In this document: positions 1-64,000 of the stretch, piece after piece
Numbering within the stretch: the stretch's first letter is position 1
Layout: each line of letters begins with the position of its first letter
Source of the DNA: Scolanthus callimorphus
Lineage: Eukaryota > Cnidaria > Anthozoa > Actiniaria > Edwardsiidae
Reading direction: 5' to 3'
Assembly: GCA_033964015.1 (NCBI GenBank)
Contig: CM066923.1
Location: 2,046,001-2,110,000, forward strand
Length of the DNA stretch: 64,000 nucleotides
Translations under genes and position numbers: made by a program
The notes under the pieces: generated by a model
Told to the model about the DNA's origin: nothing
Databases searched by the model: none
Seen by the model: the letters and a program-made list of their open reading frames with translations, nothing else

Positions 1-52
1 CCAGGAGGGCATGGCTTAAAGTCGTGTCCAGTCCCCTCAGGGCAGTAGAAAC
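1..52 (-). CDS. Giant gene exon 34 (cut by window edge)
   Basis: Phase 1 acceptor CTCTCTAG, then G-FYCPEGTGHDFKPCPPG to base 1 with the frame still open. The gene continues left of the window. Confidence 0.8.
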
Positions 53-3000
53 CTAGAGAGAAATAATCAAATGGTCATTTTACGTTCTCTAGCAAGGAAA
101 ACCGTCATACTCGAGGATTCAGCGCTCGAAAAATCCCCCACAAAGAGTCGATTAGCCTAAAAAATAGCTGATCGAGGAAACCGCAGCTAAAACGTAGCTG
201 TAAGTAGGACACACGTATTATTGCTCTTAAAAACTTGAGTTTCGCTAGATCAGGACCGTCTAATCTGAATAAAGCCTACCTGCAGGACAGGGCCATGGTA
301 TTTCACGATTGACGCAGAAGTGGCCCGGAGGGCACACATAGCACTGGTGAGCAGTGGTATGATTCATGTAGGTCCCGGGTGCGCACGGCACAGGAGATGG
401 AGTGCCTGATGGACAGTAGTGTCCTATTGGGCATTTACCTCCTGTAAGAAACAAAACGGTACAGACTTATCATATAAGATTGAACAGAGAATCTCTACGG
501 ATATATAACAACTCTGTCCGAGAGCATCTGGAAGAGAAGGTTGCGGTTTGCAGGTTTGCGCAGCAAAGAACGTGCTAGCGACCTTCTGCTAAAGCAGTAT
601 AAACACAGCACCACCCTCAGTTGGTCGTCCCGCGCGCACCTGACAAGTCAATTACGGGACGGCACGCAAGAACTGCCAGCCAGAAAACTGCCTGCGTTGT
701 GATGAGGATCAGAGCTGTGCTGCGCTCCACTGTGCTGTGTTTTGTTGTACTCTGCTAATCATCTGTGATGTGCTATGATGTGCTGTGCTCTATTATAATG
801 TTCGTGTTAGGGGATTGTAATTAATTTTATCAATTAACATTACCTGTACTGTCATCGTGAGGGGCGGCTACCGACGCCTTCCCGGAGCAGTAATACCCAG
901 GAGTACAGTTCCCGGATGTTTGGTTCAACCCGGCCATCCCGCAGTACTGTCCCGGGTCACATGACTTACAGTCGGCTTGTGACGTCAGCTGGACGGTCGG
1001 GCCGTACGTGCCAGCGTTGCAAGGGATCTGGGCACTAGTACCCTTGGGACAATAGTTTCTGCCGATCAAGAATACAAAATAGTTATATAAATGGCTAGTT
1101 ATAACAGTTTGTATGAGTCCCCGAGATGAGCCGCTTGAGCACTTGGGACAAATATAATATTATATTGTTATATACTCCATCTCCTCCAAAGGGACACTTA
1201 GTGAATACGGTGTCTTATTGTCTGAGATTGTAATTCTTAGTCACTTTGAGCGTGACAGGACCGAAGTTTTGCGACAAAGTGTTGGTGTCAAAACAGATTT
1301 TTATTGGACAGAATCAAATAATCAGAATCAACTTTATTGGACAGAATCAAATAATCAGAATCAAATTTAAATATCACATAAAAAATATATATATTTACAA
1401 GGGAAATGTAATGTCCAATAGGGACGCGCAAACGGGCTCAAGGCCCATGCGAGGCGCGACCCCCTGTTAATAAGAAAATATATTAAGGACGATGTACATA
1501 TTTTAAAGTTTAAAAACTAGTTGCGGTGGCAGCCACAGTCGCGTACCAGGGACCAGGTACAAGACAGTTCAGGGTCATAGGTGTCAGACACCAGGGTGGA
1601 ATATAAACTGATCAGGAAACTTTGAGAGACATGTGGTTCAAAGAGTATTAGGAGGGGCAATTTTGCATATATAGTTCCAGAGTTTTACAATACGGTTGAA
1701 AAAGGAGGCCTGAAAGGTTGAGGTTCTGCAGGATGCCGGTTTGAGAGTAAGGGACGGATTCAGATTACATGAGCGACCATGCATTACAAAGAGACAAAGT
1801 CATTGACATCTAAATTAGTAGGTCCAGACAGGCACTTGCAAAAAAAGACCAAGTCTCTAATTTCCCTGTCATAAGTAAGAGGCAGAATGTTCAGTTTCCT
1901 TAGCCTGTCCCTGTAACTAATATCCCCGATCTTAGACCTCAGGATCCAGCGTGTTGCACGTCTTTGTTCTCTTTCAATGAGGGCTTTGAGCTTAACACTC
2001 CCGGGGGACCAGATATCCAAGATTTGGGTGTCAAAACTTTGACTTTTTCATCCAACAGTAACTATATCCAATTTGCTGAATAACGCACGGGTAATTACAG
2101 AATCAAAGTGCGCCATTTTCCATAAAAATAACGTAACGTTGTTCTGATTACCAAACTTTATCGCGAAACTTCAGCTCTGTCATGCTCAACTGGGAAGCTT
2201 AGTATCCAGTGCCCAAGTTTACCCCCCTCCCCCTTCAAATTTTGCGCAAATATTTTTCTGTAGCAAACGCTGCCTTGACCATTTCCCACGTACCCTTGTG
2301 AGCATACAATTCCTGTTGTTCCATCGTTAGGCGTCTTGCTGCTTGCACGCCCCTTGCACCAGAACCCAGCCTCGCAATCGCCTGTCCATTCCTCCTTACC
2401 CGTACCCTGACAGTATTTTCCAGGCGGGCAGTCGTTACATTCACCTTGGTTCTTACGGTGTGTTTGATTGGTATAGGTGCCTGAAAAACGGTGAAACGAA
2501 CGTAAATTTGCACGATAAGGGAGATACCATTACATGCCCACGTGGAGGGTTGCAGAAATCCCCCAAAATAACGCCAAAGCTTTTGAGCTTGGAAAATAAA
2601 AATGCCTGTAAGCCGATTTGGCAAATGAAAATAACAGCTTCGGGGCACAAAAATATCCCGGCACTTCTCTGAGCCAGGAATATCCTGCACAAGAAAACCT
2701 GCACAAACTCCCCCGAAAATATCTAATGGTGAGACACTGCACAACCACCATTTCCATCTCAGAATTGCATGTCAGACTTCATTCCTTGACAAACTCTCGC
2801 AGCTCCTTATTATACATGCTCATACGGGCCATGCAGCATTGACCAAACTATGTAACAACATAACCAGCACCTACCCGCAGTGCAAGGGTGTTCAGTAGCC
2901 GTCTTGGTGCCGTTGGTACAGTAATGCCCTGGTACACAAGGCGACGGTAGTTGCACCCCATGTACACAATGAGTTACATTCATGATGGTCGCATCACAGT

Positions 3001-6000
3001 AGTAACCCTCTGGGCAGTTCTTACAATCTCCTCTCTCGTACTCATCTTGGTAACTTCCGGACGCACATGGCCTCTGTACCGGGCTACCCTGGTGGCAATA
3101 ATGCCCAGGTGTGCACATATAAGCCGTGGGGCGCTTGTAGGCTTGCCCGGCAGGGCAGTAAAACCCTTCATCGCAAGGACCGGTGGGCTGGTCCAAACCC
3201 TCGACTTCACAGTATTGTCCGGCTAAGCATGGCTGGCATGCGGATATGTTTTTGTTCCCGTAGGAGGCCGAGTAAGTCCCCATGGGGCATTTTTCTGGGT
3301 TGTATGTTCCTGCCTTGCAGTAGTGTCCCTTCCAGCACACTCCTCCTGTGGTGTTATCGGTAGGGTTTGGTACATTAGCCCCCAGCGTGCAGTAGTATCC
3401 CGCGTCGCATTCGCCTTTCACTTTATCAAGTCCGCTAATATCACAATAATGACCTGAAATGAATAAAGAAGAAATTTCCTGATATCTGCTTCAGGGTGCA
3501 GTCGACGCTACCCTGGAAAAACTTCTAAAACGGTGACGTTTTCATCCGGTTAGGTCCCGTACGTACTACAGCCCCCCCCCCCCCCCCCCCCCCCCCCACA
3601 CACACACACCCAATGGCGGGGGGAGAGACCTGTTTGCACCCCTACCAAAAGCAACTCAAAGAATAAGTCTAATTTTTTAAAGATTGATTTCTACAGACAC
3701 AATATCACTTTATAGGCTAACAAACGTTTTTGTAGGCAATGCGAAGTATAATTTATTCTACGTGTTGGTAGCAAACGTAGTAGCAGATCATCCTCTCAAT
3801 AATGTACCCTGGATTGGTTAGGGCAAGTGAGCAGACAGGCGCTTCAACCTACCACGCGTGCAGGGTGTCGGCTGGTAGGACCCTTTAGGACAGAATTGTC
3901 CAGGTTGACAGATTCCCCCAGTGGTTTCATTAGTGCAATAGCACTGGGTCGCATTGCTATGGTAGGTCATACCCCCATATCTGTCGGCTTCCAGGACCAC
4001 GTCCCCCGTATACAATAGTACCCAGGAGCGCAATCCCCTGAGGGCTCCGGTAACCCCTCTCTGTCACAGTACCGTCCAGGCAGACATGGCTGGCAGGCGC
4101 TGAGGAATACAAAGGTCTAAGGTAAGCTAGTCTTGATACACCGATCTGTCTCCGATAGGAGTGACAATGTTATGATGTGTTTGTTATTTGGTAGTAAAAA
4201 CGAAGGTCATCTGAAGGAGATGGCATTTCCAGCGAAAAAAGAAAAAGAAAAGTGCGTGTTACGAAAAGGAAAAGTTAACAACTCTGATTTCAAGCGAAAA
4301 ATTAGCAATTCAAAGGGGGTAATTACCAGAACAAGGACTATGGCTTACTCCGAAATAACCCTGTGAAATCTACAGGATAGATAGCATTGTCATTTGCTTT
4401 CAGTAGTAAATAACATTACTTTGCGATCTGTTTCACTATATTCAATTCAAATCGAAATATTGACATTTATTATATAAACTTTAGTGTTTTATCAGGATTT
4501 CGGCCACTGAGAAATATCGTAATTCGCACGTGTGAAAAATTACGATAATGTCCATAGCGAAATTTGTTCACAAAAACAATTTTCACAAAAACGTTTATTA
4601 TAATAAACAGAACAATACATGGGCGCGCGGAGATATGAAATTGATCTTCTCGTGTTCAAATTTGAACACTCGAAGATAAATTCCATATCCCCACGCGCCC
4701 ATGTATTATTCTCTATATCTATTGCTGTTTACAAATCAAATCGTCCGACTCACCTGAAGTCTTGTTGTCCAGTGTTGTTGTTGAATGTCCCAATAGGGCA
4801 CGGGTGCTCATTCGCAAACTTGGTCCCATTTGGACAATAGTGTCCAGTTGGACAAGGCTCACTACATGACGACGAGTTCGCAGAACAGAAGAACCCTGAG
4901 CAGCACTCTTTACACGAGGACTGTCCCGTACGGTCATTATAGGTCCCTACAGGACAACCCAATGGGTATGAAGTCCCTTTAGGGCAATAGTGTCCCACCG
5001 GGCAGGGCCCTCCTGACTCCGTTACGTTGGGGGATTTTTGGACTTAGAGCCTCTCAAACAATAAAAGCCGGGATCACATTCAGCTGTGGGATCAATAAGT
5101 CCAGGCGATTCGCAATAGTGTCCAAATTTGCATTTATCACATTGGTCAGGGCTCTCCAAATGGGTAACTTTTGAATAGGTGCCGATTGGACAATTTTCAG
5201 GTTCATCAGTGTGGTCTGGGCAATAACGTCCCTGGGGACATGGTCCCGCGTCTCCTAGGGCCCCATATCCTGGGGTAGCTGTATCAGCGCCCTTGCGACA
5301 GAAGTAGCCTTTCCTACAAGGTCCTGTTTCGGTTGTTGCGTTCTCATAAGCACAGTACATGCCACCACCACAAGGTCGACATGCTGCGGAAATAACACAA
5401 AGAATAGAGGGTGAGCGCTAAACCAGACGCTTTCAGCCTAGTCATTGGTGTTCTGATCGGGCTTCCTGTGCACGGAGACGAACCGTGAGGAATAGCGAGA
5501 GCTGGGCCGAGTCACACGCAGACCGGTGACGTCACATCTCGAACCTTACCACAGGAAGCCCGCCCAGAAAGCTAGGGACTAGGCTGAGGCGCTTCCTGAT
5601 CAGGGTATTAAATGCTTTCCAACGTAACAGCGTGCAGTTGGAAAGCGTTTTCATTACGGTTCTATGCTTTACTATCACTTATGTGTTAATCTTTTGTTTA
5701 GAAATAGTCTCCTTACGGCGACAATACGTCGTTACGTAAGGATTTCACGATCAGCTTTGACAATAGAGCAATTCATTTGCTATAAATATAGTGTTTTGAA
5801 GTTTTTTTCAATATCTCGCCTTTTGGACCCGAGTTGGTGACCAAACTTGAAGTTTAGTTTTCATACTAGTTTAAAGCTTTAATCCTCGAAGCTTCATGCA
5901 CTGCATTTGATCGAGGAGTACGTTCCCTGGTTTTTGTCCCACGGGTTTTATCCAGGGTTTTCGTATCGGGCAGTGTATCATAAAATTGTATTTTTCTAGG

Positions 6001-9000
6001 CTAATGCAGAGTAACGTTTCATCTTGTAACTGCACTTTAATCACTTATAATTCGTTGTAAGCTTTGCATCGGTACCTTTTCACGGTACAAGGTGGCTTTA
6101 GTTTATACTACGCTCCGGTTAACGGAAAATATTGTATTGTTGCTGCGAGCGAAGCGAGCAGCATACTATTTCGAACGGTGGGATCTCTGTGGCGCACGAT
6201 ATTACTGAAGGCAAAGTCGATTTCGTGGGCTAGCGATGGATGATTTTGGCGCCTGCAGTGACGTCCTTACGTAATCAGCGGCTATCGGCAAATGATGAAT
6301 GCGCATGCCGACGCCTGCAGTATCGTCCTTACTAATCAGCGGTTATCGGAAAGTCCCTTAGTTCTTTTGCGAATTTGGAAAGTCTCCTCGTTGTTTTAGA
6401 AAGTTCCTTTGCTTCGTGAAGGTAAGTTTGAAAGTTTATCATTCAGATGCTACTTTATTTGTTCGTGGAAGTATTCATCAAGGCGATAGTCGTTAAGCGA
6501 TATTTCTAGAGGAAGGCAATGTGCTTTTAGAAGTCTTTCAACAGAGACCATCGATCGTGTTTTATTCGAAGGGGATGAAATGCACTTGAAGAACGCGTTA
6601 AACATGGAAGAGACGATCTCCCTGAACAGTTTACCGGATTGAGTCCTATCTCCTTTACAATTATCGCAGCACTTTACTTTCAATAGAAACCGCTAGTTTA
6701 TACTATTATTGTATTTCTAGTTCGCAGGACCTGAGTGTCTGTAAGTTAGTAAATTATATAATTGATTTGTAAATAACTGAGCACTCGCACTCTTCATGTG
6801 AATAAAATACGCTGGTTCACGTCCATAAGGCCCCAGCACGAGTCACACTCAATATGCTTTGTGTTGTTCCTTGCGCTTTAGCGCGCGGCGAAGGGTAGGA
6901 ATGACAGAGCGGATTTCGTACGTGAATAGTCCGCGCCGCGACCGTGACCATGCCGCGACTACGCGATTTCATTCCGTATCTACAGCAGGCCAGGTTTCGT
7001 GCCGCGACCGCGACACTTTTCACTGTCATACGAAATCTGCTCTATCGTTACATACGATTTCCCGATACTTTCTCAAGATATTCGTACGAAATACGTTCAC
7101 AAAACTAATACGAAACCAGCGTTTTGGTCTAGATATTTATTGGCTTCGTTATCATATCTGACGAAATTCACATAATATTGCTCGACTTATTGTAACGCGG
7201 GTCCAGATCGTGGTACTAGCAGAGTCCAAACGGCCCTTTCACTGCATTATAATCGGCGTTTGATGTTGAAAGGTCGAGTCGAAACTCTACATCCATAGTG
7301 TTCTATCAAATAACTGTTGTTGAACAAAAAGAAAAGAAAACACACCCATGACACAAAGGAGCAGATATGCAAACGCGTAAACAGACAATCAATTCAATAA
7401 CAAAAAAATTAAACCAAGCAAACGAGTAAAGGAAAACGAGGAACTCTCTCGTCCACTTACACGTCACATTCGCCAGTCCTGGTGTATCACCATAAGTGCC
7501 TTTCGGGCATGGCTTCCAGTTAAACCCAGTGTTTTCCTCACAATAAAAGCCAGGCGGACATGGGCTGGGATCTTGACTCTTGTCATTAACACAGTAATAC
7601 CCGGCTGGGCAGGGATTGCAGATGTGGGCGTGGGTGTGCTTCATGAAGGTGCCGTCCTACAAGAGACACATAATTAACAATTATTGATGGGGTTGAGCAT
7701 GATAGAGCCTTGACAATTCTCACTATCATGCGAAAACCGAATTCAATAATTGTTTTATTAGCTAGAGCAGATTCGTATGACTGTGAAAATCGCCGCGACA
7801 AAATTGTGCCGCGATGCGACCGTGCCGCGACTACGCGATTCCATTCCGTATCTACAGCAGGCAAACAACAGGCCAGGTTCCGTGCTGTTCCGTGCCGCCA
7901 CCACGACAGTGCAGCGCCGTGTCGCGGCACTTTTCAGTCAAACGAAATCTGCTCTATTCTCAATGGACTACTGGCTGCTGACTACAAGGCAGCAACACTG
8001 CTACAGTGGATTTCAAATGACTGTCGAAAAGCAAAGTAAATACACTTAGCCAATCAGAAACGAAACCCATTCAACAACCAACCAATCAGGCGACGAAGTA
8101 AATACACTTAGCCAATCAGAAACGAAACCCATTCAACAACCAACCAATCAGGTGACGAAGTAAATACAATTAGCCAATCAGAACGAAACCCATTCAACAA
8201 CCAACCAATCAGGTGACGAAGTAAATACAATTAGCCAATCAGAAACGAAACCCATTCAACAACCAACCAATCAGGTGACGAAGTAAATACAGTTAGCCAA
8301 TCAGAAACGAAACCCATTCAACAACCAACCAATCAGGTGACGAAGTAAATACAGTTAGGAAATCAGAAACTGAACCCATTCAACAACCAACCAATCAGGT
8401 GACGAAGTAAATACACTTAGCCAATCAGAAACGAAACCCATTCAACAACTAACCAATCAGGTGACGAAGTAAATACAAATAGGCAATCAGAAACGGAACC
8501 CATTCAGCCACAAACCAATCGACTTGCGTTTAGTCCTGATCAAAGAAAACAAGAGCCACGCTGTGTTTTAGTTTTTTTTTTTCGCATTCTGATTGGATGA
8601 CTAATCAAGGATGCAAGACATCAACCATAGAAACGTGTAGAAAACGCCTGATTTCCTTTCGACAGTCATCTGAAATCCGCTCTATAACCTCAGTTTGATG
8701 TGGGATTACTCCCAAATTATTAGAGCGGATTTCAGATGACTGTCTGAGTAATTCGCAATTACTTTGTAATTACTCCTATAGGTTTTAATCAGAATTAGTG
8801 TAGTTACTTTTCAATTGGTTTCACTAGTCATATGAAAACCGCTCTAGTGTGCTTTTCCCACAAGAGACACCATAGCATAAATAATAGGTTTAATCTGTGA
8901 TTCAGTGAGTTAATGAACGTTACTTACGGGACAAGGCCTTGGCTGAGGTGTCTTTCCGGGGCAGAAGTGTCCGGCCGTGCAGTTGCCTCCTGTGTTTCCA

Positions 9001-12000
9001 TCTTGAGGTGCGGGATGGGTTGCTCCTCCAGAGCAGAAGTAGCCCGCCCAACAGGGCCCACTTGGATCCGTCAACCCTGTAGCGTTACAGTACATCCCTG
9101 GTGTACATCTTGTGCAGTTATCGGCGCTCGGCAGGCCCAAAGAGTTAGAAAATGTCCCTTGGGACAATTAAGAGGGGCCTCAGTCCCTGCAGGGCAATAA
9201 CGTCCCTCCGGGCAGCGTCTCCCATGGATATTGTCCGTAGGAGTTGGGGTTTTGGCGCCGGAGATACAGTGATATCCGGCCGTACAGTCGCCGTGGTGTT
9301 TGTCGGATGATCCTGAAAAAAAAAACATGCTTAGCTATTAGAAGTACTAAACCTAGCTAAGGAACTAAAACAAAATCATCGAGTGGTTCGAGTGGTGACC
9401 GAAGGGGGTGACAATGTTATCATAGGTTTGTAGTGTTGATCTTATACGAAAATAACACCATGAGTTTGTTGTTCTATGACTACATATTACTAAAATCAGT
9501 TTTCGAACAAGGATGGATCGCAATTCCATGAGATTTTGACGGATTGATTTTCGACCGGTATTACCGAACTTATACGGTAAATGGAAAGCGCCCCAGCCTA
9601 TTTCGATTCCCAGTGGAGACACTCACGTGACTTTTCAGTTTGGACCATTCCCTTTGATAACAGGAATTCCCAGAAATTCAAACACCCGATCCTTGCAGCT
9701 AAGGCAAGTTTCAAACGTCGATCTTTTGCCGCGTCGAATCCAATTCAGTCGACTTTTTCTCCATTTTATAACCAAAGGAAGAATAAACAAGAAAAACAAA
9801 CTTTACATTGGGCAGCCGCAAACAAAATCGCCCCCCCCCCCTGTTGAGGACACCAGTTACAGCTACCCACCCTGGATTTTTTTTTTCTAACCACCTACCC
9901 TGGAATTCCAGTGATATTTTTCATGACCACCCTGGAAATTGGGCTTACCCACCCTGGATTTCGTATTTAAGGGTACCCACCCTGGAATCCCACGGTCTTC
10001 TTTGACCACCCACACTGGAATTCCAAAGGTCCTCAACTGGGGGTGCGATTTTTTTTGCGACTGCCCGTTTCTTTTTGTTGTATGGTTCATCTAGATTAAC
10101 CTTTTGCACTAGTCAAAGTGCTCTCTAAGCTGCAAATGAAATTTCTAACAATTGGATTCGACGCGGCAAAAGTTCGACGAAAACTGGTCTAAGCGTCCTT
10201 ACTCACCTTCACAATATTTCCCGGGCGGACACTGCAGACACTGTGACGCATCATGAAGCTGAGTCCGGTTGCCATAGGTACCAGGCGGACACCCGTATTG
10301 TTCACTAAACTCTGTGCCATTTGGGCAATAGAATCCCTTGGGACATAAATAGCTTGTGTAATCGCTGAGATCCTTATCTTTGTCACAATAGTACCCTCCT
10401 GGGCATTCTTTACATGAGGCCATCTGCCCCTCGTCTTGATAGGTCCCTGAGGGACACTTTACAGGAGTTCGGCTACCCTTCTCACAATAATGCCCCTTGG
10501 GACACGGGAAAGGTTTCGGGGTGCTTTGTCCCGAGGGACAATAAAATCCCGCGTCGCATTCAGCAGTTGGTTCAGTGTTCCCCATTCCTTGGCAGTAATA
10601 GCCTGCAGTACAGTTGAAGCAATAACTGGCGTCTCTATTTCCTGTGTTGTTAGAGAAGGTGCCCTGTAGACATAGACTGGGTATGCGTGTCCCATTACGG
10701 CAGTATTTACCCGCGGGACAAATATTCCCCGTCACGTCGTCCAAAGGTCGTCCAACTTTAGCTCCGCTTTCACAGAAAAACCCGGCATCGCAGTCTCCGG
10801 TTGTAGCACTAAGTCCTGGAGTCTCACAATATTTGCCCCCGTCACAAGGCGTAGGGGCAAATGACCCCTTCGGGCAATAAAACCCAGGTTGGCACTCACC
10901 CCCAGTGGAGTCTGAAGGGCATAAACATGATCCGGAGGTATAATTATCGTAATCAACCGGCCGGGCTTGCCACGCGGCGCGGATACAGAACCATCCGGGA
11001 TCACAATAGCCTGTGGGATTGGCAAGTCCCGAAGACCCGCAGTACTTGCCTCCCGGACATGGCAAACAGTCCTCGATACTAGCACCATGCGTCTTGTTAT
11101 TAAAGTGACCCTTCGGGCAGGGGAACTCCCTAGCGTAGCGAGTCCCGTTTGGACAATGGTGACCTTCTGGACACGGGTTAGAGGTAAAGGAAGATGACCC
11201 CTCTGGGCAGAAATAACCGGCCATGCAGGGAAAACACTCTGCCTCTCCCTTATTCGGGTTGTACGTGCCGTTGTTGCAGGGTTTGGGATGGGAAGTGCCT
11301 GCAGGACAATAATGGCCTGCTGGGCATGGCCCGCCTGTAGATGTATCTGTTGGTGGTCTGGCTGTGTTTGAGCCTCGCTTGCAATAGAATCCAGGTGCGC
11401 AGAGACCTATAGGAGATGAACATAAGGAGACACGAGCTTGAATGACAATGTCACGAATTTAACACACTTTTAATGACGTAAAAAATCACCCAAATAACTG
11501 ATGGATAGCCAAAATACTAGTCTAGGTTTGTTAAATAGCCCTTTAACTTGCCGTAGGCTTCATGGACCTATTACAGAGCGGATGGAAACGGATTGCAAAA
11601 ATGAATTATGAATTATTAATCAGGTCCTTCTGAGTCATCCCTTTTAGCCATGACCGGGGTAAGCTCTGGTTAAACCCATTTGAGGGCCTTCGTTGATTGG
11701 CTGATTTTGAACGTGAGTGCATGTGCATAAAGTTATTTTGCTCAACGGCTCCGTATCATATCTCGCGCATGCGTCAATGGCTGTTATCTGAGCCTCCGCG
11801 TCAATCTCGTACCCAGAGCCCGTGCATCTTTGAGCCAGCGGCGCTGGCCTAAAAGATGCGCGGGCTCTGGGAACGAGATTGCCTCCGCGTAAGGTGACGA
11901 GCCGGGGAGCTCTGGGTACGAGAATGGAACAAAACACTTACTGTACGAATACGTCAACCGGGCCATCCCGTAAAAAGTTTGTAATTGGAGTGATTTCTGC

Positions 12001-15000
12001 TCATAATTTAGAGAAAAGCTCATCTTTCCATGTTTGAGATCTCAAACAGTCATCATCCTTTGCTCTGTACTCTTTCTTATTGGCTAACTTCTGACAAGAT
12101 GGCCCGGTTGAGGTTTTCTCACAGTAATGAAGCATGCGTATCGAGTATGACAATCCCTTATTTGACTGACTAGGGCACTAAAACATTAGGGAAACAGGAC
12201 ACTAAGGCATGTCCAGCATCGGACACTACGATTCTGTCTTACCAGTAGGCTCTGTTTACAAATAAAGATTAAAAAAGCGCTAAAATTAATAATGCTATTT
12301 CCGACGTTTCGAGGCTACTGCCTCTTCATCAGGGAAAAGCGAGCAACTCTGATGAGGAGGCAGTAGCCTCGAAACGTCGGAAATAGCATTATTAATTTTA
12401 GCGCTTTTTAATCTTTATTTGTAAACTTGTACTCATCAAGCGCTACGCAGAATTTAATTAACTTACCAGTAGGCTCTGTCAAGTTGGATTCCTGGCAGTA
12501 CATTCCATCCGAACAGGGCGTGCAATCAGTATCTGCTCGTAGCCGTGACACGTTCGAGAATGTTCCATTTGGACAAGGTATAGGCTCCACCGTACCAACA
12601 GGACAGTAGCTCCCCGGCGGACAAACACCTCCAATACCAGTAAAATTCGTGCTTGGTCTCGGGGTATTTCCCCCCAGAACGCAAAAAAACCCGGCATGGC
12701 AATCCCCGGAAATGTTACTTGGAAACCCCTTGATACCGTGACCTTGACAGTATTTACCACCCTTACATGGCAAGCAGTCTTCTTTTTTGCTGAGACCAGT
12801 CTGAGATCGTAAAACAAGGCGATAAACAAGGGATAGCTTTATTTACAGCTGTTTTGAGTATTCTTCGAACTCCCGAGATCGATTTCCAACCGTCAAACCG
12901 CTTTATGACTTCCGTCAATCAAACTTTGAACATAGAATTCGGTTATTCGCCATCCTAGTGAAATGCCCCAACACACAGCATCTTTTACTATCTTTTCCTA
13001 AACAAATGGCCTAACTTACGGTCGGCTAAGATTCAAATTAGACCCGAGAGTTTGATTGACGTCATGGGAAGTCGAACGTGAGAGTTCGCAGAATATTCAA
13101 AACAGCTGTAAGGTTAATTATAAATATTGATTGAGCTGCTAGTGACGATACTTTGCATAGTAAGAGTACTATGGAAGAATAGTACGAACTCTTAATATGA
13201 CATCTTCTTGCATCTTAATAAAACGCGTGCTTAATAAAACATGCTACAATATGAAGGAACGTGAAAGAACACGATAGAAAGCGAAAGAACATATAGAACG
13301 CGAAAGAACATGATAGAACGCAACAGAATATGATAGAACGCAACAGAACATGATAGAACGCAACAGAACACGATAGAAAGCGAAAGAACATGATAGAACG
13401 CAACAGAATATGATAGAACGCAACAGAACACGATAGAAAGCGAAAGAACATATAGAACGCGAAAGAACATGATAGAACGCAACAGAACATGATAGAACGC
13501 AACAGAACATGATAGAACGCAACAGTGACACAAAAGAATATGATAGAACGCAACAGAACATGATAGAACGCAACAGAACATGATAGAACGCAACAGAATA
13601 TGATAGAACGCAACAGAACATGATAGAACGCAACAGAACATGATAGAACGCAACAGAACATGATAGAACGCAACAGAACATGGTAGAACGCAACAGAACA
13701 CGATAGAAAGCGAAAGAACATATAGAACGCGAAAGAACATGACATAACGCAACAGAACATGATAGAACGCAACAGAACATGATAGAACGCAACAGAACAT
13801 GATAGAACGCAACAGAATATGATAGAACGCAACAGAATATGATAGAACGCAACAGAATATGATAGAACGCAACAGAACATGATAGAACGCAACAGAACAT
13901 GATAGAACGCAACAGAACATGATAAACGCAACAGAATATGATAGAACGCAACAGAACATGATAGAACGCAACAGAATATGATAGAACGCAACAGAATATG
14001 ATAGAACGCAACAGAATATGATAGAACGCAACAGAACATGATAGAACGCAAAAGAACATGATAGAACGCAACAGAACATGATAGAACGCAACAGAACATG
14101 ATAGAACGCAACAGAACATGATAGAACGCAACAGAACAGAACATGATAGAACGCAACAGAACATGATAGAACGCAACAGAACACGATAGAAAGCGAAAGA
14201 ACATATAGAACGCGAAAGAACATGATAGAACGCAACAGAACATGATAGAACGCAACAGAATATGATAGAACGCAACAGAACATGATAGAATGCAACAGAA
14301 TATGATAGAACGCAACAGAACATGATAGAACGCAACAGAACATGATAGAACGCAACAGAATATGATAGAACACAACAGAACATGATAGAACGCAACAGAA
14401 CATGATAGAACGCAACAGAATATGATAGAACGCAACAGAACATGATAGAACGCAACAGAATATGATAGAACGCAAAAGAATATGATAGAACGCAACAGAA
14501 CATGATAGAACGCAACAGAATATGATCAACTTGTCGCGCAACATTTTGCGCGTTTTTCATCTCGCGCCACAACTTGTCGCGCAACAAAAACATTTGTTGC
14601 AGGTTGTGAAAACTTGTTGCGTGAAGTAGAGCGCGGGTCTACTTTGAGACACAGTCTGGCTTTGTTGCTCGTTTTTCATCAAACACAACTTGTCGCGCAA
14701 CATTTTGCCTACGATTCAAGTTGGTTGGTCAATAGAAATGAAGTGCTAAGGGGCCAAATTCGCCTTGGTCTCGCATGTGTGATCATCAAAACAAAATGTT
14801 GCGCGACAAGTTGTGAATTTAATGAAAGACGAGCAACAAACATTAGACTTGCAACGCAGCAAAGTTGCGCGACAAGTTGAGGGATTTTGTGCCTCGTATT
14901 TCCCCGCTTAAAGCGCGAAAGAACATGATAGAACACGAAAGATCATGATAGAACGCAACAGAACATAATAGAATGCGAAAGAACACGATAGAACGCGGAA

Positions 15001-18000
15001 GAAGATGATAAAGCGCGAAAGAACATATAGAACGCGAAAGAACATGATAGAACGCAACAGAACAGGACAGAAAGCAGCAGTACACCAAACTCTCTAAATG
15101 CACAACATTCTAGAATTAACTAAATATTCCCTCTCATTCGGAACAGGAGACATGCCAGTGCATTGTTTAGAGTGTCTTACCTGAGGGTTGTATGTTCCTG
15201 GAGGGCACATCGGCGGTGAAACACCTGTACCCGCTGGGCAATAGTAGCCCTCGGGGCATAGAAACGGCGTCTTTCCATTTTGGCCACCCATACAATAGCG
15301 ACCGGCTGGACACTGGGTGCAGTTGGATAAACCAGTAACGTTGCTGCGAAGATAAAAATCGATTCGATTAGATAATTTATAGTGACAACACCATTAAAGC
15401 AATAGGGCGGGTTTCAGTATTTGCGTTAGCCAGCGTAGCCGGCTATGACTGGCTATGATTGTTTTCGAGAGGAGTCGTCAATACAGACTCGCTCGTGCCG
15501 TCGTGCGTTAGCCTCGTGCGTTAGCCTGTGTAGCCGGCTATGATTGTTCTCGAGAGGAGTCGTCAATACAGACTCGCTCGTGCCGTCGTGCGTTAGCCTC
15601 GTGCGTTAGCCTGTGTAGCCGGCTATGATTGTTTTCGAGATGAGTCGTCAATACAGACTCGCTCGTGCCGTCGTGCGTTAGCCTCGTGCGTTAGCCTGTG
15701 TAGCCGGCTATGATTGTTTTCGAGATGAGTCGTCAATACAGACTCGCTCGTGCCGTCGTGCGTTAGCCTCGTGCGTTAGCCTCGTGCGTTAGCCTCGTGC
15801 GTTAGCCTGTGTAGCCGGCTATGATTGTTTTCGAGAGGAGTCGTCAATACAGACTCGCTCGTGCCGTCGTGCGTTTGCCTCGTGCGTTAGCCTGTGTAGC
15901 CGGCTATGATTGTTTTCGAGAGGAGTCGTCAATACAGACTCGCTCGTGCCGTCGTGCGTTAGCCTGTGTAGCCGGCTATGATTGTTTTCGAGATGAGTCG
16001 TCAATACAGACTCGCTCGTGCCGTCGTGCGTTAGCCTGCGTAGCCGGCTATGATTGTTTTCGAGAGGAGTCGTCAATACAGACTCGCTCGTGCCGTCGTG
16101 CGTTAGCCTGTGTAGCCGGCTATGATTGTTTTCGAGATGAGTCGTCAATACAGACTCGCTCGTGCCGTCGTGCGTTAGCTTCGTGCGTTAGCCTGTGTAG
16201 CCGGCTATGATTGTTTTCGAGAGGAGTCGTCAATACAGACTCGCTCGTGCCGTCGTGCGTTAGCCTCGTGCGTTAGCCTGTGTAGCCGGCTATGATTGTT
16301 TTCGAGATGAGTCGTCAATACAGACTCGCTCGTGCCGTCGTGCGTTTGCCTCGTGCGTTAGCCTGTGTAGCCGGCTATGATTGTTTTCGAGAGGAGTCGT
16401 CAATACAGACTCGCTCGTGCCGTCGTGCGTTAGTCTCGTGCGTTAGCCTGTGTAGCCGGCTATGATTGTTTTCGAGAGGAGTCGTCAATACAGACTCGCT
16501 CGTGCCATCGTGCGTTAGCTTCGTGCGTTAGCCTGCGTAGCCGGCTATGATTGTTTTCGAGATGAGTCCTCAATACAGACGCGCGGAGATTCTTCCTCGA
16601 AAAAACACCCGAGAGCCAGCTACGCTTCTATATTTGTGTTTACTTTGGAACTCTCATTGGCACCTCATTTTGAAATAAATTCAGCTGTATGTTTAGTGAT
16701 AACGTGCTCATCATGTGATAGTGTTGGCTTGGCAAACAAAGAAACCAGTTGTGTGCTCTAATCATGGCTACATGGCTTGTGATTGGCTAACGAGGAAACC
16801 ATTCAGCAGTAGCTTGTATTTTTTTCTCGTTCGTGATTTGCTGGGTGTATTTGGTCTTACTACAGTCATCCGAAATTCGCTCCATCACTTATATATCAAT
16901 AATAGATTTGTACCTGAAAAACCCAGGTGAGCACTCCTGTGGTATCTTTACCCCTTCGGGACAATAATACCCCTCCGGACAGACATTGCCAGTCGTTCCA
17001 TCAGTAGGCATGGTAGAACGGGAACCTCCAACGCAGTAGAACCCCGCCCGGCAAACACCGGTAGGTGCTGTAAGACCTACGCCGTTACAGGCTTTGCCAG
17101 AGGGGCAGTCCGAGCAATGAGAGGGGCCTGTACGTCCCCACTGGTTATTATAGGTGCCGTTAGGACAGGGGTATTGATTAGGCTCTTTTGTGCCTTTCAG
17201 ACAGTAGTATCCGGGGGGGCACACTCCGCCATAGTCATATCCGGTGCTGTTATCATTCGTGCAGTTACCATTATCCTGGAAAATACAAGGACTTGAATTA
17301 CTTCACAAGGGTGAATTTGTCTTGTGTCTATAATTACTTCTGTAGAGGTGTCATTGAAATCAAACATTTGGACCCTTTTGTATAATTCTAGTATTACATG
17401 AATCCAGATTCATATTTCCAGTGTCTGCCTGTTTCCTTGTCTGTCGGTCTGTCTCTGTCTGTTCACCTGTATGTCCATGTGTCTGTTCGTTTGTTTGTCT
17501 GTTCGTTCGTTTGTTTGTCTGTCTGTCTGTATCTGTCTGTGTATGTGTTTGTGTAATAATAATAATGTCTTCGGAGCATTTCCCCAAGTCTCAATGCTCT
17601 TACAATAAAAAGGTATAATATACAGTTATCAAATTAGAAATATTCTAAAAACAAGATAAAAATATTGTAGATATAAAGATGAGTAAAGATATAAAAAAAT
17701 GTATAAGCAATACAACTATCAACTATAAACCAAAGTACAATACTACTACAATACTATGACAACTGTTTTTAAAAAAATGTTCAATAGAAAAAGCATTCCT
17801 TACGGCCTCAGTTTAGGTGCGCATACTGAAAAATCTCTATCTCAATAGATAATTGTGTTGTTTTTTTGGGGACTTAATGAGTCTGTGTCTCCTGCCCGCC
17901 CGCCTGTTCATCTGTTTGTCTGTCTGTCTGTCTCTATCTATCCGTCCGTCCGTGACGTCATTCTTAGCGTAGCTCCTTGGCGGCCGAAGCCCGCAGAGCG

Positions 18001-21000
18001 GAGCACCTTAGGTATCGCAGGAAGAATACAATAGCTCAAAGTAGAACTCAGGTATACGATCGACTTCATTTTTCATGGTTCAGCGGTATTCCCATTTTGG
18101 TATCGCGGGCGCGTCCGTGCATGTCTGCGCGTCTGCGTGCCCCACCACAGGTAAACCAAGGCCCTTCTAAGTTTATAAAATCATGTGATGAAGCTCAGAA
18201 AACCAAACAAAGGACAACCTTTTTGTCTCATTAACACAGAAAAATATGTAACAGGGAGCTCCGCTTTTAGCCAGTGGCTAAATCTATATATTACCGGAGT
18301 ACTCGATGACGAACCCTCTCTGCAGTAATACCCTGCGTCACACTGCCCCTGAGTGGCATTCAAGCCTGGTTGGCTACAGTGTTCTCCGGCCGTGCACTTA
18401 ACACATGAAATGTTACTTGGCTGACCTGGTGACGGATTCAACGTGCCCTGCGAAAAAGGAAGGGCTACAGTCAGTACAATGGAGCAGATTTCGTATGACT
18501 GTGAAAAGTGCCGCGGTACGGCGCGGTACTGTCGCGGTGGCGGTACGGAACCTGGCCTGCTGTAAATGGAATGAAATCGCCAATGAAATCGCGTAGTCGC
18601 GGTACGGTCACGGTCGCGGCGCGGAACAGCTTTGTGGCGGTACTTTTCACAGTCATACGAAATCTGCTCTATCGTTCAATCAGTTTATGCTTCCCCATAT
18701 CAATTGAACTCTTATCTCTTTAAAGGCCCATACGCGACCGGGAACCTTTGCGCTTTGTTTTCAATTGGATCTATTGTCATTCAACAGCTGTGATAGGCTG
18801 ATACAGTAGGTCCCAAGGGGTTCCTATTGTTCTGAACATTTGCATAGAGTTTTCAACTACGTTTTATTCTCTGTGAGTCTGCAAAGCGACTTCGGTGCTT
18901 ATGGGCCTTTAAGATCGGTTGTAAATCGTCTCCTGCTTGTCTATGTGGCTATGTTCAGAAACTATTAAGCATTATTTTCTTACATGACCTTATGTTCGTC
19001 GCCCAAAAACATAAGTTGCTCACCTTTCAAATGTCCGATCGCAAGAGTATAATTTTTTTTTGTTTGGCTTGCACTTGCTATCTCTAGACCTTAAAGGGGC
19101 ACTCACACGCTGGCCTGCTAAGGAAATAATTCAAATCGCAATCCAATTCCATCCTCTTGGTAATACATAAAAAACACTATTGATTTGTATTGATTTAACA
19201 GTTGAAAGGTCATTTAACAAACCTGGACTGTTATTTTGGTTATTCCTGGTAAACTTGAATATATTTTTGAGATTAGAATTAGACTTAGTTTTTGACAGGT
19301 TGTACAAAAATTAAGAGTGCGAGTGCCCATTTAATGGGAATTTGTTTTTTCCAAGTCCAATAATTTATCAAGGACTCGTTTCTTAACATAAACCACATAT
19401 GTCCCACCTGATGACAAGCCCCCTTTGTTTTGTCTCGTCCGTGACTGGAACTATTTATGTTTTTTGAAAAATGAGTAAGCCTCCTCCATGAGCCCGGGAG
19501 CTCTTGGGGAAAACTCGAGATAAATATGTTTCAATAAATAAAACAAGAATAATTGTCATGCTTGCTATTATCGAGAGGACTTGCGGTCTAGCTGTGGGTT
19601 GTAAAGCGTGGTTACCAAGCAAAAATCAACGTTGGGCAGATCGAGCGCCTGAGCCTCTGTTTTCATTCAAAATTTCACTGTTTGTTTTGCTACTTTCACT
19701 AAAATTCTTATCACAATAAGATCTTGTCACTTCTTAATAAGGTAAATGTTTCCATTTATTGTTTTGGCCATTCTTATTTTCGCTGGGAGATTCTTTGATA
19801 TTTATGGCATATAATGTATGGGAGTGGTTACTTACGGGCGGACATTGTGTAGGCTTGATGCTTCCAGCAGGGCAGTAGTGTCCCCTTAAACACACTTTAG
19901 GTTTCTTTAATCCCATCTCGTCGCAGTAATTGCCCTCGGTACATGTCGTGCACTTGGAAGCTCGGTTAGACTGCCAAGAGAAATAGGAATGGAAATTCTC
20001 ACATTTGGCCAACATTTTCTTGGAATGCAAATCAGCCCTTTTATGATACAGTAAAAACCCGCATAAAAGAACAGGTCTTTTGGAGAATCAGACTGATTTT
20101 GTTCTTGTATATTGGGTGTTTTCTGCAAAATCAGCCTGAAAATGTTCTTAAGGTGTTCTTAAAGTTGTTTCTTTTAACATCAAATACTGCATACACTCGA
20201 AAGGTGAGTCATTTAGTAACAACAATTACCGTAGTCAAGTCTAAAAAACAATTGCTAAATTACCCTGGAATTCCTGCTGTAGAACTGTGTGTGCATGGTC
20301 TAGCACATCATATTGATCTCCTGGGTACTCTATCACAAAGTGGGTTACTGTATTCGAATCTAACTGGCAGCAATTTTTTTATACAAGAACAATTTTCATT
20401 TTTCAGGCTGCATGTGTTCTTATGCATAAGGTACCTTTTTGACCAAATTTCAGCCTGAGTGTTCTTAAACCACATGTTCTTTTATGCGGGTTTTTACTGT
20501 ATTAAGAGTTTCACGTGAAGATATCATATCCATATCCTAACAATTTGCAGTGTGACTTCTTATGAAAACACTAGAGGGAAAAAACGCCCTCTAGCAAGCC
20601 ATTTTTGGTATCTGATGGGGTCAGGTTTTGGAGACCTTGGCGGCGCACCCCTATCCAAAAATCAGTGGAGTACCCACCCCGGGAGTAAATAAAAGCTTCG
20701 CTCTGATTGGTGCAACATACTCTAGCGTAGCGGATGATCATCCACCTTTTATGACCCAAACCCATTTGTGCCCCCAAGCTTTTTACATACGCAAAAGAGC
20801 GTATGTTTCGTGTCGTACCTCTTGATAAGTTCCCACGGGGCATGGGCTAGGGTATGCGGCACCTTTTCCGGAGAAGTGTCCCTCCTCGGTCACATTCTGT
20901 ATAGGCGTCTTAGCTCCACCTATGCAATAGTGCCCTTCTGAGCAGGGCCCTGTCGGGGTTGGATTGGTATCTCCGGCACAGTAATATCTGCAGGAATAAG

Positions 21001-24000
21001 TGATGGGTGTAAATTCTGTGCCAACAATAGAGCGGATTTCAAATGATTGTTGTGAGTAATTCACAATTTTTTGTAATCACCACTATAGGTTTTATTCAGA
21101 ATTGGTGGACTAACTTTGAGATTGGTTTCACTACAGTCATATGAAAACCGCTCTATGAGAAGGTGGAATGGTAGGATTGCAGTTACTAAGTAACTTAATA
21201 ATGATAATTATAATAATATAGGCAATTTATTAGCGCCATATACATTAATAACCCGGGGGGGGGGACTCCCATATTTTTTGACCGGGGATGATCGTCGTAT
21301 CTTTTAGGGGTTAAAATCACGGGGCCTTGGTCTCTTTTAGGGGTGATCTTAATCTTCAATAAAATTAGGGAGATTGGTATATTTTAGGGCCGAAATATGT
21401 GTCCAAATTGTTTTCTCTCATGATGGTGCTTCTAAAAAACCGTGTAAAAAGAGAGATTACTCGATGAGAAGACGATAAATTAGAAACAAACACGGAAATT
21501 TCTTGATGGGTATCTTTTACCTGTTACCTGTCTCCTTCGCGCCTACTTTGCACATAAGGCCTCATCTTTTAGGGTATCTTTTAGGGTAAGAAATTATTTG
21601 AGCCACGCGCCATGGCCCGCCATGTTTGGTATCTTTTAGGGGTGAAACTGAAAATTTCCGACGATCATCCCCGGTCAAAAAAATGTGAGTCCCCCCCCCC
21701 CCCGGATTAATAACTGCTCTACGTCGCCTATTTCTGGGACTGTCACATGACTTACTAATGGTCACGTGATCAGGTTAACCGCGACTTACCCGGGGTCACA
21801 AGCGATGCAGTCTTCCGGGGCTTTTGCACCCGGCGTGCTACTGTAAGTTCCCACTGGACAGGGCTGTGGTGTTTTGCATCCCTCTGGGCAGTACCCTCCG
21901 GCCGGACATAAACCACCTGTCAGACCTTCTGGTGGAGCCTGCAAACATCGGGCCATCAAATCAAGGGAAAGCAGCTCGCTGATTTCATTTAAATCAAAAT
22001 TAGATAAGTTGCCTCCCAGCTTCTTTGACTTGTTTTAAACAGTATCGACTATTTTTAATATTATTTATTATTATATATTGTAGAATTTTTATCACGGCTT
22101 TTATGAAAACCAGCGGCTCTCGCTGATAGAACCACCGTGCTTAAGGAGGCTGCCTACAATTTTTTTTGCTCTCAACACCCAATCTTTGTATGACTGCTGT
22201 TCAGGCTCGAAAACCTGTACCTATAAATCTTACGTAAATATCGTCGAGTAGTCACCGAGACGAAGTCCAGTTGACTACTAGTATTCGCCGATATTTACGG
22301 AGCCAGAGGCGACAAATTGTTTTAGCATAATTACTCGAGTGACTTTTAGGAGTATTTTCTTAGTTTCTCGTAATAAAGTGCGCGCGCGATCCCCGATGCT
22401 TTCAATGTTGAATATAGCAAAATATGACGAACGTCTAGAACAATCTATCAGCGCATTTCATTATTCGCTCAAAATAAGTTAATATAGAGAATAATACATA
22501 GGCTCGCAAAGATATGGTATTTATCTTCGAAAATGTGATAGTGAGCAAAGTGAACTGTGGCTGATATCTTGATATAGTTTATATAAGTTATTTGGGGTGG
22601 TTTATATAATAAATATCATTATTAATTGTTTATACAAGTCGTTTAACAGCTCAGCATACCGAAGTGTAGGCGCGTTCTCTGCAGTAAAACCCGGCATCAC
22701 AATCTCCCGTAGGCTCTATTTGCCCGAATCCGGCACAGAACTTTCCCGCGGGACACGGAGTACATGTGCTACTGTCCTTGACACCTGTGGCGTTGTTATA
22801 GGTACCAGACGGACAGTCCTGTGGTTTGGTACATCCAGTCGTGCAGAATTTACCCTGACAACAGAGGCAAGGTGATAATGTTGTTCTTATTCAGATATCT
22901 GACATGATTATGAAGCGCGTTCCACAAAATTGACCAGAGATATAAAAATGATCGTCCAATTACTTACGCCTGAGGTTGTAGTCATGCACCCAGAGGTAAT
23001 TTATTCATTCATTCATTCATTCATTCATTCATTCATTCATTCATTCATAATTTGTAAAAGCTCGCCATGAAAATCTTAGAACATGATATTTCTTTGGAGT
23101 TTTTGCATTTTTTCAATAACAATGGGAGGTTTAGGAAAAAAAAAACTTTTTAAGCTTACCTGTGGACAGATTTTGGGTTCAGCAAGCCCCAGTTCGTCAC
23201 AATAATAACCCGAGATGCAAACGCTGCAGTCCTGTAGGGAGTTTGCCGCGGAAGCATTCCGATAGAAGCCGACAGGACAGGGGGAGGAGAACCGATAACC
23301 GGTACCTTCCTTACAGTAGTATCCGGAAGGGCAGACGCCCGCCTGTAACGCAACAGATAAAAGCATTGTCAAGTAAACAGAAAAGAGAACGCCCGAATTC
23401 ACCACGGTAAAACGCCCTGCCCAGATAGTTACAATGACACTAAGAAATATACATTGAACGGTACTGTTAACAAATTGCCGTGGGAGAGCTGGGTCTAGAA
23501 AGCATGATTCACAAGACCCCCCTTAGACCCCCCCCCCCCATCAGAGAGTCAGTGGTGCGCAGTTCAGGTGGTACTTCATTCCACAAGACGGCACCACTAT
23601 AGCTAATTAGTATAAACCAACTAATGGTCTATTACAAATACTGCGTTCTGATAGGCTGAGCTACTAATGGTCTATTAGTGATAGACCGTGCCTGGCAAAA
23701 CCACCACCTTTCTTTGCAAGGAAACTTGATTTTTCAACATAAAATAACGGAATTCATTGCCAAAATTGACCAACTAGTTGGTTTATACTAAAACAATTAG
23801 ACCTCTCGTCCTCATGTGCTATGATATCAATAGACCATTCGGCCTTCGGCCTCATGGTTTATTCATCATAGCACATTCGGCCTTGAGGTCTAATTGTTAA
23901 ATATAATCAGTATTTGGCTTTGGAACGGCTACAATCAAATGCAATATTTTGGAGCACTTTGTCGAGAGAAAACGCACTCCCTGCCCTCCCTTCAAAAAAT

Positions 24001-27000
24001 TGTGTCCAGTAATTTTTCCGCTCAACATTGAGAGGGGAAGGAAGGACTAGGTGTTCCAACGACTTGTGCATTTGGCTGTAGCCATCTGTGGGTCATTGCA
24101 TTCATTATTCTACCTCCGTGTTGCTCCGTCGGACAAGTCAAAACGTTTTATGAGATAAGAGCATGGAAAAGTCACCGATTACAGGAATATGCAAGAAGTT
24201 TCCTCATAATATGTTTGATATTTTCATCAGAAAAAGCTGAAGCTTCGTAATCAGTTGAAAACCAGTGTAATTCTGATAAACCACCGTGGATAAATACAAT
24301 AACTTACTTAGGCCTACGTCGAATTAAGGTCGTACCGATTACATTTTTTTTTCAAAAGATACCGACTCATTATACTTTCAAATAACAAATTATCTATTGT
24401 TTTGAATGCATTCGACGTATGCCCTAGGCCTTACTTACTTACGTAAGAATTCATTTTAAAAATCTTCGAGTTTGTGTTTGTTTCTCGGACATTTTGAATT
24501 CCACTGGTAAAAACTGCCCATTCTTTGTTGCTTAATCAAGCACCGATGGGATCGGTCTATTGTGAAAGAATGTGAAAGGAAATCTAAACTGGAGTTTTTT
24601 GTATCTCTTACCGGTTTTTCTAGTCCCTCCGGCTCACAGTAGTAACCTTGAGTGCACTTCAGACACTCGCTCACGTGCTTTCGTCCGGTGTTGGGGTTAA
24701 ATGTACCATTCGGGCACTTGATCGGGGTTGCTTGCTGGACAAGAACAAATCAAATATCTTTATTAATAGAACTGCTAAGTGAAACATGCCTAAAACAGTC
24801 AGACGCATAGCTTGCGACAAAGTGTTGAAAACCTATCGCAAAACAATCATTTTTAGTCGCCACCATTTTTTCGCATCTGGATATAGGTCGTCATCTTGCG
24901 ACTTGGTTTAAACTTTTTGTCGCCAGAGCACTAGGTTTGGTCGCAATGAAAAACTAAATAGTCGGCTATTTCAAGCCCTGAGAAAAATCACTTTGTCATT
25001 TTCGTTTTCTTGATGATCGTTTCGTTTCCCTGGCAGAACGAACGGGTTAGTAGCAAAATGCTACAACATCACTACAAAGCTACATAAGCTGTTTGTTTAC
25101 CGTATTAAGCGGGCAACACAAAAAATGTGCCAATCGAAAACAATAAAACGTTTTGTATTTTAGAGTGGTTTTCACATGCCTGTCGTGTGTGAATGGTCGA
25201 GGGCATGATCTTTGATCCTTCAGCCAATCAGATCGCGAAGAGAAAACAATTACACAATTACTTGTGATTACGTCGCTCGTGAAAGGAGAGATTTGCGAAT
25301 TACCTCGCTCTCTGGTTGGCTTGTTGTTGAATTACTATCGCATTTGATTGGATAGTGAATTACTCATGAATTGTTTTCACGACAGTCATGTGAAAACCGC
25401 TCTAAAGTCTAATTTAACCCTGAATTCGTGACTTTCCCCCTTTAACAGCTCACCTCATCTCCTCTCAGGCAATAGGAACCTTTCGGACAAGCATTGGACA
25501 CCAGGTCCGGACACCGGTCAGTACCGGCTTTGCACTCCAAACCGGCAGGACACACAAAGTCTGTAATCATCATAGCACGGCTGGTCACGTTACTGGAGCA
25601 GTAGTAACCGGGGTAACAGGTAGTGCACTCATACGCTCCAGAAGCCTACCAAACATGAAAACATAATTATATAACTCAGTAGACATCTAAAGCGATTTAC
25701 CACATCATCTAACATTTGCAACATAAGGTATTTCCATTTTATAGCCCGTTCACACGCAGTGATTTCATCAGCTGTGATTTGGGATTTGAACGGCCGGTGA
25801 TTTGGCTCTTCCATATTTGCCAGTTTGCTGGCGATCTGAAGAAAATCGCAGTGGCATTTAAACATGCTGAAAACGCCTGCGACGTCGCAGCGACATTGCA
25901 AGTGAAATCGCTACTAGTTCGCCACCCGTTCACACCGCGCAATGTGGCATCGCCATGAGATCCTCACAGTATTCGCACCTCAAATCGCAGCTGAATTCGC
26001 GCCGTGTGAACGGGCCATTAGAGTGCTCTTTCTGTGCTAACCTCGAAATATAGAATAAATACACGACACAATTTTCTGTTCAGTAAATCAATCGCCGAAG
26101 ATATCTATTGATTAGCGAACTTTTTAGACTCCATGGCGACACAAATAAGACTCGCACCAAAGCGCTGTAGACAAATCGAGGAGCCGACGCAGGGGGTTGT
26201 GGGGAAGAAAAGCGTAATGGGTTGTGGGACAAGAGGCGAGGCGCGAAATGGTGGGTCTTCCAATAAACCTAACGAGCCTGCCAAGTAATGCAATACAGGT
26301 AACAGTCCAGTAACGCAATACCGGTAACAGTCCAGTAACGCAATACCGGTAACAGTCCAGTAACGCAATACCGGTAACAGTCCAGTAACGCAAAATGCAC
26401 TAACGTAAAGAAACACAAGTAATAACTGATGCATGAGTGCGAAACAACGGTAACAAGTTCTATTTTAGGCCATTGTTATCAAGAGATTCCACCAGCACAA
26501 AAGTTACCACAAATCTGATTCTCTTCCGACAAGTCCTGAAGTCGAGCTTGCTGCACACGGATACTTAAGAAAACGGTCTTTAGAACTAATATCCCACTCA
26601 ATGCACTCCTCGTTTGATGTCAAATTTATCCTTTTGAAATGTGACAGATTAACAGAAATTGAAAGAGTTTTTTTTTGTTATTCTAAAGAAAAAAGCATTG
26701 TTGGATATTTCGAAAAGGTCTAGATTCAAATTTTTACCTACCCTCTAGCTGAGGCGAGAGGGAAAGAATCATATCATACTTACTGAGAAATTCCCGATTC
26801 CACAAGCAGTTGGCGCGACGTTAGCTTCTCCTGGGCAGTAGTAGCCAGGCACACACTGTTTGCACTTGCCGACTTCCTGTAAGGGGGATGTCATTGTTAG
26901 CCATTGCTTATCATTTCCATTATAATGCTAATGTGCAACCGTAGATTGAAAAGCGCCTTTTGTTTTGCGAATCAATCGACATTAAAGGCCCATTATCAAC

Positions 27001-30000
27001 CGGGAACCTTTGCGCCCCGTTTTCTTTTGTTTTCAAATTGATCCATTGTTTTTCGGCTGCTCTGATTGGATAATAGCCCGCAAAGGCTCTCGGTTGATGA
27101 TGCCACCTGCTCCGTGACTTAAATTTAACCATACATATCCATCTAAATTTCACGAGTCGTTTGAATACGTGCGTGCTCAAGTGATTTGAACATCTTTCAT
27201 TCCAGTACAAACACAGCTGATAACGCGTTTCGCTCAATGCGAGCTTCTGTCGCGATAAAAAGTAAAAACAGAAAATGGAGGGAAAATTTAGCCAATCAGA
27301 TACACAGGTAACAGAAATTGTCACAGATCGATTTTCATCTCAAGAGCAGGCACTGATTTTTCTTATTGATATGCTTATTTAACAAATAATCGCCTCGATT
27401 AAGTCGAGACAGATTCTTGAAGAATGGACGATTTCAGCTATAAACGCGCACACTCTACTTTCTTTAGAAATGCCTTTGGAGCACAACTACCAGGATGCAA
27501 CGCGCGCATACAAGGTACTTGATTCGTGAAATGTAACACAACTACAGACATGCATCGCGCGTATCATTATAGCAGGATTCGTCCATTAGCTAGCCAATTC
27601 TTCAAGGATCTGTAGGTTCCGAGTAGGTTGCGTGATCCTCAAATTAAAGTGCGCCCTAATCCGATCCAAGATAGTGAGTACAATGTATAATAATGCAGGA
27701 AAGTGGTTTGTGAAAGCGCCGTAACAAGTGTTTAGTGCATTTCACTACTAACAAAATATCCTTGTGACTGGTTCCACAACATTTCAAGATCAACCTACGA
27801 AAGTTACATAATTATAACCACTTCCAAATCATTAAAGTCTTATATAATGGACTGAAAGACGCATTCGCTCGATTTCTCTCGTACTAGACTCCATTCTCCA
27901 CTCTTCCTTTCACTCCCTCTTTAAGCTGCTAGACAGGCTGGGCTCGACAAAATCCACGGCTTACAATTTGTAGGGTCAACATTTCTCAGTAACTTTAAAA
28001 CGCCAACATCCTATTCTACAGTCTGAAAGAAAGTTATTCCTAAAGGGCCTTGCTTTCTAAAAGGTTGCTTAGAGTGTATTGCACTTGAGGTAGAATACTT
28101 TGAATTCTTAAACGTCCACAAAATTGAAAACAACAAACAAGGCCCAAAGTGACAACAAGACTATACCTTGACACTGAGAATGTCGTTATAGGTCCCTCTA
28201 GGGCACTTTTAGGTACAGCAGTTCCTTGTGGGCAGTAATGTCCCTCGGGACATGCTTCGCATTGTTCCCAGCGAACGTTCCCGATCTTGTTGGAAAACTT
28301 CCCTGCGGCACACGGAAACTGGGTGCCGCGATGAGTGCCTAGAATAGAACAGAGTAATGCACACTATGAAAACATACATCTGATAATACTACCAGAAAAA
28401 AAACGTTTAAATGTCGACAGGCAACTCAGAAACACAGTAACTGCCAAAATATGCACATTTCAGAAGCAACAGTAGACTGCTTGCCGTCCCTTTTTTGGCG
28501 AACGTACGTAAACCGAGAGAAGGTCCTAGTCCTACATTGTAGTTTGTTTGCGCGCTCGTATTTCCAGCTCACGAGAGAGTCTAGGTGTCGAACGTACGTA
28601 AACCGAGAGAAGGTCCTAGTCCTACATTGTAGTTTGTTTGCGCGCTCGTATTTCCAGCTCACGAGAGAGTCTAGGTGTCGAACGTACGTAAACCGAGAGA
28701 AGGTCCTAATCCTACATTGTAGTTTGTTTGCGCGCTCGTATTTCCAGCTCACGAGAGAGTCTAGGTGTCGAACGTACGTAAACCGAGAGAAAGTCCTAAT
28801 CCTACATTGTAGTTTGTTTGCGCGCTCGTATTTCCAGCTCACGAGAGAGTCTAGGTGTCGAACGTACGTAAACCGAGAGAAGGTCCTAGTCCTACATTGT
28901 AGTTTGTTTGCGCGCTCGTATTTCCAGCTCACGAGAGAGTCTAGGTGTCGAACGTACGTAAACCGAGAGAAAGTCCTAATCCTACATTGTAGTTTGTTTG
29001 CGCGCTCGTATTTCCAGCTCACGAGAGAGTCTAGGTGTCGAACGTACGTAAACCGAGAGAAAGTCCTAATCCTACATTGTAGTTTGTTTGCGCACTCGTC
29101 CGTGGCGCTTCTCTCGGTTTAGGGACGTTCGCCAAAGAAGGGACTGCACGCAGTCTAAAGCAACAGCTTCCTACACGTCTATCACACAAAGTCTTATGGG
29201 AAGTACTCGCGCAGCCGACTGTTTGTTTGTTATTTGAGTGAGCGCCGGCGACGCATGAAAACATGAGCCTGGTGTGACTATGGAATTAATGCTTCCCAAC
29301 GGAACGCAGTGTAGTTGGGAAGCTTTTTCATTTTGGGTTGTAGCTTTGTATTGTCAATTGACAGTACTTGCATTCCACGATTTCATATGCATGAATCTGA
29401 TTGGCAGTTGCATCAGAACAATTTATTCAGGATGCTCTGAATACATTTTGGTGGTCGTTGTACTTCACTCTCGCCAGAAATCTACAGCAAGTGCTGTCAA
29501 ACTTAGATATTTTTAACATATATTATCATTATTGCTAAGTATATAATATAAAATTATAACAATCGATGTAATGGGAAACAATAAACCTTGCTGTTCAACC
29601 CTGGCAATAGCAATATACTCCAATGAGTGGTATTGTATTTTCTTTTGCACGCATGAATATGCTTTGCTATAGCGCAAAATAGAAATGAAATAATAATAAC
29701 TTGGTCGTCGTCTCAGTGTTGGCTTGAAGGTTCCAATGTCGTTTCGCACGAGCCTTCAAATCCGACGGGTGTGACAATGTTATGAATGGTTTGTTGTGTT
29801 GATCTAATACGGTAAGAAACTTTTTTTTAAATAACACCAATAGTTTGTTGTTCTATGACCACATATCACTCAAGCCAGTTTGAGACCAAAGGATGGATCG
29901 AAATTCCATGAGATTTAAACGGATCGAGTTCACTACTTTTATCGTTACCTCATTAACAGTAGGCAATAGACCTTTTCCGCTTGAATGGGGAACCTATGGT

Positions 30001-33000
30001 TTGTTTCCCTTACTGGCACTCATGCAAAACAATTATAATAATATAGCGACCGACTCCCCAGAACTTGCAGCTCGTAAGCTGAATTACGCTGGAGTCTCAA
30101 CGGCGCCACTGGCAGCCAAGCGGTCATTAGCACAGACACTGAGGGTGGTCACTGCCAGAGGGTTTATTACGTCCCCGGTGGTTCTTTAACGTCCCCCCTC
30201 AAACTGGGAAGGGTTTATTGTCTCATCCGAAATTCCTTTGTTTGGTCACATAAATATTAAAGAGCTTGCTCGTGCGTTAAGGGAAAAACCAAAGATTTCC
30301 TTCGCTTGAGTGCCAGTTGAGGAAACATACCACAGGACCCCGGTCAAGGGGAAAAGGTCGATTCGTATTTGTATGTACCTGGTGGGCAGTAATGTCCTGC
30401 CTCGCACACACCAGACGGCGCAGGCGCGGCAAGAAGACAGTACCACCCCTTGGGGCACTCGTAGCACTCTGATGAGCTCTTCAAGTTCGTCAAGTTACTC
30501 CATGAACCGGCTGGACAGGGAAACTGGGTCGGGCTCATGGTACTGAGTGGGCAAAAATATCCTAGAAATGGAAAGTAGGGTAGAAATAAGACTAACGCTG
30601 TTTTCTAGTCGGACAACAGAACAAAATAATTTTTTTTGTAGATGGCAATGCTGATAATGCAGACAAAGCAAAAAGGAAGCTTGGTCTAGCGGTCAGAGCG
30701 TCGCGGGACTTGCGAGACTCGCGATCGGGAAATGCCGAGTTCAAGTCCCGCTCCCACCACCAACTACGTGGTACAAAGCATCTCGGCTTCACTGAAATTC
30801 AAAATACACCAGGTGTGATCAAGTCGCAAAGCTTGGGTCGTAGATTTTTTGGTTTATCTTAACATTCTTTTCGCAAACCCTTTATGAACACGTGTGGTTG
30901 TCTTTAAATTTCTTCGGTGAAGCCGCTCAGACATTCCTACTGAGCCACCTTAACTCTGTAGATAGTTTTAGAGTGTTTTTTCTATACCAGGCTGAACAAG
31001 TGCTTATAGTTTTGGGTACTTTAAATTGCCAAATTTTAGCGTAAAATTTTTAAATCACTAGGCTCTTACATGCGGGTTTTTACTGTATAGCAAATTGTAT
31101 TCTCACCTGGCGCGCAAGGTTGCGGAGGTTTCTGCCATCCCCCAGTACCAGCCGAGCATGAAAATCTCTCCGGGCATGGAGTACACTCTTGCGCACTCGT
31201 CAAGTTATGATAGTCCGTATAGGTACCAGCTGGGCAAGCCATACGAGTTGCATTGGGAAGTACGGACCCGGCCGGGCAATAATAACCCGCCGAGCATTGC
31301 ACCGTTGGACGGGTTAGCCCTGGTTGGGGGCATGCCCAACCGGAAGTACAAGAGTTACACTCGGTTTCTGCTCCTCGTCCCTCCCAAGGATTGAAGCGTC
31401 CCGCGGGACAGAGAGTTGGAGAAGCTGATCCCTGGGGACAATAGTACCCTGGAGGGCACGTCTTGCATTGTGTTTTCACTGGAATGAAAGATGGTAAAAT
31501 GACTTGAGAACTTTATAAAAAATAGATGTTCAGGTGACTTAAACTCAACCCATGATGCATTGCTTTATTTTTGTCTACACGATAGGCGATACCAGCTATA
31601 AGCGCGCGCTTCCTTTTCTTTAGAAATGCCTTCGGATTGTAACACAAATATAAGAGGTAGGTGGGATTATTTAACGAAACACTGAGGAATACTCACGTGT
31701 TGACCCCAGCTCCTCCTGGTACGTCCCCGGAGGACATGGATGGTCCTTATAGTCCGCAACATTATATCCGCAATAATGCCCGGGTGGACAGAGTCTATCG
31801 CCGCGTGCGTCGCCTTGCGGACAATAGTATCCCATGCGGCAGTTTAGACACCGATATTCTCCCTCCAGTCCAAGCTCTTGGCTGTACTTGCCCGCGGGGC
31901 AGGGATACTGGTTCTGAGTCCTGGTTCCTTCAAGGCAATAATGGCCAGCTGGGCAAACTAACCTGTAATGACAACTCGGAAAATTAGAGAAACGCATTAT
32001 AATGAGTAACAAATGGAGCCTAGCCTGCTAGCCGGCTCTCCTGTGGGGTTTTGCGGATATTTTATTTTTTGGGCGCGCGGGATTCCTGTGTCACGGGGGG
32101 AAAGAAGAGAAACTGGAATCCCGCGCGCCAAAAAATCAAATATCCGAAAAAAAAAACACTGGACAGCCGGCTAGCAGGCTAAATAGAGCCTGACTCCATC
32201 AACATTTTGGAATGCGCAAGGTGGTTGCTCAAACGAAAATATTTAACATCCTGCGCCGTAAATGCCTAGGGAAATCCGCTCATAGAACTCGTTAAGCTAA
32301 AGAATAACCGGGTTTTTCAGTCTTTGAGTGACTCTCAATGAAAATGAACGAGTTAAAGCTACAAAGTGAACTGTAGTTATTCTAAGAACCCCAGTCAGTC
32401 GCTTCTACGTTATTGTTTTCATTCGATACAAGATGACGAATTACGGGTACAAATCTCCAAATAAACATCTATAAACATTTAGCGAATTCATTTACTTCAT
32501 TTTACCGAATTCAATCAAAATTATCCTTATTAAATCAGCTGATGGAAATTGATGCTTTTTCCGACTCGTTATGTTGCTAGGTCGACAGAATGGCGGCTGC
32601 CTGATGCTCTTTAAATACTAACCGTGCTGTTGGGTAGCCACTGGTTCCCTCTGGAGAGAAAAAGCCGGGAGGACAGGCAGCGCATCCAGCTTCTGGTGAT
32701 GGGGCTCCCGTAGTGTTACCATAGGTACCGGACGGGCAGGGATGGGCCACTTTACCGTCCGGACAATACGAACCTATCGGACAGAGCCCCGAGACAGGGT
32801 CAGGAGCAGTGTTGTGCCCACGACAAACATAACCAGGGTTACATGCCACACAAGATGTCATCGATCTGAAAAGGTAACAGGAAACTGTTACCCCGGAGTG
32901 CTCATCTTGCACAGCGATGTCACAGTAAGGATTCCACTCTGCTCTCTTCGTTAGACGCCATGTGACTTGTAACGTTCAGGAGAGCGTGCAAAGTCAGTTT

Positions 33001-36000
33001 ACTAATTAATTCTCGTGTTTTACTAGATTTATATTGTTGGTCATCAAGAACACAATCTTGATTGCAATTTCGACAGCGCAAGGTAATCAATATCCTGATT
33101 CTCAGACGCTGCTGTAGAGTTCGTTAGCACTTTCAACCTCCGCGGCAGATCCAAGTCACGGGCGCGACAAGTCGACATGGTAGAATACGTGACCCCGTGA
33201 CGCTGATCAGACGCGAAGATGGGAAGTGCCAACGTACTCTACCGTAGCGGATGAGAATCAGTCTACTCTCCACAGGGTACCAGACTAACCTTACTTAGAC
33301 CATGATAAGCGTGACGCTGATCAGACGCGAAGATGGGAAGTGCCAACGTACTCTACCGTAGCGGATAGGAATCAGTCTTAGGAATCAATAACTCACCTGT
33401 TACTATAAGTCCCAAGCTCACAGGGTTCTGGTGTTCGATCCTTATTCGGGCACTTCGATCCTGCCGGGCAGTCTGTACAGACTTCTACGGAATTCAAACT
33501 ATACTTGCCAGCATCGCACGCGATAGGGCTGGACGATATATTCGGACAGTGAAAGCCAGCGGGGCAGCTGATACATGCCTATGAATAAAGTTTTCAAATA
33601 ACATTAGCTATTGGAAATGGAAATTTGACATGGAATTTGTACAGTGAACTTACCTGTTGGGGATAAAGGAAATTAAAGCGATATTTTTACTTTTATGACT
33701 TAATTAATCATATATTAAAACTTTCTTGAGCTAGTCCACAACATTATCTCGCGCAGCCCTAGATCTTTTCCTAATTAATATGTTTTAGCTCCCGACCGAG
33801 TCAACTCGGCTATTTCAACATGCAAATAGGAAATTATCGACATCCTATCTAGAATTTTGGCTCCTGCCCTTAGTAGCCTCCATCGCAGCCACTTGTAAGT
33901 CGCTCGTCTCATGTCCTCTCCACAAACAAGCGACACGCAAGTAGCTGCGAAAGAGACGCGTTCCCAAGAGCTCGTCGTGGAATTTCACCCAGCAGTAGGG
34001 AATTCCTAAACTGATGAGCTACATTTCATGCACAGACTTCCCCCGCTCCTCGGGTCCAATGAGACGCATCGCAAAACTTATAACAGAGTTGCAGTGCGCA
34101 TGCGTTATCAGCTGGTATCAGCCAATCAACGAAAACCTTCAAATGGCGGTCATTAGGTCCTCTCTCGCGCGCGGGATCTTGAGAAGCGAGGTAGCACTGG
34201 GTACGGAGAGTACGGGAATACATTGCTAATAACGTGTTAATTGACAACTGTGGAGAACTGGATAAATGTTGAGTGGAGAAATATCGAGTCTAATTGGCGC
34301 CATGGATGGATTTGTTGGTTCAATATGCTATACACCACTATACTTTTACCACGGTAAAACACTCAGTACAGATAGTTACAATAACATTTAAAAGTATACA
34401 TTGAACGGTACTGTTTTACAGGTTTGCCGTGGGTAACATTTATGGGCTGCATGTGTGACCCAATATAGCGATCTTAATATGGCATGCGTGCTGCATGTGT
34501 TTGTGTAGATGTGACCAGGGAGTCATAGTTTGAATATGGTGTAATTGGCGCAAGGTTTATCGGTGCTGGAAATGTGGTGATGCGCATGCGCAGTCTGCAG
34601 TGCTGTCCGGAAGATATGCATGAGTGTATTTAAGGATTTTTTTGTATTTGGGAAACCTAGCGTAAAATGCTGATTCTCCCTCCTTTATTCTTCTTTAATC
34701 TGATTGGTCTAGTGACTTTTTATTGAAATATTTTCAAAAGTCGAAATCTATAAATGTTTCACTTTTATTATGTTACTTTATTATGGACATATTCTATGTG
34801 GGGAATCCTCAATGCGGTAGAACACTTAAGTTTTCCCTAGTTCTTATATGGATGATTATCAAAATATTTTGAGATTAACATTTTTTGTAACTATTATCAG
34901 ATTTTTGATTAGTTTTTATTTTTATTTTGAATCAATAATGACAACACTTTGACTTAAAATTAAATTATTAGTTTGCATTTCCATTGATTGTTACAATTTG
35001 CAATACTGTTATCATTACATTAGATTTTGCAATCAATATGGAGTGTCAAGTAGTTTACATCAAACCGAATTACGCATCGTTTTGCGGATGTTTCATGTTT
35101 TATGATCGGTTCCACGTTTTATGATGTAGTTTCTATTATTGATGATATTACCGTGTCGAACCGTGTTATAAAATCTCACGCATCAATTCATCATTACCAC
35201 GATCATGCACCATGTTCTTTATTGTATGACGCAATCATCTTATGGCAGCATTATATGTTATTTTACAACAGCTTAAGTGGCTGCAATAGACCAAAACGGT
35301 GTTCGCATCTTGTTGCTACCCAATTCAGATCATGTGATGATTCCTTTGGGTGGTTACAATTCTTAACTTTTTCTCACTCGACCAATGCACGAGTGTATGT
35401 GTAGAACAAAAGTATCCACCCAAAGGAATCATCACATGATCTGAATTGGGTGGCAACAAGATGTAAACAGCGTAAGCCGATTTTGTCTGCGGAATACGTG
35501 ATTGTCATGTCAGTTATCCGATTTTACGGCGCATCTGTATGATGGGCGGTCTCGACTGAGAGTTACAGCACAACGAAACTGATGCTGCTGACACATCAAC
35601 GATGAAGCTGGTGACTACGCTGAAGACGGTCATTGATTATGTTGGGTGCTGATTATGATTATGATGGTGGATAGATAGATAGATGGTGGTGTAGTGATGG
35701 CGGTGTGGGGGATGGTGATGATGGTGTGGGGGAGGGGGGTGTCGATGGCGGTGTGGGGGTTGTGATGATGGTGTGTGTGTGTGTGTGTGGGGGGGGTTGT
35801 GATGATGGTGTGTGTGTGTGTGTGGGGGGGGGTGATGGCGGTATGAAGGGTGGTGATGATGGTGTAGGGTGATGGTGGTGATGGTGTGTGGGGTTGTGGG
35901 TGTGGTGATGATGGTGGTGGCGATGAAGTAGGTGGTGATGACGACGAGGATAACGATAATGAAACCAATGTAACTCATGATAACATCTACCGTGAGTAAA

Positions 36001-39000
36001 GAAATCGAGATTGATTGATTGATTGATGGTGATAATGAAGATGATAGTGATGACAAGGATAGTGTTGGTGCCCCCTTCAGCAGCAGCTGATGACGATATC
36101 ATGATGATGAACGTGATGCAACTGATTCTCACGACCGTCCAAGGTGTCGACGCAACAAACAAAATTCAAAACCAGCTCGACGAGCGACAATGACAACCTT
36201 TAACCCCACAAGAAGGTTAGGCGAGAAATCAAAGCTCTTGCGGTCATAATGATATACAGGTGCTTCAAGAAAAATGTGAGGTGTGAAAATAACAAAATAT
36301 CCACGACATGAAAAAAAAGGTTCCAAATAAAACTGATGACCGATCCCGCAAACGCGTATTCAAAACCAGCTTGACGAGCGACAATGATAACCTTTAACCC
36401 CACAACAAGGTTAGGTGAAAAACCAAAGCTCTTGTCGTCGAAATAATATACTGATGCTTCAAGAAAAAAACGTGGTGCGAAAATAACAAAATATCCACGA
36501 CACGAACAAACGGTACAAAATAAAACTGATGCCGATTCCGTACTCGTGTATTCTTTACCAAACAAAGCCCTGTGCCACAAAAGTGCAATGCAAGTTGCCA
36601 TTGATAATGATGTAAGTAACCAATGACGGAACTTCGGATATCGACATGCACTTTGCTTCATCATGCTAAAATATGTGATCATGCCAATAATTCTAGTCTC
36701 CATGCAACACATAGTGTTGATCATGCCAATAATTCCAGTCTCCATGCAACACAGTGTTGATCATGCCAAGAATTCCAGTCTCCATGCAACACAGTGTTGA
36801 TCATGCCAAGAATTCCAGTCTCCATGCAACACGTTGATCATGCCAAGAATTCTAGTGTCCATGCAACTACAACACACCATGCAGGCACCGACAAAGCAAT
36901 AAGGAGCACATGCAAGAGGTGCCATGGGGCTGACATATTGTAAATGGTGCACTGTGGTTATCATATGGTTCGGTAATGGTTATGATATGATTATGTTACT
37001 CTATAAAGTGCGCTTTTCAATACATGCTCCAATGAGATTATTTAGCTGGCTTGAACTCAGGAATACATTCATGCGATAACTGAGTGTTTGTATTTTTCTT
37101 TTCTTGAAACCTTTAGTTGTGTTCGTCACGTAACGCTTCATCACACAACACTTTGCAGTGCAATATTTCGTCTCGCAACGCTACGTCGTTCAATTTTTCG
37201 TGATGCAACGCTCCGTCATGCAACACTCTGTCGTGTAATACTTCAGCAAGAAAGCGCGTTGCGTGATGAGCACTTCCAGACGATAGCGGTATTTGTGTGA
37301 CACTAACGGTTTTCCGTATCATTTGGTAAGCGGACTTTCAAGCAAACTAAACATATGGAGCTGATTGACATTAGTTACTAAACTTAATATAAGTCTATAT
37401 CTCCAGACTACATCAAGTAATATTGCCTTCCTCGGGACAAGTCACCCTGGATGTGGCAATATTGCTTAAACACGGTGGAAAATGCTTCAATTTTTTCCGG
37501 CAAAGTTACATTTGTTCCTCAAGGTCACATCTAGCGCAATGCACAACAGAATGTTGCAGTAAAAATCATCGGACTAAATAAGACGTGATAAAACACAGCT
37601 CGAAAGTTGTCAAACATTCCACCGTGCGACGTTGTCTTCAAGGATATAATTAACTATTATTAATCATTATAAGTTATTGGTTATTCGACTTACACCTGAG
37701 GTTGCGCCACCAGCTGATTGTCCTGGTCCCTGTTAGGTAGAGATTCAATCACGTGATTAGTCGTTAGTTCAACATTACTCGTGCAAGTGAGTGGTCACGT
37801 TACTATAGCAACCTGCAGGATCTTGGTATCCATGACGACTCGGATTCCATGGCGACTTGTAAGCGTCCATCAGCACCTTGTACATTAATCTTGGGTAGGA
37901 TTCTTGGAAAATCAAAATCTTGCCGAATTCGCAGAACAGACTGGACTGTTTGAATTGATCATTTATTTCTCCGTTTTATGTTTATTATGCACATATTTAA
38001 GTTTATTTTACTTGTGTTTTGCGTTTTTCTGTTTGTTTGCGTATTTGTTAGTATATTTGAACGTTTGTTTGTCTGATTGGTTCAGAGAAGGCACGTGAAA
38101 ATGTATAACACTGTAGTGCTGCACCACAGAAGCGATACAAAATGCTATTCAGAGCAGCATGCTACATTCATGTATTATTATACATTGTACTCACTATCTC
38201 GATTCTGATTGGCTAAAAGCGCGCGCTTTACTTTGGGAATCAGCATGCTGATTCTTGAAGAATCAGCTAGCTGATTCTTGATCCTACGCGCGCAATGTTT
38301 CATGGGACTACAGCCCTTGAATGTTTCCCTTATTTAACAAGGCGTTTGTGTAAAAGAAATTGCTTGACGGAAAACAGTATTTTCACTGAATCAATGTATA
38401 ATAAAACAATTATTTTATTCGGTTCTTGTGATTTCCAGAATAAACAATATCTCGCCAAGTGGAATCAGGCTCGGCCTTACGGCCTCGCCTGATTCCACTT
38501 GTCTCGACATTGTTTATTCTGGAAATCACAAAAACCTCATCCAATAATTGCTTAAAATCTGCTCGAACGTTCCTTGTTCCTTATCACAAATTCTAGTGCG
38601 CGCAAAGTTCTGATCGGACACGTTATTTTACTACTGCCTTCATCTCATCAATAAAAAAACAGGTTCTTGTGTGGCTGTCAGATAGGCAACTATCCCGACG
38701 CGCAAGACACGGCTGAGTGACATCCATGCAGTTTCTTCTTTAGCGGGCTTCTATTGTTCAGCATGGGAAATTTCCAAATAATGGGCAGTCACAAAAACTC
38801 CGCTCCCCCTGTTGAGGACCAAACTTTCAGCTACTCATCCTGGGAATGTTTTAATAGCCACCCTTATCCACCCTGGAATTCCAGTCAATTTCTTCTTGAC
38901 CACCCCGGAAATTATGCTCACCCTGAAATTCCATATTTTGGGAATAACCACCCTGGAATTTTGCTCAAGTAATAGGGTATTCCGGGGTTCCTCAACTGCC

Positions 39001-42000
39001 GAATTATTGTGGTCACAGTTATTGTCACTGTTGCTGCTGTTGTTATTATCGTTGCTGTTGTTGTTACGGATCTAACATCACCTAAAAACGTACATACCGC
39101 TGTATTTCCAACAGTGTAATAGCCCGCAGGACACGGGACCATTACGCCGCTATAGATTGAGGGACACGCATACCCCGCGAGGCAAGCCGTACATTCCGCT
39201 TGAGCACCTTTGCTATATGTACCCTGTTTGCATTTTATGGCCTTTGAGGAGGTTGTGCTGGGACACATGCATCCTGGAGAGCATGGTGTACAGACCTGTG
39301 GAGGAGGGCAAGACAAATATGTGTGGCTATTAAACATTTCCTTTCCTGTATAGGCTGGGATTCGTGTGGATTATATTTAACAAATAGATCTCGTTTTGCG
39401 TGCGTGTATACTGTAATAGATACACAGATGACGTCACAGAATTTCATGAACAAAAAAGTACGCAACGAGACGCAGCTATGACGTCAATCGCTATGATGTC
39501 AATCGTGCGTGTGTACTCTAATAACACCGGGCCTGTCAGCCAATAAGAACGCGCGTTTTTACTAGTGTTGTTGTATAACGCAATATACTGGCCATCGCAG
39601 CATTTATAGTCGTAACTATAATGAAAGCTGTAAATCATGCCATGTATTCATCTTTTTAAATGGTCCTTTATCCACCTGAAAATGCCAAACAAATTCCAGA
39701 AAGACAAAGGATTCTTCATGTAAATATCACGTGGTTTGAGTGGACAATTTGCATACGTACGTAAAGAGGTCTATTTATTTCCCTAATATAGCTCCCTAAC
39801 ATAGATAGACTCAGATATACTCTCAAAGGCATTTGAAACGTCTCTTCACATGCAGGGTTTAGTTCCCCTTTGTCGCTTACTCGTTGCTTCGCGAATCACA
39901 CTTCGCTCGCTTCTCGTTAGCCTGGGTTTTTTCGGATATTTGATTTTATTTGTGTGGGAACGCAGGATTCCTGTGTCGAGGGGAGGAAAGAAGTGAAACG
40001 AGACACAGGAATCCCGCGTGCCAAAAAATCAAATTTCCGAAAAACCCCGCTGGAGAGCCGGCTCGCAGGCTAACGAGAAGCGAGAGCAGAGAAGAGCGAG
40101 AGGAGAGAAGCGAGAGCAGACTTGCACGCTAGCTTCTCGTCGTTTCGCGACTCATCTCGGCAAGTGTCGCTCGCTTTTGTAAGTATCCTTAGAGAGCTTG
40201 ACTAATGGCAAGTCTAGCCAACAGACCGCCTTATTAGGAACAGCTTCTCGCATAAGCTTCCTATTTCGAAGCACCAACTTACGATTTGTCTTCCTGTGGA
40301 GTACCACCCGCTTTCACAGGGGAGAGATTGGTTTGTGTCTGTCCGGGGACAGGAGAACCCTTCAGGGCAGTCTGTACAGCTGGCTTGACTGCCGATTGAG
40401 AACGTGCCCTGAAAAGGACATGAGCATACACAAGTCTAAGTCAGTGAGGCACATGAAACCCAAGATATAATGCGTCTATTCGTACATATAGTCAGACAGC
40501 TGAATTTTTCTGCCACAACTACCTACCTTGGGGAACATGGACACAGATTTTCATACTATTGACTGTTTTTAAATATTTTTAAACCATCAAAAGGTAACAA
40601 TTATAAGTATATTTATATCAATCCATATATAATCTATATCAAATGGGTGTAACACTGCCTGATCACTTTAAGCTGTAACGATGGCTATGAAGAAGGCTGA
40701 CAACGGCAGAGATCAATGTAATCGATAGCGAAACGCGACGCGTTTTCGAGTTTTCAGTCTAGAAACCGTAGGGGATCACTGTTTATGGTCTACACGCCGA
40801 GAAAAAGCCACACTGTTAATATGGTTATATACACATGTATGCTAGCATATTTTTTTGGCTAAGAATTTACTCACCGGCAAACATGGAGCATTCCCACCTC
40901 CATCCGTACTCGGGCATTGCCAACCAGCTGGACACGCTTCACAAGAATCCTTGCATCCAACCGAGAATGTCCCAGCCGGGCAATCATAAGCTGTGGACTC
41001 GTTGGTTTTCGGACAGTACTTGGCCTTCGGACAAGGCGTGCAGTGCTGCTGGTTACCCAATGAGTAAGTACCTGTCGACATTTTAATAGCCTAGTCAGTC
41101 AATCCTTTGTCATTGTTTCCGTTCGCTAAGAGGTCACGTGACCCGGTCCTCCTTAAAATGAGCAGCTTTATGCAAATGATGCTCAGAAAGAAATCTCTTG
41201 ATAAACATATAAAAGCAAAGTTTCAGATTTGATTTTCCAAATTCAATCGATAACATGGTTCTATTATACATTTTCTGAATCAGCCGATGGAGATGGATGC
41301 TTTCTCCGACTTGTTATGTTGCTTGGCTGACAAAACATTGTTTTCATTGTGCAGTTCCAGAAAATATCCCTACCCCCCCCCCCCCCCACGGAAGGCAGCG
41401 GAAATTTCAAGGGGGTGGGGATCCGAGAGTGTAAAATTTCCGAGCGTTTGGTGGGTGCAGCACAGCGTCATTTTTCTTAGGGATGTGTGTTTAGTGTTTG
41501 ATGGATATATACCTAGACAAAGAAACATGGAGTACACGTGAGATATTTTTTTTTCATATTTTATAGTTGCAAACACTATGGAACAAAATAATTTAATCAA
41601 AACGCTTAGTCAACGGCTCTTTTCAAAATTCCAGGGAGGTGGGAGGTAGAACAAAAACTCATTGTCAACGGCTCACGGAAATTCCAGGGGAGTGGGCGTT
41701 TTAACAATCACCCCTGGAAAGGAAATTTCAAGGGGGAGGGGGTCTGAAACAAAAGTACCCTCCGGCAGGGGGATATGGAAATTTTCAGCAACCGCACATT
41801 TCATGAGAAATCTCGTCATAACCATCCACAAACAAATTTCTATACTTGATTTACAGAACTGAATCTTATTTTACTAAGCTAAGGTTTGAAGATTGCGTCC
41901 ACTTTTAATGGACGATTCCAACTATAAGCGCGCGCTCTCTTCTTTATTCCGAAATGCCCAAGTCGTGTCCCACAACTACCAGAATGCAGCGCGCGCTTTT

Positions 42001-43377
42001 TTAACAGTTTGTACGACAAATGTCCCACATCTACCGACATGCAGCGCGCGTGCGTTATAGCTGGAATCGTCCATTTGAAAGTAATTTGAAACGTTTCGTT
42101 ACAAGGTTTGAGCTTACCTGGTGTGCACTGTTTATTGTTGTCGGACGAGGCTACATTCGGACACTCCCACCCAGCCTTGCAGGTTGAACAGCTTGTGGCC
42201 CCTACATTGCTATATTGACCAGGAGTACATGCTGTGGGAAGTTGCTGGCGAGAGAGAACAAAGACATCTAAATAGACGGCTACTGCGACCAGTCAGCAAA
42301 AGGACATCGACATAACCCTCGCCCTTAACAACTTGAGGTCTTCATATTTCTGCAAACTCTGCACCGCCTTATTAATATACTTCCTCGGCTTTGGCGTAAT
42401 GTTTTGCCCATTTCAGATCACGTGGCATTCCCATGAGTATTCTTTCTTTGTTTGAGATGTTTCCATATTCATATATCCTTCGATGCGTAGCAGAAAAAGA
42501 AATAGAATACTCATGGGAATGCCACGTGATCTGAAATGGGAAAACATTACGCCCAAGCCAAGGAGGTCTATTGAGTTCTCAAAGCGTCTAAGCAACCCGG
42601 TAACTTTTGCAATACCTCTGACTGATGCTTATGATTGCTTTGATAGTCACTGAGCGGTCTATGAACCTGACTTACATTGGTTTGTGCACAAGCCATGCCC
42701 GCAGGACACTGGATACATTTAGACGCTCGAACTAGGCTGTAATATCCTGCATTACAAGCCGTTATATTATTCCTGGCGACAAAAAAAAAAACTGCATTTA
42801 AAACACATCCTGCTTTTCAAAAACAGTAAGCTTACGGGAGATCTCATTAAGTGGATTCCTGCGGTGTTGTCAAGGGAGAAAAGTGTTCTACTGCAACTTA
42901 CAGCAACGAGGGACACTTGAGCACGTCAAATAACTATGTCACCAAAATGACAATAATCGTAATTTCAAGGCTATTTGACAATTTATGATAATCGTAATTT
43001 CAAGGCTATTTGACAATTTATGATAATCGTAATTTCAAGGCTATTTGACAATTTATGATAATCGTAATTTTAAAGTTCGAGACTCTGATCAACCCGAAAA
43101 GGAAAAGGAGGAAAGGCGCCACCATACTCTTGGCCCCAGGCCTCGACTCTCGTAACCTCGACTCTCGTAACCCTCCCACACAGGTAGCCCAAAGCACACA
43201 GGAAAGACGAGCAACCAAGACGCCTGCGGAGAGGCCTACGGGATATCACTGTCTACTCACTCGGGTGTGGAGCACGCATAGCCCGCCGGACAGTCCGTGC
43301 AGTTAAGGGCGCGGTCCTGTCCGAAAGTAGTGGTCCCATACGGACACCTAGTGGCCAACCACGTGGTTGTGGGACAC
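1..43377 (-). CDS. Giant secreted cysteine-rich protein, ephrin-receptor-like/GCC2_GCC3 module array (partial both ends)
   Basis: A single minus-strand gene of at least 34 coding exons (listed separately), from 43377 down to 1. Every junction has GT-AG borders and compatible phases, and joining the exons gives about 8,384 nt (about 2,795 codons). The product is built almost entirely of short modules with C-x-x-C-x-x-G-x-Y-C, G-x-C-x-x-G-Y-Y-C, and C-P-x-G-T-Y motifs plus many N-x-S/T sites. This is the pattern of Ephrin_rec_like / GCC2_GCC3 repeats within the growth-factor-receptor cysteine-rich superfamily, so an extracellular disulphide-rich protein is expected. The first exons (43.4-32.6 kb) use CxxCPAGxxCP modules without YYC; later exons are GYYC-rich. 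No signal peptide, membrane helix, kinase or other C-terminal domain lies inside the window: the start falls in or beyond the N gap and the end is left of base 1. Four exons (28167, 8928, 4754 and 3853) each lack one base. The family call is from motif recognition; the function is unknown. Confidence 0.85.
280..441 (-). CDS. Giant gene exon 33
   Basis: A 1-1 exon of 162 nt: GKCPIGHYCPSGTPS, CAPGTYMNHTT, CYVCPPGHFCVN, PCPAG. Flanked by TTACAG and GTAGGC. Confidence 0.84.
844..1058 (-). CDS. Giant gene exon 32
   Basis: One leading base completes Gly, NYCPKGTSAQIPCNAG, CKSCDPGQYCGMAG, CTPGYYCSGKAS, DDSTG. Donor GTAATG in phase 1. Confidence 0.84.
1246..2030 (-). mobile_element. Non-LTR retrotransposon 3' fragment
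   Basis: The minus-strand frame 2020-1784 reads LKALIEREQRRATRWILRSK, then YRDRLRKLNILPL and DLVFFCKCL. This is the end of a CR1/L2-like reverse transcriptase, where the pattern Q-R-R-A-T-R ... Y-x-x-R-L ... L-x-L-P-L is typical. At its 3' side (1290-1370) the phrase TTTATTGGACAGAATCAAATAATCAG is repeated, like a LINE tail. 5'-truncated, no endonuclease seen; it sits in an intron. Confidence 0.7.
2294..2480 (-). CDS. Giant gene exon 31
   Basis: The acceptor TTTTTCAG gives G-TYTNQTHRKNQGECNDCPPG, then KYCQGTG, CEAGFWCKGRASS, GIVCSQ, ending with two Gly bases (phase 2). Length 187 fits both neighbours exactly, which supports this otherwise hidden exon. Confidence 0.85.
2875..3453 (-). CDS. Giant gene exon 30
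   Basis: Phase 1 acceptor ATTTCAG, HYCDISGLDKVKGECDAG, then an intact run of modules (CWKGHYC, CLAGQYCEVEG, CDEGFYCPAG, CTPGHYCHQG, CPEGYYCD) to HPCTAG. Phase 1 donor GTAGGT. Confidence 0.88.
3571..3610. repeat. Poly-C then CA simple repeat
   Basis: About 27 C bases followed by CACACA, in an intron of the giant gene. Confidence 0.9.
3853..4099 (-). CDS. Giant gene exon 29 (one-base frameshift)
   Basis: ACQPCLPGRYCDREGLPE to APGYYCIRG, then out of frame; the other frame resumes with TYHSNATQCYC and CQPGQFCPKGSYQPTPC. The exon is 247 nt where 248 is needed. Candidate sites are plus-strand C5 at 4003-4007 or 3972-3976. Confidence 0.76.
4604..4722. repeat. Hairpin (MITE-like) ATACATGGGCGCG...
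   Basis: The arms AATACATGGGCGCGCGGAGATATG and CATATCCCCACGCGCCCATGTATT are inverted copies around a short loop. A half copy lies near 22488-22540. Confidence 0.7.
4754..5383 (-). CDS. Giant gene exon 28 (one-base frameshift)
   Basis: The first part runs CRPCGGGMYCAYENATT to CLRGSKSKNPP. The second part, one frame away, runs NVTESGGPCPVGHYCPKG to NTGQQDF. The exon is 630 nt where 631 is needed. The shift sits in homopolymers: plus-strand G5 at 5029-5033 and T5 at 5035-5039. Confidence 0.8.
5443..5590. repeat. Short interspersed element, copy 1
   Basis: CGGGCTTCCTGTGCACGGAG, ACGAACCGTGAGGAA and GTGACGTCACA resemble 61525-61655, which has the same ordered blocks (CTCGGAGATGAACCGTGAGGAAG, GGGACGTCACACC, GCCCACCCAGACTAGGCTGA). 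A dispersed element of unknown class. Confidence 0.5.
6905..7046. mobile_element. MITE, CGCGACC-rich family (copy 1)
   Basis: Ends GAGCGGATTTCGTACGTGAA and CATACGAAATCTGCTCTAT are inverted copies. The interior is CCGCGACC-rich. Two sisters lie at 7763 and 18481. Confidence 0.72.
7461..7656 (-). CDS. Giant gene exon 27
   Basis: Phase 0 start DGTFMKHTHAHICNPCPAG, then YYCVNDKSQ, CPPGFYCEENTG, CPKGTYGDTPG and LANVT. Phase 1 donor GTAAGT. Confidence 0.84.
7763..7957. mobile_element. MITE, CGCGACC-rich family (copy 2)
   Basis: TAGAGCAGATTCGTATGACTG at the left and an inverted AAACGAAATCTGCTCTA at the right; the interior is shared with copies 1 and 3, including TCCATTCCGTATCTACAGCAGG. Confidence 0.75.
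8006..8686. mobile_element. Inverted-repeat element with an internal 62-bp satellite
   Basis: Left end GTGGATTTCAAATGACTGTC, right end GACAGTCATCTGAAATCCGC, inverted to each other. The interior is mostly the 62-bp array at about 8032-8530. The ends match the GAGCGGATTTCA family at 8720 and 21028. Confidence 0.7.
8032..8530. repeat. 62-bp tandem repeat, 8 copies
   Basis: Unit containing TAGCCAATCAGAAACGAAAC and ATTCAACAACCAACCAATCA, repeated eight times with a few substitutions. Confidence 0.92.
8720..8847. mobile_element. MITE, TAGAGCGGATTTCA family
   Basis: TAGAGCGGATTTCAGATGACTG at the left and AGTCATATGAAAACCGCTCTA at the right, with GTAATTACTCC interior. Relatives at 21028-21156 and 25161-25406. 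Confidence 0.7.
8928..9312 (-). CDS. Giant gene exon 26 (one-base frameshift)
   Basis: SSDKHHGDCTAGYHC and CPEGRYCPAGTEAPLNCPKG read in one frame, and TFSNSLGLPSADNC to CTPGMYC, CWAGYFC and RPCP in another. The exon is 385 nt where the phases need 386. The shift lies at plus-strand 9156-9163 (CCCTTGGG). Confidence 0.8.
9370..9575. repeat. Dispersed repeat GTGACAATGTTAT family (copy 1)
   Basis: GTGACAATGTTAT, AGTTTGTTGTTCTATGAC and GGATGGATCG...ATTCCATGAGATTT occur in the same order at 29768-29935. A short relative lies at 4150-4195. Confidence 0.6.
9830..10050. repeat. Dispersed CCACCCTGGAATTCC repeat (copy 1)
   Basis: CTGTTGAGGA, then repeated CACCCTGGAATTCCA-like phrases separated by TTCTTGACC. 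Relatives at 38770-38985 (same strand) and 55545-55810 (opposite strand). Confidence 0.7.
10207..11406 (-). CDS. Giant gene exon 25 (1.2 kb, largest)
   Basis: A 1-1 exon of 1,200 nt, fully open, beginning LCAPGFYCKRGSNTARP and ending GKYCEG. It packs many modules with no intron, for example CPAGHYCPAGTS, CMAGYFCPEGSSS, CPCPGGKYCGSSG, CQPGFYCPKGS and CPGGYYCDKDKD. The intact frame contrasts with the shifted neighbours downstream. Confidence 0.92.
11780..11925. repeat. Hairpin CTCGTACCCAGAGCCCG
   Basis: AATCTCGTACCCAGAGCCCG (from 11803) and CGGGCTCTGGGAACGAGATT are inverted around a short loop; a further CTCTGGGTACGAGA follows at 11909. Intronic, MITE-like. Confidence 0.6.
12254..12426. mobile_element. 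Foldback element with 70-bp arms
   Basis: GTTTACAAATAAAGATTAAA at the left is inverted at the right as TTAATCTTTATTTGTAAAC, with arms through CGACGTTTCGAGGCTACTGCC. Only about 33 bases of loop. It lies 40 bases past exon 24's donor. Confidence 0.85.
12467..12800 (-). CDS. Giant gene exon 24
   Basis: The acceptor chosen is GATCTCAG at 12801-12802, because it gives phase 0 and TGLSKKEDCLPCKGGKYC after GTYNPQ. A second CTCAG 11 nt inside would break the frame. Continues CHAGFFC, CPPGSYCPVGT, CPNGTFSN and CSDGMYC to NLTEPTG. Phase 1 donor GTAAGT. Confidence 0.84.
13246..14525. repeat. 20-bp minisatellite, about 63 copies
   Basis: Unit GATAGAACGCAACAGAACAT and point variants (ACAGAATAT, GAACACGATAGAAAGCGAAA). 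The unit lacks stops in all three minus-strand frames and 20 is not a multiple of 3, so long fake ORFs (426-449 codons) appear. More units follow at 14908-15075 after an interrupting element. Confidence 0.97.
14526..14882. mobile_element. Inverted-repeat element inside the 20-bp array
   Basis: CAACTTGTCGCGCAACATTT near 14528 and 14688; inverted AAAATGTTGCGCGACAAGTTG at 14792 and GTTGCGCGACAAGTTG at 14864. Array units lie on both sides, so it probably inserted into the array. Confidence 0.65.
14908..15075. repeat. 20-bp minisatellite, resumed
   Basis: AAGCGCGAAAGAACATGATA and AGAACGCAACAGAACA units like 13246-14525, more diverged. Confidence 0.85.
15181..15343 (-). CDS. Giant gene exon 23
   Basis: Phase 2 acceptor CTTCGCAG, NVTGLSNCTQCPAGRYC, CPEGYYCPAGTG, CPPGTYNPQ, donor GTAAGA in phase 0. 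It lies between two large satellite arrays. Confidence 0.83.
15420..16590. repeat. About 70-110 bp tandem repeat, 14 copies
   Basis: Unit GTAGCCGGCTATGATTGTTT, TCGAGAGGAGTCGTCAATAC, AGACTCGCTCGTGCCGTCGT, with a 13-bp sub-repeat CGTGCGTTAGCCT present one to four times per unit, so unit length varies. Confidence 0.95.
16914..17275 (-). CDS. Giant gene exon 22
   Basis: Phase 0 start DNGNCTNDNSTGYDYGGVC, then CPPGYYCLKGT, CSDCPSGKACNGVG, CRAGFYCVGGS, CPEGYYCPEG and CSPGFF. Ends in phase 2 before GTACAA. Confidence 0.85.
17410..17560. repeat. TCTG/TTTG-rich simple repeat
   Basis: Degenerate GTCTGTCTGT runs; similar sequence at 17880-17955. Confidence 0.85.
18295..18447 (-). CDS. Giant gene exon 21
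   Basis: A 0-0 exon of 51 codons: GTLNPSPGQPSNISCVKC, CTAGEHCSQPG, CDAGYYCREGSSSSTP. Donor GTAATA. Confidence 0.83.
18481..18673. mobile_element. MITE, CGCGACC-rich family (copy 3)
   Basis: GAGCAGATTTCGTATGACTG and the inverted CAGTCATACGAAATCTGCTC form a long near-perfect hairpin with GGTACGGC-rich stems. Confidence 0.78.
18722..18914. mobile_element. MITE with AAAGGCCCAT ends
   Basis: TAAAGGCCCATACGCGACCGGGAACCTTTGCG at the left, GCTTATGGGCCTTTAAG at the right. A partial relative with TAAAGGCCCATTATCAACCG at 26982-27085. Confidence 0.6.
19090..19338. mobile_element. MITE with GGGCACTC(A/G)CAC ends
   Basis: TTAAAGGGGCACTCACACGC at 19092 and GTGCGAGTGCCCATTTAA at 19317 are inverted ends about 245 bp apart. 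Confidence 0.55.
19836..19970 (-). CDS. Giant gene exon 20
   Basis: A 0-0 exon of 45 codons: SNRASKCTTCTEGNYC, CLRGHYCPAGS, QCPP. Donor GTAAGT. Confidence 0.83.
20046..20502. mobile_element. MITE with TACAGTAAAAACCCGCATAA ends
   Basis: TACAGTAAAAACCCGCATAAAAGAACA and TGTTCTTTTATGCGGGTTTTTACTGTA are near-perfect inverted ends 457 bp apart. A lone end lies at about 31066-31090. Confidence 0.82.
20819..20987 (-). CDS. Giant gene exon 19
   Basis: One leading base completes Gly, then YYCAGDTNPTPTGPCSEG, GHYCIGGAKTP and CPVGTYQE. Donor GTACGA in phase 0. Confidence 0.83.
21028..21156. mobile_element. MITE, TAGAGCGGATTTCA family
   Basis: Same ends and same interior phrases (GGTTTTATTCAGAATT, GATTGGTTTCACTA) as 8720-8847, 128-129 bp long. 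Begins 40 bases upstream of exon 19's acceptor. Confidence 0.75.
21252..21705. mobile_element. Foldback element, ATCTTTTAGGGG family
   Basis: CCCGGGGGGGGGG...GACCGGGGATGATCGTCG and its inverse CGACGATCATCCCCGGTC...CCCCCGG frame repeated TATCTTTTAGGG. Related pieces at 45480-45790 and 60910-61030. Confidence 0.75.
21790..21938 (-). CDS. Giant gene exon 18
   Basis: APPEGLTGGLCPAGGYC, CPVGTYSSTPG, CIACDPG, ending with two bases of the Gly codon (phase 2) before GTAAGT. The tandem GGGT makes this donor position the only one that fits the next exon. Confidence 0.82.
22660..22854 (-). CDS. Giant gene exon 17
   Basis: A 0-0 exon of 65 codons: GKFCTTGCTKPQDCPSG, CTPCPAGKFCAGFG, CDAGFYCRERAYTS. Donor GTATGC. 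Confidence 0.82.
22995..23048. repeat. (ATTC)n microsatellite
   Basis: About 12 ATTC units in the intron before exon 17. Confidence 0.95.
23160..23342 (-). CDS. Giant gene exon 16
   Basis: A 0-0 exon of 61 codons: AGVCPSGYYCKEGTG, CPVGFYRNAS, CSVCISGYYCDELG, ending KICPQ. It joins exon 17 to complete CPQGKFC. Confidence 0.84.
23607..23906. mobile_element. MITE with TAGTATAAACCAACTAATGG, copy 1
   Basis: Contains inverted phrases (AACCAACTA/TAGTTGGTT) and a CATTCGGCCTTCGGCC hairpin. It is nearly identical to 52398-52697 over about 300 bp. Confidence 0.85.
24612..24734 (-). CDS. Giant gene exon 15
   Basis: A 0-0 exon of 41 codons: QATPIKCPNGTFNPNTG, CLKCTQGYYCEPEGLEKP. Acceptor TGTCCAG and donor GTAAGA. 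Confidence 0.83.
25161..25406. mobile_element. MITE, TAGAGCGGATTTCA family (longer form)
   Basis: TAGAGTGGTTTTCACATGCC and GACAGTCATGTGAAAACCGC are inverted, about 245 bp apart. Ends about 50 bases from exon 14's donor. Confidence 0.7.
25454..25645 (-). CDS. Giant gene exon 14
   Basis: A 0-0 exon of 64 codons: ASGAYECTTCYPGYYC, a cysteine-spaced stretch FVCPAGLECKAGTDRC, then ACPKGSYCLRGDE. Donor GTGAGC. Confidence 0.84.
25741..26020. mobile_element. MITE with GCCCGTTCACACG ends
   Basis: ATAGCCCGTTCACACGCAGTG and CGCCGTGTGAACGGGCCATT are inverted, 280 bp apart. A partial relative occupies about 56670-56792. Confidence 0.75.
26286..26398. repeat. 25-bp tandem repeat, 4-5 copies
   Basis: CAGTCCAGTAACGCAATACC followed by GGTAA, repeated head to tail. 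Confidence 0.9.
26784..26876 (-). CDS. Giant gene exon 13
   Basis: The shortest exon here, 31 codons, phase 0-0: EVGKCKQCVPGYYCPGE to GIGNFS. Flanked by TTACAG and GTAAGT. Confidence 0.82.
27423..27588. mobile_element. MITE with AATGGACGAT ends (copy 1)
   Basis: AATGGACGATTTCAGCTATAA at the left and inverted GCAGGATTCGTCCATTA at the right. The interior shares ACAACTACCAGGATGCA with the better copies at 41907 and 58783. Confidence 0.7.
28167..28338 (-). CDS. Giant gene exon 12 (one-base frameshift)
   Basis: The first part reads THRGTQFPCAAGKFSNK to CPEGHYCPQGTAVPK. The module then continues as KCPRGTYNDILSVK, but one frame away. The exon is 172 nt where both intron phases demand 173. The shift lies at the A4 run (plus-strand T at 28207-28210); an A5 would restore the frame. 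Confidence 0.78.
28465..29165. mobile_element. Inverted-repeat element with an internal 90-bp satellite
   Basis: The left end has TAGACTGCTTGCCGTCCC, then GGCGAACGTACGTAAACCGA. The right end has the inverse CTCGGTTTAGGGACGTTCGCC and AAGGGACTGCACGCAGTCTA. The array at 28498-29100 fills the middle. Confidence 0.75.
28498..29100. repeat. 90-bp tandem repeat, nearly 7 copies
   Basis: Unit starting AACGTACGTAAACCGAGAGA, copies differing at only two or three sites. Because 90 is a multiple of 3, repetitive ORFs of about 200 codons appear on both strands; these are not genes. Confidence 0.96.
29768..29940. repeat. Dispersed repeat GTGACAATGTTAT family (copy 2)
   Basis: Shares the ordered blocks described at 9370-9575. 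Confidence 0.6.
30379..30561 (-). CDS. Giant gene exon 11
   Basis: A symmetrical 1-1 exon: YFCPLSTMSPTQFPC, CPAGSWSNLTN, CYECPKGWYC, CEAGHYCPPG. Acceptor TTTCTAG and donor GTACAT. Confidence 0.84.
30671..30790 (+). repeat. tRNA-derived SINE-like sequence
   Basis: A box A-like TTGGTCTAGCGGTCAGAGC (30681-30699) and a box B-like GAGTTCAAGTCC (30737-30748) at tRNA spacing, but the T stem does not pair well. More like a SINE head than a working tRNA. Confidence 0.5.
31107..31478 (-). CDS. Giant gene exon 10
   Basis: KTQCKTCPPGYYCPQGSA followed by CSAGYYCPAGS, CPAGTYTDYHN and CTPCPERFSCSAG, ending PCAPG with a phase 1 donor GTGAGA. At 372 nt it is one of the longer exons and fully open. Confidence 0.86.
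31697..31962 (-). CDS. Giant gene exon 9
   Basis: Phase 2 acceptor TTACAG, then LVCPAGHYCLEGT, CPAGKYSQELGLEG, CRMGYYCPQG, CPPGHYC and CPPGTYQEELGST. Donor GTGAGT in phase 1. The first fully YYC-type modules begin here. Confidence 0.85.
32030..32183. mobile_element. Hairpin with TAGCCTGCTAGCCGGCT ends
   Basis: TAGCCTGCTAGCCGGCTCTC and AGCCGGCTAGCAGGCTA are inverted, with inner arms GGCGCGCGGGATTCC. A relative lies at 39917-40073 and an end pair at 56098-56176. Confidence 0.8.
32395..32610. repeat. Dispersed repeat CCGATGGAAATGGATGCTTT family (copy 1)
   Basis: Shares CGAATTCAATC, AATCAGCTGATGGAAATTGA and TTATGTTGCTAGG with 41090-41340 and 58985-59208. Ends about 10 bases from the donor of exon 8. 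Confidence 0.7.
32623..32865 (-). CDS. Giant gene exon 8
   Basis: SMTSCVACNPGYVCRG, CPIGSYCPDG, CPSGTYGNTTG and CAACPPGFFSPEG. The donor is GTTAGT at 32621-32622. A dispersed repeat ends only about 10 bases beyond this donor. Confidence 0.82.
33190..33370. repeat. Direct duplication, about 55 bp
   Basis: GTGACGCTGATCAGACGCGA and AGATGGGAAGTGCCAACGTA occur at about 33198 and 33309, just downstream of the donor of exon 7. Confidence 0.9.
33397..33578 (-). CDS. Giant gene exon 7
   Basis: Starts in phase 0 at ACISCPAGFHCPNISS, continues CTDCPAGSKCPN and CELGTYSN, and ends with two bases of a split Arg codon before GTGAGT (phase 2). Confidence 0.82.
35283..35470. repeat. Long hairpin ACCCAATTCAGATCATGTGA
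   Basis: CATCTTGTTGCTACCCAATTCAGATCATGTGATGATTCC (from 35307) is inverted at 35420-35463. The loop is about 70 bases. Within the 5.5 kb intron. Confidence 0.8.
35640..35960. repeat. GTGATGATGG / GTGTGTG low-complexity tract
   Basis: Purine-rich GGTGATGATGGTGTGGGG runs; gives His/Pro/Ser-rich false ORFs on the minus strand. Confidence 0.92.
36164..36505. repeat. Tandem duplication of about 195 bp
   Basis: AAAACCAGCTCGACGAGCGA to AACAAAATATCCACGACATG (36168-36311) recurs at 36362-36503. The minus-strand ORF 36745-36200 spans both copies and looks incidental. Confidence 0.8.
36660..36862. repeat. Tandem repeat, about 45 bp, 4-5 copies
   Basis: Unit GTTGATCATGCCAAGAATTC, CAGTCTCCATGCAACACA. 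Confidence 0.92.
38395..38535. repeat. Long hairpin with GTGATTTCCAGAATAAACAA arms
   Basis: GTGATTTCCAGAATAAACAA, TCTCGCCAAGTGGAATCAGG and their inverse, meeting at GGCCTTACGGCC. Arms are about 60 bp. Confidence 0.85.
38770..38990. repeat. Dispersed CCACCCTGGAATTCC repeat (copy 2)
   Basis: CCCCCTGTTGAGGACCAAAC then ATCCACCCTGGAATTCCAGT and CACCCTGGAATTTTGC. Confidence 0.7.
39098..39295 (-). CDS. Giant gene exon 6
   Basis: A 0-0 exon of 66 codons: VCTPCSPGCMCPS, then CTACLAGYACPS and PCPAGYYTVGNTA. The donor GTATGT opens a 5.5 kb intron, the longest in the gene. Confidence 0.83.
39917..40073. mobile_element. Hairpin, same family as 32030
   Basis: TTAGCCTGGGTTTTTTCGGA and AGAGCCGGCTCGCAGGCTAA, inner arms CAGGATTCCTGTGTCG and CACAGGAATCCCGCGTG. 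Confidence 0.75.
40283..40408 (-). CDS. Giant gene exon 5
   Basis: A symmetrical 0-0 exon of 42 codons holding one complete module, GTFSIGSQASCTDCPEGFSC through CESGWYSTGRQI, flanked by TTTTCAG and GTAAGT. Confidence 0.83.
40875..41071 (-). CDS. Giant gene exon 4
   Basis: The phase 1 acceptor restores G-TYSLGNQQHCTPCPK. Two CxxCP modules follow (CPKAKYCP and CPAGWQCP), ending APCLP in phase 0 before GTGAGT. Confidence 0.83.
41090..41340. repeat. Dispersed repeat CCGATGGAAATGGATGCTTT family (copy 2)
   Basis: AAATTCAATCGATAAC, AATCAGCCGATGGAGATGGA, TTATGTTGCTTGGCTGACAA. Begins next to the acceptor of exon 4. Confidence 0.65.
41907..42075. mobile_element. MITE with AATGGACGAT ends (copy 2)
   Basis: AATGGACGATTCCAACTATAA and TTATAGCTGGAATCGTCCATT, inverted; interior AGAATGCAGCGCGCGC and CCGACATGCAGCGCGC. 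Confidence 0.82.
42118..42244 (-). CDS. Giant gene exon 3
   Basis: Begins in phase 0 with QLPTACTPGQYSNVGA, includes CSTCKAGWECPN, and ends CTPG split by a phase 1 intron (donor GTAAGC). A module of the non-YYC type. Confidence 0.82.
42393..42558. mobile_element. Foldback element, GGCGTAATGTTTTGCCCATT arms
   Basis: GGCGTAATGTTTTGCCCATT, TCAGATCACGTGGCATTCCC and their inverted copies at 42505-42558. Loop about 40 bases. Confidence 0.85.
42676..42772 (-). CDS. Giant gene exon 2
   Basis: Acceptor CGCCAG, one leading base, then NNITACNAGYYSLV and CIQCPAGMAC. The donor GTAAGT follows CAQTN in phase 0. The length of 97 nt equals 1 plus 32 codons, matching both neighbours. Confidence 0.8.
42951..43073. 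repeat. 39-bp tandem repeat, about 3.2 copies
   Basis: Unit TAATCGTAATTTCAAGGCTA, TTTGACAATTTATGA, head to tail next to the exon by the assembly gap. Confidence 0.95.
43261..43377 (-). CDS. Giant gene exon 1 (cut by assembly gap)
   Basis: Coding sequence runs out of the N gap in the frame CPTTTWLATRCPYGTTTFGQ and ends ACSTPE, using the donor GTGAG just below 43261 (phase 2). The upstream border is hidden by the Ns, so the true exon start and any earlier exons, including a signal peptide, are not visible. Confidence 0.75.
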
Positions 43378-43477
43378 NNNNNNNNNNNNNNNNNNNNNNN
43401 NNNNNNNNNNNNNNNNNNNNNNNNNNNNNNNNNNNNNNNNNNNNNNNNNNNNNNNNNNNNNNNNNNNNNNNNNNNNN
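43378..43477. other. Assembly gap, 100 Ns
   Basis: Exactly 100 N bases, the usual placeholder for a gap of unknown size. It truncates the first visible exon of the giant gene and may hide its 5' exons and promoter. Confidence 0.98.
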
Positions 43478-44625
43478 CAAAAAACAAGTGCCGGTTCTCG
43501 GAAGAGCAAGCAATGAAATGTGTTTCCCTTGCCAGTCTCCACAATAAGAAGCCAGCTAGGTAACCACACTGCCTTACCGATGAGCTTGGGGGCCTGGGAC
43601 GACAGTTTACTTCGGTTTAAACAAAACAGTATTACTTCTTATGTCAAATCAGAGAAAAATTCGAATTTTTAAAAATGTTAAAGTGTTGTTTAACTTGTTT
43701 TCATAGAGCCTAGCATGGGATTAGCGAATATGTAAAAACTTTTTGAGTTATGACATCTGAATGGTTTAAAAACACCCAAAATCAAGCGTAAAAAAAATCA
43801 TTTTCTAATTTATCTGAAAATCCATGCTAGGTCTTATGCCACAATGCCTAGGCGGTTATATAGCCACAGATTTGGCAGATTCCATTAAGAAATGGAAGAC
43901 AAACTATAGGTTTTTCTGTTTCGATGACGTCACTATGACGTCACATGATGACGTCATCATTTTTCAAAGCTTTCCAAAATGGATCTTTCTGTAAAATATT
44001 ATCCTTAAGCATATTCATTCGCAGAATTATGATTTTTTAAATTTTCCCTAGCAACGGCTCAAAAAGATAGGTAAATCCACCCTAAGTTACTACTACTTTC
44101 ATGAGGTCGCTTGACTCTGCACCATCACATCAGACAATCGCATGAGCCAGAAAAGCGTCCATTTTTATAGAAACACATCTTCACATAACATAAAATCTAC
44201 GGGTTTCAGTGACCGTTCGATGCAAAGGGCCTAAAAAATACTGCAAGTTCACCTTCAAAAAACTGTTCCCGCGCCCTTTTTCCCGAGCTCTCGCCACAGG
44301 AAGTCCATCAACGTAGGTAGGAACAAACGTACGTTACGCGGAGCCTCCTTCTTTTGAGGACCTACGGAAAATTTTCCAGGGGGTTGTGTTGGACTCTGGA
44401 AATTCCACGGGCAAAAAAAAGCGACTTTCCAGGGACATTTTATCAAAAAGTAGATTTTCCAGGGGTATTTTGCAAAAAAAAAAAAGGAAATTCCAGGGGG
44501 AGTGGTTACTTTATGAGGTTGGAAATAAAATTAGAGGGGAGAAAAGGGGTCTGTGATCGAGTGTGCTGTTAGGCACAGGTAACCCAATTGTTGTGTTCGA
44601 CGTCGTGCCTCGATTTCATTCCAAA
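43478..44625. other. Region between the gap and TEN1
   Basis: No exon of the cysteine-module type was seen on the minus strand. Holds TTCCAGGGG-type repeat at 44370-44505. The promoter of TEN1, and perhaps that of the giant gene, should lie here or in the gap. Confidence 0.55.
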
Positions 44626-44720
44626 ATGGCGGGCATTTCGAGTGGGGAAATTTTACGCGTGAAAGAAGTGCTGGAAAGGGTATACAGTCTACAAGGAAAG
44701 TCTATTAGAACTTGGGGAAG
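44626..44720 (+). CDS. TEN1: TEN1 exon 1
   Basis: MAGISSGEILRVKEVLERVY and SLQGKSIRTWG, ending with two bases of a split Arg codon before GTAGGT. Confidence 0.85.
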
Positions 44721-44982
44721 GTAGGTTATCCCTTTTTTCGGTCTTCCATTATAAAGCAACGATACTAGAAGAAGACGACATATATATGCCCGCATCTTTT
44801 GATTTGGGGACGTTTGATCCCCCCCCCAAAAATAATACAGTGAGAAGAAATAAAGAATCTTTAGCTTATATGCCACCCGGTCTACAAGTCCCTTCCCCTC
44901 TCTGCAGACAGTTTTGTGGGAGGGCTGCTTGGGCTGACAACAGCGGATGGAGATAGAGCCTAACACACATTGGGCCAGCCAT

Positions 44983-45042
<60 letters not shown>

Positions 45043-46186
45043 ATTGAGTGACCTGGAAATCCATGGGAAAGGAAGGGGCTCAGTAGGGAAAATATCCTAG
45101 GGATTCATTAGAAAATTCCATTGGGCTCCATCAGAAAATGCTGAAAACATCCAAGGGACCAAATGGGGAAGGCAGTTAGAAGGCACAAAATATCCATGGG
45201 CCTTTTTCCCACATTCTAGAGCAAATTTCGAACAAACAGGTTCCAAGGGGGTGCAAAGGAATTTCCCTCAATAGGGGCAGTACACAAACATTGAAATCCA
45301 AGGGGGACATTGACAATTCCCTCAGTAGTGGTAGCTACCATTCAGTTGTCCAAGAGGGTCTACAATTGATTGATTGATTGGTTTTCCAATAATCGATTAC
45401 ATCAATTAAGACAGTGTACTGGTCTATTAACATTGAGAAAACTATCACAAATCTATGGGGTTCAAAACCCAGGGGGGACTCGGGAGGGATGCTCGTCGTA
45501 TCTTTTAGGGGTTAAAATTCAGGTTCCGGGTATCTTTTAGGGTATAAGATGAAAAAAACAGTAATTTTCCCAGAAAATGGTATCTTTAAGGGTCTTCGCA
45601 GCAAAAATATGAGGGCTTAGTGTGCAGGTAAAGCTGTATTCCCAGCCATTGTTTGTTGTGCGATCATTACTGGAATTTGAGAGTCATGTTGAAAATGGTA
45701 TCTTTTAGGGGTTAAAATTATGGTTGACAACGCCTAAATTGGTATCTTTTGGTGTTGAAATTTAATTTTCCTGATGAGCAGCCCTGCCCGACGATGTATG
45801 GGAACCCAGATTTTTGCAGATTTTGTCATTTATAGCTATTGTTTTTCTCCTTGAGCATTGGTAGAGTAAATGGGTAGATGGCTAATAATTAATGTACTTT
45901 ATGATATTTCCTAATCATCAGAGTATTATCACATGATATCACCACCAGTCACGTCAAGATAAAAGATGGCACTCATGAACTTATGGGTGACACATCACTA
46001 GTCGAGCCATTAGCATTTGTCAGGGGGTCCCTGTACCATTTCATAGGGGAATTAACTGAGTCATTTGGATCTGATGCAGTACTTAAGGCAAGAATCACTA
46101 GCTGTATTGATGGAATGGACATGGCATTGTTTCAACAAGCACTGGAGATGAGAAGACAATATTTACAAAAGCTGTCAACAACTTGA
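44626..46186 (+). CDS. TEN1: TEN1, CST telomere-capping complex subunit (2 exons)
   Basis: Exons 44626-44720 and 45922-46186 join in phase 2 into a 119-residue protein. The start sits in a good context (CCAAAATGGCG), the donor is AAG|GTAGGT and the acceptor CATCAG. The sequence shows the landmarks of animal TEN1: SIRTWGR near residues 26-32, a single OB-fold-sized body, SLVEP near 57-61, GSLYHFIGEL near 67-76, VLKARITSCIDGMDM near 85-99 and a C-terminal helix ALEMRRQYLQKL. Human TEN1 is about the same length (123). TEN1 binds STN1 and CTC1 in the nucleus to form CST, which binds single-stranded telomere DNA and aids lagging-strand fill-in. It is head-to-head with the giant gene. The intron holds a 58-base C run. 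No break is visible. Confidence 0.88.
44985..45042. repeat. Poly-C run of about 58 bases
   Basis: An unbroken C tract in the TEN1 intron; exact length is likely unreliable. Confidence 0.95.
45922..46186 (+). CDS. TEN1: TEN1 exon 2 (terminal)
   Basis: Starts after TTTCCTAATCATCAG with one base completing Arg, VLSHDITTSHVKIKDG, and ends LQKLSTT with TGA at 46184-46186. Confidence 0.88.
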
Positions 46187-46282
46187 CAAATTGGGAAATT
46201 CTCAAACCAAGACCTTGGTATGGTAACAGCTCCTGTCATACCTGAAGAAGGTCAGTACTGGTTGACCGAAATATCATATATA

Positions 46283-46288
46283 AATAAA
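46283..46288 (+). promoter_or_regulatory. Possible TEN1 polyadenylation signal AATAAA
   Basis: The first AATAAA after the TEN1 stop, 97 bases downstream. No experimental support; the local sequence resembles a repeat end. Confidence 0.4.
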
Positions 46289-47555
46289 AATTACTTCTAT
46301 AAGGTGTTAATGGATGATTCCAGCTATAACAACAGCTACTGCTACTTGTACGTGGTTCTGCAAAAACTTTACTGGCCTTCATTCCTGTCACCTCTATGGT
46401 ATTTAACCTTGTTGGAGCAATGGCTTGTAGTAGTTAATTTTTTCCAGACAAAAGACTGACCTAAAAAATTTACAGTCAAAACAAAATTATGACTATACTA
46501 TAGTAAGGCCCTGTGTCAGTACTCCAGACTTGAAGTGATGGGCATTTGAGAAGGATTTTGGAGTTTGCAATTTTCCAAAGAATTTATAAGGTGTCCAAAT
46601 TTAGTCCAAACCCTTGTTGAGGAAAGGATTTTTGGGGAATCACAAACAAGGGATGTTTTGGATACTGAAAAAAAAAGGATTCTTGTACATAGCTCCCAGG
46701 CTGGGAGACCTGTAGCTTGGATTCTTGGAGGAGGTTTCATTGTCCTCAGTTTTTCTGAGAAAACATAATATAAACAACGTTTACATAGCATTTTTGTCAT
46801 GTTTTTTGATCAAAAACTCATTTTTTGTGCCCCTCCTATAGGCATATTTCTTGTGATGTCAATGTTTACATATTTAAAGCAATCGTGAAAATCAGCAAGC
46901 ATAACAGAGCTACAAAAATATATGTTCTGAATCTTTTTTTTTGGAGGCTGTGCACAGGTTTTTAAAAATGAGTGGGTTGCTGTGTTTGGTACAAGGCTCA
47001 TTAGCCCACACATTTTCTCTAAAATGAACATGTAACTATGCCCTTACAACTGAATGTTTAACCTTTAAATGTTCGGAGTAGTTTTCATTTGCTGTCCGCT
47101 ATTCCTATTCAATGGTGATTATTTTTGAGCTTCTTCAAACATTGTGAATCTAGACCCTGCTTATGCAAATGAGCCCAAACTGTAAACATAAAAACCTCCT
47201 ATACAGGCATGGCTCTACAGGATTCACTTTTTTAACAAGAAATAGAGCATATGGATTCCTGATTACATCATCACCTACCAATGCCTTAAATAGACAGAGA
47301 TACAAATTTTATAAAAAGAAATGTTTTTTTTTTTTTATGGGATTGGACTAGTTTTTCCACCACAGGCAACCCAGCAAATGTTGGCTAACATCATTCTCTG
47401 CAGGGTTGGCACTTTTAATGTATAAACACGAAAATTTTCTTGTTACTACTGTAATTCTGCCAGAAATAGAGAACAAATGAAAAGCCGCCGAGAATGAATC
47501 TGTTTGGTCACGCATGGGTACACACATATGTCCGTTATTGACCGGTGTGTATGGT

Positions 47556-47563
47556 TATAAATA
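47556..47563 (+). promoter_or_regulatory. TATA-like box upstream of the EGF receptor gene
   Basis: TATAAATA lies 133 bases before the ATG at 47696, with an inverted CCAAT (ATTGG, 47588-47592) downstream of it. A plausible core promoter for the EGF gene; the transcription start was not determined. Confidence 0.4.
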
Positions 47564-47695
47564 CCCGTGACTCAATCCTCGCATCTGATTGGCTAATTCC
47601 CAGGCAAAGCCTCATCTCCCATGACGATCGCACGCGTTCCATCGAAAATACACAAAATCCAAACTTGACAGCGGTCGGACATTCCACGGCAGAAA

Positions 47696-49037
47696 ATGGG
47701 TTCTAGAAAGCTTTCTTTATTGCTAGTTTTCTGGTTCTGTCCTCAAACTGCGCTGCTAAGCAAAGCCAATGTCGATCTGAGCACTCCTTGTGTCCCGAAT
47801 CCTTGTCTGAATACCGGAGTATGCTCCGTGAACGGGACAAGTTTCGCCTGTCAATGTCCTCAAGGATTTCAAGGGAGTAAATGCGAAATTCTTCCGGGAC
47901 AATGCATTACGAATCCTTGTATTAATGGGATATGCCAGCTTGATAGCACAGGAAACACAAAGTGTTTCTGTACTCCTGGTTATGCTGGTAGATTTTGCGA
48001 AATCAACGAAGATGAATGCGCTTCGTCTCCATGCCGAAATGGCGGCTTGTGCTTTGACCGAGTCAACAGCTACAAATGCGAATGTAAACCTGGAACTTAC
48101 GGACTTCATTGCGAACTCCTTGAAAAAGACCTTCAAAAATGTGTACGGGGATGCGATGGGGGAGTTTGCTGGCGAAACGAGAGTCGTGTTATTTCAGTCG
48201 AATGGGGGTACGGAAAGTTTCTTTGCAACACGCAACATTCTTGTTTTGGTTTGCCGAATGGCACGCTTGCTGTAACACCTGATGACGGGTACATTGATGT
48301 ACAGCTGAGGCCACAGCAGATACAGCTCGGCGATAGTTTAAACTTCACCATGGATGTGGATATGGCTGCATATGTGAAGATACGTCCCTATTATAGCAGC
48401 AGGGAGGAATTCTTTTCCTGTAACCAAACATCGGGAACATATCTAACATCAGGTCCTGTTTCGTCTCTTTTGCTTGGACCGGAATTACTCAAAGAAGGAC
48501 GTATGATTTTTATTGATAACGTTGATACCATATTCAGATGTGAATTTGGGCTGCGATTGAATGTGAGTGTCAAAGTCAATAAATGTGAAAATACTGGCTC
48601 AGCAGACCTTTGTTCTGATCATGGCCAATGTTTGACCAGCTTTGGCATGTCTGCATACCAGTGCAAATGTTGTGGAGGATTCAGAGGGGAATTCTGTGAA
48701 AAGGACGATCACTGTTTTTCAAAACCATGCAAAAATGGTGCAAAATGTCACAATAAAGAAGGCGATCCAAATGAATTATACACTTGCACCTGTGCACCAG
48801 GTTATGAGGGACGTCACTGCAGTAAAGTGATTGACATGTGTGCATCCAAACCCTGCAAAAGGGATGCTACTTGTACCCCTCTGGTTAATGACTTTAATTG
48901 TGCTTGCCCCAGGGGTTATACAGGAAAGATATGCGATGCTGAGTTAGATGCCTGCAGCTCTAGTCCTTGCGAAAATGGCGCGACATGTGTCAATAAACTG
49001 GATACCTTTATATGTCTGTGCACACCAGGATATACAG
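47696..49037 (+). CDS. EGF gene exon 1: signal peptide, EGF 1-3, unique domain, EGF 4-7
   Basis: A long open exon of 447 codons plus one base. The start ATG is preceded by CACGGCAGAAA and begins the hydrophobic leader [14 protein letters not shown]. The seventh EGF is split by the phase 1 intron after CTPGYTG. Confidence 0.92.
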
Positions 49038-52000
49038 GTATGAATCGTTTATAGTTTTCTTCATTGTTGCTTTGCCCTGCTATGTAATTCTTGGCATATT
49101 TCCACCGTTCTTTACTCATTGCTATGTGGAAACCCCAGTTTGCCTACCAGTAGGGTAAGGGGACTTAAGACTTTTACGGATAAACTTGCTGCATTTTTGT
49201 GCTGTTTACTTTTTTCATTGTGCTTTTTGTAACACAGTTTATTTATCAGCAGCCTAAAAATATACAAAAAATGAGCGGAAAAGCAATGGATAGAAGGTAC
49301 AGATAAATCACCTATTTTCAGAAGGTGCTTAACTTGTATCACCTACCACAAATCTTTTATGGTGCAGTTTTTGACACATTTTTGAAAGTCATTTTAAAAA
49401 TGGCTTCACTTTATTTTTTAATCTTGAGAAGATACATTGCTCCCTCTTATCAGTTTTGTGGTTTCCCATTTTGCATATTTATTATGCATAACCTCACCAT
49501 CAATAAAATATACCCAAGCTGAGTATGACTTTTTAACATGCATATAATTTTACAGACTTTTCGACAACAGCTGCCATTGGTGTTCATTTTTCTAAAATCT
49601 ATAAAAATGTAAAGTTTGGTACAATGTTGCCACATTTGTTTTTATTAGGTAACATTCCAAAAGATTGTATTATTTTTTGTCAAAAATATCCTTATCTAAA
49701 TTGGCAATTATTGAATGGCTGGACAGTTTCATTAAGAATTTACACAGTAAAATTTTTAATGGAATAGCAAATATTTTAAAAATTGGCAAACGTAGAAAAT
49801 GTGTGAGCTTTCATTGATTGGAGATTTGATAAAGACAAAATATTGGATTTTTTTGTCACCATTCTTGAGGTTATCACTTTTCAACTAAAACTTTGCTATA
49901 CACTATGATGCAACTGGAGTTCCTTTTGAGTTTCCAGCTCTGTGTTGCTGTGAATCCTTAATCGTTTTGCCTTCGGTCCTCAAAAGCATTCTGACAGCAG
50001 AAATTAAGTCATGATAAATGATCTATGCTATCTAAATTTATAACTATTGCCTCAGGAAAGTTTTTATTATTTTGTATCTTGTGGTTAGGTGTGACCTGCA
50101 AGTAACCTGTCAAGGTTACTCACCTGCATCTTTTGATGTTTAATTACACAATAGCCTGCTCACTACCCTGCGAGCAGTGATTTCCTCCTCTCTTAGGCCG
50201 GCGGCTAGCGAGGGAGAGAAACCACTGCGAGCAACCGTTTGGTTCTCCGTCGAGTAACGCAAGTCACATCTGGCGCTAATGGATGGATTTAACACATGGG
50301 ACTTGACCTTTCGCGTGACAACTTCCAGCTAGACTGTAAACCAGTTTTCCGTAATTTTCCAGCTCCGAAGTGTTAGAATTTCATCAAAAACATACCGATA
50401 AGCTTACTTTTGCTTTTAGAAATTTGTTATGGCGTGTTTGAGCGTTATTTCTGTGCGAGTTTGCTTTTAAATGACTTCTTTGGATTCGTGGCGATTTCAA
50501 CTGTTGATTGAACATGTCATCACATACCAGTGTCAAACGGGATTAAAACCGGTTTTACTGCTTTTGAGTTAATTTATTCATCCAAGTTTGTGGACGGCGC
50601 TAAATGGTCGCTCGCAGTGGTTTCTCTCCCTCGCTAGCCGCCGGCCTAAGAGAGGAGGAAATCACTGCTCGCAGGGTACCTGCTCACAGGCATTGGAGAG
50701 TAACTGTTTTAGGTCGAGAAATGCCATCTTGGATTTGTGACAAGGTTATGGCCACACGAAAGCAAACTGGCATTTCTCTACCTAAAACTACTCTCCAAAG
50801 CCTGTGAGCAGGCTAATTTCACAATTTCAGCAAGACATGCTTGTTACAGTGGAACCCAGCTAAAGTGTCTTTAAACATTTAAAAGCATGAGTGAAGGGTT
50901 TTTTTGTGTGCAATGATGCCGAATTTGTAGTATCGCAATGATATAATGTCAAGATTCTGATTTTGTTTGGCTGATTCTGCGCTGTCAATCAAAACATAAA
51001 TCACAATGAAAACCAGTTTTTTTGCCTTATAAAATATGTTTATTAGAAAGGTGTACTCACACACGCTTGGAAGTAAACTCTGACTTGCAACATCATAGTT
51101 GTGTAATTTCTTGCAACAGTTTGTAATCTCTCTTTATTTTAGGTTCCCACTGTGAAGTCAACATTAATGAATGTGCATCAAGTCCTTGTCAGCATGGTAC
51201 TTGCATAGACCATATTAATGGTTATAAATGCTACTGTAAGCCAGGGTTTGGTGGCACAAACTGTGGCCTGAACCTTAATGAGTGCCTCTCCAATCCCTGT
51301 TACAATGGAGGATTCTGTGTCGACGAGGAGAACAACTACCGCTGTGCCTGTGGCCATGGTTTCCGTGGTAAACACTGTGAAGTTGATCTGGACTTATGCA
51401 AAGAAGATGGGTGGTGTGTGAATGCCATATCCTGTGTTGATAAGGGTAACCATGTGGATTGCCAGTGCAAACCTGGTTATACTGGCGCAAACTGTGGGGT
51501 AGATATCCATGACTGTGTTCATCAGCCCTGTCAGAATGGAGGAACATGCCGTGACTTGGTAAATGACTTCAAGTGTCTATGTAACAAGGGGTTCACTGGC
51601 AAGACTTGTGAAAGTAAGTATGAGGATACCAGAGTATGCTTTGACTATTAAAACAGAGATCAGTGTTGAACTTCATTTGGGCTTGTACATGTGTGGTGTT
51701 TGTGTTGCACTTTGAGTTTCTGTTTGTTGAAGTTTGGGTCAGTCAGATTGTGAACTTAAACCAAACACACAAATTACGATACTTGTGTTTAGTTCCAACA
51801 TCATGTCCAGGGTTTCAGCCTGGCCACAACAACATTAACTCACTTCACCTTAGAGTTCTAGGCAACAAGAAGCTGCTTGTATTAAGATTTGAGGGGTGGC
51901 ACCTTAAGCGATATAGTATATACCAGTACCACCCCTCATTCACTGGTTTCTATTTTTGCTCTAATGAAGGGCTAAGGCTCGGAACGTCAACATGAACAGT

Positions 52001-54851
52001 GCTATTACAATATTCTTGGAACTCCATTCTTACTACAATCTCTTTTAGTCTCATCAGAGCAGCCTAAGCCAACTCCAGATACAAGGACCTTGCCTCTTCA
52101 AATCCTAACTGAGGATTGTCATCTGCTAAAGGTAATAGTTATTGTTATTATTCATAGCAGTCTAAAGTCCAATTACATGTACGAGTACAGCCAATTACAC
52201 AGGGTAAATACACTGGAGCTGTGCCATTAAATTTGGTACTTGTACCACTTTTTATCCATACCCAAGAAAAATCTCCGACCTGCATAGCAAAATACTGACT
52301 TAATCCTTCCTCCATCTGATAAATAATCCACAATGCTTACGGTACAAGAGACCAGAAAACCTGTTCCAAATAACAAATGGTCAATATAATAATACAGTTT
52401 AGTATAAACCAACTAATGGTCTATTACAAATCCTGCGTTCTGATTGGCTGAGCTACTAATGGTCTATTAGTGATAGACCATGCCTGGCAAAACCACCACT
52501 TTCTTTGCAAGGAAACTTGATTTTTCAACATAAAATAATGGAATTCATTGCCAAAACTGACCAACTAGTTGGCTTATACTAAAACAATTAGACCTCTCGT
52601 CCTTATGTGCTATGATATCAATAGACCATTCGGCCTTCGGCCTCATGGTCTATTCATCATAGCACATTTGGCCTCGAGGTCTAATTGTTAAATATATGCT
52701 GATTCTTTTACATGTTAATATGGGACACAATGATGGATGAATAAACCTCCTTTTCTTTGATAAATACAAAGCCCTAAGCGTCAACCCTTTTTCTTAGAGA
52801 GTCAGGGCTTGAAATTGCGCCCGATACAGGCGTAAATACACCTAAAGAATTTCCTTTTATGCCTAACTTCTGCGTAAAATAACGACTGTGTTTTCAGTTT
52901 CTACAGTGTTCTTCTAGTGGATTTACACCTAGAGTTTCGATGAATTGTGCCTATAATGTTGGTACAAGGCGGAAAACTATGACTATGATTATTTCTTAAT
53001 TCCAAGACCTGAGAGTAGCTTCATTAATATGCTTCCCTTGTTTGCACTCTGTTATTCCTACAGTTTTTTGATTGAATTTTACCCATATGTACTTCGTGTT
53101 CTATTCAGAATTCTGTCCTGGCCAAAGATATTTTGAAGAACATTACATATCACATGGCATCTAGCTGCAATTGTGCATTTACTGCGCATCACCTGCACCA
53201 TGAGAGCATGTCAATCCAGTGTACGGATAGTATCAACGCCAGACTGACTGTTAAGATATCTGGTGTGGCTAAGATCTCATCTGCTCAGCTGGAGTGTCTG
53301 CTCTGGCAAAACCTGAAGAACCACAGCAATGTGTTGGATCTAGGTGAGAGAGCTTAATGTACATTGCTTCTTTGTATGACTTGTATGCCAGGCAAAAACT
53401 GACACCAGAGAGAGCGGATTGTCACTAAAATGTTCCCATCCCCTTTAGAAATTTAAGAATAAATTGCTCCAGGAAACCATGTGTCATAAATCATTTTATA
53501 GCCTGCTATGCCATGGGCAGATTTTGAAGTAAGGAGGCTCAATAGAGACAATGTATGGCAAAGTGCAGGCTGACAGATAACATATGAAAAACTGCTGAAA
53601 AGTGATGGGTTCTGCAACGTACAGTTGTGTGTCTGGGGACCAACTAAACCCAGATAAATTCTCCCAGCTAAAAAAGTAACGGAGCTTTCATTTCAAACAT
53701 CTATTGCCGACCTCTTTCGAAGAAGTAAATGAACAGAAAATACCCATGAAAAGTATTTTGCTGCTAAAAACCGTTTCCCTGTTTGCTGCTAAAACCGTTT
53801 CCCTGTTTACGTTCTAGGTCATGATACCTTCCTTGTTGGCATGGAGAATGACATGGCATCCAAGTGTAAACGCTTTGGATACCATGACAATAAAAAGATT
53901 GGCGTTGCGGCCAAGACAAAGGAATCCAGTACTAACTTGGCTATCACGATAGGCTCTGTGTGTGTAGTGGCAGGGTTAGTTGTTGCCGCTATTGTTGTCT
54001 GCTGCAGGTGCAGGAACTCACGTCCTCCTACCCTCAAGAAACACCAAGCCAGGTGAGTTGATCTTTCTTCACATTGATCGTGAGTGAGCGCAATCCCAAG
54101 GAGAGTTACCTTCCTCTTATTTTCTCGTGTTTTGAAATAAGTTTGGTTGAATACACCTGGGTGTCTTACTGGTAACCTTCTGGCTAATGTTTTTAGGACT
54201 TGACTTGCGCGTCATTGGAGACCTAGATCCCGTTCACATGAGACCGGTGCAAAACCGGACCGGCACAATTCTGGTAACGGTAACGCCTGTTCATACGGTC
54301 CCGGACAATTCTACCACGTTTTGCAACAGTGTTCACACGGCCAGACCTAGCTTTTCCAAAATCGGTCCGGTACCGCAGGTCCCGTGTGAACGCGCGACGG
54401 ATCCGTACAAGAGTTGCACCGGTCCGGTTTTGTACCAGTCTCGTGAGAACGCGGTCCTAGGGTATCGCTGGATCGTTGCTGGCGCCTCGTTTACGATTCG
54501 CAACGCCCTGCGTATCCCAGGATGTGTCTTGCATGAGAAGCAAATTCTTTGGGTTTTGTACCATATTTTGTGCTTCAATACGAAAACACTGTTAACAATT
54601 GCTACACAGACTCGGTCTCTTATCTGTTTCTAATGCAAAATAGACATAGAATCTGAGTAAATGAATACTGACTGGTCGTGTATGTTTATTTAAGAGTTGA
54701 AGACGACCGGATCAACCGACTAAGTGGTGAACTCATTGATGCCGTTGCCCCTACACCCAAGTCTATGTACAGGACAAGTGGAGGCTACCATAACTATGCA
54801 TTCAGTGGTCGGTTCGACCCAGAAAACCCAATCAAGTCCAAGAGAGTGTGA
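47696..54851 (+). CDS. EGF-repeat single-pass membrane protein (6 exons, 840 aa)
   Basis: Exons 47696-49037, 51143-51613, 52049-52131, 53109-53343, 53818-54052 and 54695-54851 join in phases 1, 1, 0, 1, 2. A signal peptide covers about residues 1-24. Three EGF domains follow (32-63, 70-101, 108-139), then a unique region with few cysteines (about 140-293), then eight EGF domains (297 to about 603). Two of them fit the calcium-binding EGF consensus well ([10 protein letters not shown] and [10 protein letters not shown]). Several carry the C-x-(D/N)-x4-(F/Y)-x-C-x-C hydroxylation pattern, for example [12 protein letters not shown]. After a Pro/Thr linker comes a juxtamembrane region of about 110-140 residues, a helix at about 751-773 and a 67-residue tail ending KSKRV. 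The layout resembles Notch-ligand, Notch or fibropellin-like surface proteins, but there is no DSL, LNR or ankyrin region, so I give no symbol. The partner is unknown. Confidence 0.9.
49038..51142. other. Intron 1 of the EGF gene
   Basis: 2.1 kb, AT-rich, without coding signal; contains the nested inverted repeats at 50155-50815. Confidence 0.75.
50155..50815. mobile_element. Nested inverted repeats in EGF gene intron 1
   Basis: Outer arms CTGCGAGCAGTGATTTCCTC...GAGAAACCACTGCGAGC (50169-50233) and their inverse (50608-50674). Directly beside them, an inner pair TGCTCACAGGCATTGGAGAG / CTCTCCAAAGCCTGTGAGCA (50681-50812). Confidence 0.85.
51143..51613 (+). CDS. EGF gene exon 2: end of EGF 7 and EGF 8-11
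   Basis: Acceptor TATTTTAG, phase 1 on both sides. [18 protein letters not shown] to KGFTGKTCE with four complete EGF modules. Donor GTAAGT. Confidence 0.92.
52049..52131 (+). CDS. EGF gene exon 3: linker
   Basis: [16 protein letters not shown] then [12 protein letters not shown], between CTTTTAG and GTAATA. A short Pro/Thr-rich stalk piece with phases 1 and 0 that fit both neighbours. Confidence 0.8.
52398..52697. mobile_element. MITE with TAGTATAAACCAACTAATGG, copy 2
   Basis: In the EGF gene intron 52132-53108. Differs from copy 1 at only a handful of bases, suggesting recent mobility. Confidence 0.85.
53109..53343 (+). CDS. EGF gene exon 4: juxtamembrane domain
   Basis: [20 protein letters not shown] to [18 protein letters not shown]. 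Cysteine-containing and not EGF-like; I do not recognise the fold. It could be a SEA-like or autoproteolysis-type stalk domain, but no motif proves this. Confidence 0.85.
53818..54052 (+). CDS. EGF gene exon 5: transmembrane helix
   Basis: Carries the hydrophobic stretch [20 protein letters not shown], followed by the basic, cysteine-rich stop-transfer CCRCR. Phase 1 in, phase 2 out. Confidence 0.9.
54224..54460. mobile_element. MITE with CCGTTCACATGAGACCGG ends
   Basis: TAGATCCCGTTCACATGAGA and TCTCGTGAGAACGCGGTCCTA are inverted about 237 bp apart, in the last intron of the EGF gene. The 148-codon ORF over it is incidental. Confidence 0.75.
54695..54851 (+). CDS. EGF gene exon 6: cytoplasmic tail and stop
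   Basis: [19 protein letters not shown] then a Tyr-containing end ([12 protein letters not shown]) to KSKRV and TGA at 54849-54851. Acceptor ATTTAAG; one base completes Arg. Confidence 0.85.
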
Positions 54852-55544
54852 AAAACCCTCGTAAAAATTGTGGCTAAGTAACAAGAATGCTTGAGCGCCC
54901 ATCAAGCGTTCGAAGAGACGCTCTAAAGCAGAGTAAACATTTCCAGTTCTTCAGCAATTTAGTGGAGGCCTTTTCTTTTTGGTTGGAGTGGTTCCTTCGT
55001 GTTTGTTCCGCGTGAAGATGAGAGATCTAGTGAAGAAAGTTAAGTACGACTTCAATAGAAAGAACAGTAAACGTTGTATACCGTCAAAGGACATTTTGAA
55101 AGTGAACATGCGTGCAAATTATCGGCAAATTATCTTCAGCAAAACATTCTCGTACCCAGAGCTCCTCATGCTCGTCACTTCGCGGCGAGGCTCTGATGAT
55201 TTTGCTGATTGGCGTACTAGCAACGTCTCATTTGCCCCATGAACACAACTTTGCGCGCCCGAAACAAAAGTACACCAAAATATTTGATGTCCACGCTTAA
55301 GCAAAGAGCGGTCTACAAAAATTCTCGACAAATAATGATTTCGTGGTAGGTTTGTACATTTTTGCCGCCAAGGAGGATATTAAGATGAGGTCAGGTGAAA
55401 ATCCCACAATAACAAGGAATCCTCGAATCCACATGCTATTTGAGTCTTTTTTTTTTTCGAGTGTCCTTCAGGCACTACCTGCAGAATACTGAGCCGTGAA
55501 CCTAACTTTCAAGTAGTTTCTCTAATGTAATCACGAATCCTCCT

Positions 55545-55815
55545 GTGGCGCATTGGGCAGTTACAATAAATATCCGCCCTCCCCCTGTTGAGAAATTCGC
55601 AATTCCAGGGTGGGTGGTCATAAAAAGTTCTGGAGTCCCAGGGTGGATACCTGGACCAAAATTCCAGGGGGTAATCCAAAAGTATGGCTTTCCACGGTGG
55701 GTGAACATAATTCAAAGAAATTGCGCAAGGGGTCATGAAAAAATTCTCTGCAAATCAAGGGTGGGTAGCGACAACCTATACGTTCAAGGGGGTGGCTGAA
55801 AATGAAGTCCTCACC
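55545..55815. repeat. Dispersed CCACCCTGGAATTCC repeat (copy 3, inverted)
   Basis: The reverse-complement form: ATTCCAGGGTGGGTGGTCAT, GTCCCAGGGTGGATACC, CCAGGGGGTAATCC. Lies downstream of the EGF gene. Confidence 0.7.
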
Positions 55816-56508
55816 AGTTGGGGCGGATTATTTTTGCGACTGCAACGAAGAATGTGTATGTGGAGGGGGGGATTTGAAAAATCAAACCGTTGAGTCCATG
55901 GTACGAGGAGAAGAGCCAGTACCTGATGGCATGGTGTTGCCTTTATTTATAGATATAGATATATTAATAAAACCATTAAAATGATCTTGTAAATACAAGC
56001 CTCGATGATATTTTGTATGTATACTTAATGCGTATTAACTGTTATTAAACTCAAATAATGTGACGAACGCTTTGATGAATGAGAGTAAAATGCGATGTAG
56101 CCTGCTAGCAGGCGTTGGTTGGCTTTTTTAGGTCGTTTTACGGCAAGAAACGAGCGAGAATCCCTGCTAGCAGGTTAAATGCGATGCATCTGAAACCACA
56201 AAGATACCTCTTCCTCGGTCCTTTCAAATTGCATCCTGAATACGACTGAACAGGCGCTCTAACTTTTCGAATTATTTAGGCTAAAATGATTCGTATATAT
56301 TAGTGTCCGCAGTTTCGCATTATACAATGCTTCCGAGTACTGCAGAATATCCCACGCGTCGCTTGTATTTTCTGGTATACACACGAGCCTTTCAGGTGGA
56401 ATATTCTGCACCACGCTACAGAAAATTAAAGGCAACGTTTTTCGTAAATGCAATGCACAATGGGAAAGTTGAGTTCTAAAAGGCATCGACCGTTTACTAA
56501 AGGAATGC

Positions 56509-56669
56509 CAGGGGCGTAGCCAGGAATTTGGAGGGGGGGCGGATAGTGAAGACATGGGACGAAAATGTTCAAATATCTTCCAGCAAATACAGTAAATGTA
56601 TGGAAAAATTTCCCGAGAAGGGGGGGGGGGGGGGGGGCGACGCCCTGTGCCCCCCTGGCTACGCCCCTG
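56509..56669. mobile_element. MITE CAGGGGCGTAGCCAGG, with 5-bp target duplication
   Basis: The ends CAGGGGCGTAGCCAGG and CCTGGCTACGCCCCTG are perfect inverses. AATGC lies on both sides (56504-56508 and 56670-56674). Ends of this kind are widespread in animal genomes. Confidence 0.85.
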
Positions 56670-57523
56670 AATGCGCGTCGCCGCATTGACATCTCAAGTG
56701 AAATCGCCATAATATAAGATCGCTAGCCGTTCACACATCGCATCTCCGCAGAAATCGCAGCTGAAGACTCGCGCCGTTTGAACGGGTCATAAGATGACTG
56801 TTTTTCCATCCTCTATCCAAAGTCCATTTGCGGTACGTTTGTGTTTCCCGTGAGCCATTGTTGGCAGACATACTTAAGAAATTCATTCCGATCAACGTTT
56901 TATAAAGGGTGGTATTCCCACTCAGATTTATTCAATTTTCATTAATCACCATTTCAGCAGGTCACTTCTGAAAACGACCGCCTGCATATATTGCGCACGC
57001 AGTTTCTATGAATAGTTTCTATGTTGCTAGCTTTGTCTAATCCCAAAAGTGTAGTAACTTGCATTCCACGTGTACTGTTCCTGAGTTACAGAGGTTGCAG
57101 ACGTCAATGATTCTCACAGCAGGGGAATTTTTCTTTGAATTGTCAGTGATTTTGGTCCTGGGGATAGCAATTCTATTGCATAATTGATAACTATTCAAAG
57201 AAGCTCTCCAAAAAATAGCCTTCAAGGCGAAGAAACACAAGACGGAGTTTGGTTACCGCGAAAAAAGTGAGTCCTGGCGTCTTTTTCTCCAATTCCTAAA
57301 TAGTGTAGATGTTTACTCGAAAAATTAGAGTTGTATATCTATACTTTATATGATACTTTCTTGGCTATATACCCGTGTTAATAGACTTACCAAGCAGGTG
57401 TCATATTGGGGATATGATTAACAAAGCCTTTATTATTTCCCACCAATAGAAATCATTCTCTCTGCTCAGCGAGATTTCTACTGCCGACAGCTCTTCGCTA
57501 CTTGAGTTGGTTGTTTGTCGGGA

Positions 57524-57569
57524 ATGGAGGGCAATTCCTTCCTACAAAATGGATGCATTTCCAACAACG
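57524..57569 (+). CDS. PxWK gene exon 1 (putative)
   Basis: ATG in a good context (GGGAATGGAG), MEGNSFLQNGCISNN, donor GTGAGT in phase 1. Chosen because its phase fits exon 2; another upstream start is possible. Confidence 0.55.
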
Positions 57570-60500
57570 GTGAGTTGATCGTGTATAGTACGTCCTCGAG
57601 CTTTAATATGCCGCAATTCCGTTGGATGTGATTCTTGTGTTGAGGTAGCTTTACAAAAAGAAATTGGTAGACCGTTTGATTGATTACATCGAGATAGTTT
57701 AAATAACTTTAGTAAACAAAAGCTTTTGAAGACTGATGTTATTAGAAGTGAAGAGCAACCTTACGTGAAAACATGTTGGAATAAAACAGAAAGATGCAAA
57801 ATTTTCCTTTCGCGGTAAAATTTAAGGCAATTATCACTTTCGCGACGAATGATGCGTTTTTTTTGAAATACCACTCTAAACCTCTTTTGCATCGCAAGTT
57901 ACAAGGCATTTTATTGCGGCTACCGGACATTCACCAATATTTCCCAATAACTGAAATGTACAAAAAGAATACATTTAAGTCAATAACACACTAAAGAAAA
58001 CTGTTATTCTACATATTCGTTTGCGTTTTATATAATTCCTTTGTAAACAAGTTACGTTACCCTGGGACCAAATAAATCTGTTTTGAATGTATTATAGCTT
58101 CACAAAGAATTCACTGACTGACCTTATAATTAATCCTGTCATCCCCATAACCTTGTTTCAGTACAATTATTGGTAGAATGATCAGAATGCATCGCCAGGA
58201 CTCCCACACTGAACGCCAAACTGCTTTTCTTGGCTACCATCCATCAATTCAGGCGCATTGACTTTTTGTTTGCATTTTATGGTGAAAAATTTGCCGAGTC
58301 CCAAAAAAACTTTCAAGTGAAATCACTCAGAGCTGCTCACTCGTTTGATTGACGGAAGCCAAACCGCGGTTTGTTAGTTGGCGTGATATTCACAGAATGA
58401 AAATGGCAATAATTAATTATAATAATAATAATAATAATGATTATCATGGATTAGCCATACTTAGTCTGTCATTACGATGATCCTGTTTATTTCCCACTTT
58501 ATTCAAAGTTCCAGTATTAGTTAACTTCGAAAAGGGACATGTCGCTGATCTCCTGGGCTGAAGAAATGAAAATACCGAATGCGGTATATGAATTTTATAG
58601 AATCGCCTTCATTTATATAAATACAATATTTTAGGTTTCAATATGGCCATACGTACCAAGCGAATTAGGTCTATGTCTTATCTTAGCCAGAGTTCAATTG
58701 CTATAGCCAATAACTAATCTGGTAAATGAAGGCTCGCAGTAAATTGTTTGACCCTGTTTGCTTAAAAAAATATTGCAATAAAAATGGACGATACCAGCTA
58801 TAAGCGCACGCGCTCTTCTTTATTCAGAAATGCCCAAGCCGTATCACACAACTACCAGAATGCAGCGCGCGCTTTTTTAACAGTTTGTTCGACAAACGTC
58901 CCACATCTACCGACATGCAGCGCGCGCGTGCGATATAGCTGGAATCGTCCATTACAATACGAACGCCATGCAATGTTAAAGAGCCCTTGTCAGCCACTCC
59001 TTTGTTATTGTTTTCAGTCGATATCAGACAACGAATTACGTGTAGAAATCTTGAAATAGTCTTCTAAAAACAAAGTTTTATCATTCATTTATCGAATTCA
59101 ATCGAAAATATTACGATACATCCCCTAAATCAGCCGATGGAAATGGATGCTTTCTCTGTCTCGGTATGTTGCTAGGCTGACAAAATGGAGGCTGACAGAG
59201 GCTCTTTAACGTCTGCCCATAGCGAAGACGCGATGGTTCAACCATTTGAAGATTTAAAAGCAAGAAAGAACAAAGGCAGCACCTTCTCCGAACTGGAATA
59301 TTTAGAAAAGATCATGTGTGTTAGTCCGGCTGGGGTTTTGAACACCGGCCTATTACGCAATAGCTTGGTGGCGCCCTACCACTGTGCTAACCGGTCGGCG
59401 GTGCGAACGCAATGGAAATGAATCACCAAAAACAGTTCTACAAACTGGTAAAGGTGAACTGTTCCAGATAAACATCTGCTAGAAAGAACGCATTCAGTCT
59501 CAAACGCCATTTAGAGCTATTTTTCTCCCCGTAGGACTCAGCAATGGCCATACACAGCAGCGACCAGAGTCCACAGCGACTCGCAGGAGACATGAACTCA
59601 TCCCAATTCCTGAGGGAACTCCGATGTGGAAGAAAGCACTTATACTAAAGAAGAACGATGATATTAGGGTTCGTAATATTGTGTGTTTTGTAAGATCCGG
59701 CGCACTTAGACCCCGTCCACACTAACGCGGTTTCGTTTGAATCCGTATACTTTTTGATACGGTTAGGCCTTCCGTCCACACTAACACGCTGATCGTTTTC
59801 ATCGAATCCGTATAACTTTGGAAACGCTCTCGAAAGTGTATCAAAACGAATCCGTATACATATTGTTTTAGTGTGGACGGTCGAATCCGGATAAAAATGA
59901 AAACGATAACGTCAACTGTACCATTAATTTGAGACTGTCCTTGCACACGTCAACATCAAATAAAAACTGTCCTTGTTTGGAGCTAAATCTCCCGTCCACA
60001 CTAACACGCTGCGAATCCGTATCAGTTTGAAAACGAAAACTTTTGAAAACGCGTTAGTGCGGACAGGGCCTTAGTTTCGTGCTACTTAAAATCTTCAGTC
60101 GATCTCGGTGAACATTAAAGGAGCACGGGTGATTCCATACGGCATGCAGGCTACATGTGAACCAATGATTGCGCACATTGCGTCTGCCTATCTCGTCAAG
60201 AGACGTAGGCGACGACGCAAGGAGGGGCCAGCAACAGGGGACTGTCATTCTAGAATTGGTTTGCTCAGCCATTCGCGCAAGTGCCTCCAACGAGTGTAGC
60301 ATCATCTCACGAGATGTACGGATGTCATATATGATTGATGATTTACAAACTTACGTTTTCTCGTCTGGCAGAAGAGGAATGAAGAAATCGAGCGTGAGGA
60401 GAAGGCACACAACAAATATAGCCACTTACCGGAATGGAAGCAAGATATACTGAAGATAAAAGAAGCGCAGAGGTCCAAACAGCAACAACTGGAACAAGAA

Positions 60501-61411
60501 GAGAAAGAAAAACGGGAATCTATGCAAGCTGAATGGGACAAACTTCAGCCATGGCAGCAAGAACTCTTGCGAAAGAAAGGTTGTCACCCGCTCAAAAGAC
60601 GCGTTTCGGTACCAGAAAAAGAGAAGCCTGTGTTTGGTAAGTGAGTAAAAATCGTTGAATCAAGATATATAGCGGCGAGAAATACACTGAAATCGGTGGA
60701 AAATACAAAAAGCATTCCAAAGGAGACCTGCTCTGTTAGTCAATCGAGGCGTCACTTTATTTTCGCATTTTCATAAAAAGAAGAATATTTCATGATATTA
60801 CTTGAGTTATCTTGAAAAACAAACAAGTAGCCAGACCCAGTTAGGCCGGAAGCGCAGAGTGATACAACGGCTGCAAAGAAGGCTCTGGTCGATCGTGTGT
60901 CGCGAATCTATCCCGGGGGGTGACTCCCCTATTTTTGGGGCGGGGATGCTCGTCGGAAACGATTGATTTTACCCATAAAAGGTACCAAAAGGGGCGTGGC
61001 TTAATTGATTTTGACCCCTAAAAGATACCAACAAGTTAGCCTGAATTTCAGACGTGTTTTCTTCGTAATTTTCTCTCGTATTTTTTTACGAGGGAAAATA
61101 CGCCTGAAATTCAGGCTACCAACAATGTGATATTGATAAAACCATTGTTGCTTCGTTTGCTAGAGTGGACCCCTAAGAGGTGATTACTCGCTCAGTGTGG
61201 CACAAGTTATAATACTAACGCGCGGTTCATGCTTGCTTGTACTTCAGCAATTTGGGCTGCAAATCGCCAGTCAAGTGACAGTGATAACAGTAGCGGTACG
61301 AGCCCCGACACCAGCAGAAGCGGTAGTTGTACATCTACTGGTAACAACACACCCAGGGATGCCCCTTCCGACACTTTGCATGATGACATAACTAGTGATG
61401 CAGTCGAATAA
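57524..61411 (+). CDS. Three-motif PxW(K/Q) actin-associated-like protein (4 exons, 202 aa)
   Basis: Exons 57524-57569, 59535-59668, 60372-60636 and 61248-61411 join in phases 1, 0, 1 into 202 residues. Three related motifs have Trp at residues 47 (PMWKKALILKK), 82 (PEWKQDILKIK) and 121 (PWQQELLRKK), separated by charged, probably helical stretches (about 62-118). The C-terminal 50 residues are Ser/Thr/Asp-rich and look disordered. No signal peptide or membrane segment, so cytosolic or nuclear. From memory, P-x-W-K-x-x-(L/I)-L-x-K-K motifs occur in taperin, phostensin and espin-type actin-binding proteins. No canonical PP1 RVxF motif is evident. Exon 1 is only 46 nt and is the least certain part; the exon 2 donor GTTCGT is weak but is the only one keeping the frame. 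The function is inferred, not shown. Confidence 0.72.
58783..58954. mobile_element. MITE with AATGGACGAT ends (copy 3)
   Basis: AATGGACGATACCAGCTATAA and ATATAGCTGGAATCGTCCATT. About 90% like copy 2 by eye. In intron 1 of the PxWK gene. Confidence 0.82.
58985..59208. repeat. Dispersed repeat CCGATGGAAATGGATGCTTT family (copy 3)
   Basis: GAATTCAATCGAAAATATTA, AATCAGCCGATGGAAATGGA, TATGTTGCTAGGCTGACAAA. Overlaps the start of the ORF at 59185. Confidence 0.7.
59185..59421 (+). other. Coding-like ORF, possible alternative exon
   Basis: The open frame begins inside a dispersed repeat (to about 59208), then has a strongly coding-like stretch after a TAG acceptor: EDAMVQPFEDLKARKNKG and FSELEYLEKIM. 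None of its possible donors joins exon 59535 without a stop. It may be an alternative first exon of the PxWK gene or a relic. Confidence 0.3.
59535..59668 (+). CDS. PxWK gene exon 2
   Basis: Acceptor CTCCCCGTAG, LSNGHTQQRPESTATRRRHE, then IPEGTPMWKKALILKKND. Holds the first Trp motif. Confidence 0.78.
59711..60072. mobile_element. MITE with CCGTCCACACTAACGCG ends
   Basis: ACCCCGTCCACACTAACGCG at the left, CGCGTTAGTGCGGACAGGGC at the right, inverted. The interior repeats GAATCCGTAT. In the intron between exons 2 and 3 of the PxWK gene. Confidence 0.8.
60372..60636 (+). CDS. PxWK gene exon 3
   Basis: Acceptor CTCGTCTGGCAG, KRNEEIEREEKAHNKYSHLP, two Trp motifs, then PEKEKPVF. Phase 1 donor GTAAGT. 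Strong coding character. Confidence 0.88.
61034..61120. repeat. Hairpin TAGCCTGAATTTCAG
   Basis: TAGCCTGAATTTCAGACGTG and CGCCTGAAATTCAGGCTA are inverted, meeting at TTTTTTTACGAGGGAAAA. Confidence 0.75.
61248..61411 (+). CDS. PxWK gene exon 4 (terminal)
   Basis: Acceptor GTACTTCAG, AIWAANRQSSDSDNSSG to TLHDDITSDAVE with TAA at 61409-61411. Phase 1 is consistent. Confidence 0.78.
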
Positions 61412-61524
61412 TATACTATAGGGAACCACGGCTGTTTAGACTTTTCAAGCTTTAACAACTCTTATTTTGGTTATGTTTGTAACGAACAAAGCCTCTTTCA
61501 GAGCGTACATGGAAATGCAGCTTA

Positions 61525-61655
61525 GTCCCTGAGACTCCTGTGCTCGGAGATGAACCGTGAGGAAGCTGTGTAAGGGCTGGGTTGGAGGGTCTCGTGGGAC
61601 GTCACACCTTCCATCTCCTACCCACCACAGCGAGCCCACCCAGACTAGGCTGATG
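61525..61655. repeat. Short interspersed element, copy 2
   Basis: Shares the ordered blocks described for 5443-5590; downstream of the PxWK gene. Confidence 0.5.
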
Positions 61656-62255
61656 GAAATGCATAATTTACAGCGCCAGAGTGACGACACATTTCCAAGA
61701 TGGCGGCGCCTCATCAAAGCAAAACGAGTCACGTCGGCCTCTTTTCAGTTATAAAATTTTGACGAATGGTTTTGAGTTGTTAAAGTTTCATCTGAGCTTG
61801 AAAAGGCGAAACAGCCGGGGTTTCCTTGATGTACTATAAAATCAAAGAGATCCTGGACCGGTTTGACCCTTAAACGCCGCGCGTTGGAATTACTTGCAAG
61901 TGATCATAGCCTCTAGACTGCTTGCAGTCCCTTATTTGGCAAGAAAGAAATCTCTCCTACTCTTTTGGCATTTACAGTTGACACTAGGCACTATAGAGTC
62001 ATAAGCTAATGTTAACATTGTAATTGTTCCTAGTCAGGCATGGAATTTGTCAATCAAGCCATATATATCCCCTAATTTGTATTAAAGATGAGTTATATTA
62101 AAGTGAAGTGAACGGATGTTTTCTCAAAAACAACGTGTCTTCTCTACTGGGGTGTCATACAACTCAAACCGCAGAAGGCATATCAGCTTTTCCCTCGGAT
62201 AGGTTTCTGCAAAGAATTCCCTGTGCGTGAGGCCACACCCATCATAGAAAGCCCG

Positions 62256-62407
62256 CATCCTCGCGCGCCAGGGTCCTCCCCTCACCTCCCCCCAGGGGAC
62301 AGATGGTTAAATGCAGGCCTCTGGTAGCAGCTTTTGGGTGGTAAAATTTGAAAACTGTCCTCTGTCCCCTGGGGGGAGGTGAGGGAGGACCCTGGCACGC
62401 GAGGATG
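62256..62407. mobile_element. Hairpin MITE with 10-bp target duplication
   Basis: CATCCTCGCGCGCCAGGGTC...CCCAGGGGACAG and its inverse form arms of about 47 bp. AGAAAGCCCG flanks both sides (62246-62255, 62408-62417). Confidence 0.85.
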
Positions 62408-62885
62408 AGAAAGCCCGATGCTCAAACACCACAGAAAAACCCTTACTGCCCATTGGAATTTTGCGCACAGTAGCAATATTAGGTGTTTATTCTTGGTTGA
62501 ATTGTGCATAACGAGAACCTTTAAGCTAGGTTTTTCTCAGGGCCAGGGAAAACTATTTTATAAACACTGTTGCTTATTATATACACCTATTTCAGGCCCG
62601 TTGTAGCCCGCGATATGCGCGATGCGTCATGGAGCAAATAGATTTACCAAAACAAAATCATGGATGCTGGTTTTATGATAAATAACCATAATTATCACCC
62701 TTTTTAGGGGTGGATCATTAGAAACTGGGGAAGGGGGGGCAATTCCCTCAAAAATATCATGCAGAGATTCAAGCTAGAAAAAAAATCCTACAAAGACATG
62801 GCTTGGGCTCTCGCTAAAAAGATATCTGAAATAGTTATTCCAGCAACTTCTTAAAATTTCGCATAAAGGATAACACCTAATATAG

Positions 62886-63282
62886 CAGTCTGTGAGAACT
62901 CGCGCAACGAAGACACTGCCCTCACGCCGTTTACAAGAACAAGTGTATCTTTCCGAGGAAAAACAAACTCTCCCAAAAATGCCCTTCAGTGCTAGGCCTG
63001 GCAGGCAGTCACTATGTTCGAAAGAAGACCACTTGGGTAAGCGTGAGTTCGACGTTACAAGCATAGAAATTCGTCATTTGGACCGCTTCACGCAAATGAA
63101 TAATACTAATTTCGTCATTTGCGGCGCGCAGTTGCGCGCACAAATAATACAACCTACAGGCTTTGTTTACTATACACAAATAAACGGAATCTTTATCTCT
63201 CCTTTCTCTAGGCTTGATGGAATGCATTTATCAAAATTTGGGCTCGCTTCACGCTGTTCGCGCGCAACGAAAGAAAAATGCG
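62886..63282 (+). CDS. Two exons of an unrecognised gene running off the right edge
   Basis: Exon 62886-63036 (after AATATAG; LPSRRLQEQVYLSEEKQTLP, ending KEDHLG with donor GTAAGC, phase 1) joins exon 63212-63282 (after TTTCTCTAG; LMECIYQNLGSLHAVRAQRK, then KNA and donor GTAACC, phase 0). Phases and splice sites agree and the residue mix is protein-like. I do not recognise a family, no start or stop is seen, and the two exons could also belong to a longer form of the PxWK gene. Confidence 0.45.
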
Positions 63283-64000
63283 GTAACCCGCTACCTGTAA
63301 GATGTCTTCTACTAGGTCAAATAGGGGGCGGGGGGATGGCGAAAACGTGTAACAGATTCATTTCTTTTTAACTCAACCAATAAATATAGCATAAGAACTT
63401 TGTTGTACATATACATAGACCAACAGTATTTTCGTACTCCATTTCTGAACCAATATTAATAAAGTACAAGACAAGAGAAAATGATCCCTTGTATAAGAAC
63501 ATTTTGTGCTGCATATACATACTTGAACGGCCCGTGGGAACGGAACGCCGCGGGAACAGGTTTTGCTCGATGCGCAGGCCTCGTGGGTTTATCCTTTCCC
63601 ACTGTCTATACTTCTCACTCTGACAAGTTTCGGTATGTATGTATAACGTGTATTACAAGATATTTTTTGTGCGTGTGTGTGCGAAAAAAAAAATCGTAGA
63701 TGTCCTTCGCGTCCGAAAAAAATTTGACAACCTGGGGCCGGTTCCTGATAAGAGGACTAACTTAATCCAGGAATAGCGGCTAATCCAGGATTAAATCTGC
63801 TATTCTAGGATTAGCTATTCTAGGAATAAATATCGGTTCCTGAAAGCACAAGTTATTCCCGGATTAGTTATTCCAGGAATAAGACAAACATAACCGGTTT
63901 GACTGCTTTTAGAGCGATTTCATTGGCTGAAATATAAGTGCAAAAGCCAACTATTATCCGTGAGGAGACTGGCCCCAAAAAACAAATGGCGGTGTGCAGA
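63283..64000. other. Right-edge region
   Basis: No clear exon. From 63735 to about 63920 it holds a repeat-like run of ATTCCAGGAATA / TAATCCAGGATTA phrases with GGTTCCTGA near both sides, probably a MITE. Confidence 0.5.

What the first reader, a model, noticed from the sequence alone, without database searches (positions are those of the whole stretch)
1..43377. Giant two-zone GYYC/CPAG module protein, at least 34 exons
Hand-joined exons give about 2,795 codons made almost only of ephrin-receptor-like/GCC2_GCC3-type modules, open at both ends. The modules change style: early exons use CxxCPAGxxCP with YSxG spacers, later ones use CxxGYYC and CPxGTY. Such a long, nearly pure array may form an extended extracellular filament or matrix/adhesion molecule. 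What caps its ends is unknown.
Basis: partly seen in the sequence, partly recalled or inferred. Interest (0 to 1): 0.8.

Follow-up and report, generated by a model that had tools for sequence, protein, structure and literature searches.

The report
Giant membrane-anchored cysteine-rich rod protein
This sea-anemone- or coral-like genome carries the middle of an enormous gene for a cell-surface protein whose outside is one long disulphide-braced rod; related giants with the same core layout occur in animals, water moulds and other single-celled eukaryotes, and I found no study of them.

Summary
Confirmed exactly: minus strand, 43377 to 1, 34 phase-consistent exons, 2,795 codons, 308 cysteines, four single-base frameshifts read as X; model score 1,111.6 against 73.4 on the other strand and at most 8.4 in 12 nulls. 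The interpretation changes: it is not a pure secreted array but the middle of a type-I membrane protein. The 5' end (more array and a signal-peptide-like exon) is on contig C269, which reads in frame into the N gap at 43378. The 3' end runs about 37 kb past position 1: array, cupredoxin-like juxtamembrane domain with a basic, furin-like loop, one membrane helix, coiled-coil tail, zincin-like domain lacking the catalytic Glu. Array, juxtamembrane domain and helix recur in animals, oomycetes and Percolomonas, with module order above chance in 17 of 20 relatives; the last domain was found in animals and Percolomonas, not in the oomycetes. The only significant solved relative is the mastigoneme protein MST1, and weakly. 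Best reading: a membrane-tethered rod; a ciliary site is an untested guess.

The parts
43261..43377 (-). exon 1 (zone 1), runs into the N gap
   Evidence: continues in frame from contig C269 position 1
43378..43477 (.). 100-base N gap; the contig C269 end reads directly into exon 1 here
42676..42772 (-). exon 2 (zone 1)
42118..42244 (-). exon 3 (zone 1)
40875..41071 (-). exon 4 (zone 1)
40283..40408 (-). exon 5 (zone 1)
39098..39295 (-). exon 6 (zone 1)
33397..33578 (-). exon 7 (end of zone 1)
32623..32865 (-). exon 8 (start of zone 2)
31697..31962 (-). exon 9 (zone 2)
31107..31478 (-). exon 10 (zone 2)
30379..30561 (-). exon 11 (zone 2)
28167..28338 (-). exon 12 (zone 2); one-base frameshift near 28210
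26784..26876 (-). exon 13 (zone 2)
25454..25645 (-). exon 14 (zone 2)
24612..24734 (-). exon 15 (zone 2)
23160..23342 (-). exon 16 (zone 2)
22660..22854 (-). exon 17 (zone 2)
21790..21938 (-). exon 18 (zone 2)
20819..20987 (-). exon 19 (zone 2)
19836..19970 (-). exon 20 (zone 2)
18295..18447 (-). exon 21 (zone 2)
16914..17275 (-). exon 22 (zone 2)
15181..15343 (-). exon 23 (zone 2)
12467..12800 (-). exon 24 (zone 2)
10207..11406 (-). exon 25, 1,200 bases; 1,151 database relatives at E<=1e-10; holds the first copy of a super-repeat
8928..9312 (-). exon 26 (zone 2); one-base frameshift near 9161
7461..7656 (-). exon 27 (zone 2)
4754..5383 (-). exon 28 (zone 2); one-base frameshift near 5031
3853..4099 (-). 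exon 29; second copy of the super-repeat starts; one-base frameshift near 3973
2875..3453 (-). exon 30 (zone 2)
2294..2480 (-). exon 31 (zone 2)
844..1058 (-). exon 32 (zone 2)
280..441 (-). exon 33 (zone 2)
1..52 (-). exon 34, continues beyond the window edge to about window coordinate -2909, followed by further exons to about -36850

Best explanation
The window holds the middle of one gene for a giant type-I membrane protein, very roughly 8,000 residues (my sum over rough models). From outside to inside: signal-peptide-like start; a disulphide-braced array of roughly 6,300 residues; a cupredoxin-like juxtamembrane domain with no copper-site cysteine and with a basic loop inside it; one transmembrane helix; a long coiled-coil tail; and a zincin-like domain without the catalytic Glu. 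It most likely works as a membrane-tethered, heavily N-glycosylated rod. A furin/kexin-type protease probably nicks the basic loop, leaving two chains held as strands of one beta-sandwich; that joint could be a release or force point. The coiled-coil tail and the pseudo-peptidase would tie the rod to proteins under the membrane. The most likely site is the surface of motile cilia or flagella, in the manner of mastigonemes. Shown: gene, layout, conservation, basic loop, missing residues by motif. Predicted: the two folds. Inferred: rod shape and length, glycosylation, cleavage, tethering. Guess (about 0.4): ciliary site.
For: Gene model and null. 5' end on C269: pieces at 55 to 75% identity to Nematostella residues 1-282, then the window's exon 1 from residue 283 on; the contig end and exon 1 read in frame into each other; signal-peptide-like exon C269:12123-12458 followed at once by cysteine modules, as in the 16 other starts I printed. 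3' end. P0121, one uninterrupted 2,397-residue frame on a 9,169-base contig, maps collinearly in 25 pieces to -13118..-36847, 2,340 of 2,397 residues, so array, helix and tail are one polypeptide in a relative. Juxtamembrane domain in 80 of 246 held proteins (120 of the 246 are short array pieces), 78 of 80 with a hydrophobic helix in or just after the match. Module order beats 200 shuffles in 17 of 20 relatives. Cupredoxin-like fold, P0121 model pLDDT 84; Cys near the type-1 copper place in 2 of 69 sequences examined of 81. RxxR in the loop 45 of 73 anchored (7 of 80 not anchored) against 70 of 1,540 array windows; dibasic 59 of 73 against 102 of 1,400. Zincin-like fold, P0121 model; Glu in 0 of 25 motifs, both His in 17 of 25. 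Sequons 56 against a shuffle mean of 18.8, maximum 32 of 500. Array profile against PDB: only MST1 is significant, whole-sequence E 1.8e-12.
Confidence: 0.7

Rival explanations
1. Secreted or shed matrix/adhesion filament: the array is released and polymerises in the extracellular matrix; the membrane part is only a biosynthetic anchor.
For: The basic loop would allow release; the MST1 cysteine-rich domain forms filaments (passages of PMC11015965).
Against: A membrane helix in 78 of 80 and tails of 1,000 residues or more in 33 of 78, with a C-terminal domain shared by animals and Percolomonas, are more than a disposable anchor needs.
Confidence: 0.2
2. Surface receptor, Notch-like or MEGF10-like: ligand or particle binding by particular modules is signalled through the long tail after furin-type processing.
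For: Type-I topology, processing-like loop, module order kept over great distances, long tail.
Against: No known signalling domain was found: Pfam gave nothing for three pieces of the tail and juxtamembrane region, only stray single-member hits for the two domain alignments, and only Ephrin_rec_like for two whole protist proteins. The tail looks mostly coiled coil (by eye; no coiled-coil program was run).
Confidence: 0.15
3. Decaying gene or assembly artefact: the frameshifts mean that this copy makes no full protein.
For: 4 frameshifts in the window part and 25 frameshift steps in the 3' array, some inside a tandem repeat; few single-base indels between two paralogue copies.
Against: The frameshift-rich 3' array is 68.3% identical to Nematostella over 1,635 aligned residues with 168 of 175 cysteines kept, close to the cleaner part (71.2%, 276 of 284); the model of the tail took no frameshift step; the four in the window each fit one base short in a homopolymer, a usual error of noisy long reads (recalled).
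Confidence: 0.15

Closest known systems
MST1, mastigoneme protein of Chlamydomonas (PDB 8tx1; PMC11015965, passages seen)
   Same: Growth-factor-receptor-type cysteine-rich repeats; the only significant solved relative of an array profile (E 1.8e-12 for the whole sequence); extracellular filament protein
   Different: MST1 is described with nine Ig-like domains, a cysteine-rich domain of about 680 residues and a poly(proline) helix; this protein has roughly 6,300 array residues, a juxtamembrane domain, a transmembrane helix and a tail, and no long poly(proline) stretch in the printed models
Ephrin receptors / SVEP1 / SCUBE / ELAPOR (carriers of Ephrin_rec_like or related modules)
   Same: Same short cysteine module family; zone 1 matches the ELAPOR1 TNFR-like model at 33.8 bits (cut-off 33.2)
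   Different: None of their other domains were found in the pieces scanned (their domain sets are recalled); here the module makes up nearly the whole ectodomain
Zonadhesin and SCO-spondin (names that databases give to vertebrate relatives)
   Same: Name only; large cysteine-rich extracellular proteins
   Different: The rows so named carry PF07699 or nothing in the precomputed Pfam column, no von Willebrand or thrombospondin domains
FMG-1B, giant ciliary glycoprotein of Chlamydomonas (recalled, no call)
   Same: Giant single-pass membrane glycoprotein of the ciliary surface
   Different: No sequence comparison was made; recalled as having only a short cytoplasmic end

Membership tests
Ephrin_rec_like module (PF07699) | Pfam model matched above its curated cut-off | tested here: met
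   Window exons alone fall short (21.4 and 20.5 against 23.1 bits); full-length relatives pass (72.0 and 49.9 bits)
[quoted passage not shown]
   Profile hit E 1.8e-12 for the whole sequence, best stretch i-E 0.016, strong composition bias; single sequences miss it
MST1 / mastigoneme proteins | C-terminal poly(proline) region after the cysteine-rich domain, no membrane helix in the described layout | tested here: not met
   The assembled gene has juxtamembrane domain, membrane helix and tail instead; MST1 layout from passages
Ephrin receptor tyrosine kinases | cytoplasmic kinase domain | tested here: not met
   No Pfam family in three pieces (412, 309 and 325 residues) of the juxtamembrane region and tail; only Ephrin_rec_like in whole P0214 and P0158
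Zonadhesin | von Willebrand type D domains (recalled definition) | tested here: not met
   Only PF07699 or nothing in the precomputed column for rows named zonadhesin; none in the pieces scanned
Cupredoxins | cupredoxin beta-sandwich | tested here: inconclusive
Cupredoxins | type-1 copper ligands (Cys in the C-terminal loop) | tested here: not met
   Cys near that place in 2 of 69 sequences in which my pattern found the strand, of 81
Zincin metallopeptidases | zincin fold | tested here: inconclusive
Zincin metallopeptidases | HExxH with catalytic Glu | tested here: not met
   Glu in 0 of 25 motifs found among 44 domains (19 not matched by my pattern); both His in 17 of 25
Ciliary surface proteins | location on cilia | not testable with these tools
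   No localisation or proteome data held

The most novel reading that the evidence does not exclude
This family is the ancestral, membrane-anchored hair of the eukaryotic flagellum: a giant rod protein whose array, split juxtamembrane sandwich and membrane helix were already joined in a common ancestor of animals, oomycetes and heteroloboseans, with the pseudo-zincin end kept in animals and Percolomonas and lost or unrecognised in the oomycetes. Algal mastigonemes would be a secreted offshoot, and this would be the first molecular candidate for animal and choanoflagellate vane and hair filaments, whose composition the authors of PMC9671500 call mysterious (passages).
Probability: 0.3. Interest if true: 0.92.

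Novelty: new variant of a known kind. Interest (0 to 1): 0.76.

Why it matters
A protein of this size whose layout, and mostly module order, is kept between a cnidarian, oomycetes and Percolomonas is under strong constraint and should do something basic at the cell surface. The database rows that I saw call it uncharacterized or give it borrowed names (zonadhesin, SCO-spondin, Notch, fibrillin), and no Pfam model matched its two non-array domains beyond stray hits. If it sits on cilia it would turn an old question, what flagellar hairs and vanes outside green algae are made of, into a knock-out and cryo-tomography experiment. It also offers an unusual split-sandwich joint and a conserved pseudo-peptidase to study.

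Tried and rejected
A missing exon between 3851 and 3453 was suspected but not needed, because exon 25 shows the same short module. The 3' model spliced round the membrane helix; I kept the open frame instead, which P0121 supports as one piece. Looking for the 5' end between the gap and 47.6 kb failed; it is on C269. Pfam, NCBIfam and PDB sequence searches gave no name for the tail domains. Literature: ten searches listed no paper that I recognised as being on this family; only open-licence papers are held and I read listings, plus passages of three papers. Fold searches: families not in the lists are not excluded.

Full report
What is there. The same scoring gives 73.4 on the plus strand and 3.5 to 8.4 in 12 Markov nulls, against 1,111.6. 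Four one-base frameshifts (near 28210, 9161, 5031, 3973) were read as X; each fits one base short in a homopolymer. The zones are real: CPAG with YSxG spacers up to about residue 300, then GxYC and CPxGTY modules. The commonest cysteine spacings are 5 (100) and 2 (46). N-glycosylation sequons are three times as frequent as in shuffles: 56 against a mean of 18.8, maximum 32 of 500.

Where it begins. The genome is held (597 Mb, 302 contigs; the window is C13:2046001-2110000). Nematostella P0129 has about 280 residues before our exon 1. They match the 50-kb contig C269 in five pieces at 55, 66, 71, 75 and 75% identity, the last ending at C269 position 3 and query residue 282; the window's match starts at query residue 283. 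One of the five pieces shows a stop (1 TAG). The two contig ends read into each other in frame. The array goes on up C269 to about 10.6 kb, then a hydrophobic exon at 12123-12458 ends in the first cysteine module. Relatives start in the same way: in 16 starts printed, hydrophobic stretches (weak in P0214) are followed at once by cysteine modules. The start codon is not settled.

Where it ends. In the 80 kb before the window the array continues to about -15200, followed by a juxtamembrane region, a strong transmembrane helix, coiled-coil-like exons and a C-terminal domain, to about -36850. P0121, a single 2,397-residue frame on a 9,169-base contig, maps in 25 collinear pieces over these exons, covering 2,340 of 2,397 residues, as a spliced transcript of a relative would. 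Adding the parts gives very roughly 8,000 residues; this is my sum over unpolished models.

Is the copy intact. The 3' array needed 25 frameshift steps, some of them inside a tandem repeat near -8.8 to -9.7 kb. Yet identity to Nematostella is 71.2% over 2,569 aligned residues in the window part and 68.3% over 1,635 in the 3' array, with 276 of 284 and 168 of 175 cysteines kept, so there is no sign of long decay. Against this, two near-identical paralogue stretches differ by 79 mismatches and five indels, one of them a single-base homopolymer indel, within 7,423 aligned bases, so general base-level noise is not obvious. Reads are needed.

Relatives. Exon 25 has 1,151 relatives at E <= 1e-10 among 2,935 candidates (120 listed). 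The search with residues 1-900 gave 1,056 at E <= 1e-10 of 7,975 scored, candidates capped (120 listed), and the juxtamembrane search 8 of 5,955 at E <= 1e-5. Named holders of the array include Nematostella, Clytia, Acanthaster, Diadema, Ptychodera, Branchiostoma, sharks, teleosts, frogs, lizards, birds, alligator, molluscs, Lineus, Bolinopsis, the oomycetes Plasmopara, Saprolegnia, Globisporangium and Pythium, Percolomonas, Heterosigma, Triparma and Ectocarpus. P0175 I take for Oxytricha from its GI-style name, which is recall. In 20 chosen relatives the longest increasing run of best-match positions out of 68 windows was 65 (Nematostella), 51 (Acanthaster), 42 (frog), 29 (Plasmopara), 26 (Percolomonas); the best of 200 shuffles was 16 to 20. 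Seventeen of 20 exceed their shuffles; Oxytricha (18), Heterosigma (14) and Bolinopsis (14) do not.

The other domains. The juxtamembrane domain is found in 80 of 246 held proteins (120 of the 246 are short array pieces), among them four oomycetes, Percolomonas and P0175; 78 of 80 have a hydrophobic helix in or just after the match, and what follows is 163 to 1,867 residues, 33 of 78 at least 1,000. A tree of 41 of the 81 sequences puts the animal rows with three unnamed rows and the window gene together (100/100), the four oomycetes together (99/92), and the window gene with P0121 and P0122 (100/100); the deep backbone is weak and the root is only a midpoint. The structure was predicted for the P0121 domain, 52% identical to ours: pLDDT 84, cupredoxin-like, without the copper-site cysteine in 67 of 69. 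Inside it a low-confidence loop carries RxxR in 45 of 73 anchored sequences (7 of 80 could not be anchored), against 70 of 1,540 random array windows, and a dibasic pair in 59 of 73 against 102 of 1,400; arrays are poor in Arg, so these controls are lenient. Strands before and after the loop seem to belong to one sandwich (the pseudoazurin alignment spans 83 to 255), so cleavage would leave two chains associated: this is inference.

The C-terminal domain is matched in 44 of 246 by single-sequence search: animals, Percolomonas at 3.7e-27 and unnamed protist-like rows; the four oomycetes and P0175 are not among them. The P0121 domain, 71% identical to ours, has a high-confidence core that resembles zincins with HxxxH but no Glu in 25 of 25 recognised motifs; 19 of 44 were not matched by my pattern, and some vertebrate rows have lost a His too.

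Link to flagellar hairs. A profile of 24 exon-25 relatives against the PDB finds one significant sequence, MST1 of Chlamydomonas mastigonemes, at E 1.8e-12; the next are TNFRSF9 chains at 0.056 or worse. But no single stretch passes on its own (i-E 0.016) and the composition bias is large; single-sequence searches missed it. In MST1 the cysteine-rich domain, residues 1,176-1,853, is 26 nm long and mediates filament formation (passages of PMC11015965). At that rise, the 2,795 residues of the window would span about 107 nm and the whole array roughly 240 nm: arithmetic on an analogy. The composition of choanoflagellate vane filaments is described as unknown; they survived proteinase K, which the authors take as support for a carbohydrate or glycoprotein rather than a proteinaceous nature (passages of PMC9671500), and this speaks against a plain protein. 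I did not test whether choanoflagellates have the gene.

Verdict. The protein is best read as a giant membrane-tethered rod of an old eukaryotic family that I found unnamed; it is not an ephrin receptor, zonadhesin or MST1, though it may work like the last. The ciliary site is a hypothesis that fits the named holders, which I recall as lineages with cilia or flagella at some stage, but the lists are not a presence/absence test. On checking, the absence of the C-terminal domain from the oomycete rows made me reword the boldest reading and lower its odds from 0.33 to 0.30. Paralogue: a second gene of the family lies at C13:6.85-6.92 Mb, with a near-identical copy at 9.37-9.44 Mb, including a partial, 33%-identical juxtamembrane match.

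Noticed in passing
window 43378-43477 and contig G000:C269: The scaffold gap is a misjoin or missing insert: C269 (50 kb) abuts exon 1 in frame, so the sequence right of the gap (43478-64000) may not be the true neighbour of the giant gene.
   Followed up: yes
G000:C13:6.85-6.92 Mb and 9.37-9.44 Mb (L018-L021, L029, L030, L032, L033): A paralogue of the giant gene, present as two copies 98-99.5% identical in the stretches compared, 2.5 Mb apart on one contig; haplotype duplication in the assembly or a recent segmental duplication.
   Followed up: partly
window 10207-11406 and 2875-4099: Two copies of a distinctive super-repeat (an FCIR-W-P, CQPGxFCPKGS, PTPC motif series) inside the array; the motif series is seen also in fish, turtle and cat sequences.
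   Followed up: partly
window 47690-49051 and 51127-51651, + strand: Another gene: signal-peptide-like start and many EGF repeats with a non-EGF cysteine-rich insert, head to head with the giant gene as assembled.
   Followed up: no
window 13266-14526, 15451-16584, 28499-29099, 8034-8520: Large minisatellites (20-, 85-, 90- and 62-base units) in introns of the giant gene; some are open in several frames and look like coding sequence.
   Followed up: no
L009, about window coordinates -8800 to -9750: A tandem repeat whose unit contains a piece of an array exon (KGHLCPAGFYCPRGT), repeated several times; coding expansion, satellite or assembly error.
   Followed up: no
window 60342-60641, + strand: Exon with a weak villin-headpiece match (21.8 bits, cut-off 27), perhaps from an actin-binding protein.
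   Followed up: no
window about 44984-45040: A run of more than 50 G on the minus strand near the gap, a possible cause of assembly trouble.
   Followed up: no
G000:C10:2.025-2.054 Mb, C5:20.86 Mb, C8:30.24 Mb: Other strong Ephrin_rec_like arrays in this genome, two of them in single open frames of 846 and 1,050 residues.
   Followed up: no
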